Position numbers and translations under genes: made by a program
The notes under the pieces: model-generated
Seen by the model: only the letters and a program-made list of their open reading frames with translations
Told to the model about the DNA's origin: nothing
Databases searched by the model: none
In this document: positions 1-22,896 of the stretch, piece by piece
Layout: every line of letters begins with the position of its first letter
Position numbering within the stretch: the first letter of the stretch is position 1
From: a virus
Length of the DNA stretch: 22,896 nt
IMG/VR virus record: IMGVR_UViG_3300021980_000006
Location: 1-22,896 of that record
Reading direction: 5' to 3' (one strand)

Positions 1-38
1 TTTTAGCAGGCTGGTAGTTCCTCCCTCTAACTTGAATT
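1..38 (-). promoter_or_regulatory. Ribosome binding site for the next gene beyond the window
   Basis: Following the TAG stop at 39-41, the transcript reads GAGGGAGGAACTACC. This is a strong Shine-Dalgarno, but no ATG, GTG or TTG follows within a usable distance before the window ends (a CTG at eleven bases is possible). The next head or tail gene probably starts at or just beyond base 1. Confidence 0.4.
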
Positions 39-473
39 CTAACCGGCATTTTCGGTTACCCGTTTGGCTGTTGCTACAAACTGAATAAAACTTCCTGTAT
101 TGCCGAAGAAATCTCCTCTGTCGGGTCCAAAGGTGAGGATTTCGTATTCGTCTCCTTCCTTGAGAATTACTCTGTCTCCAATTGACACCGTCAAATTTTT
201 CTCCTCAAGGAGAGGTTTAGAGAAGGTAATCAGCAAGTCTCTCTGCTCGTCTATTCCGTACTTTGAAAGGAGTTTGAGAGGCGGATTCCTGACAACAAAG
301 GCGTCTATCTCTATAGGCTCTTTGTAGAATCTGCTTTTGGTTTCTCCGTATAAGTCATCAACGGCGGTGGATTCTCTATCAAGGACTTTAACCTGTATGG
401 TCTCAAAGTAGAGTTTAAAGAGCTCCTTATGGAAACCTTCGGCAAGGGTAAGCTCATACTGCCCGAACTTCAC
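39..473 (-). CDS. Probable head-closure / neck virion protein
   Basis: This is a 144-residue protein starting at GTG 473 after AAAGGAGCTGGAAGAAG. The N-terminal half (LTLAEGFHKELFKLYFETIQ, then VKVLDRE and SRFYKEPIEIDAFVVRNPPL) leads to a beta-rich part. That part ends GDRVILKEGDEYEILTFGPD, then RGDFFGNTGSFIQFVATAKR. The pattern 'v-k-e-G-D-E-y-E-I-l-x-x-x-x-x-G-D-y-F ... f-V-A-t-a-k-r' occurs in phage neck or head-closure proteins, which cap the portal-adaptor ring. Position after the neck-type gene fits. No tail genes are visible yet; they should lie beyond base 1. Confidence 0.55.
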   Translation of the reverse strand: MKFGQYELTLAEGFHKELFKLYFETIQVKVLDRESTAVDDLYGETKSRFYKEPIEIDAFVVRNPPLKLLSKYGIDEQRDLLITFSKPLLEEKNLTVSIGDRVILKEGDEYEILTFGPDRGDFFGNTGSFIQFVATAKRVTENAG

Positions 474-751
474 CTTCTTCCAGCTCCTTTACCTGCTATT
501 TGTCTGCTTCTCTTCTTTATTGCGATTATCCTGCAGGTCTCGTAAGCCTCTTTTTCTGAATAGCCAAGGCATTTGTAGTATTCCACACAGTTGGTAAACC
601 TTTCGCCTGTCCCGGCTCTACCTTTGAAGTGGATTATCTTAGACCCATCGTGAACAGTGTATCTGTCAAGGCACTTCTGTTTTTTCTTATCGTCAATTCT
701 CTGCTTAGTTTCCAGAACGATAGCTTTGACATAAGCCTTATACCATCCCAT
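470..751 (-). CDS. Small basic hypothetical protein
   Basis: This is a 93-residue basic protein with CGGGGTAAGCT before ATG 751, four bases after the preceding stop. It has three cysteines in NCVEYYKCLGYSEKEAYETC (spacing x6 and x11) plus another Cys in QKCLDRY, possibly binding metal, and a very basic C-terminus (IAIKKRSRQIAGKGAGRR). No family recognised. Its TGA overlaps the next gene's GTG start (GTGA), so the neck-region genes are coupled. Confidence 0.6.
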   Translation of the reverse strand: MGWYKAYVKAIVLETKQRIDDKKKQKCLDRYTVHDGSKIIHFKGRAGTGERFTNCVEYYKCLGYSEKEAYETCRIIAIKKRSRQIAGKGAGRR

Positions 752-754
752 AGC

Positions 755-1420
755 TTACCCCGTTGTGAAGAAGCCGTAGAATCTGCTCTCGGATACTCTT
801 CTCCGGTATTCTTCCTTGTCTATCCTTGCCTCTTCAAGGAGCGTTTCACCGTCAAGTTGGACTGTGCCGCCGGGAGCAGGAATTCCTTGGTATTTACTTC
901 TAATCCTGCCAAGGATTTCTTTTGCGTTTGCTGTTGCTAACAAAAGGAAAAGCTGTCCTACCTTTGTGTTTTTATCAATATCTTCAAGTCTATAAGGCTC
1001 GTGGTATTCAACTACACATAGGGAAGTCTCAGAGGGCGGAGGAGAAAGATAGAGAACGCCATCCTGCCATTCCCAGTCGGGGTCTACTCCATAAGCTCTT
1101 TCTGCCATTTCAGTCCACATTCTAAGGCGTGTATAGTAGGCTATGTTAAGCACTTGTGCAGTTGCTTGAGAAAAAATGTCAACAATATCTTCGGGAGGGT
1201 TAGGAAGGTAAACGACTCTTACGGGCTCTTTTGGAAAGGGATATGCCTGCTGACCGGGTATAAGGAGAATAGCCTCTCTCTTCTTATTCACAAAGTCTTC
1301 ATTTATCGTAGCCAAAGCATTGTCAACGCAAATTCTTATCTGTTCTTCTTGGAGCTCCACGTCTACTACGGGATAGCCAAGCTTTTGCAGAATGTGGTTC
1401 TTAACTTCTTCAAAAAGCAT
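755..1420 (-). CDS. Head-completion / neck-type virion protein
   Basis: This is a 221-residue protein with GAGGACGCCTG before ATG 1420. The N-terminal helical part (LFEEVKNHILQKLGYPVVDV, then ELQEEQIRICVDNALATINE) resembles the fold pattern of head-to-tail adaptor proteins. A beta-rich middle follows (PVRVVYLPNPPEDIV, WQDGVLYLSPPPSETSLCVV). The C-terminus has EILGRIRSKYQGIPAPGGTV followed by QLDGETLLEEA, a signature I associate with neck/adaptor proteins of T4-like and related myoviruses ('g-k-i-R-s-k-y ... p-G-G-t-v-x-l-D-G-x-x-L-l-x-E-A'). It would connect the capsid portal to the tail. Location just after the capsid cluster supports this. Assignment is by pattern memory, so moderate confidence. 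Confidence 0.6.
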   Translation of the reverse strand: MLFEEVKNHILQKLGYPVVDVELQEEQIRICVDNALATINEDFVNKKREAILLIPGQQAYPFPKEPVRVVYLPNPPEDIVDIFSQATAQVLNIAYYTRLRMWTEMAERAYGVDPDWEWQDGVLYLSPPPSETSLCVVEYHEPYRLEDIDKNTKVGQLFLLLATANAKEILGRIRSKYQGIPAPGGTVQLDGETLLEEARIDKEEYRRRVSESRFYGFFTTG

Positions 1421-1429
1421 CAGGCGTCC

Positions 1430-1471
1430 TCAAGGTAGGTCTGGTATTGGGAAGAACGGAGGCAAACACAT
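1430..1471 (-). CDS. Possible 13-residue Pro-rich peptide
   Basis: The ATG at 1471 follows GGAGGTGAAATA, an ideal ribosome binding site that contains the stop of the upstream gene. The frame encodes MCLPPFFPIPDLP and ends in TGA ten bases before the next start. Proline-rich short frames can stall ribosomes. It may be a translational coupling or regulatory leader for the neck gene rather than a functional peptide. Confidence 0.3.
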   Translation of the reverse strand: MCLPPFFPIPDLP

Positions 1472-1797
1472 TATTTCACCTCCGTCCAACTTCTTACGAC
1501 TTCAACTTTTTTGGAGAAGTCAAACTTGACTGAGTTACCTTCAATAGAGAAAGGAATCTTGTAGTATTTATCTCCTCCTGAAACCTCGGAGCCGTAGAAA
1601 TGGGCAATTATGTAATCCTTATAAATTTCTACTACCCAACCGTCCTTAATTCCTTGAGCTTTTGCGGCTTTCGCAAACTCTTTTCTGATTAAATCAGTTA
1701 GTTGATTAAGGCTTATGTTTTTGGGAAGTTTTAGAACCTTTTGCAGAACGCTTATTGGATACTTCCTCTGGAGACTTTGCACTACGAGCTTGTTCAT
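1471..1797 (-). CDS. Hypothetical head-region protein
   Basis: This is a 108-residue protein. ATG 1797 has AGGAGGCACTGAAAG upstream, so the start is well supported despite a 92-base out-of-frame overlap with the previous gene. A helical N-terminus (LVVQSLQRKYPISVLQKVLK) is followed by GWVVEIYKDYIIAHFYGSEV, KYYKIPFSIEGNSVKFDFSK and VEVVRSW. This beta-rich pattern of 'W-V-x-E-I-Y-x-D-Y-I-I ... Y-y-k-I-P-y-S-I-x-g' occurs in phage proteins near capsid genes, but I cannot name the family. The stop TAA shares a base with the ATG of a 13-codon frame that has a perfect Shine-Dalgarno. Confidence 0.65.
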   Translation of the reverse strand: MNKLVVQSLQRKYPISVLQKVLKLPKNISLNQLTDLIRKEFAKAAKAQGIKDGWVVEIYKDYIIAHFYGSEVSGGDKYYKIPFSIEGNSVKFDFSKKVEVVRSWTEVK

Positions 1798-2044
1798 CTT
1801 TCAGTGCCTCCTGTTCTATTTCCTTTGAGGAAGGAGACTGAACCTTCGTTGGCTCAGCCTCCTTAGAAGTTGGGGAGGAGGGATGGGGACTACCGGGCTC
1901 TTCCTGCACAGGTTTAAAGTCGTGGGGATATATCTTCACCAGTTCCTCATTATCTATGCAATCTCCTTGCTTTATAGAAAGCCTCTTTCCTTTGAAGTAT
2001 CCTGTAATCACTCCCGGTGTTACCTTTATCCACCTTTTAGCCAT
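1706..2044 (-). CDS. Small head-region protein with disordered C-terminus
   Basis: This is about 112 residues, with AAGGAG five to six bases before ATG 2044 (ATG 2047 also possible). Residues 1-45 form a small folded part (AKRWIKVTPGVITGYFKGKR, LSIKQGDCIDNEELVKIYP). The rest is low-complexity Ser/Pro/Lys/Glu (SPHPSSPTSKEAEPTKVQSP to SAKGSKTSQKHKP). Its last 92 bases overlap the next gene in a different frame, so part of the tail sequence is constrained by, or a by-product of, that gene. Position directly after the major capsid suggests a head-completion or capsid-associated role; no family recognised. Confidence 0.62.
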   Translation of the reverse strand: MAKRWIKVTPGVITGYFKGKRLSIKQGDCIDNEELVKIYPHDFKPVQEEPGSPHPSSPTSKEAEPTKVQSPSSKEIEQEALKDEQARSAKSPEEVSNKRSAKGSKTSQKHKP

Positions 2045-2054
2045 CATTTACTCC

Positions 2055-3503
2055 TTAGCTCGTTATAGTTACGAGTCCGTAAAGCCTTGGATTGAGAGCT
2101 TTGAAAGCTTCTCTACTCCTGAGAGCTTTTTTCTTCGTAAAGGGGTCAACCTTTCCGTTCACAACTTCCGGCACTGCTGGAGAAACTTCAAACTTGTATG
2201 GGAAGTATCCGAATCCCATGAGGAGCGGGTCAGCAGGTTTTATTCCTACAACTATTACATCGTCCGGAAGCTGAGGATTCCAGTAAACGGCATACTTTTT
2301 GTTCAGAGTTCCTACTTTTGCAGAGCCTACGTTTCCTTTAACGTCTGCGTTTCCTTCAAATCCTTCAATGTTGCTGACGTGAGCAAGGGCATCCGTTCCA
2401 CAGAGGAGGAACTTGTTGCCAACGGGTATGAAACCGAGCTGTTTAGCGATAGCAGCATCTACTTGGTTGATAGCCTTTTTGAGCATAAACATGTGGTCCT
2501 TATCACTTACTCCGCTTGGAGGAGTTACAGACCAAGTTGCCTTTGCTCCTGAAGCTTGGGCAAGGGCGTAGATTTCAAGGTGAATCTTAGTCTCCGTTTC
2601 AAAAAGTGCCTGCTGAGTCATTGCAGAGACTACGTCGGATTCTATAGAAATGCCAAAGTAGGCTTGGATATCTTCCTCAAATTCGGAGGTCCAAGAAGCT
2701 CCGATTTTCCTTGACATTACTTTGACGCTTTCGCTTGCATACTGGAACTTGATTTCGGCGTAACCGCCAGTCTCTTGGTCGTATCTGTAGGTAGCTCTTA
2801 TTACTTCACCATTTGCAGGTGCGGAAGAGAAGGTAACGCTAATCTGACCTGTAGAATAGTTGATAGTTCCTGAAATACCGTCTCCTTGGATGTTTCCAGA
2901 GCCGTCATCCTTTCCAACTACTGTTCCAGCTACAACGGTTAGAGTTCCCGGTATTACGGGCTTATACTGGAGAGTTGCTGAAAAGTCTTGCTTTGAACCG
3001 TCTCCAGTTCCAAGAGAAGGGTCATCCACAACAAGGTCTGCGGCAACATGAGGGTGATACTGGCTATTAGTAGCAGTAGCCGCCAGTTCCGTTCCCGGCT
3101 TTAAAGAGCCTTTGACGCTGTCAAGGACAGGTTTTCTGTAGAAAATCTTTCCTTCTGGAGCGTTAAGTCCCCTTACGTGGACGATTTCAAAGGCTGAAAG
3201 GTTTTGGTAAACATAGGTAACCATTCCAAGATAGTTAAGGTCAAGAGGAGGTAGGTCTGCCGTTGTGTTGGATTCACAGATAACGGACTTACCTTGAAGG
3301 AAGGATTCAAGGACTACAGAAGGTTCTTTCTTTACTTTTGACGCAACGTGCTCAAAGGCATTGTTAAGCAGGAATGCCATAGAAGCTTTGTCGTCTGGAG
3401 ATAGATGCTCTGGTATGAGGTCTTTGTATTCTTTGGCAAGTTCAAGTCCAAAATCCCTGTAAGCCTCGTAGCTTTCAAAAGCGATGTTGAAACCTTTAGC
3501 CAT
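2055..3503 (-). CDS. Major capsid protein, T4 gp23-like
   Basis: This is a 482-residue protein starting at ATG 3503 after GGAGGTTAAG. The central region is gp23-like: MSRKIGASWTSEFEEDIQAY near 263-282, continuing FGISIESDVVSAMTQQALFE, which corresponds to the T4 'W-x-x-E-x-x-x-D-l-x-a-x-x-x-x-d-i-E' segment. The C-terminus has VVGIKPADPLLMGFGYFPYK and SREAFKALNPRLYGLV. The N-terminal 65-80 residues look like a removable prohead piece; possible protease sites are VLE (64-66) and ICE (75-77). A beta-sandwich-like insertion at about 160-243 (GTGDGSKQDFSATLQYKPVI, SGTINYSTGQISVTFSSAPA, RATYRYDQ) is a recurrent module in phage virion proteins and probably decorates the capsid surface. The gene follows its protease and scaffold, as expected for a T4-type head. 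Confidence 0.9.
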   Translation of the reverse strand: MAKGFNIAFESYEAYRDFGLELAKEYKDLIPEHLSPDDKASMAFLLNNAFEHVASKVKKEPSVVLESFLQGKSVICESNTTADLPPLDLNYLGMVTYVYQNLSAFEIVHVRGLNAPEGKIFYRKPVLDSVKGSLKPGTELAATATNSQYHPHVAADLVVDDPSLGTGDGSKQDFSATLQYKPVIPGTLTVVAGTVVGKDDGSGNIQGDGISGTINYSTGQISVTFSSAPANGEVIRATYRYDQETGGYAEIKFQYASESVKVMSRKIGASWTSEFEEDIQAYFGISIESDVVSAMTQQALFETETKIHLEIYALAQASGAKATWSVTPPSGVSDKDHMFMLKKAINQVDAAIAKQLGFIPVGNKFLLCGTDALAHVSNIEGFEGNADVKGNVGSAKVGTLNKKYAVYWNPQLPDDVIVVGIKPADPLLMGFGYFPYKFEVSPAVPEVVNGKVDPFTKKKALRSREAFKALNPRLYGLVTITS

Positions 3504-3504
3504 C

Positions 3505-4110
3505 TTAACCTCCTATAACTGGTAATCCAAGTTTTCTGTGAATTTCGGAAAGAGAAAGTTTTTGCCTGCTCTCGTTAACCCCTTTGCCTTTAGGCTCCTT
3601 ATCCTCGTTTATGGTTTTCCTGATACTCTCCTCAAACTCTTGAATTAGCTTGTCAACTTGTTCCTTGGACTTAGCCTCTTTGAGAATACCAGCTTCTCTG
3701 ATTTTGTCGCCGTAAGGAGATTCAGAGAGCTTCTGCTCTATGTATAAGGCAATCTCTTTGCGTTCAAGCTCTTCTTTTAGAAGTTTTATCTCGTCGTCCT
3801 TTTTCTTTAAAGACTCCTTTAGGTCTTTTATCTCTTCTTTGAGTTCTTCAAGATGTTCGCCTGCAATACCTTCGCTGATAAACGGCTTAAGGATATCAAG
3901 AATTCCCTCAACGGCAACTTTTGCTCCAGCAATTTCGGGGTCAGAAAGGAGCTCCTCCTTCACTTCTTCCCTGATTTTAGAAACCTTTTGCTCTATGGCT
4001 TCTATAACTCTTTCCTCAAATTCCTGACGGAGCTCTTCCTTAGCTTCTTCTTTGATAGCTTCAACAAGCTCTGGATAGTCCTTCTTTAAAGTATCCAGCG
4101 TAAGACTCAT
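3505..4110 (-). CDS. Nested in-frame scaffold protein from an internal start
   Basis: Within the protease-scaffold gene, ATG 4110 (residue 175 of the long form) is preceded by GGGAGG at 4119-4124 with an 8-base spacer, as strong as any start in the window. It lies exactly at the linker after the protease domain. The product would be about 201 residues: MSLTLDTLKKDYPELVEAIK and the coiled-coil scaffold to the shared C-terminus. Nested scaffold genes are well known in lambda (C/Nu3) and related phages. Here it would give excess scaffold over protease from one mRNA. Confidence 0.7.
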   Translation of the reverse strand: MSLTLDTLKKDYPELVEAIKEEAKEELRQEFEERVIEAIEQKVSKIREEVKEELLSDPEIAGAKVAVEGILDILKPFISEGIAGEHLEELKEEIKDLKESLKKKDDEIKLLKEELERKEIALYIEQKLSESPYGDKIREAGILKEAKSKEQVDKLIQEFEESIRKTINEDKEPKGKGVNESRQKLSLSEIHRKLGLPVIGG

Positions 4111-4632
4111 TGGTTTATCCTCCCTTGATTCTTTTATCGTCTCAGGGAAAGCTCCCGGCGTTGATGGGTCATAGACAACGTCAAAAGCAAGAAATTCGTA
4201 GTCTTCTCCAACTACTACAGTGCCGTCTGCTCTTTTTATGAGCGTTCCAGAACCCCTTGAAGAGATTCCAAACTTAACGCCGTTGTCTATGAGATTTTTC
4301 AGGATGTCTCCTTTAGGAGTTCCAACAAGGACCTCTGCTTCTCCAATTACTTCACCCTTATCGTTCATAGTGAGAGAGGTTACTTTGATAGCGGCTTCAT
4401 CAAGCCTTGTTTTACCGTCTGGAGGATGTTCTATCATTCCGAGAGCTCTGCCTTCTTTGATTAGCTCCTGATACTTGGCAACGGCTTTCTCAAGTACTTT
4501 CTTGGGGTAGATTCTCCCGTTGCCGTTCTTTACGTCTGCCCTCTGGAAGATTCCACGAAACTTATACTTGCTAGATTCTATGAGCTGAGGGGTTATCTCA
4601 GAGACAAAGTCTATTATTAACTGTTTACTCAT
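3505..4632 (-). CDS. T4 gp21-like prohead protease fused to a scaffold domain
   Basis: This is a 375-residue protein with start ATG 4632 (GAGGAGGATAACAAGG upstream). Residues 25-160 match the prohead protease of T4 (gp21, U9 family). FRGIFQRADVKNGNGRIYPK is followed by ALGMIEHPPDGKTRLDEA with the catalytic His near 69, and FGISSRGSGTL with the catalytic Ser near 124/125. The family cleaves prohead proteins after short Glu motifs during maturation. From about residue 178 onward the sequence is Lys/Glu-rich coiled coil (KKDYPELVEAIKEEAKEELR, LKESLKKKDDEIKLLKEELE), typical of a scaffold (T4 gp22 role). So one gene holds both functions, and a perfect internal ribosome binding site would yield the scaffold separately. 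It is followed directly by the capsid gene, whose ribosome binding site includes its stop. Confidence 0.87.
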   Translation of the reverse strand: MSKQLIIDFVSEITPQLIESSKYKFRGIFQRADVKNGNGRIYPKKVLEKAVAKYQELIKEGRALGMIEHPPDGKTRLDEAAIKVTSLTMNDKGEVIGEAEVLVGTPKGDILKNLIDNGVKFGISSRGSGTLIKRADGTVVVGEDYEFLAFDVVYDPSTPGAFPETIKESREDKPMSLTLDTLKKDYPELVEAIKEEAKEELRQEFEERVIEAIEQKVSKIREEVKEELLSDPEIAGAKVAVEGILDILKPFISEGIAGEHLEELKEEIKDLKESLKKKDDEIKLLKEELERKEIALYIEQKLSESPYGDKIREAGILKEAKSKEQVDKLIQEFEESIRKTINEDKEPKGKGVNESRQKLSLSEIHRKLGLPVIGG

Positions 4633-5461
4633 CCTTGTTATCCTCCTCTTCTTCACTGAAGAAGATTTCTTCTATGTCGGCAAGGAGGGCATCTATGTTC
4701 TCAATAACTCCTTCAAGCTCTTTCTCATCAACGTCGCTATCTTTTAGACCTTCAAGGAAATCAGCTATGTATTCAAGCTCTGCGATTGCGAACTTAATCT
4801 CTTTGGTGTTTTCAAGCTCCCCAAGAATCTCAAGGAGGATATTCACCCTTTCAAGGAGTTCATCTATTGTAGGCAACTGAATTGCGTTATTAGATTCACC
4901 GAATCTTTGTCTAAACCTTTTCCTATACTGCTTAAGCTCGTTTTTGTGTTTCTTAGCCCACTGTTTAACGGCTCTTAAGATTTTTGCCCGGTTCCTACGG
5001 TAATAAGCCTTTCTCTTTGCCCTTACGGATGCAGGGACTATCTTATGCCTTAGTTTCCTTACACCGACTTTAATGGTTTCAAGGATGTCTTTATCCTCCT
5101 TTTCGTTCTTGTAGAGGTCAGAAAGTTTTTCAATAAGAGGTTTTAGAACGGAGGAAGAGGTTTTAACACCCCCTTTCGCTACACTTTCTATAAGCTGGTC
5201 AAGTTTCTTTTTAATTGGTTTTCCAGAGAGGAATGCATCTACAACATCAGCAGGAGTAACAGTAGCTTCTTCTATTGGCTTTAGTTCTACCTTGCCGTCC
5301 TTTAGATAAGCTCTATAGTGCTTTCCTTCATGCAAAACAATTGCACCATCTTTGAACGTTCCTAAGATTTTGACACCGTCAAGGGATTCTTGAATCTGCT
5401 TCCTAACGGCTTCTGCTTTTGCTTCAAGGCTTTCTTGCAGGAGCTTTTCAATTACGCTCAT
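4625..5461 (-). CDS. Head-region structural or prohead core candidate
   Basis: This is a 278-residue protein. The start is ATG 5461 after GGGGGATTAGA; an upstream in-frame TTG lies in the terminator tail. The N-terminal third is mixed (SVIEKLLQESLEAKAEAVRK, then a beta-rich GTFKDGAIVLHEGKHYRAYL). The centre is very basic (RAKRKAYYRRNRAKILRAVK, KKHKNELKQYRKRFRQRF). The C-terminal 70 residues are acidic and helical, ending FFSEEEEDNKDE. The charge segregation and the position immediately before a gp21-like protease suggest an internal prohead core/scaffold-associated protein, in the way T4 has core proteins next to gp21. This is inference; I recognise no family. Its stop overlaps the protease start (ATGAGTAA). 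Confidence 0.6.
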   Translation of the reverse strand: MSVIEKLLQESLEAKAEAVRKQIQESLDGVKILGTFKDGAIVLHEGKHYRAYLKDGKVELKPIEEATVTPADVVDAFLSGKPIKKKLDQLIESVAKGGVKTSSSVLKPLIEKLSDLYKNEKEDKDILETIKVGVRKLRHKIVPASVRAKRKAYYRRNRAKILRAVKQWAKKHKNELKQYRKRFRQRFGESNNAIQLPTIDELLERVNILLEILGELENTKEIKFAIAELEYIADFLEGLKDSDVDEKELEGVIENIDALLADIEEIFFSEEEEDNKDE

Positions 5462-5470
5462 TCTAATCCC

Positions 5471-5515
5471 CCAAAACAAAAATAAGGGCTAAGACTTTCA
5501 TTAGTCTTAGCCCTT
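5471..5515 (-). terminator. Intrinsic terminator between promoter and head unit
   Basis: AAGGGCTAAGACT and AGTCTTAGCCCTT form a perfect 13-bp stem with a 6-base loop (5484-5515). ATTTTTGTTTTGG follows on the transcript. It is the best terminator in the window. It would stop transcripts from the portal/accessory genes. It also lies at the very start of transcripts from the promoter at 5523-5551, upstream of the next gene's ribosome binding site, which is the same odd arrangement as at 16649-16730. Confidence 0.8.
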
Positions 5516-5522
5516 TGTGTAT

Positions 5523-5551
5523 ATGTTAATGCAATACACTTTTAGGGTCAA
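5523..5551 (-). promoter_or_regulatory. Promoter of the head (scaffold/capsid) unit
   Basis: TTGACC (5546-5551), a 17-base spacer ending in TTGCAT (half of the dispersed repeat, in the same place as in the other promoters) and TAACAT (5523-5528). The predicted start near 5516 is the first base of the terminator-like hairpin at 5471-5515. It would drive the genes from 5461 to 39. Confidence 0.6.
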
Positions 5552-5556
5552 GATTT

Positions 5557-5573
5557 AAGCAATTGAATTGCAC
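5557..5573 (-). promoter_or_regulatory. Operator-like repeat upstream of the head-unit promoter
   Basis: GTGCAATTCAATTGCTT on the minus strand; the core GCAA-N5-TTGC is exact. It lies just past the stop of the basic protein gene. It is six bases upstream of TTGACC. A weak alternative promoter, TTGTAT with TAAATC 17 bases on, would place it in a spacer, but the TTGACC promoter is stronger. Confidence 0.45.
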
Positions 5574-5965
5574 TATACAATTACCCCTTTTAGGAGTTTT
5601 CTGAACTGAATCCTTTTAAAGGAAGTCGGCATGCTTAGAACTAATTTTTCTATGCCTGCAAAGAATTCTCCCTTTATTTCTCCTTTAAAAATAAGAGTTT
5701 TTCCGTTTCTTTCTTCACGTTCTTTTGAGCTAAGTAATAGAGTGTAAAGAATGGACTTTACGAAAATGAAAGGGACTACCCTGCGTGCCTTTGTTTCAAA
5801 ATACTTCCACTTTAAGGTCAATTCCAGAAAGTCATTTGGTAATTCCAGCCTAAGGAGGGGGTTTTCTCTACCTTTCTCTATGATAATTCTGTTTTTAAAC
5901 ACCCTTTTTCCCTTGGCTACAGAACGACCAGCTCTTTTCTCCACGATTAATGTGTAGAAAGTCAT
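5573..5965 (-). CDS. Basic hypothetical protein
   Basis: This is a 130-residue, strongly basic protein (pattern of Lys/Arg with alternating hydrophobics, such as KGKRVFKNRIIIEKGRENPL and FKRIQFRKLLKGVIV). ATG 5965 has an excellent AAAGGAGGCAAAAA site, so the start is convincing although it lies 71 bases inside the methyltransferase gene in another frame. An exact 12-bp palindrome AAGCACGTGCTT (5980-5991) abuts that Shine-Dalgarno. A middle hydrophobic stretch (VVPFIFVKSILYTLLL) is probably core rather than membrane. Family unrecognised. It is the last gene before the terminator and promoter that separate the head unit. Confidence 0.65.
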   Translation of the reverse strand: MTFYTLIVEKRAGRSVAKGKRVFKNRIIIEKGRENPLLRLELPNDFLELTLKWKYFETKARRVVPFIFVKSILYTLLLSSKEREERNGKTLIFKGEIKGEFFAGIEKLVLSMPTSFKRIQFRKLLKGVIV

Positions 5966-6977
5966 TTTTTGCCTCCTTTAAGCACGTGCTTTTAATGCTT
6001 TTTAATTGCATTAGCTTCTTTGCAATACTTTGAACTACTTGAACAGTAACGGCATTTCCTGCCATCCGATAAAGTTGAGAGTCGGATATTCCTAACTCCT
6101 TCGCTTTATAGTAGAGACTGTCAGGAAATCCTTGTAGCCGGAAACATTCCAATGGAGTGAGCCTTCTTATCCGAGAATCGTTCGTGAGATAAAGCCCTGT
6201 TTTAGCTCCCCTACCTCCGCCATTAGCCTTAAGTGTTACTGCTATTCCTTCAGAACTATAAACCCTTTCACCTTGCCCGCCTTTATTGATTAGTCCTACC
6301 CTTATAGGTTTGTCTATTACATAATTCCCATTCCAATTTGCATACTGCCGTGCCATTAAGGTTGCTGCTATTTCTCCTCCACTTTGAATATCCTTACATA
6401 TTTTTTCTTTAACCTTTGGGGGTTGGTAATAAATTCTATCTCTCTCTGAGAGAGGAAATATTTTGGGTCTGGATTTTCCTCTAAGATGTCCGATAATGAA
6501 CACCCTTTCCCTATTCTGTGGGACTCCGAAATCTTTGCTGTTAAGCACCTGCCATTCTGCATCATACCCCAGTTCATCCAGCGTCTTGAGGATGATTTCA
6601 AATGTTCTTCCTTCGTCATGACTGAGGAGTCCTTTGACGTTCTCAAGTAGTAGATATGTAGGTCTTTTAACTTTTGCAATCCGGGCAATTTCAAAGAAAA
6701 GAGTCCCTCTTGTATCTTTAAAACCTCTGCGTTTTCCAGCAATGCTGAAAGCTTGGCATGGAAATCCTGCACAGAGGATGTCAAAATCTGGTAAATCTTC
6801 TGGATTGATTTTTGTTGCGTCTTCATATTCTTCCTCCTCTTCTTTTACACTGTAGTAAGCTTTGTAAAGTTTCCTTGCCCATTTATCTATTTCACAAAAT
6901 CCTACACAGGTAAAACCTTCTCTTTCCAGTGCAATTCTGAAACCACCTATTCCTGCGAATAAGTCAAAAAATTTCAC
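5895..6977 (-). CDS. DNA (cytosine-5) methyltransferase
   Basis: This 360-residue protein has all the key motifs in order. Motif I is DLFAGIGGF (5-13), motif IV is GFPCQAFSIAG (71-81) with catalytic Cys74, and motif VI is ENVKGL (112-117). Motif VIII is QNRERVFIIG (154-163), and motifs IX/X are RLTPLECFRLQGFPDS and YRMAGNAVTVQV (303-314). The target recognition domain at about 200-265 is short (ATLMARQYANWNGNYV, GQGERVYSSEGIAVTL); the recognised site cannot be read from sequence. No restriction enzyme is nearby, so it is an orphan phage enzyme, probably protecting phage DNA or altering its expression. The start is GTG 6977 after GGAGGGAAG. A C-terminal tail of about 40 residues after motif X runs 71 bases into the next gene, possibly an added extension. 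Confidence 0.92.
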   Translation of the reverse strand: MKFFDLFAGIGGFRIALEREGFTCVGFCEIDKWARKLYKAYYSVKEEEEEYEDATKINPEDLPDFDILCAGFPCQAFSIAGKRRGFKDTRGTLFFEIARIAKVKRPTYLLLENVKGLLSHDEGRTFEIILKTLDELGYDAEWQVLNSKDFGVPQNRERVFIIGHLRGKSRPKIFPLSERDRIYYQPPKVKEKICKDIQSGGEIAATLMARQYANWNGNYVIDKPIRVGLINKGGQGERVYSSEGIAVTLKANGGGRGAKTGLYLTNDSRIRRLTPLECFRLQGFPDSLYYKAKELGISDSQLYRMAGNAVTVQVVQSIAKKLMQLKSIKSTCLKEAKNDFLHINRGEKSWSFCSQGKKGV

Positions 6978-7750
6978 CTTCCCTCCTTTATCTTTCTCAA
7001 CTCTTTCAACATCCAGTTTTTATCAATCCTTTTGGCTTGTAGCCATTCCTTTTGATTCTTGGGAGGTCTTACTCTTAGATAACACTTACAGTTGCTAAGG
7101 CATTTTGTAGTTCCGTCTCTTGGCACACAGGGAAGAGTCCACTTTGTATAAGGAGAATGTCTTTGAAGGAAAAGGCAACTTTCGCAATGTTCAGCTTTTG
7201 TCATTACCCAGTCTATTACGTACTGAGCAGGAAGGGCTTCAATTTTCCCAGCTTGATAGACAAAATCAAGAGTGTTAACGTACATCTCCCAACGCCTTTC
7301 GTAGTCCATTTTCCCAGATTTTCTTTCAAGGTCTCTTAGAAAACCGTTTAGATACTTGTACTCATGTTTCCTTGCGCCGTCCAGCCAACTTAAATCCGTT
7401 TTTTCGGGTTTTACAAAAGGCACTCCAGAGGCTTCCATTCCAAGTTCATAAGCCTTGAGATAAGTCTCTTTAAAGAGCTTTTTTATCCTAAACCTTAACT
7501 GCCCTGCATTAAGCTTGCCACTAAGGAAATCCTGTATCAACTGCCACCCTTCTTCTTTGAACTTTTCTTTTAGTCTCTTGTACTTCTTGAAAGCTCTATC
7601 CGTTGCCCTCTTTTTCTCCTTGTAGTACTCACTTCCAAGGGCAGAGAACCAAAGAGAACTCTCAGCGTCTCTCTCTGGTCTTCTTGCTTTTCTCGTTCCA
7701 ATGGTTTTGCCTTCAACAATAACCACGGGAAGAGGAAAGTCTTCTTTCAT
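6974..7750 (-). CDS. Minor head / head morphogenesis protein (Mu F-like)
   Basis: This is a 258-residue protein. The first 60 residues are basic, followed by helices. The C-terminal part has WVMTKAEHCESCLFLQRHSP, then YTKWTLPCVPRDGTTKCLSN and CKCYL (Cys at about 189, 192, 208, 217, 221 and 223). This Cys cluster with the PxTxWtLPxxPrDGxTxCxxNCxC pattern is typical of phage Mu F / SPP1 gp7-type minor head proteins. They associate with the portal and enter the head with the DNA. The presence of this family next to a T4-type portal is a mixed arrangement. ATG 7750 follows GGGGGTGAA and overlaps the dUTPase stop; its own end overlaps the methyltransferase GTG start. Confidence 0.75.
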   Translation of the reverse strand: MKEDFPLPVVIVEGKTIGTRKARRPERDAESSLWFSALGSEYYKEKKRATDRAFKKYKRLKEKFKEEGWQLIQDFLSGKLNAGQLRFRIKKLFKETYLKAYELGMEASGVPFVKPEKTDLSWLDGARKHEYKYLNGFLRDLERKSGKMDYERRWEMYVNTLDFVYQAGKIEALPAQYVIDWVMTKAEHCESCLFLQRHSPYTKWTLPCVPRDGTTKCLSNCKCYLRVRPPKNQKEWLQAKRIDKNWMLKELRKIKEGR

Positions 7751-8319
7751 TTCACCCCCGTGCTACCGAAACCTCTCTTTCCTCTTGCCGATGGAAAAAA
7801 TTCTTCAAACCGGTCAAAGATTTCTTTGTTAGCCCCTATGTAGATGGGATATTCTTTGCTGAATACCGCCTGACAAATACGGTCGCCGTGGTGGATTTCA
7901 AACGTTCCAGAAGAAAAGTTTATGAGCAATGCTTTAACGGTATCCCTGTAGTCATTGTCCACGAATCCGGGACTGTTTAAGACGGTAATTCCATACTTCC
8001 ATGCTATTCCGCTTCTCGGTCTTATGTCCATAAAACAGTTTCTCGGCATGTAAACCTTGAAACCGAGAGGAATTAAAGCTCTTCCCATCGGAGGTAAAAA
8101 GTCTTTTTTACCTTCCTTTGAAAAGTATTCCTTGTTGTCTCTGTTTCTAAAAAGGATTCCCTCGCTTAAATCTGCTTTACAATCAAGTCCGTTGGAGCTG
8201 TATTTGACAACGGGCAGAAGTTCTTCACTCTTAGCAACAATCACGATTCCTAACTCTCTTATCGTTGCACTCCAGTGTCTAAATGTATCTACGTCCTGCG
8301 GGATTGCTCTGAATTCCAT
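7747..8319 (-). CDS. dut: dUTP diphosphatase (trimeric dUTPase family)
   Basis: This 190-residue protein carries the ordered dUTPase motifs. Motif 1 is around GLDCKADL at 44-51 (divergent). Motif 2 is PRSGIAWKYGI at 101-111 and motif 3 is GFVDNDYRDTVKALLIN at 118-134, with the catalytic Asp in DNDYRD. Motif 4 is GDRICQAVF at 145-153, and motif 5 is RGKRGFGSTG at 179-188. The family hydrolyses dUTP to dUMP, keeping uracil out of DNA and supplying dUMP for dTMP synthesis. The protein is longer than the usual 150 residues because of an insertion at about 55-80. I chose ATG 8319, five bases from GGAGG; ATG 8322 is equally in frame. It shares an ATGA junction with the downstream minor head protein. 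Confidence 0.9.
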   Translation of the reverse strand: MEFRAIPQDVDTFRHWSATIRELGIVIVAKSEELLPVVKYSSNGLDCKADLSEGILFRNRDNKEYFSKEGKKDFLPPMGRALIPLGFKVYMPRNCFMDIRPRSGIAWKYGITVLNSPGFVDNDYRDTVKALLINFSSGTFEIHHGDRICQAVFSKEYPIYIGANKEIFDRFEEFFPSARGKRGFGSTGVK

Positions 8320-8513
8320 CATTCCCTCCTTCCGTAAGTTTTCTTGAACTGGTATCTCCAGACTTCAAGCTCATTAGCTGTTTCTTGGCTCAAGCTGAGG
8401 ATTTTGTAATAAAGGTCCCTGTCTTCATTTCTTAGAAAAACCCCAAGCAGTTCAACGCACTTTTCTTGCTTTTGTAGAATCTCTCTTGCTTTTTCTATTA
8501 GTTCCTTCGCCAT
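8319..8513 (-). CDS. Small helical protein
   Basis: This is a 64-residue, charged, fully helical protein (AKELIEKAREILQKQEKCVE, LYYKILSLSQETANELEVWR). The start ATG 8513 follows AAAGGAGACTGAA. Its TGA stop overlaps the start region of the dUTPase gene (GAATGATG), so translation is probably coupled. It has one cysteine and no recognised family. A helical hairpin acting as an adaptor is a plausible but unsupported reading. Confidence 0.6.
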   Translation of the reverse strand: MAKELIEKAREILQKQEKCVELLGVFLRNEDRDLYYKILSLSQETANELEVWRYQFKKTYGRRE

Positions 8514-8514
8514 T

Positions 8515-8937
8515 TCAGTCTCCTTTTACGAGTCGTTCATAATACTGCAAATATCTTGCATCCTTTATTTCCTCAAATTCGCTTATAGGTAAGTAAATTC
8601 TTCTTTCAGCTCTCTCCTTGAAGAAGAGGACAAAACCTTTGCTGAAGAACTTTTCTACTTCTGCTATGAAGACAGAGCCGTTAAAGAGAATGACAGCTCT
8701 CTTAGCTCCTCTGAGCTGAGCTTTTTTGAGAAGTTCGTAAGGGAAGCCGAAACTCATAGTCTTTTGGTGTATTCCGTTGCCGTTCTCTTTCTTGATGATT
8801 TCCTCTCCGAAGAGTCTTGCTATTTTCCTAACTTTCTTCTTTGTGTCGCACTTTAGCTCTAAGAAACAGTAGCCGTTTACGCTTATGTAGTATCTATTCT
8901 CGTCTATGTCCCTAAATTCCACAGCAACTACTGCCAT
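8515..8937 (-). CDS. Hypothetical protein
   Basis: This is a 140-residue protein, basic and beta-rich (VEFRDIDENRYYISVNGYCF, AKRAVILFNGSVFIAEVEKF, ERRIYLPISEFEEI) with one central helix. ATG 8937 follows AGAGGTCCAGAA. There is no membrane segment or catalytic motif, and I do not recognise the family. The preceding Cys-rich gene ends 11 bases upstream and the following small gene starts directly after its stop, so it is embedded in the same transcript. Confidence 0.6.
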   Translation of the reverse strand: MAVVAVEFRDIDENRYYISVNGYCFLELKCDTKKKVRKIARLFGEEIIKKENGNGIHQKTMSFGFPYELLKKAQLRGAKRAVILFNGSVFIAEVEKFFSKGFVLFFKERAERRIYLPISEFEEIKDARYLQYYERLVKGD

Positions 8938-8948
8938 TTCTGGACCTC

Positions 8949-9170
8949 TTAAGTTGTTTTTACTGGCTCATAGCTTTGGCACTCTACTACTCTGACTTCT
9001 GGAAGCTTTTCATCGCAACTCTTTTCGCATCGCTCACACAAGTTGATAGGCTCAAAGTCTTCACAACCTACATTTTCTTCTGCCATTAAAGTCCTCCAGC
9101 TGTTGTTTCCCATGGTGCAATGTCCTTGGTGATTCCATTCGCAGTATTTACAGAGCTCTTTCAGTTTCAT
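8949..9170 (-). CDS. Cysteine-rich protein with two four-Cys modules
   Basis: This is a 73-residue protein with start ATG 9170, preceded by GGAGGGAGAAG; an upstream in-frame ATG at 9200 has no site. Eight cysteines are arranged as two successive units: C7-x2-C10-x7-C18-x7-C26 followed by EDFEP, and C45-x2-C48-x3-C52-x11-C64 followed by QSYEP. The repeated end C-x-x-[FY]-E-P suggests an internal duplication of a zinc-binding finger. Alternatively the cysteines could hold an iron-sulfur centre. Role unknown; perhaps a small nucleic-acid- or protein-binding adaptor. It is in the accessory block between portal and protease genes. Confidence 0.62.
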   Translation of the reverse strand: MKLKELCKYCEWNHQGHCTMGNNSWRTLMAEENVGCEDFEPINLCERCEKSCDEKLPEVRVVECQSYEPVKTT

Positions 9171-9351
9171 CTTCTCCCTCCTCCAGAGAAAGGTTTTCAA
9201 GGTCTATCATTGCAAGTAGGGGCATGAGCAAGAGAATTACTAATAGAGCAAATATCTTGCATAAGAGATAAAATGTTTCTGTAGTTGCAGAGAGAATCTC
9301 AACGACAGCTTCTTTTGAATGCTCTTTAAGTCGCTGTAGGTACCTTTCCAT
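9148..9351 (-). CDS. Small membrane protein
   Basis: This is a 67-residue protein with GGAGGGAGCGGAAA before ATG 9351, overlapping the end of the portal gene by 26 bases. A charged N-terminal helix precedes one hydrophobic segment at about 28-49 (YLLCKIFALLVILLLMPLLA). A strongly acidic C-terminus follows (ENLSLEEGEDETE). Single-pass topology is predicted. Family unknown; size and layout would fit an accessory phage envelope protein. The next gene begins within its 3' end. Confidence 0.6.
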   Translation of the reverse strand: MERYLQRLKEHSKEAVVEILSATTETFYLLCKIFALLVILLLMPLLAMIDLENLSLEEGEDETERAL

Positions 9352-10633
9352 TTTCCGCTCCCTCCATCTTTAGAATGTGTTTAAGAACGTAGTCCTTATC
9401 AACTATCGGATTGCCTTCCTTGTCCGTAAGGCTTAAGAGCTCCTGAGCAACCTGAACCCTTTTGAGTAGGGATTCCATTCTTAGCTCTTCTTCTATGTAG
9501 TTAGGGGAATACATCGTAAGAGTAAATTCAGCGTCTTTAATGCCGTGCTTTTCAAGGTGGATTTCTATCAGCCTTTTGACGCCGTCAACAATAGCATTTT
9601 GAATGCTTTTGACAGAACGGCTGAACTGAATGGAAATTGAGGAAAGGGTTGCTCTTGTAGAAAATCCTTCTTCATTGGCAAGATAGGCTTTTGGAATTTT
9701 CAGGGCGGCAAAGAGCATTTTCTGGAAGTACTCAATATCTGCAATGTCTGCTATGTTAGAAGCTCCAGCAAGGCTTTCTACTCTTGAACCTCTACCGCCT
9801 TCAAAGACTGGGAAGTAGAAATCCTCATCTGCAGCAAGGAAATCGGGTTTTGCTACAAACTTTCCAGTTTTCGGGTCTATAAGCCTCTTCTTTTTGAACT
9901 TCTTCTTTAGCTTATCAATGAACGCTTCTGCTTTTTCTGGGGGCATGTTACCAACGTCTATGTAGAAAACCCATCTGTTTGGAGCTCTGGTAAGCCTGTA
10001 GATAACAACGGCATCCTCCATAAGTGCTAACTGCCTGTAAATTCGGCGGGCGTCCTCTAAAATAGGGTAGCCGTAAGGATAGAACTTAACGTCTTCAAGG
10101 AGTCTAAAGTGAATCATCTCGTCAGGTTTAAACTCAACCTTTTCTCCGCCGATTTTCTGTTCAAATCCTTCAAGCCTACCTTTGTCGTCTTCTTTTCTTT
10201 CTACCGTTTTAGCAGGTCTGTGGTAAAAACCAAGAACGCCTTTTCCTTCATCTGAAACAACTTCCCAGAAAGAATCTCCCAGCTTAAAGAGTTCCTTAGC
10301 AATGAAGGGACACTTTTCTTCAATCTTTATACGGTCAAAGAGCTCCTTAATTAGTTTTTCTACTTTTGGGTTTTTGCTTGAATAGCTGAATATTCTTCCT
10401 GTATCGGGGTCTCTTTGGCAACACTCATCGGTGTAAACTTTCGCTGCTGCTGCAATATACGGCATTTCCATCATCTTCTCGTATTCGGCGTATCTTTCCA
10501 TTCTGTCTGCAGAGAGGTTAAGGAGAGAGGCTAATGGAGAAGTAGTCTCGTAACTGTAACCTTTGGGTTCTGCTTCGGAAGAGCTCTCCTTGTTTCCGGA
10601 AAAGAATTTGAATAGTTCCTTAAACACAGGCAT
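9326..10633 (-). CDS. Portal protein, T4 gp20-like
   Basis: This 435-residue protein matches the T4 gp20 portal family through its central region. IYRLTRAPNRWVFYIDVGNM is close to the family's YRITRAPERRVFYIDVGNLP. After it come KAEAFIDKLKKKFKK, an LAADEDFYFPVFEGGRGSRV segment (family: EDfwlPr-eGgrgT) and an ADIEYFQKMLFAALKIPKAY clip/stem region. The family forms the 12-subunit ring at the unique capsid vertex through which DNA enters. It is slightly shorter than T4 gp20 (524 residues). The start is ATG 10633 after GAGGTAGAAA, within the preceding gene. It sits with terminase upstream and gp21- and gp23-like genes downstream, but about 5 kb of other genes separate it from the protease, unlike in T4. 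Confidence 0.9.
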   Translation of the reverse strand: MPVFKELFKFFSGNKESSSEAEPKGYSYETTSPLASLLNLSADRMERYAEYEKMMEMPYIAAAAKVYTDECCQRDPDTGRIFSYSSKNPKVEKLIKELFDRIKIEEKCPFIAKELFKLGDSFWEVVSDEGKGVLGFYHRPAKTVERKEDDKGRLEGFEQKIGGEKVEFKPDEMIHFRLLEDVKFYPYGYPILEDARRIYRQLALMEDAVVIYRLTRAPNRWVFYIDVGNMPPEKAEAFIDKLKKKFKKKRLIDPKTGKFVAKPDFLAADEDFYFPVFEGGRGSRVESLAGASNIADIADIEYFQKMLFAALKIPKAYLANEEGFSTRATLSSISIQFSRSVKSIQNAIVDGVKRLIEIHLEKHGIKDAEFTLTMYSPNYIEEELRMESLLKRVQVAQELLSLTDKEGNPIVDKDYVLKHILKMEGAENGKVPTAT

Positions 10634-11264
10634 TTTCTACCTCATGCAATTCGTTTGCATTTGATTTTAACAGAATGTAGCCTTTGCATACTCCTTCTGG
10701 TTCTATGACTTGAACTTCTATTTCGGGGTCAATTTCCTTTATCAATTCTGCAAGGCTTTTAAGCTTTTCTGGATGGATAGCGTAGTAGTCAAGGAAGTTG
10801 GCTATTATCTTAGGCTCACAAACGATAAGACCGCTCTCTTGGACGCTCAATTTTAGCCTTACGGGTTCATCTATTGAGTCAAGATATCTGTTAACTGCAA
10901 CTATTACTTCACGGCACTTTTCAACGAAGGTCTTTTGAGCCTGAGAGCTTTTAGTTTTGTGCTCTTCTCGTAGGTCGTATAGAGCTTTTCTAACACTGTC
11001 TCTAACAATTGTGCCGATAAAATCGTAGTCTATCTGTTTTTGAGACTCCAGATTTTTTAGCCTTTCTTTAAGTTCTTCGTTTTCTTTTTGGAGCTCTAAG
11101 ATTTTCTTTCTCAATACCTCCTTTTCGGCTTCATGTTGTCCTTTGAGCCATCCGTTACCCTTAACGGCTTCTACAACAATGCTTTCAACCACTTCTTTGA
11201 CACTTCCTCTCTTCTTCACGAGAGCGTTAAAAACATCTTCTGGTAAATCAATTACCACTCTCAT
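10620..11264 (-). CDS. RHH-like N-terminus plus coiled-coil protein
   Basis: This is a 214-residue protein. Residues 1-35 (MRVVIDLPEDVFNALVKKRG, then SVKEVVESIVVEAVK) match the strand-helix-helix pattern of ribbon-helix-helix DNA-binding proteins. A coiled coil follows at about 44-75 (EAEKEVLRKKILELQKENEE), and then a globular C-terminal domain of unknown type. It is preceded by its own operator-bearing promoter, so autoregulation through the GCAA-N5-TTGC element is a reasonable hypothesis. Alternatively it is a head-assembly protein, since it overlaps the portal gene by 14 bases and is the first gene of that unit. The start at ATG 11264 follows GGGAAGGACT. Family assignment of the C-terminus is open. 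Confidence 0.6.
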   Translation of the reverse strand: MRVVIDLPEDVFNALVKKRGSVKEVVESIVVEAVKGNGWLKGQHEAEKEVLRKKILELQKENEELKERLKNLESQKQIDYDFIGTIVRDSVRKALYDLREEHKTKSSQAQKTFVEKCREVIVAVNRYLDSIDEPVRLKLSVQESGLIVCEPKIIANFLDYYAIHPEKLKSLAELIKEIDPEIEVQVIEPEGVCKGYILLKSNANELHEVENACV

Positions 11265-11269
11265 AGTCC

Positions 11270-11293
11270 TTCCCGTTCATAATGCATCGGGAA
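11270..11293 (-). promoter_or_regulatory. 5'-leader hairpin including part of the ribosome binding site
   Basis: TTCCCG and CGGGAA pair (6 bp, perfect) around a 12-base loop; the 3' arm runs into the Shine-Dalgarno (GGGAAGGACT then ATG). It lies at the predicted transcript 5' end, as with the other operator promoters, and could limit translation when folded. Confidence 0.4.
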
Positions 11294-11294
11294 A

Positions 11295-11323
11295 ATAATA
11301 ATGCAAATTATTTGAATTGTCAA
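11295..11323 (-). promoter_or_regulatory. Promoter of the portal unit with embedded operator-like repeat
   Basis: TTGACA (11318-11323), a 17-base spacer ATTCAAATAATTTGCAT (11301-11317; one half-site altered) and TATTAT (11295-11300). The predicted start near 11288 to 11290 is inside the first arm of a small hairpin. It lies in the 75-base gap between the terminase and the RHH/coiled-coil gene and should drive the head-gene transcript. Confidence 0.7.
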
Positions 11324-11339
11324 TTAACCAAGAGAAGTT

Positions 11340-13211
11340 TTAGTTGTTCCACCACCACTCTTCTTCTTCTACTTCTCCTTCATGTTCTCCCATACTCGGC
11401 TCTATCACTTTTGAAATCTGATTGTCTATAAAACAGCTATAAACTGCTCCGCACAGAGCATCTGCAACGTCCTTACTTCCATCTGGCGGATGGTCAACTT
11501 TTCTACCGTCAAATTCAAGGGCAAAGAGCTCCTGCAAAAGAGGTTCATAGTGGTAGAGAATTACTCTTTGGTCAAAGAAAGCTTCTTTTAAGCTCATGTA
11601 AGGTTCTAAGGTAGCGTCAACGGAGATTCTTTCGGCGTTGTAGCCTCTCTGTTTAAACTGCTGAATGGATTCTCGGCTCTCAAATTTGTCATAAGAAATC
11701 CTTCTAACATAGAGTCCGTACTTTTCTACTATTGCATAGATAAACTCTCTTATTCTGGAAATGGGAATTTCCGACTTAGGTATTACTCTAAGAACAAAGT
11801 CAACCTCAGCAATTGGGAGTTCCTCATAATGCTCTGTCCCATCAGGGAGTAGTCTTTTTACCTTCTTAAATCCTGCAAAGTGAACCATAGCAATGCCTGT
11901 AGCATCTCCAGTAACTCCAAGGTCTATGTGGATATACCTTTTGAGACTTCTATCAAGGTTCATCTTCTCATAGTCTATCTGAATGTCTCCAAGCTCAATG
12001 GAAACTTCTTTACTAAATGGATGTTTCTTATCAGGGTCTATACACCGCAAAATGGCTTCTCTATCGTGGAAGAACGGAGCGGTAGTTAGGACAGGTCTTC
12101 CTGCTATATCCCTAATAGCCTTTTCTATGTTCCTTTCAAAGGAGAACCTGAACTCTTCCGGTACTAAAATCTGTTCAAAACCGCAGTTCTGATAAGTTTT
12201 CCCCTTGGCAATAAAACAGTCTGCACAGTTTTTTTCGCTATCAATGATTCTTGGTGGCTGGGAGAGACTTCCAAGACAAACTCTGAACCTTTTTGAGTTC
12301 TCGTAGCCGCTTTTAACATCATAAATGGCATACCTACGGATGTAGGCAAGAGGATTGCCTTTGAACTCCCTTATCATTCTTTCTGTAAAGTCTTCTGGAT
12401 ACTTAGCAGAAGAGAGAACAAGGAGCTTTCCCGGGACCCTGCCTTTTTGCTGGAATCTTGATTCCAGACGCCTGTAGAGAGAATCAAAGAGCTCTTCTGC
12501 TATGTCGTAAACCTCGTTGCCTTTTCTCTTCTGTCCCAAGAAGTTAGCCTCGTCAATCACGGCGGAAAAAACGTTCAAGGATATAGCCTCGTTACTTATC
12601 GGAAGAGGCTGGAGGATTATGTTGTTGTTAGTTCTAAGCTCTTCCTTCTTAATTTCTATCTCTCCTTCCAAGATAAAGTGCTTAAAGAAAGGACTCGCCA
12701 TAAGGTCGTTTTTGAGCCTATTGAAAAAGGAGGTTAGGGCGGTTTTCAGGTTGACTGAAAAGTTGACGAGGGCAATTTCTGTAGATGGGTCTAAGCCGTA
12801 GTATTCTTGGGGATTTCTGAGAATAAAAAGCTTGTAAAAGATGTAAGACATTGCTATGATGCCAAAAGTCGTTTTCCCCCATCCTATAGAGCCTGTGAGC
12901 AGGGCTATTATGTAGTCGCCGTTAAAGAAATTCTCAAGCTCTTTAAGGAGCTTAGGTCTTATGTATTTTGCTTTGTTTAAGTAGTAGGGAGAGAGAACAA
13001 ATTCCCTTATAGAGACAGGCTTGAATCTATAGTCTGCGTATCGTATCTGGTCCAATAAAGGAGAGTAACCATACTTTTGAATTTCCTGAAGGATTTCTAT
13101 AAGCAAGTCAATTGCGTCTGGAGAAAGATCAAGTTCTTCTACGATTCTTTCAAGCTCAAAAAGTCCTTCTTTCTGAAGCCTATCAACTGCTTGAACGATA
13201 GAGTCCTTCAT
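11340..13211 (-). CDS. Terminase large subunit
   Basis: This 623-residue protein is the packaging motor ATPase plus nuclease. Walker A is GSIGWGKT at 107-114, Walker B is VFSAVIDEA near 214-222, and the coupling motif is LLVLSSAKYP near 264-272. The C-terminal RNase H-like nuclease begins with YIHIDLGVTGDATGIAM (catalytic Asp near 430) and ends with a DHPPDGSKDVADALCGAVYS motif carrying the last acidic residues. An insertion at about 329-344 has CADCFIAKGKTYQNC, a possible metal-binding loop between the two domains that is not a standard terminase feature. The start is ATG 13211, overlapping the stop of the small membrane protein. The acidic, Trp-rich C-terminus (EGEVEEEEWWWNN) may contact the portal. 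Confidence 0.93.
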   Translation of the reverse strand: MKDSIVQAVDRLQKEGLFELERIVEELDLSPDAIDLLIEILQEIQKYGYSPLLDQIRYADYRFKPVSIREFVLSPYYLNKAKYIRPKLLKELENFFNGDYIIALLTGSIGWGKTTFGIIAMSYIFYKLFILRNPQEYYGLDPSTEIALVNFSVNLKTALTSFFNRLKNDLMASPFFKHFILEGEIEIKKEELRTNNNIILQPLPISNEAISLNVFSAVIDEANFLGQKRKGNEVYDIAEELFDSLYRRLESRFQQKGRVPGKLLVLSSAKYPEDFTERMIREFKGNPLAYIRRYAIYDVKSGYENSKRFRVCLGSLSQPPRIIDSEKNCADCFIAKGKTYQNCGFEQILVPEEFRFSFERNIEKAIRDIAGRPVLTTAPFFHDREAILRCIDPDKKHPFSKEVSIELGDIQIDYEKMNLDRSLKRYIHIDLGVTGDATGIAMVHFAGFKKVKRLLPDGTEHYEELPIAEVDFVLRVIPKSEIPISRIREFIYAIVEKYGLYVRRISYDKFESRESIQQFKQRGYNAERISVDATLEPYMSLKEAFFDQRVILYHYEPLLQELFALEFDGRKVDHPPDGSKDVADALCGAVYSCFIDNQISKVIEPSMGEHEGEVEEEEWWWNN

Positions 13212-13408
13212 GCTTTTATGTGGACTTTAGGCTCTGGTTTAGGAGGAGCAAAAGGTGGTCTGGAGTCCTTAGCTAAGGGGTGTAAGCGGGTACATTCGTT
13301 TAGAACTTTGGAAGATTTCTTCTCCTTCTCTTTGTAGGTTACGCAAAGGACGATGCAAATGGAAGCTACTATGGTTATTAATGCCATTAAAACGCATAAT
13401 CCAGTCAT
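13208..13408 (-). CDS. Small membrane protein upstream of large terminase
   Basis: This 66-residue protein starts at ATG 13408 after AAAGGAGATTGAAGCT. Residues about 3-24 (GLCVLMALITIVASICIVLC) form a transmembrane or signal-anchor segment. A basic stretch (KEKEKK) and a Pro-rich tail (RPPFAPPKPEPK) follow, so the bulk faces the cytoplasm or periplasm depending on topology. Its stop overlaps the TerL start as ATGA. The length and single N-terminal segment would suit a holin-like or spanin-like component, but the location between terminase genes is unusual for lysis genes and no lysin is in view. I leave it unassigned. Confidence 0.65.
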   Translation of the reverse strand: MTGLCVLMALITIVASICIVLCVTYKEKEKKSSKVLNECTRLHPLAKDSRPPFAPPKPEPKVHIKA

Positions 13409-13430
13409 AGCTTCAATCTCCTTTCTTTTT

Positions 13431-13496
13431 CTATCTCATGTTTTTTCCCTTTGTCTCCAGAAGCTTGGCAAGGTAGCTTTCCATACACGGTTTCAT
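13431..13496 (-). CDS. Possible 21-residue peptide between terminase genes
   Basis: An ATG overlapping the small terminase stop (ATGA) opens a 21-codon frame (MKPCMESYLAKLLETKGKNM, then R) ending in TAG 22 bases before the next gene's ATG. The upstream AAGGAAG is a modest binding site. The tight overlap suggests translational coupling, but the frame is very short and has no recognisable feature. It may simply maintain ribosome passage to the next gene. Confidence 0.22.
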   Translation of the reverse strand: MKPCMESYLAKLLETKGKNMR

Positions 13497-13981
13497 TTAT
13501 TTTCTTCCTTGCTCTTCTTCTCCTTTAAAGCCTGTAATGCATCTATTACCTTGGCTATTTTCTCCCTTTCTTCCTTCGGAATCTCAGCTATCCTGCTGTC
13601 AACCTGAATCTGCTGTGTTGCTACCATGTTAATCTCGTCTGGAACTCTTGGGAGAAGTCCCATACTCTGCATTATCTGGACTGCACGGGCGTTAGTCTCC
13701 CTTATTTCTGCCAAGACCATTACTTTCTCACGGACATCCTCAGCCTTGTCATAGTTCTTCCAGAGCTCTTTCTCTATAGCCTGAAATTTGACTTTGACGT
13801 CCCACGGATGGAGACCGTCTTCGTCTCCTTCCCTAATTTCCTTAATTATCTGGTGAATCCTTTGAGGAGTCTTACCAAGGAGCTTGGCTATTTCAGTCTG
13901 AGATAGTCCTCTGGCAAGGAGCTTTATCACTTTACTGCGGAGTTCATAGTTCTTTTTGGAGCGTGTGGCTTTTTTCGCCAT
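13493..13981 (-). CDS. Terminase small subunit candidate
   Basis: This is a 162-residue protein. It has a basic N-terminus (AKKATRSKKNYELRSKVI), a helix-turn-helix at about 25-50 (GLSQTEIAKLLGKTPQRIHQ) and then a long helical, charged region suited to oligomerisation. HTH plus helical core, together with the position just upstream of the large terminase, fits phage TerS proteins, which bind the packaging start site and feed DNA to TerL. The assignment rests on architecture and position rather than on a diagnostic motif; an HTH regulator is the alternative. The start is ATG 13981, ten bases after GGGAGG. Its TGA overlaps the ATG of a 21-codon open frame. Confidence 0.68.
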   Translation of the reverse strand: MAKKATRSKKNYELRSKVIKLLARGLSQTEIAKLLGKTPQRIHQIIKEIREGDEDGLHPWDVKVKFQAIEKELWKNYDKAEDVREKVMVLAEIRETNARAVQIMQSMGLLPRVPDEINMVATQQIQVDSRIAEIPKEEREKIAKVIDALQALKEKKSKEENK

Positions 13982-13994
13982 CTATTGAAATCCT

Positions 13995-14025
13995 CCCTAT
14001 AAAAAGAGGCTTTTAAAGTCTCTTT
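13995..14025 (-). terminator. Weak terminator-like hairpin after the ParB/Srx gene
   Basis: Just after the TGA stop the transcript reads AAAGAG-A-CTT-TAA-AAG-C-CTCTTT then TTATAG: a 9-bp stem with one A-C mismatch, a 3-base loop and a short U-rich tail. It lies between the ParB/Srx gene and the small terminase gene. The stem is AT-rich, so at high growth temperature it may be inefficient and allow partial read-through. Confidence 0.35.
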
Positions 14026-14828
14026 CAAGTTTCACTGTCTCCATTGGAGCTTGAAGACTCTTGCATTTCTAAGCTTTCACCGTTTTCCTCAAGGTCCCTC
14101 TTGATGGCATAGGCAATTCCAGCTACCACATAGCCGTTTTCTATCTCTGTAATGGGAGCTTTAATCAACTTCATAAAGGCTTCTTCATCTGAAAGTTGAA
14201 GGTCTCTCTTGTACTTTTCTATCAGGGTCTTAACTACGTTCATGTTTTCCTTGGAAAGCATAACGGTGAAAGCTTCTCTTTTTACGTTCTCTATTTGCTC
14301 TTCAATCTCGGCATGGTCAAAGAGCTCTTGAGTTTCCTGCTCATCCTCTTCAATAACGGCTTTAAGAGCTTCTATGTCTTCGTCAAAAAATCCTTCCAGA
14401 AGTTCTACAGGAACGGTTTCTTCGAGGAGTCTTAGGTATTCTCTATAAGCCTCCTCGTCGCTATCAAACTTTCCTCTGATTGTGTCTATAAGACCAGTAG
14501 CAAGGACTGCCTTTTCTTCTGGAATCTCAGCTATGAGGAATGGAGCTTCTTCTACGCCGGCGTGCTTTAGTAGGTAGTAACGGTGCTCTCCATCTATGAT
14601 TACGTATTTGTTCTTTCCCTCATCGTAGCGGACTAAGATAGGCTCTAAATAGCCAACTTTTCGGATAGATTCGGCAAGTTTTTTAAAGGCGGTTTCTCCC
14701 ATTACGTTAGGGTTATACTCGTTAGGTTCCACATCTTTTAGTTTCAGGATTTCAAGTCTTATGGGAGCTTTTATCTCTTCTGGTCTCACTTTAGCAGCAA
14801 TTTCTGAAAGGCGATGTTTAAATGCCAT
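14025..14828 (-). CDS. ParB/Srx-fold domain protein (phage ParB-like)
   Basis: This is a 267-residue protein with a ParB N-terminal-type domain at about 24-110. It contains PNEYNPN (family: NPR/NPN type), an LAESIRKVGYLEPILVR helix-strand segment and YVIIDGEHRYYLLK (75-88), the GEHR nucleotide-binding loop. Unlike the ParB at 19437-20483, it has no obvious helix-turn-helix. The C-terminal 130 residues are acidic and helical, ending in a Ser/Asn/Glu-rich tail. Such stand-alone ParB-like proteins are common beside phage terminase genes and are often labelled nucleases, but that activity is not proven by sequence. ATG 14828 follows GAGGAGGGACAAAA. Its ribosome binding site appears controlled by the upstream hairpins. 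It is probably cotranscribed with the radical SAM unit and possibly leads into the terminase genes. Confidence 0.78.
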   Translation of the reverse strand: MAFKHRLSEIAAKVRPEEIKAPIRLEILKLKDVEPNEYNPNVMGETAFKKLAESIRKVGYLEPILVRYDEGKNKYVIIDGEHRYYLLKHAGVEEAPFLIAEIPEEKAVLATGLIDTIRGKFDSDEEAYREYLRLLEETVPVELLEGFFDEDIEALKAVIEEDEQETQELFDHAEIEEQIENVKREAFTVMLSKENMNVVKTLIEKYKRDLQLSDEEAFMKLIKAPITEIENGYVVAGIAYAIKRDLEENGESLEMQESSSSNGDSET

Positions 14829-14833
14829 TTTTG

Positions 14834-14872
14834 TCCCTCCTCACTAAGGAAGGAGGGCGTAAAGCCCTCCTT
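14834..14872 (-). promoter_or_regulatory. Mutually exclusive RNA hairpins controlling the ParB/Srx gene's ribosome binding site
   Basis: Upstream stem: AAGGAGGGC pairs with GCCCTCCTT around TTTAC (14850-14872), a perfect 9-bp stem. The 3' arm also contains CCCTCCT (14851-14857), complementary to the gene's Shine-Dalgarno AGGAGGG (14835-14841). Either the first stem forms and the ribosome binding site is free, or the anti-Shine-Dalgarno captures it. The layout is that of an attenuator or riboregulator. No ligand domain is recognised. Confidence 0.5.
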
Positions 14873-14878
14873 TAAGCT

Positions 14879-15025
14879 TTACTTCTTAGCGGTAGCTTTC
14901 TTGGCACCGCTGGTCTTAGTAGTTCCTTTCTGGCTGGTCTTGGTAGCTCCTTCCTTCTTGGCGGTAGCTTTTCTTGTAGTTCCTTGACTTCCGCCTGTTT
15001 TGGTTCCACCCGAAGACATCGGCAC
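14879..15025 (-). CDS. Small basic Gly/Thr/Lys-rich protein, copy 2
   Basis: This is a 48-residue protein beginning at GTG 15025, eight bases from GGGAGG; that start gives MPMSSGGTKTG, aligned with copy 1, whereas the ATG two codons later is 14 bases from the site. After GTTRKATAKK it continues with imperfect Thr/Lys repeats (GATKTSQKGTTKTSGAKK, then ATAKK). It is almost entirely Lys, Thr, Gly, Ala and Ser and is predicted disordered. The upstream copy's stop codon is in its Shine-Dalgarno region. It may bind DNA or acidic partners, or be a substrate of the radical SAM enzyme; both are inference. It is too short for ordinary gene calling and easily missed. Confidence 0.65.
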   Translation of the reverse strand: MPMSSGGTKTGGSQGTTRKATAKKEGATKTSQKGTTKTSGAKKATAKK

Positions 15026-15030
15026 GGCTG

Positions 15031-15204
15031 TTACCTCCCTACTTGAATTTTTTTACCCGGCTTGTAGCCAGCACCTGAAAATCCAGCATGTTTAGCTGCT
15101 TTTACCATTGAGCGTGTAGCCTGATTTACTTTTACTTTTTTGGCTACTGCTTTCCTCGTAGTTCCCGTTACTCCTGTTTTCGTTCCACCCGGAGACATCG
15201 GCAT
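15031..15204 (-). CDS. Small basic Gly/Thr/Lys-rich protein, copy 1
   Basis: This is a 57-residue, highly basic protein. The start is ATG 15204 with AAGGAGGATGCT upstream; the longer open frame starting at 15234 overlaps the radical SAM gene and lacks a binding site. The N-terminus MPMSPGGTKTG and the following GTTRKAVAKK are shared with the next gene, at nearly the same nucleotide sequence, so the two are tandem duplicates. The C-terminal half (KVNQATRSMVKAAKHAGFSG, then KPGKKIQVGR) is unique. The composition resembles histone-tail or DNA-condensing peptides. An alternative reading is a modified-peptide precursor, because it directly follows a radical SAM gene and has a conserved N-terminus with a variable C-terminus. 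Neither is shown by the sequence alone. Confidence 0.72.
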   Translation of the reverse strand: MPMSPGGTKTGVTGTTRKAVAKKVKVNQATRSMVKAAKHAGFSGAGYKPGKKIQVGR

Positions 15205-15214
15205 AGCATCCTCC

Positions 15215-16636
15215 TTAATCAAACTCAATTCCAAAGTCTTTGAGGAAGGAGGTTGAAAGGACTCCGTTTACTGTTCCTGTTTTTGGATTCGTTTGGGCTT
15301 TTAGGAGCTCTACTGAAGGTAGGAATACGGCGTAAGGGTCTCCGTTTTCGTCAACAAGGATGTTTCCTTTTTCGTCTCTTACTTTCCAGACAGTTAGGTC
15401 TTCAAAGAGGTTGTGTCCAGCTTCCTTATGCCAGCCGTAGCGAAGAAGCTCTACAAAGTTCATGGACTTGAGAGCTTTAGACATTGCCCTGTCTATCTGG
15501 AGGCTGGAGTGGATATCCTTAAATCTTGTGAAGTATGGGAATGCAATTTGATTGCAGAGTTCTTTGGCAGTTTCTATGAATTCTGAAAGGGTGAAAAGGA
15601 AGATGTCAGACTCTTTTTTCTTACGGAGTTCATTAAGAATCATCTGGATGGTGGGGACGACTTTAGGAGAGAAGACATCTACAAGATTTTGGTAGGTTAC
15701 AACGTAGCTTCTTTCATCCTCTGGAGAGTAGTTTTCTGCCTTTATCAGAGTATTAACTTCCCATTGATAGCTTATTCTGATTTCCAAGTCTTTTGCAATC
15801 TTTTCTATCTCGTTAAAGAGTTCTGCAAGTTTTGGAAAGTTTGCGTAGACTCCTTTTCTGTTTACGTAGTAGTATTTGCTTGCCGGTGGAGATAGTTCAA
15901 GGAGTTTGAAGTCTTCTGGGATTATCTTGAGAGTTCCACCTCTGAAATTCAGAGCTCCAAAAGTTACTTCTTTTGCTCCTACCTTTTTTGCCCTTGTCAA
16001 AAGTTTTTCTATCTCTTTGAGTGTAGGGAATTGGGAATGAAGGAAAGGGACCACGTTTATTCCAGTTGGTATTCCAGCCTCATTGAGCTTGGCAACAAGC
16101 TCAAATCTCTCTTCAGGTGATAGAGATTCAGGTTCATACTTTTTCCTGTATCTATCACTTAAAGAGGTTATTGTTATCAGTCCAGCTCTCGGAGTAGACA
16201 TCTGTGTAAGAGTATTGAAGAGTTCTTTTGTGTGGATTCCTTTTGTCGTAAAGAAGAACGGGAAACCGTATCGGTCAAAAATTTCTAAAATCTGCCTTGA
16301 AATGCCTTCACAACCGGGGACGAAAATATCTGAGTTGTTAGATGCGTAAATTGGATAGCGATTCCTTAGATACCAGTCTAAGAAACTGTTAGGGTTTGGA
16401 CTTTTATCTGCCTTTTCTATTCGGGAAACTGTGGCTTTTATGAGCTCTGCAGGACTGCCGAGTCCACCTACAGAAAGGTTAAAGATTTTTTTCTTATTTA
16501 TGCAGGCAAAACAGTAGGCACAGCCTCTAAAGCACCAGCGGTAGGCTTCGTAGTTAACACCTATAGGAAATGCCGGAATAGAGCCAAAAACTGTGAAGTT
16601 GTTAGATTCTTTAAAGAAACTAACTTTCTTAGCCAA
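15215..16636 (-). CDS. Radical SAM protein of the SplB/COG1533 type
   Basis: This 473-residue protein carries the radical SAM cluster motif CFRGCAYC at residues 35-42 (CxxxCxxC), with a further Cys at 45. It continues with segments typical of the SplB-like group (COG1533): SNNSDIFVPGCEG near 100-111, FFFTTKG near 128-133, an ITITSLSDRYRKKYEPESLS segment and an AGIPTGINVVPFLHSQFP stretch. The N-terminal half is therefore a SAM-cleaving [4Fe-4S] domain; the C-terminal half is unassigned. The start is TTG 16636 preceded by GGAGGGATATC. It is followed by two tandem small basic proteins and a ParB/Srx-fold gene. The substrate is unknown; DNA lesion/base chemistry (as in spore photoproduct lyase) or modification of the adjacent peptides are both conceivable. 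A copy of the operator-like repeat is inside the gene at 15541-15557. Confidence 0.88.
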   Translation of the reverse strand: MAKKVSFFKESNNFTVFGSIPAFPIGVNYEAYRWCFRGCAYCFACINKKKIFNLSVGGLGSPAELIKATVSRIEKADKSPNPNSFLDWYLRNRYPIYASNNSDIFVPGCEGISRQILEIFDRYGFPFFFTTKGIHTKELFNTLTQMSTPRAGLITITSLSDRYRKKYEPESLSPEERFELVAKLNEAGIPTGINVVPFLHSQFPTLKEIEKLLTRAKKVGAKEVTFGALNFRGGTLKIIPEDFKLLELSPPASKYYYVNRKGVYANFPKLAELFNEIEKIAKDLEIRISYQWEVNTLIKAENYSPEDERSYVVTYQNLVDVFSPKVVPTIQMILNELRKKKESDIFLFTLSEFIETAKELCNQIAFPYFTRFKDIHSSLQIDRAMSKALKSMNFVELLRYGWHKEAGHNLFEDLTVWKVRDEKGNILVDENGDPYAVFLPSVELLKAQTNPKTGTVNGVLSTSFLKDFGIEFD

Positions 16637-16648
16637 GATATCCCTCCA

Positions 16649-16693
16649 AAAATAGGAAAAGGGACTAACGGGCTTTCTATTACCCGCAGTCCC
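16649..16693 (-). terminator. Terminator-like hairpin at the 5' end of the radical SAM transcript
   Basis: On the transcript, GGGACT-G-CGGG and CCCG-TT-AGTCCC pair (10 bp with an internal bulge) around a 10-base loop, followed by TTTTCCTATTTTT. It meets the criteria for an intrinsic terminator, yet it begins only a base or two after the predicted transcription start and precedes the gene's Shine-Dalgarno. It may stop read-through from the early cluster, attenuate the new transcript, or act as a 5' stabiliser. Confidence 0.65.
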
Positions 16694-16701
16694 TTGAAGA
16701 T

Positions 16702-16730
16702 ATTTTAATGCAATTAATTTGCTAAGTCAA
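16702..16730 (-). promoter_or_regulatory. Promoter of the radical SAM unit with embedded operator-like repeat
   Basis: TTGACT (16725-16730), a 17-base spacer TAGCAAATTAATTGCAT (16708-16724) that is one copy of the dispersed repeat, and TAAAAT (16702-16707). The predicted start near 16695 falls at the first base of a terminator-like hairpin. It is in the only intergenic gap before the radical SAM gene, and I see no alternative promoter. Confidence 0.7.
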
Positions 16731-16747
16731 GGTTTTGAGCAAAGAGT

Positions 16748-17050
16748 CTATAACACTTCTATCATTAAGTAGAAATATTCATAGCCTTGAAAGTCAGTGG
16801 CTTTAATAGCATTGAGCTTTATATCTAATCCCAAATCAACAACGAGGTTTCTAAGCGGAAGAACCTCCAGTATTCTTTCGGGGGATAACTTCCTCAATTT
16901 AAGGAACATCCCTATATACTCGTCCTGTTTAGGATGGGGAATTTTCCAATACTTACCGCTTACGCCTATGAAGTAAACAGGATTGTATTTTCTAACGAAA
17001 TCAATTATTTCCTTTGTAGGAAGCTCTTTTCCCTTTAACTCAAGAAACAT
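16748..17050 (-). CDS. Small hypothetical protein
   Basis: This is a 100-residue protein with AAGGAGGATGCA before ATG 17050, overlapping the end of the preceding gene by 11 bases, so translation is probably coupled. It reads as an alpha/beta mini-domain: basic N-terminus, a PVYFIGVSGKYWKIPHPKQD segment, an LRKLSPERILEVLPLRNL helix and a beta-rich end. I do not recognise the family. It is the last gene before the operator-bearing promoter at 16702-16730, so it closes the early cluster. Confidence 0.6.
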   Translation of the reverse strand: MFLELKGKELPTKEIIDFVRKYNPVYFIGVSGKYWKIPHPKQDEYIGMFLKLRKLSPERILEVLPLRNLVVDLGLDIKLNAIKATDFQGYEYFYLMIEVL

Positions 17051-17555
17051 TGCATCCTCCTTGTATTGAAGGTCTAATCGCTGAGAGGAGATTTTTCATA
17101 AGCTTGAACTTGTCCCAGTCAAAATCCCAGAAAGAAGGCAAACCGGCTTCCACGAATTTCAGTATTTCTGACATATCGTGAGTTAAAAGTAGATTGACTG
17201 ACCAAATTTCATTGTAACGGAAGAAAAGGGCGTGATTCTTCTCGCTCCAGTGGAAGTATGCAATTAGGAAGTCTTCTATCTGTTGGATAAAGGCGTAAGA
17301 ATCAAGTATTTGCTCTAAGGTATAGCAGGCAAAACAGTTAAGCTCTATTTTTGGAACTTGGGATTCTTTTTCCTTGAAGACTGGATTGCAGCCGTACTTC
17401 TTTAAACAGTCGTAAACTTCCTGCCAAGTTTCAGCATGAGAGATGCTACCTTCTTTCCCATCCTTTTCAAAGAATGGCTTGGGATTGAAGACCATGATTC
17501 TATCCCCAGCGAATTCTGCAAGTCCATCTGAACGGATGAAGAGCTTCCTTTCCAT
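17040..17555 (-). CDS. Hypothetical protein
   Basis: This is a 171-residue protein. The start is ATG 17555 with GGAGGTGCAGGCG upstream; the open frame begins five codons earlier, but that ATG is part of the operator-like repeat and ribosome binding site. It is rich in aromatic residues (WQEVYDCLKKYGC, FLIAYFHWSEKNHALFFRY, FWDFDWDKF) and has five cysteines without obvious zinc spacing (NCFAC is the closest pair). No membrane segment is predicted. The last 11 bases overlap the next gene. Function not recognised; it belongs to the small-gene cluster under the operator promoter at 18224-18251. Confidence 0.6.
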   Translation of the reverse strand: MERKLFIRSDGLAEFAGDRIMVFNPKPFFEKDGKEGSISHAETWQEVYDCLKKYGCNPVFKEKESQVPKIELNCFACYTLEQILDSYAFIQQIEDFLIAYFHWSEKNHALFFRYNEIWSVNLLLTHDMSEILKFVEAGLPSFWDFDWDKFKLMKNLLSAIRPSIQGGCNVS

Positions 17556-17568
17556 CGCCTGCACCTCC

Positions 17569-17585
17569 ATGCAATTAGCTTGCTT
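17569..17585 (-). promoter_or_regulatory. Operator-like repeat at a gene junction, next to a ribosome binding site
   Basis: The minus strand reads AAGCAAGCTAATTGCAT, then GGAGGTGCAGGCG and an ATG. This is the third promoterless copy directly against a Shine-Dalgarno. The shared pattern of the three is GCAARYTAATTGCRT, then GGAGG either directly or one base later. Confidence 0.5.
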
Positions 17586-17878
17586 TAATCTTTTCTCATT
17601 CTTAGGTCTATGGAAAAGTCGCTAATCAAATAACGGAGAGCATTAATTGCTTCAAAGTAAGTTGCTCCTTTAGGAAGTTTTGCATCCCCCCAACCGCTAC
17701 CATTTTCAGTTTCCACGAGAACAGCGTCTCGTCCATAGAGTCTTTCGTTAACAAGAAGTTGGGTGTAAATCCTTTCAAATACTTTACTCCACTCCTTAGC
17801 TTCCTTTTTTATCTTTTCTATCTCCTCTTTAGGAAGATTACCGAAGTCTACTTTCTTCAAGTCCTTTAGCTCTAACAT
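17585..17878 (-). CDS. Small hypothetical protein
   Basis: This is a 97-residue protein with its start at ATG 17878, preceded by GGAGGTGCAAG; an upstream in-frame TTG lies within the operator-like repeat and is rejected. The first 45 residues are a charged Lys/Glu-rich helix region (LKKVDFGNLPKEEIEKIKKE). Then comes a possible compact domain containing a GSGWGDAKLPKGATYFEAI stretch. It is unlike any family I can name. Its terminal codons overlap the next repeat element at 17569-17585, mirroring the arrangement in the gene before it. It is probably expressed from the promoter at 18224-18251. Confidence 0.6.
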   Translation of the reverse strand: MLELKDLKKVDFGNLPKEEIEKIKKEAKEWSKVFERIYTQLLVNERLYGRDAVLVETENGSGWGDAKLPKGATYFEAINALRYLISDFSIDLRMRKD

Positions 17879-17890
17879 CTTGCACCTCCA

Positions 17891-17907
17891 ACGCAATTAA
17901 TTTGCCT
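17891..17907 (-). promoter_or_regulatory. Operator-like repeat at a gene junction, next to a ribosome binding site
   Basis: The minus strand reads AGGCAAATTAATTGCGT, then TGGAGGTGCAAG and the ATG of the next gene. The core GCAA-N5-TTGC is exact and the centre AAATTAATT is fully symmetric. There is no TTGAC at the -35 position, so this is the promoterless class of element. The upstream gene's stop codon is inside it. Confidence 0.5.
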
Positions 17908-18181
17908 CAATAGAAACTCTGTGAAATTGAAATTCAAAGTCGTCAATAAATCTTTGAAGTTTTTCGCCATCTTCTTTTTCAGCCCAATAGCGGAACCACT
18001 CTACGGCATCTTTCCAAGATGCTCTTTCTCCGTGAAGTGAGTAAACTTCATCGTGAGCTTTTTCGTCTGGAACTTCTAAGTAGAGAGCTTTAGAGGTCAA
18101 CATTAAAGGTTTGTAAAGGTAGAAGCCTTTTGAGACGATTCCGTCGTCAAAGTCGGATTTCCAGATACGCATTATCATCAC
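17897..18181 (-). CDS. Small hypothetical protein
   Basis: This is a 94-residue protein, first of the three-to-four-gene cluster driven by the promoter at 18224-18251. The start is ATG 18181, nine bases from GGAGG; a second ATG three codons later is possible. It is acidic and aromatic-rich (KSDFDDGIVSKGFYLYKP, AVEWFRYWAEKE). It shares an acidic, aromatic character with its two downstream neighbours but I see no clear homology. The stop codon TAA lies in the middle of the repeat at 17891-17907, so its last codons (E-A-N-stop) are the operator-like sequence. Function unknown; probably a small early phage protein. Confidence 0.6.
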   Translation of the reverse strand: MMIMRIWKSDFDDGIVSKGFYLYKPLMLTSKALYLEVPDEKAHDEVYSLHGERASWKDAVEWFRYWAEKEDGEKLQRFIDDFEFQFHRVSIEAN

Positions 18182-18192
18182 GGCTCACCTCC

Positions 18193-18215
18193 ACGATTCG
18201 GGTTTTTGCCATCGT
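18193..18215 (-). promoter_or_regulatory. Conserved 5'-leader hairpin (third copy)
   Basis: Arms ACGAT and ATCGT, inner GG/CC, loop CAAAAA, and one extra C in the bulge relative to the other two copies; GGAGG follows after one base. The sequence around it, from the -10 element to the Shine-Dalgarno, is nearly the same as at 22643-22681, so promoter, operator, hairpin and ribosome binding site were duplicated as a unit. Confidence 0.5.
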
Positions 18216-18223
18216 CAAATTTC

Positions 18224-18251
18224 AATATATGCAATTACTTTGCGTTGTCAA
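18224..18251 (-). promoter_or_regulatory. Promoter with embedded operator-like repeat
   Basis: A perfect TTGACA (18246-18251) and TATATT (18224-18229) are spaced by 16 bases. The repeat ACGCAAAGTAATTGCAT (18229-18245) fills the spacer. The -35 includes the stop codon of the DUF488 gene. Predicted initiation near 18217 is just upstream of the conserved leader hairpin. It should drive the cluster of small genes from 18181 to 16748. Confidence 0.72.
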
Positions 18252-18694
18252 TCAAGAGATATCAATTGAGCTTCACCATCTTTGTTAATGTCATAAACTT
18301 TCACTCCAAAATCCATGATAAGGAAAACTGCAATTACGCTCCTGTGGCATTTTTCAAAATTTCCACAGGCACACATTAGACATACGGTTTCTTCTCTTGT
18401 GAGGTCAAGGAGCTTTTCAAGTCCAAGCCACACTTTTTGTTCGGTTTCTTTGAACAGTCCACACTCGTTCCCTTCTTTCCAGAAGAGAGAACCTCCGAGG
18501 TTTCCTCCCATCCATTCATACTTGATGCCGTGCGTAAAGAGAATGTCGGGGAGTTTTTTAATTGAGGTCCATTTTTGGAATCTACTGTAAGGGCGTTCTC
18601 TGATATCAACTACCGTAGTGATTCCGTTTTTCTTGAGGTTCTCAATAAATACCTTTTCTGGTAGATTAGAATAGCCGGTCATGTAGATTTTCAT
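18248..18694 (-). CDS. DUF488 family protein
   Basis: This 148-residue protein fits DUF488. It begins with the TGYSN loop and a VVDIRERPYSRFQ segment at about 28-40 (family: vDvRxxPxSR), followed by an NLGG motif near 65-68 and the diagnostic LMCACGNFEKCHR at 106-118 (family: LxCxExxxxCHR). The biochemical role of DUF488 is not well established; the conserved Cys/His cluster suggests metal binding or a redox/rhodanese-like reaction. The start is ATG 18694 after GGGAGGAGAAAAGCA; an upstream in-frame TTG lacks a binding site. Its TGA stop is literally the TGA of the next promoter's TTGACA, so the gene ends inside a promoter. Confidence 0.85.
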   Translation of the reverse strand: MKIYMTGYSNLPEKVFIENLKKNGITTVVDIRERPYSRFQKWTSIKKLPDILFTHGIKYEWMGGNLGGSLFWKEGNECGLFKETEQKVWLGLEKLLDLTREETVCLMCACGNFEKCHRSVIAVFLIMDFGVKVYDINKDGEAQLISLD

Positions 18695-18736
18695 TGCTTT
18701 TCTCCTCCCTTGCAGTATTCGCAAATACCGTTAGCA

Positions 18737-19435
18737 TCATTCCTCCTTTACTACAACCGGAAGTTTACATTCTTGGGCAATGTCTTTAACGGATTCCTCT
18801 ATCTGTCCATCTTTGCTGATATAGGTAATGTTGGTAATGGGTGCTCTAAGGAAAATTCCTGTTCTAAAGACGGGCTTAAAGCTTAGCTTTTCGTGAGGGT
18901 TAGGAAGAATATACGTTAGGTCCCCTACCTTGCGTTTTACCCATTTTCCTTGGTCAGAATCGTATCCTACCTCTTTGCCTGAAAGGAGATAGTAAAGGAG
19001 CGAAAGACAGTATTCTTTCATTTCCTTATGTTCTTCTTCCCCTTTCGGGCAGGGAATAGAGGAGATTCCTTGCCTTTTTAGCTCCTTTACAAGTTCCTTC
19101 CAGTTCTCCAGAATGGCGTCTGAGTGAATAAGGAGCATGTTGGAACCGGAAGAAAGTTTGTGGATAGGGAAGTTTTTGGGAATCCTTCTACTAATTCCTT
19201 TTACTCCTGCCTCTCTTATGAAATCCCAAGGGGATTCGTAAAACTTCTTTCCTATCCAGATGAGAACGTGGTAAATGCCTGTATTTTCGTCTTTCCAGAG
19301 AATTGGAGCTCTAAAAGGTTCTTGATTAATCGGAATAGGCGGGTCAAAGATAAAGTGCTCAATAGGTAATCCGTCAGGAGAAGTAGCACATTCAAGGTAG
19401 AGACCTTTATCTTTCCTTTCGCCGCATCCTCTCAT
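18737..19435 (-). CDS. Hypothetical phage protein downstream of ParB
   Basis: This is a 232-residue protein starting at ATG 19435 after GGAGGTGTAGG; the UAG stop of the parB-like gene is part of this spacing, so the genes are translationally linked. The N-terminal portion is rich in Pro (SPDGLPIEHFIFDPPIPI) and reads as a compact enzyme-like domain, with a IYHVLIWIGKKFYESPWDFI segment. The C-terminal half has several beta-type stretches. There are scattered cysteines (two in the first 16 residues) but no clear metal-binding spacing. I do not recognise the family, and nothing nearby identifies a substrate. Confidence 0.6.
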   Translation of the reverse strand: MRGCGERKDKGLYLECATSPDGLPIEHFIFDPPIPINQEPFRAPILWKDENTGIYHVLIWIGKKFYESPWDFIREAGVKGISRRIPKNFPIHKLSSGSNMLLIHSDAILENWKELVKELKRQGISSIPCPKGEEEHKEMKEYCLSLLYYLLSGKEVGYDSDQGKWVKRKVGDLTYILPNPHEKLSFKPVFRTGIFLRAPITNITYISKDGQIEESVKDIAQECKLPVVVKEE

Positions 19436-19436
19436 C

Positions 19437-20483
19437 CTACACCTCCACGGTCTCTTTTAAGTATTTCGTAGCTATCTTAAGCAATCTATTTGCGTTTCTA
19501 ATTATGGCATCGTTACCGTTAGCAAGGGTTTTTATATCGTTAGCGATGTTGCGGATTTCCTCCATATCCTTTATCAAACCTTCGTTAGCTTGGTTTTCTA
19601 AGGACGGCAAAGGATGAGTATTTGAAGGAGCGTTTTCTGGCGTTGTAGGAGAAATAGCTTGCGGATTAAGCACCTTGTCTGCCGGTATCTCTATAGGTGG
19701 TAACTCAGGAAGAGAAATTTCCTCCAGTGCTAATTTAGTGCTCTGTTCTATCTTCTTTGCTCTTACAAACTTTTCAACATCTTCTATGGTCCACTTACTT
19801 TCAGGGTTTTCTAAGTACTCTTTTTGGTCTTCAGGCGAAAGTTTCGCAAGTTCACGGGCAACGGTTATGCTGATTTCAAATTTTTTGAGCTTTTCAAAGA
19901 TTTCAGGGATAAGGTTCAAAAGTCTCAGTCTCTTAGTTATGTGGGAATTGGAGACATTAAGTAGCTTAGCAACTTCTGTTTTCTTAAGTCCTCTCTCCTT
20001 GATAAGCCTGTCTATTAGCTCGGCTTCAAGGGCAGGGTTATCGGTTCTTTGGAAGTTTTCAATAAGGGTAAGGACGGCATCATCGCCGCCCTCTTTTACA
20101 ATGCACTTGACTGTTTCAAAGCCAAGGAGTCTTGCGGCATTTAATCTTCTTCTACCAGCAATGACCCTATATCTTCCCTCTCCTGTAGGAGCTACAAGAG
20201 GAGGCTCAAGGATTCCGTACTTTTCTACGCTTTCAAGGAAGTTTTTAGGGACATCAAATTCCGGGAAGTCAATAAGAGACAAGGGAATTTCCCTTAAAAC
20301 TTCTCTCTCCCCTTCAAGCTGGTAGATTAGCTCTTCTGCTTCAGGAATAGAAAGCTCTTTCTGCCTCTCTCTCAAAACTTTAAGAGTTTCGGGCTTTACA
20401 AGGCGTGTAATAGCGTCCTTCCCTTCAAGGATTCTGACTTTAACTCTATCTTTGACTTTGCCTTTATTCTCTATCTTTATCAT
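19437..20483 (-). CDS. ParB-family DNA-binding/CTPase-type protein
   Basis: This 348-residue protein has the full ParB layout. After an N-terminal extension of about 60 residues, the ParB/Srx-fold domain carries GEGRYRVIAGRRRLNAAR at about 101-118, matching the GERRxRA-type nucleotide-binding loop, and ENFQR at 142-146. A helix-turn-helix follows at about 166-190 (LKKTEVAKLLNVSNSHITKR). A Pro/Ser-rich linker (about 265-295) leads to a C-terminal helical region with repeated Asn/Ile that may dimerise. ParB proteins bind centromere-like sites and spread using CTP. No ParA is in view, so it could act in plasmid-like prophage partition, replication control or transcription. The start at ATG 20483 has GGAGGCAACC upstream. 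Its stop codon lies within the next gene's ribosome binding region, so the two genes are coupled. Confidence 0.85.
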   Translation of the reverse strand: MIKIENKGKVKDRVKVRILEGKDAITRLVKPETLKVLRERQKELSIPEAEELIYQLEGEREVLREIPLSLIDFPEFDVPKNFLESVEKYGILEPPLVAPTGEGRYRVIAGRRRLNAARLLGFETVKCIVKEGGDDAVLTLIENFQRTDNPALEAELIDRLIKERGLKKTEVAKLLNVSNSHITKRLRLLNLIPEIFEKLKKFEISITVARELAKLSPEDQKEYLENPESKWTIEDVEKFVRAKKIEQSTKLALEEISLPELPPIEIPADKVLNPQAISPTTPENAPSNTHPLPSLENQANEGLIKDMEEIRNIANDIKTLANGNDAIIRNANRLLKIATKYLKETVEV

Positions 20484-20503
20484 GGTTGCCTCCGGAATAT
20501 GCT

Positions 20504-20734
20504 CTACTCAAAGTTAGGGATAGGTATATTCCACTTTTCTAAGAACTCCTTGTGTTCCAATAGAATCTCCTTAGCTCCTTCTAAGACATACTTTCTGATT
20601 TCGTCTTCTGAAGGGTCTTCTATCTTTTCTTCCTTAGCGAGATTGTAAAACTGCACGATTCCAGCTAACCATACCCGCATACCTGTTTCCTTGAATTGTG
20701 TAATGTGCCACGAAAGTTCTTGATACGCTTTCAT
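20504..20734 (-). CDS. Small hypothetical protein
   Basis: This is a 76-residue, mostly helical protein with ATG preceded by GGGAGGTAGGGA. The sequence contains several Trp and Tyr residues (QELSWHITQF, MRVWLAGIVQFYNLA, LEKWNIPIPNFE) and no signal peptide or cysteine. I do not recognise the family. It lies between the sliding clamp and the ParB-like gene, with only 20 bases to the latter and its own ribosome binding site, so it is probably part of the same replication/partition transcript. Confidence 0.65.
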   Translation of the reverse strand: MKAYQELSWHITQFKETGMRVWLAGIVQFYNLAKEEKIEDPSEDEIRKYVLEGAKEILLEHKEFLEKWNIPIPNFE

Positions 20735-20820
20735 TCCCTACCTCCCTTTGTTTGAATTTTTGAGTGGTTCCTCGCCACCCATACTAATAGGGTGACGAGG
20801 AGAAGCGGAACTACTATCTT
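20731..20820 (-). other. Hydrophobic open frame after the clamp stop, possible 28-29-residue membrane peptide
   Basis: Directly after the clamp TAG, in the same frame, 29 sense codons run to a TGA that overlaps the next gene's start as ATGA. The translation is KIVVPLLLVTLLVWVARNHS followed by KIQTKGGRE: a transmembrane-like segment and then a basic tail, as in real small membrane proteins. There is no ATG, GTG or TTG at its beginning, only ATA. It would therefore need a rare start codon or amber readthrough of the clamp gene. The stop/start overlap argues for translation; the missing start argues against it. Confidence 0.25.
20770..20800 (-). other. Strong RNA hairpin between clamp and next gene
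   Basis: The transcript contains CCTCGTCACCC, a 9-base loop and GGGTGGCGAGG, an 11-bp stem with one G-U pair. No U-tract follows, so it is unlikely to be an intrinsic terminator. It could be an RNase III-type processing or stability element separating clamp translation from that of the downstream gene. It lies inside the hydrophobic open frame, so codon constraint may explain part of the pairing. Confidence 0.45.
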
Positions 20821-21942
20821 CTATACCTTCATAGGCATTGCAACGATTTTGAGTTCAGGCTCTTGGCGGCAGATAAAGAGGACAGGTTGTACGGGTTCAC
20901 CCATGAACATTTCTATTGTGTCCTTAGAGAAGGTCTTAAGAATGGTGGAAAGATAGTCTACTTGGAATCCTACGATTAACGGTTCTCTGTGGACATTAGA
21001 GCTAACTTTTAATTTGGAAGAAGCCTTTTCTTCGCCGTTGTCTGTAAGTACCTCTGCAGATATAGAAAGTTCCTCTTCAAGTATTTCAAACTTGGCGACA
21101 GGGACATCCTCTTTCTCAAAGATAACAGAAACCTCGTTTATAGCCTCTAAAAGTGTTTTCTTGCAGAACGTTATTCTGTTAGGGTTATTTTCAGGAATAA
21201 CGCTTCTCCAATCTGGATATTCCCCTTCTTCAATTTTCCAACTGAGATAGCTGTTCCCAGATTTAACAACTACTTTTGTTTCTCCACCTTTGATAATGCC
21301 TATCTCTACAACCTCATTGTCTACAAAGGACTTAAGAAGAGGAATTACTTTCCTGTGAATGTTAAACTGTAGCTCTTCCTTTGGCGGTTTTGCCCACTCT
21401 ATTTGGAAGATTCCCAAGTAATGTCCGTTAGTTGCAACAAAGTAGAGAGCGTCCTTACGGATTTCAACGTTAATACAGTTTAGGATAGCTCTTGCTTCAT
21501 CTGTAGATGCAAAAGCTTGAAGCCTTTTTGTTATGTCAAGGAAAACATCACTATCAATTTCTAAAAGAGCTTCATAATTTCTTTCAATAGAAGGGAATTC
21601 CTCAACAGGGATGTTCATAGGAATAGAAAACTCTGTTCTTCCTGTATCAACTTTAACAACTTTCCCGTTCTCTGCAAGCTCAAAAGCAATTATTTTGCCT
21701 TTTGAATTAGAGGTAATCTTTTTAAGTTTCTCAATCGGAAGTAAAAAGGCGGTTGAAGGAAACTGCTCATTCAGCTTTAATTCTACCCAGCCAGTTTGTT
21801 CAAGATTGCTGGTTGTGAGCCTTAGAATGTTACCGTCTACTTCTACCAGAACATGGGAAAGAACCGGGATGTTACCCCGGCAATCAGCAGTTTTTAAGAG
21901 CTTTTTCGTTGCCTCTAAGAGTTTTTTTCTACTTACCTCCAT
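20821..21942 (-). CDS. dnaN: DNA polymerase sliding clamp (beta subunit homologue)
   Basis: This 373-residue protein has the usual length of bacterial DnaN and resembles it along its whole length. The N-terminal helix region is followed by an IPVLSHVLVEV segment (family: NxPVLsnvLle), then a middle domain with the ATNGHYLG motif, then a C-terminal domain ending in IVAMPMKV (family ending: MPMRL). The family forms a ring-shaped dimer that tethers the replicative polymerase to DNA, so the phage supplies its own processivity factor. I place the start at ATG 21942, five bases from GGAGG; a second ATG at 21945 is possible. No clamp loader gene is in view, so it may use the host loader or lie near one outside the window. 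An operator-like repeat touches its ribosome binding site. Confidence 0.93.
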   Translation of the reverse strand: MEVSRKKLLEATKKLLKTADCRGNIPVLSHVLVEVDGNILRLTTSNLEQTGWVELKLNEQFPSTAFLLPIEKLKKITSNSKGKIIAFELAENGKVVKVDTGRTEFSIPMNIPVEEFPSIERNYEALLEIDSDVFLDITKRLQAFASTDEARAILNCINVEIRKDALYFVATNGHYLGIFQIEWAKPPKEELQFNIHRKVIPLLKSFVDNEVVEIGIIKGGETKVVVKSGNSYLSWKIEEGEYPDWRSVIPENNPNRITFCKKTLLEAINEVSVIFEKEDVPVAKFEILEEELSISAEVLTDNGEEKASSKLKVSSNVHREPLIVGFQVDYLSTILKTFSKDTIEMFMGEPVQPVLFICRQEPELKIVAMPMKV

Positions 21943-21952
21943 CATTCCCTCC

Positions 21953-21969
21953 ACGCAATTAGTTTGCTT
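21953..21969 (-). promoter_or_regulatory. Operator-like repeat abutting the clamp gene's ribosome binding site
   Basis: The minus strand reads AAGCAAACTAATTGCGT followed directly by GGAGGGAATGATG. The core GCAA-N5-TTGC is exact. There is no -35 hexamer where the promoter copies have TTGAC, so this is not a promoter. It could be a DNA roadblock or, as RNA, a 4-bp hairpin beside the Shine-Dalgarno that a translational repressor could bind. Confidence 0.5.
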
Positions 21970-21978
21970 TGTTTATGC

Positions 21979-22422
21979 TTACTCAAATTCTATTTTTATG
22001 GGATACTCACGTATTTCCCCATCTAAGAAGTGTTTATGATAATCATATTCTTCAAGAACTAACTCAATATTTTTTTCTGTTACTTCTTTTGCTTCAATGA
22101 CCCTCTCAAAAGGCTTTTCTCCAACCACTTTCTTTAACTCGTCTTGAGCTATTATGTATGCAATTCCTTTGCCTTTAGCAATTAGCATATCCGTTGTATC
22201 AATATCTGTAATAGCTGTAACATATAACCACATTTGTCCTCTTCCTTGTCCTTCAATAACGCCCCCTGTTTGTAATGAAATCCCATAAGAATTAAACTTC
22301 ATTTGTTTTTTCTCTTGCTTTTCTTCTATAGTAACTAAATATCCACCCCCAAAGACAATAACTTTCTCCACGGTAAAATCTACCAACCTTTTCTTTACTT
22401 TTATTTTTATTTTTTCTACCAT
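21979..22422 (-). CDS. Hypothetical phage protein
   Basis: This is a 147-residue protein. The start is ATG 22422, which has GGAGGGTTGCG immediately upstream; the open frame extends 28 codons further, but that part overlaps the promoter and leader hairpin. The N-terminal half is predicted beta-rich and basic (VEKIKIKVKKRLVDFTVEKV), with a Gly-rich patch (VFGGGYLV, GGVIEGQGRGQ). The C-terminal third is acidic and helical. No catalytic motif or known family is apparent. It lies between two copies of the dispersed inverted repeat, and a third copy (22158-22174) is inside its coding sequence at the codons for KGKGIAY. The next gene, the sliding clamp, starts about 36 bases after its stop, so the two are probably cotranscribed. 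Confidence 0.6.
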   Translation of the reverse strand: MVEKIKIKVKKRLVDFTVEKVIVFGGGYLVTIEEKQEKKQMKFNSYGISLQTGGVIEGQGRGQMWLYVTAITDIDTTDMLIAKGKGIAYIIAQDELKKVVGEKPFERVIEAKEVTEKNIELVLEEYDYHKHFLDGEIREYPIKIEFE

Positions 22423-22433
22423 CGCAACCCTCC

Positions 22434-22454
22434 ACGATTCGGTTTTGCCATCGT
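22434..22454 (-). promoter_or_regulatory. Conserved 5'-leader hairpin (second copy)
   Basis: Arms ACGAT and ATCGT, inner GG/CC pair, loop CAAAA; the Shine-Dalgarno GGAGG follows one base after the stem. It is nearly identical in sequence to the copies at 22647-22667 and 18193-18215 and occupies the predicted first bases of the transcript. Confidence 0.5.
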
Positions 22455-22633
22455 CAAGATTGAAATTTATGCAAATTCTTTGCATAGTCAATAAGGTTAA
22501 AGACAAGCCAAAAGGGAAATAGGAAGATTATCAGTAGGAAAGAGCAAAACCTCTCTTTTCTTTTTGCTTTCTGTCTGCGTCTAAAGAGTTCTTTTCTCAT
22601 TTCTACTTCCCAGCCACCCGGAGCTCCTGCCAT
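22454..22633 (-). CDS. Small single-pass membrane protein
   Basis: This is a 59-residue protein starting at ATG 22633, which is preceded by GGAGGTGTACAAG; an in-frame GTG 15 bases upstream lies within the ribosome binding site and is less likely. Residues about 11-27 are strongly basic (RRRQKAKRKER). A hydrophobic segment follows at about 29-47 (FCSFLLIIFLFPFWLVFNLI), so an N-in topology is predicted by the positive-inside rule. I do not recognise the family. Notably, the last dozen codons (IDYAKNLHKFQS) are the same DNA as the next promoter and its operator, so coding and regulatory sequence overlap completely there. Small early membrane proteins in phages often interfere with host functions or alter the envelope, but nothing here shows which. 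Confidence 0.6.
   Translation of the reverse strand: MAGAPGGWEVEMRKELFRRRQKAKRKERFCSFLLIIFLFPFWLVFNLIDYAKNLHKFQS
22464..22491 (-). promoter_or_regulatory. Promoter with perfect 17-bp inverted-repeat operator
   Basis: TTGACT (22486-22491) and TAAATT (22464-22469) are 16 bases apart. The spacer holds ATGCAAAGAATTTGCAT (22469-22485), a perfect 7-bp inverted repeat around three bases and the best example of the dispersed element. The predicted start near 22457 lies just before the leader hairpin. The whole promoter is inside the 3' end of the preceding small membrane protein gene. Confidence 0.68.
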
Positions 22634-22646
22634 CTTGTACACCTCC

Positions 22647-22667
22647 ACGATTCGGTTTTGCCACCGT
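22647..22667 (-). promoter_or_regulatory. Conserved 5'-leader hairpin next to the ribosome binding site
   Basis: On the transcript, arms ACGGT and ATCGT pair (one G-U wobble), GG pairs with CC, and the loop is CAAAA with a GA bulge. GGAGG follows after one base. The same hairpin occurs at 22434-22454 and 18193-18215. There the wobble position is a Watson-Crick pair (ACGAT/ATCGT), so pairing is kept although a base changed. It sits at the predicted 5' end of the mRNA. Confidence 0.5.
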
Positions 22668-22675
22668 CAAATTTC

Positions 22676-22703
22676 AATGTATGTAAACTACTTGCATTGT
22701 CAA
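22676..22703 (-). promoter_or_regulatory. Promoter with embedded 17-bp operator-like repeat
   Basis: Reading the minus strand, TTGACA (22698-22703) and TACATT (22676-22681) are 16 bases apart. The 17 bases following the -35 hexamer, ATGCAAGTAGTTTACAT (22681-22697), form an imperfect inverted repeat that matches the dispersed GCAA-N5-TTGC element. The predicted start is near 22669, right at a hairpin. It would drive the small membrane protein gene and probably the genes beyond. Confidence 0.65.
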
Positions 22704-22707
22704 ACAA

Positions 22708-22896
22708 CTAAAGATATTTAGAACAAACTCTCCAAAGCAAAGTGATATTTTCCTTAAGGATTTGCTGAACACGTTGTTTAGAGCAGCCAATTTCTCTGCC
22801 TATTTCTTTTAAAGTTCTTCCTTGAAGCCTTCTTAGAACAATAAGGGCAAGTTTTTCATCTATTTCGGAAAGTTCCTTGAATATCTTCTCTTGCAT
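22708..22896 (-). CDS. Sigma-70 region 4-like HTH protein, possibly 5'-partial
   Basis: The 62-residue reading frame is dominated by a helix-turn-helix. Residues about 28-52 (LQGRTLKEIGREIGCSKQRV, then QQILKE) match the pattern of sigma-70 region 4 / sigma-like DNA-binding domains, where the recognition helix reads R-V-x-Q-I. It probably binds DNA as a small transcription regulator or sigma-like accessory factor. The ATG coincides with the very end of the window, so its ribosome binding site is out of view and the true protein may be longer upstream. It ends in TAG immediately before the first operator-bearing promoter, so it sits next to the regulatory circuit. It is one candidate for the protein that reads the repeated GCAA-N5-TTGC sites; that link is inference from position only. 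Confidence 0.6.
   Translation of the reverse strand: MQEKIFKELSEIDEKLALIVLRRLQGRTLKEIGREIGCSKQRVQQILKENITLLWRVCSKYL

Follow-up and report, generated by a model that had tools for sequence, protein, structure and literature searches.

Dispersed 17-bp palindromes, probable operators of a lysogeny repressor, in temperate phages of the Desulfurobacteriaceae

Background

Repressors of the lambda type are known for few, clustered operators, KorB of RK2 for many dispersed palindromic operators. Temperate mycobacteriophages of the L5/Bxb1 group (cluster A) carry 20-30 repressor sites per genome, few of them located in promoters (PMC6550527, PMC9283540). The C1 repressor of phage P1 has 22 dispersed 17-bp operators (PMC8546580), and in SP-beta a single prophage repressor, MrpR, acts on a repeated 15-bp element, SPBRE, found at several promoters (PMC10516654). 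A literature search of incomplete coverage returned no description of dispersed-operator silencing in Aquificota.

The DNA analyzed here (the window, meaning the whole 22.9-kb stretch) is the virus record IMGVR_UViG_3300021980_000006 (G000), a fragment of a phage. It belongs to a temperate phage of the Desulfurobacteriaceae (Aquificota), heat-loving bacteria of vents, and encodes proteins of thermophile composition. These include a tailed-phage set made up by a major capsid protein of the Gp23 family, a prohead protease (S77), a portal protein and a terminase. Proteins of a Desulfurobacterium MAG, a Thermovibrio MAG and a third family member (G016) share 80-84% identity with the capsid protein. 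A C5 methyltransferase gene, so named by sequence, is found at 5895-6977. Three relatives, all from MAGs, were used for comparison: the Thermovibrio prophage T (G015, contig C8, loci L100-L103), a second prophage, U (G016, contig C13, loci L113-L115), and V, a set of phage pieces from the Desulfurobacterium MAG (G014; L098, L104-L107). Among viral contigs, no confirmed relatives were found with the ParB, terminase, capsid and repressor queries, and the portal query found only relatives about 30% identical, lacking the motif described below. An Rfam search gave no match, and an early-leader DNA pattern was not found in the genome contigs scanned.

Results

Abundance and consensus of the palindrome

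The window contains 20 exact copies of GCAA-N5-TTGC, against 0.34 expected and a maximum of two in 100 shuffles. A sequence-only reading of the same DNA had correctly put the chance expectation below one, and had counted about nine copies, less than half of the actual number. Spacing is decisive, as all other spacers from 0 to 15 bases yield 0-2 copies each. The core is part of a 17-bp palindrome, AnGCAAnTnAnTTGCnT, the outward extension being evident on both sides: TTGCnT is found at 18 of the 20 sites vs. 16 of 91 other TTGC in the window (P 1e-9), AnGCAA at 16 of 20 vs. 42 of 117 (P 4e-4). A scan with a position matrix, which the sequence-only reading had proposed, bears out the set. The matrix, built from the T and U prophages only and then applied to the window, placed the 20 exact copies and two one-mismatch promoter copies in the top 22 positions (scores 21.8 to 13.2). 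The next scores are 10.9, 9.1 and 6.7, so that two candidates trail the set by about 2 bits and all others by about 6.5 bits.

Sites occur at about one per 1-1.5 kb of phage genome, both in promoters and in gene interiors (Table 1). Thirteen to fourteen of the 20 exact copies in the window are intragenic, in all frames. Regular spacing of the sites was not significant, and their orientation relative to transcription shows a weak bias (30 vs. 8 at the centre), a part of which is accounted for by the A-rich coding strand and the sharing of sites.

Table 1. Predicted operators of the window and the gene of the ParB-like protein (window coordinates; T, U and V, relatives in which a counterpart is found)
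Position	Strand	Feature	Location	Relatives
1956-1972	-	predicted operator, exact	intragenic	no counterpart
3747-3763 (comparison position 3749)	-	predicted operator, exact	prohead protease gene	T, U, V
4871-4887 (comparison position 4873)	-	predicted operator, exact	intragenic	T, U, V
5330-5346	-	predicted operator, exact	intragenic	T, U
5523-5551	-	promoter, degraded operator (two mismatches) in spacer	ahead of head genes	T homologue with one mismatch
5557-5573	-	predicted operator, exact	intergenic, immediately upstream of promoter 5523-5551	
8545-8561 (comparison position 8547)	-	predicted operator, exact	intragenic	T, U, V
9246-9262	-	predicted operator, exact	intragenic	U, V
10644-10660 (comparison position 10646)	-	predicted operator, exact	gene 10620-11264 near 3' end, just before portal	T, U, V
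11301-11317	-	predicted operator, one mismatch	spacer of promoter 11295-11323, upstream of 10620-11264	homologous promoter in U
12344-12360	-	predicted operator, exact	terminase gene	T
13101-13117	-	predicted operator, exact	terminase gene	U, V
15541-15557	-	predicted operator, exact	radical SAM gene	U
16708-16724	-	predicted operator, exact	spacer of promoter 16702-16730, upstream of radical SAM gene	T (104991), U (30425)
17569-17585	-	predicted operator, exact	gene junction, abuts ribosome-binding site on upstream side	
17891-17907	-	predicted operator, exact	gene junction, abuts ribosome-binding site on upstream side	
18229-18245	-	predicted operator, exact	spacer of promoter 18224-18251	
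19437-20483	-	ParB-like protein (ParB_N + HTH_ParB), main rival binder		
19479-19495 (comparison position 19481)	-	predicted operator, exact	ParB-like gene near 3' end	T, U, V
21684-21700	-	predicted operator, exact	sliding-clamp gene	
21953-21969	-	predicted operator, exact	gene junction ahead of sliding-clamp gene	
22158-22174	-	predicted operator, exact	intragenic	
22469-22485	-	predicted operator, exact	spacer of promoter 22464-22491	
22681-22697	-	predicted operator, one mismatch	spacer of promoter 22676-22703 (TTGACA ... TACATT)	

Promoter copies

Six promoters of the window carry the motif in the spacer between -35 and -10, as three exact, two one-mismatch and one two-mismatch versions. 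The sequence-only reading had given the coordinates and the minus strand correctly for five promoter 17-mers, for the copy at 5557-5573 and for a TTGCAT half at 5523-5551. The palindrome that it saw as the same in five promoters has an exact core at 22469, 18229 and 16708, and one mismatch at 22681 and 11301; the sixth promoter does contain the TTGCAT half, and carries a two-mismatch version in its spacer. The placement between the hexamers is indeed precise, as the core starts exactly 8 bases downstream of where TTGAC begins at promoters of the window, T and U alike, an offset that sets it within the promoter spacer of 16-17 bases. In the three sequences together, a core with no or one mismatch occurs at this offset from 19 of 237 TTGAC, and three times at all other offsets from -5 to +24. 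A strict promoter-operator pattern found eight matches in viral contigs, none of them in a contig of comparable motif density. The resemblance of GC-N9-TTGC to the -24/-12 elements of sigma-54 promoters was also considered, and rejected since good -35 and -10 elements flank the site.

Intragenic copies

All three relatives have counterparts of five intragenic sites at orthologous positions, and other sites recur in one or two of them. At codons for unchanged amino acids, third bases within the motif are more often identical than third bases elsewhere, in T (80 vs. 50%), U (91 vs. 56%) and V (87 vs. 59%), with P from 0.004 to 4e-5, in three comparisons with the window that are not independent, as the relatives share ancestry. 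Conservation of third-codon bases beyond background, together with recurrence at orthologous positions, indicates that the intragenic sites are selected and maintained as DNA, and not only as protein. The sequence-only reading had stated that a motif equally frequent at random coding positions would refute operators; formally this is the case, coding copies being numerous, yet they are far above chance and under selection.

Confinement to prophages

The T prophage spans 47.5 kb (94858-142363 of the Thermovibrio contig) and is integrated between 58-bp direct repeats, two copies of the 3' half of a tRNA-Leu. A gene for a CI/LexA-type repressor lies at the tRNA end, an integrase gene, named from sequence without a profile match, at the opposite end; T has thus the att direct repeat, integrase and S24 repressor of a temperate phage, features that the window, as a fragment, does not contain. 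T contains 28 exact sites vs. 0.8 expected, ranging from position 96224 to 142215, whereas 20.5 kb of host DNA on its flanks contain none. The whole 1.7-Mb Thermovibrio genome has 38 sites, about 10 of them in the remaining 1.65 Mb or so. U contains 29 sites in 43.8 kb vs. 0.6 expected, spanning 2561 to 42547 on its contig; the run stops beside the repressor gene and a tRNA cluster, with none in the host genes beyond. In both T and U the territory of the motif ends at the prophage edge, and of 22 genomes of the family, just the three bearing these phages have the full 17-mer in abundance.

The candidate repressor

The CI-like protein encoded at the tRNA end of T (95041-95673) combines an N-terminal HTH (HTH_19, 2e-10) with a Peptidase_S24 domain (2e-21), and matches the PDB profiles of T. 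maritima LexA (5e-20), lambda repressor and 434 repressor. The alignment features invariant Ala-Gly, Ser and Lys columns, corresponding to the cleavage site and the Ser/Lys dyad of CI/LexA-type proteins. A helical N-terminal HTH was predicted with high confidence, in a model whose overall pTM of 0.48 makes the domain arrangement unreliable, and a fold search agrees with LexA/CI. The promoter of the gene is conserved in the three phages and has no operator in its spacer, so that expression of the repressor could stay on. At the next promoter downstream, two copies are seen about 25 bp apart, one upstream of the promoter and a degraded one in its spacer.

The candidate gene lies outside the window, the contig of which does not reach the repressor region. 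A segment, ESLNQYLY-IEKG, is common to the three repressors encoded near dispersed sites, and differs in those more distant homologues that lie on contigs without motif enrichment. A further repressor, 72% identical, is encoded in G029, on a contig that ends 1.6 kb past the gene and does not discriminate between ParB and CI. Coupling between diverged repressors and other motifs was also looked for, and an AGTCC-N7-GGACT set in G024:C37 was dropped, being a four-copy tandem array at one place. By its domains and position, the CI/LexA-type protein at the tRNA end is the likeliest binder of the palindromes.

Discussion

Alternative binders and functions

The main rival is the ParB-like protein of the phage, which might bind the sites and repress nearby promoters as a CTP-dependent clamp, in the manner of KorB of RK2 or Noc. 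Its domains are ParB_N and HTH_ParB, the N-terminal one contains the stretch GRRRLNA, and among 136 Aquificota genomes the protein is found only in the three motif-bearing phages; it and other DNA-binding proteins occur, however, in the same phages as the CI-like protein, and co-occurrence cannot separate the binders. We regard this reading as unlikely. No ParA-family gene (PF13614) was found in the T or U prophages, so that the partner expected of a ParABS or KorB system is missing, and partition would be superfluous for a prophage integrated in the chromosome. The exact placement in promoter spacers suits a simple operator rather than a ParB clamp, and the CI-like repressor would be left without a visible operator set.

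The sites span the whole lytic gene set, and several more candidate regulators are encoded by the phages, which would allow for a regulator of the lytic cycle rather than of lysogeny: an HTH protein (140208-140837 in T), a small ribbon-helix-helix-like protein beside the CI gene, a sigma-like protein, and the product of 10620-11264. Domain evidence is weaker for all of them, and 10620-11264 and the gene at 140208 carry the operator in their own promoters, whereas the promoter of the CI-like gene is free of it and the gene lies where it would be expected; even taken jointly, these candidates are improbable. Two of them had been proposed as binders by the sequence-only reading and fall behind the CI/LexA-type protein: that encoded at 10620-11264 has a coiled coil and no match to a recognised DNA-binding domain, and 22708-22896 encodes the C-terminal end of a sigma-70-like protein, the homologue of which is full length in the relative. 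Least probable by far is that the palindrome serves as a site for a host factor, for methylation or for restriction, or, at gene junctions, as an RNA hairpin that acts on translation. Some copies lie directly upstream of ribosome-binding sites, as would fit a hairpin, and the methyltransferase gene resides in the window itself; but host DNA is not enriched in the motif, copies are placed precisely in promoter spacers, where they are not transcribed from their own promoter, and an RNA stem of 4 bp would be weak in a thermophile.

Proposed role

The set is most simply explained by one viral repressor keeping the whole virus silent. The repeats are likely to serve as dispersed operators ("stoperators") for the lysogeny repressor of Desulfurobacteriaceae temperate phages, probably the CI/LexA-type protein encoded at the tRNA-Leu att site. 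The idea of an operator set for one regulator, already in the sequence-only reading, gains from the prophage-edge territory, the spacer placement and the coding conservation, and needs amendment because most copies lie outside promoters. A dimer of the repressor would bind AnGCAAnTnAnTTGCnT throughout the prophage. About eight copies per phage, some degraded, would block transcription start from between -35 and -10; about 20 more, at junctions and in gene interiors, may be roadblocks or additional binding or looping sites that keep read-through low. Non-promoter copies probably hinder elongation or add looping, and those within genes may halt elongation, although palindromes within genes need not stop it, a point against the stoperator reading. 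The S24 peptidase domain suggests release by DNA damage and cleavage, which would free all sites together. The full scheme, in which a damage-cleavable CI/LexA-type repressor silences an entire prophage with a T4-like head through some 30 mostly coding palindromes, by elongation stop or looping, one cleavage freeing all genes, is put forward tentatively, with doubt somewhat outweighing confidence.

Relation to known systems

Silencing of a whole genome from dispersed sites is documented for few phages, namely the L5 group, P1 and SP-beta. The Aquificota case combines a symmetric site, a repressor that is likely of the CI/LexA type, and intragenic copies maintained by selection at synonymous bases. 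It suggests that the strategy arose more than once, and that repressors of a very common class can serve in it. The case also points to a route for detecting such systems, by searching for a gapped palindrome whose territory ends at prophage borders.

The anatomy resembles that of the L5, P1 and SP-beta systems. As in L5/Bxb1, 20-30 sites are dispersed, a minority in promoters and the majority elsewhere, the 28 and 29 copies of T and U being confined to the prophages. L5 sites are, in contrast, asymmetric 13-mers found in short intergenic gaps, oriented with transcription and bound by a monomer, while the sites described here are symmetric 17-mers, mostly intragenic, with a CI/LexA-like candidate repressor featuring an S24 domain. 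The core is palindromic and shows only a weak bias at its centre, not a single orientation, and because of this symmetry the sites are not of the L5 stoperator type proper. P1 C1 shares the dispersed 17-bp operators; its consensus is asymmetric, however, and the P1 prophage is a plasmid, whereas the candidate repressor here is of the CI/LexA class. SP-beta shares a single repeated element at multiple promoters and one prophage repressor (here a candidate), but SPBRE is reported from promoter regions between genes, and the fold of MrpR is that of a tyrosine recombinase, as opposed to intragenic sites and an HTH-S24 candidate. KorB of RK2 has in common the dispersed palindromes and a ParB-type HTH protein, and differs in that the phage is integrated, its prophage lacks a ParA partner and the binder is only putative. 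Lambda CI, 434 repressor and LexA share the HTH and S24 domains of the candidate, a palindromic operator and, at the early promoter, paired operators; unlike in lambda-type systems, about 30 sites are spread over the prophage.

Promoter-proximal hairpins and leaders

In both the structural and the radical SAM units, a strong terminator-like hairpin followed by a T tract separates the promoter from the first gene, and lies a few bases from the expected transcription start. Compensatory changes were observed at 5 of the 11 pairs of the hairpin among nine copies from three phages. A terminator so close to the promoter could imply antitermination of late genes. Promoters of the other class share a common leader, approximately TTTGACGATGGCAAAACCGAATCGTGGAGG, which is present in three copies in the window and is found also in both related prophages.

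Hairpins and leaders downstream of the two promoter classes
Feature	Window positions	Strand	Homologues
Terminator-like hairpin and T tract	16659-16695; 5484-5515	minus	L100-L102 (Thermovibrio prophage); L113-L114 (second related prophage)
Common leader, other promoter class	22642-22670; 22429-22457; 18189-18218	minus	

Accessory genes, repeats, sliding clamp and head module

The gene at 5895-6977, C5 DNA methyltransferase-like as judged from its own sequence, is probably accessory, because the Thermovibrio prophage lacks a counterpart at the corresponding position. Small accessory genes occupy 16748-18181; part of the set occurs in the second related prophage, G016, and the set is absent from the Thermovibrio prophage. 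Operators are present at the junctions of these genes, as if gene cassettes carried operators along.

The 55.6-kb viral contig IMGVR_UViG_3300032092_000036, for which no kinship to the window phage was shown, carries seven GCAA-N5-TTGC copies vs. none of the reversed control pattern. In another Desulfurobacteriaceae phage-like element (L129, 8445-8530), AGTCC-N7-GGACT is repeated four times in tandem at a gene start, and looks like an origin array.

The window phage encodes a bacterial-type DNA sliding clamp, DnaN (20821-21954). Its head module (2055-4656 and 9326-10633) is T4-like, made up by a Gp23 capsid protein, an S77 prohead protease and a T4-type portal, and is carried by an integrating temperate Aquificota phage.

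Follow-up and report, generated by a model that had tools for sequence, protein, structure and literature searches.

A radical SAM gene and two genes for lysine-rich peptides at the presumed head of a late operon in temperate phages of vent Aquificota

What joins a radical SAM enzyme to two small and strongly basic peptides in a phage genome? The question is raised by a stretch of viral DNA (an IMG/VR record of 22,896 bases, here called the window, with its main genes all on the minus strand) in which the three genes lie in tandem (Table 1). The preliminary description of this DNA took the common N-terminus and variable tails of the peptides, next to a radical SAM gene, for the layout of a modified-peptide (RiPP-like) locus and offered DNA-associated virion peptides as the alternative. 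T4-type internal head proteins, too, have a variable tail behind a conserved leader, and the trio resembles a set of head-filling peptides with an unusual enzyme beside it at least as much as it resembles a RiPP locus. No report of a phage radical SAM-peptide pair was found in the literature searched.

Table 1. Positions of the trio, of its flanking signals and of the neighbouring head and packaging genes in the window
Feature	Position	Strand	Remarks
Late-type (class B) promoter TTGACTTAGCAAATTAATTGCATTAAAAT	16702..16730	-	kept in three phages; consensus score 10/12
Promoter-spacer palindrome GCAAN5TTGC, 13 bp	16710..16722	.	one of 20 in the window
Hairpin and U-rich stretch	16659..16695	-	at most a few nt from the presumed transcript start
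Radical SAM protein (rSAM)	15215..16636	-	473 aa, TTG start; PF04055; 84% ortholog in G117
pep1	15031..15204	-	57 aa, net charge +13; own conserved C-terminal motif
pep2	14879..15025	-	48 aa, GTG start, net charge +11
GC-rich inverted repeat, pep2-ParB gap	14852..14870	-	sequence varies by phage, hairpin kept
ParB N-terminal-domain protein	14025..14828	-	267 aa, next gene of the operon; PF02195, E 6e-15
HTH protein at terminase small subunit position	13493..13981	-	sits before TerL
Large terminase (TerL)	11340..13211	-	tblastn to 357 phage records
T4-like portal, gp20	9326..10633	-	PF07230, E 1e-68
T4-like prohead protease gp21, S77	3505..4656	-	PF03420, E 5e-27
T4-like major capsid protein, gp23	2055..3503	-	PF07068, E 5e-25

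The trio is found in one family of temperate phages, whose hosts are heat-loving bacteria of vents (Aquificota), and the window is best explained as coming from a phage of such bacteria that is temperate, contractile-tailed and T4-like in its head. Two related prophages lie in Aquificota genomes: L003 in G001 (WFYG01000008.1, a Thermovibrio MAG, in which a genome scan finds the enzyme 84% identical) and L007 in G117, where a search through 136 genomes from that phylum finds an intact, full-length enzyme that is likewise 84% identical. The greater part of the window proteins are matched in both prophages, as a rule at 50-94% identity, and the gene order, rSAM-pep1-pep2-ParB-TerS-TerL, is the same in both. 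The G117 locus runs from rSAM through pep1 (MPMSPGATKTGGTKGTTRKASARVKAGKVNKGARSVVKAMKHGGFAGSGYKTGKKLK) and pep2 (MPMSPGATKTGGTKGTTKKATAKAQGKATTKATAKAKK) to ParB. In G001, ~440 bp are gone, comprising the last ~130 codons of the enzyme and the start of pep1, with the 3' part of pep1 and the entire pep2 still present; either the prophage is damaged or the assembly is wrong here, and the case is uninformative on co-occurrence. A fourth relative (G123), with a 95% identical terminase, was left out of the co-occurrence count, its contigs breaking on both sides of the trio so that the assembly gap falls exactly at that interval. In two distant relatives (G020 and G013), whose large terminases are only ~37-39% identical, the trio is absent from the stretches that were read. 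The preliminary account of a radical SAM gene followed by two tandem small basic peptides with a common N-terminus is correct, coordinates included, and the orthologs stand in the same order.

That homologs of the enzyme should have such peptides as neighbours is borne out among close relatives, in which enzyme and peptides are found only together (the peptides are present in both of the two genomes with a close enzyme homolog), and fails for the one distant match (29% identity, no C-terminal domain) that the enzyme finds in 2.9 million viral contigs. The latter lies in L002, a different phage, where three genes in a row (6543-8546) code for a ParB-like protein (recognised by eye), an unassigned protein of 184 aa and a short radical SAM enzyme, with no such peptides adjoining. 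The peptides themselves have no match in the same 2.9 million contigs or in phage records. The sole, weak match of the enzyme in phage records (MT835833) was rejected; its surroundings look bacterial. The proposed link between enzyme and peptides rests on their position in three related phages.

The peptides carry net charges of +10 to +15, with 0-1 acidic residues and neither Cys nor Trp, and are closely packed behind the enzyme gene (gaps of 10 nt between rSAM and pep1 and 5 nt between pep1 and pep2). We take them to be real genes, because dN/dS between the window and its G117 orthologs is ~0.1 (~0.08 for pep1 and ~0.10 for pep2, with dS saturated and the genes short), and not chance reading frames, because both occupy the same place in G117, and in G001 so do pep2 and the remaining 3' portion of pep1. 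The near-identity of their N-terminal DNA is confirmed, 32 of 36 nt (89%) being identical over the common start. That they then diverge is true of the two paralogs and untrue of pep1 followed from phage to phage: its tail is kept as RSxVKAxKHxxFxGxGYxxGKK, with one K/R exchange in G001. The tail of pep2 is low-complexity K/T/A, and the peptide is 48, 38 and 36 aa long in the three phages. Compared within a phage, the N-terminal DNA of pep1 and pep2 is identical at 54/69 and 58/72 nt; between orthologs of different phages identity is lower, at 49/69 and 49/72 nt. The comparison suggests concerted evolution of the N-terminal DNA. Gene conversion or repeated duplication would each give such a pattern, and each suggests a common partner for the two N-termini. 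A gp21-type cleavage site, [I/L/V/A/M/T]xE, where such a protease would cut off a targeting segment, is absent from four of the five peptides, and the match in G001 pep2 is at chance level; this counts against a likeness to T4 internal proteins.

The enzyme is, by its motif and its core profile alike, a member of the radical SAM superfamily: the cluster motif CX3CX2C reads C35-FRG-C39-AY-C42, with C45 in addition, and the Pfam match to PF04055 has an E of 3e-7 and 31.1 bits against a cutoff of 29.5. An N-terminal core (~1-240) is followed by an extra C-terminal domain (~240-473), 230 aa for which searches returned no convincing match. The nearest named families, PA0069 and Rv2578c (NCBIfam), align over core residues ~27-240 with scores far under their cutoffs (E 6e-17 and 61.8 of 360 bits for rSAM_PA0069, E 5e-12 and 45.6 of 430 bits for Rv2578c); these being its best matches, the COG1533-like class proposed earlier stands. 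From both families the window enzyme differs in its C-terminal addition and in being phage-borne. The phage protein family phrog_13321 also aligns with the core (E 2e-15), with a profile of ~300 positions that does not include the C-terminal domain. Of the six cysteines, four belong to the cluster region, and C109 and C361 are the only ones beyond C35-C45; this count leaves no SPASM/Twitch auxiliary cluster, and the enzyme is, as had been said, not a SPASM maturase. AlphaFold models are too poor to assign the extra domain (pLDDT 55 for the full enzyme, 48.5 for the C-terminal domain), and the Foldseek matches, to COG1533-like folds with spore photoproduct lyase among many others, are for that reason taken as weak hints only. 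The ribosome-binding site, GGAGG, and the TTG start are kept in the three phages, and dN/dS between the window and G117 is ~0.08, a rough value at saturated synonymous sites. Proteins of the DUF5131 (Gp37/Gp68) type whose cysteines lie close together, possibly the products of a second radical-SAM-like gene, are encoded in related prophages at L011 375-1081 (G117:C13 40374-41081) and L032 2417-3184, the latter recognised by eye only.

When would the trio be expressed, and with what? The class B promoter that precedes it has the form TTGACTTAGCAA-N5-TTGCATTAAAAT followed by a strong 5' hairpin, and there are three copies of it in each of the two readable prophages, with hairpin sequences that differ between copies. 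Of the other two, one precedes the gene that lies ahead of the tail sheath and one precedes baseplate J (in the G117 sheath copy TAAAAT is replaced by TAACAT, and position 3 of the first hexamer is a T), and the pattern was found nowhere else in the three host genomes outside the prophages. Because this promoter type also starts the sheath and baseplate operons, we infer that the trio opens a late operon and is expressed late. No further class B promoter lies between rSAM and the capsid gene, and the intervening genes are on one strand with small gaps, so that rSAM, pep1 and pep2 would be the first three genes of a head and packaging operon. The GC-rich inverted repeat that parts pep2 from ParB counts against that model; alternative pairings are possible for it in the window. 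The hairpin upstream of rSAM is identical at 36-37 of 37 nt in three phages, versus ~80% in rSAM coding DNA; with a fold z of -2.9, it would be a terminator-like gate. Of the gated promoter that the preliminary description assigned to the trio, then, the promoter and its hairpin are real, and what must be given up is that they are specific to the trio, since they are of the late type of the phage. A moron, that is, a stand-alone cassette with its own promoter, was considered and ruled out: the promoter type starts all three late operons.

Because the trio presumably heads an operon with T4-like portal, protease and capsid genes, we favour basic, head- or DNA-associated late peptides, and the virion-peptide alternative of the preliminary description gains weight. 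The whole of this reading, late head peptides with an enzyme that acts in the same step, is tentative, and we place it somewhat short of an even chance. The operon would be switched on late, once the regulator bound at the palindrome lets go and transcription gets past the 5' hairpin. The lysine-rich peptides would then bind DNA and be taken into the head: in the manner of T4 internal proteins, they would share an N-terminus for recognition or targeting and neutralise DNA with their variable basic bodies. The co-made single-cluster radical SAM enzyme would act in the same late step. Its likeliest single substrate would be the peptides, recognised via their common N-terminus, and the product would be modified head peptides, not an exported RiPP; this is the weakest step, and we expect it to fail rather than to hold.

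The precedent is that of T4 IPI-IPIII, and the likeness is one of layout, with no membership claimed: small basic proteins (presumably late here as well) with a common N-terminal segment and divergent bodies, in a phage with a gp20/gp21/gp23-type head. In the T4 internal proteins the common part is the N-terminal capsid targeting sequence only, and their lysines contact the packaged DNA (PMC3012670, PMC7697877). The window peptides differ in being without the gp21 cleavage motif. We know of no radical SAM partner of the T4 internal proteins. Modification of the peptides by the enzyme is plausible from the gene arrangement; the full proposition, that a phage radical SAM enzyme modifies its own head-packaged, lysine-rich DNA-binding peptides, is unlikely, if well short of negligible. 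Were it true, the assembly of virions would involve radical SAM chemistry, something for which no report was found in the literature searched, and a modified-peptide pathway would serve not secretion but the building of virions or the protection of DNA. Even otherwise, the trio is a compact and conserved module of thermophile phages, with a clear late-promoter signature and a peptide role that is testable.

The late operon context would also serve a reading that takes the peptides for ordinary basic proteins that belong to the head or bind DNA and has the enzyme act elsewhere, on phage DNA, a capsid protein or host RNA, the two being neighbours only because all of these genes are late. The slot upstream of ParB does look like a cargo slot: the order ParB-X-TerL is kept in Vibrio and Stenotrophomonas phages (L014, L034, L035), and in these relatives the gene next upstream of ParB, or in Summit the next but one, codes for a glycosyltransferase, in the position that rSAM and the peptides occupy in the window phage. 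The presence of spore photoproduct lyase among the many COG1533-like fold matches would also fit this reading. We hold this reading to be a real possibility, though a doubtful one, since enzyme and peptides are not found apart among the close relatives and no thymidine-hypermodification genes were recognised among the window genes checked.

As a strict RiPP-like locus, the trio would have an enzyme-bound leader in the common N-terminus and cores in the tails, and the mature peptide would be bioactive through a radical-made crosslink, epimer or methyl group. The layout is indeed that of radical SAM RiPP loci with their SPASM maturase and precursor, with the enzyme gene adjoining tandem paralogs whose N-termini have been homogenised; the conserved motif of the pep1 core contains aromatic and Gly residues, and the extra 230-aa domain is missing from the L002 enzyme, which has no peptides beside it. 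What the locus is without makes this reading rather improbable: no RRE, SPASM cluster, protease or exporter was recognised in the Pfam, PHROG and NCBIfam hits of the neighbours, the peptide residues are unusual for cores (no Cys or Trp, and in pep2 a low-complexity tail of variable length), and the locus sits in a late structural operon of a phage. A DNA repair enzyme like spore photoproduct lyase, accompanied by chromatin-like peptides, is hardly credible, its Foldseek matches coming from a poor model, with no sequence match of the enzyme to the lyase's Pfam family or to the lyase in the PDB, and with deep-vent hosts, if such is the habitat, being little exposed to UV.

The palindrome in the promoter spacer, GCAAN5TTGC (extended, ANGCAAWTNAWTTGCNT), is widespread in these phages. 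The window has 20 sites, from 1958 to 22471, versus 0.34 expected by shuffling, and L003 has 15 versus 0.28 expected, with a density of ~1 per 1.1-1.8 kb within and between genes (window, C13 of G117 and C8 of G001). Counted over the entire genomes of G117 and G001, most copies fall on the prophage, and the preference for a half-site spacing of 5 is sharp and specific. The set resembles L5 stoperators, KorB sites or Noc sites; it may be bound by a phage repressor (L033 8520-9122) or by a ParB/Noc/KorB-like protein encoded at 19437-20483.

Several other features of the window may be recorded. A C5-cytosine DNA methyltransferase gene (PF00145) and an overlapping 130-aa ORF (5573-6977) are unmatched in both related prophages and are probably recently gained cargo, and a DUF488 protein (18248-18724) matches the PADLOC candidate defence model PDC-M45B (E 1e-21). 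A second promoter class, TTGACAATGCAA-N5-TTGCATAAATT, lies in the presumed early region, and the palindrome occupies the spacer of both classes. A second repeated promoter-leader unit, TTGACAATGCAAN5TTGCATAAATT with a leader of the type TTTGACGATGGAAAAACC..ATCGTGGAGG behind it, occurs at 18204-18255, 22444-22495 and 22656-22707 of the window and at 32022, 35764 and 36392 of C13; the short inverted repeat of this leader abuts the ribosome-binding site.
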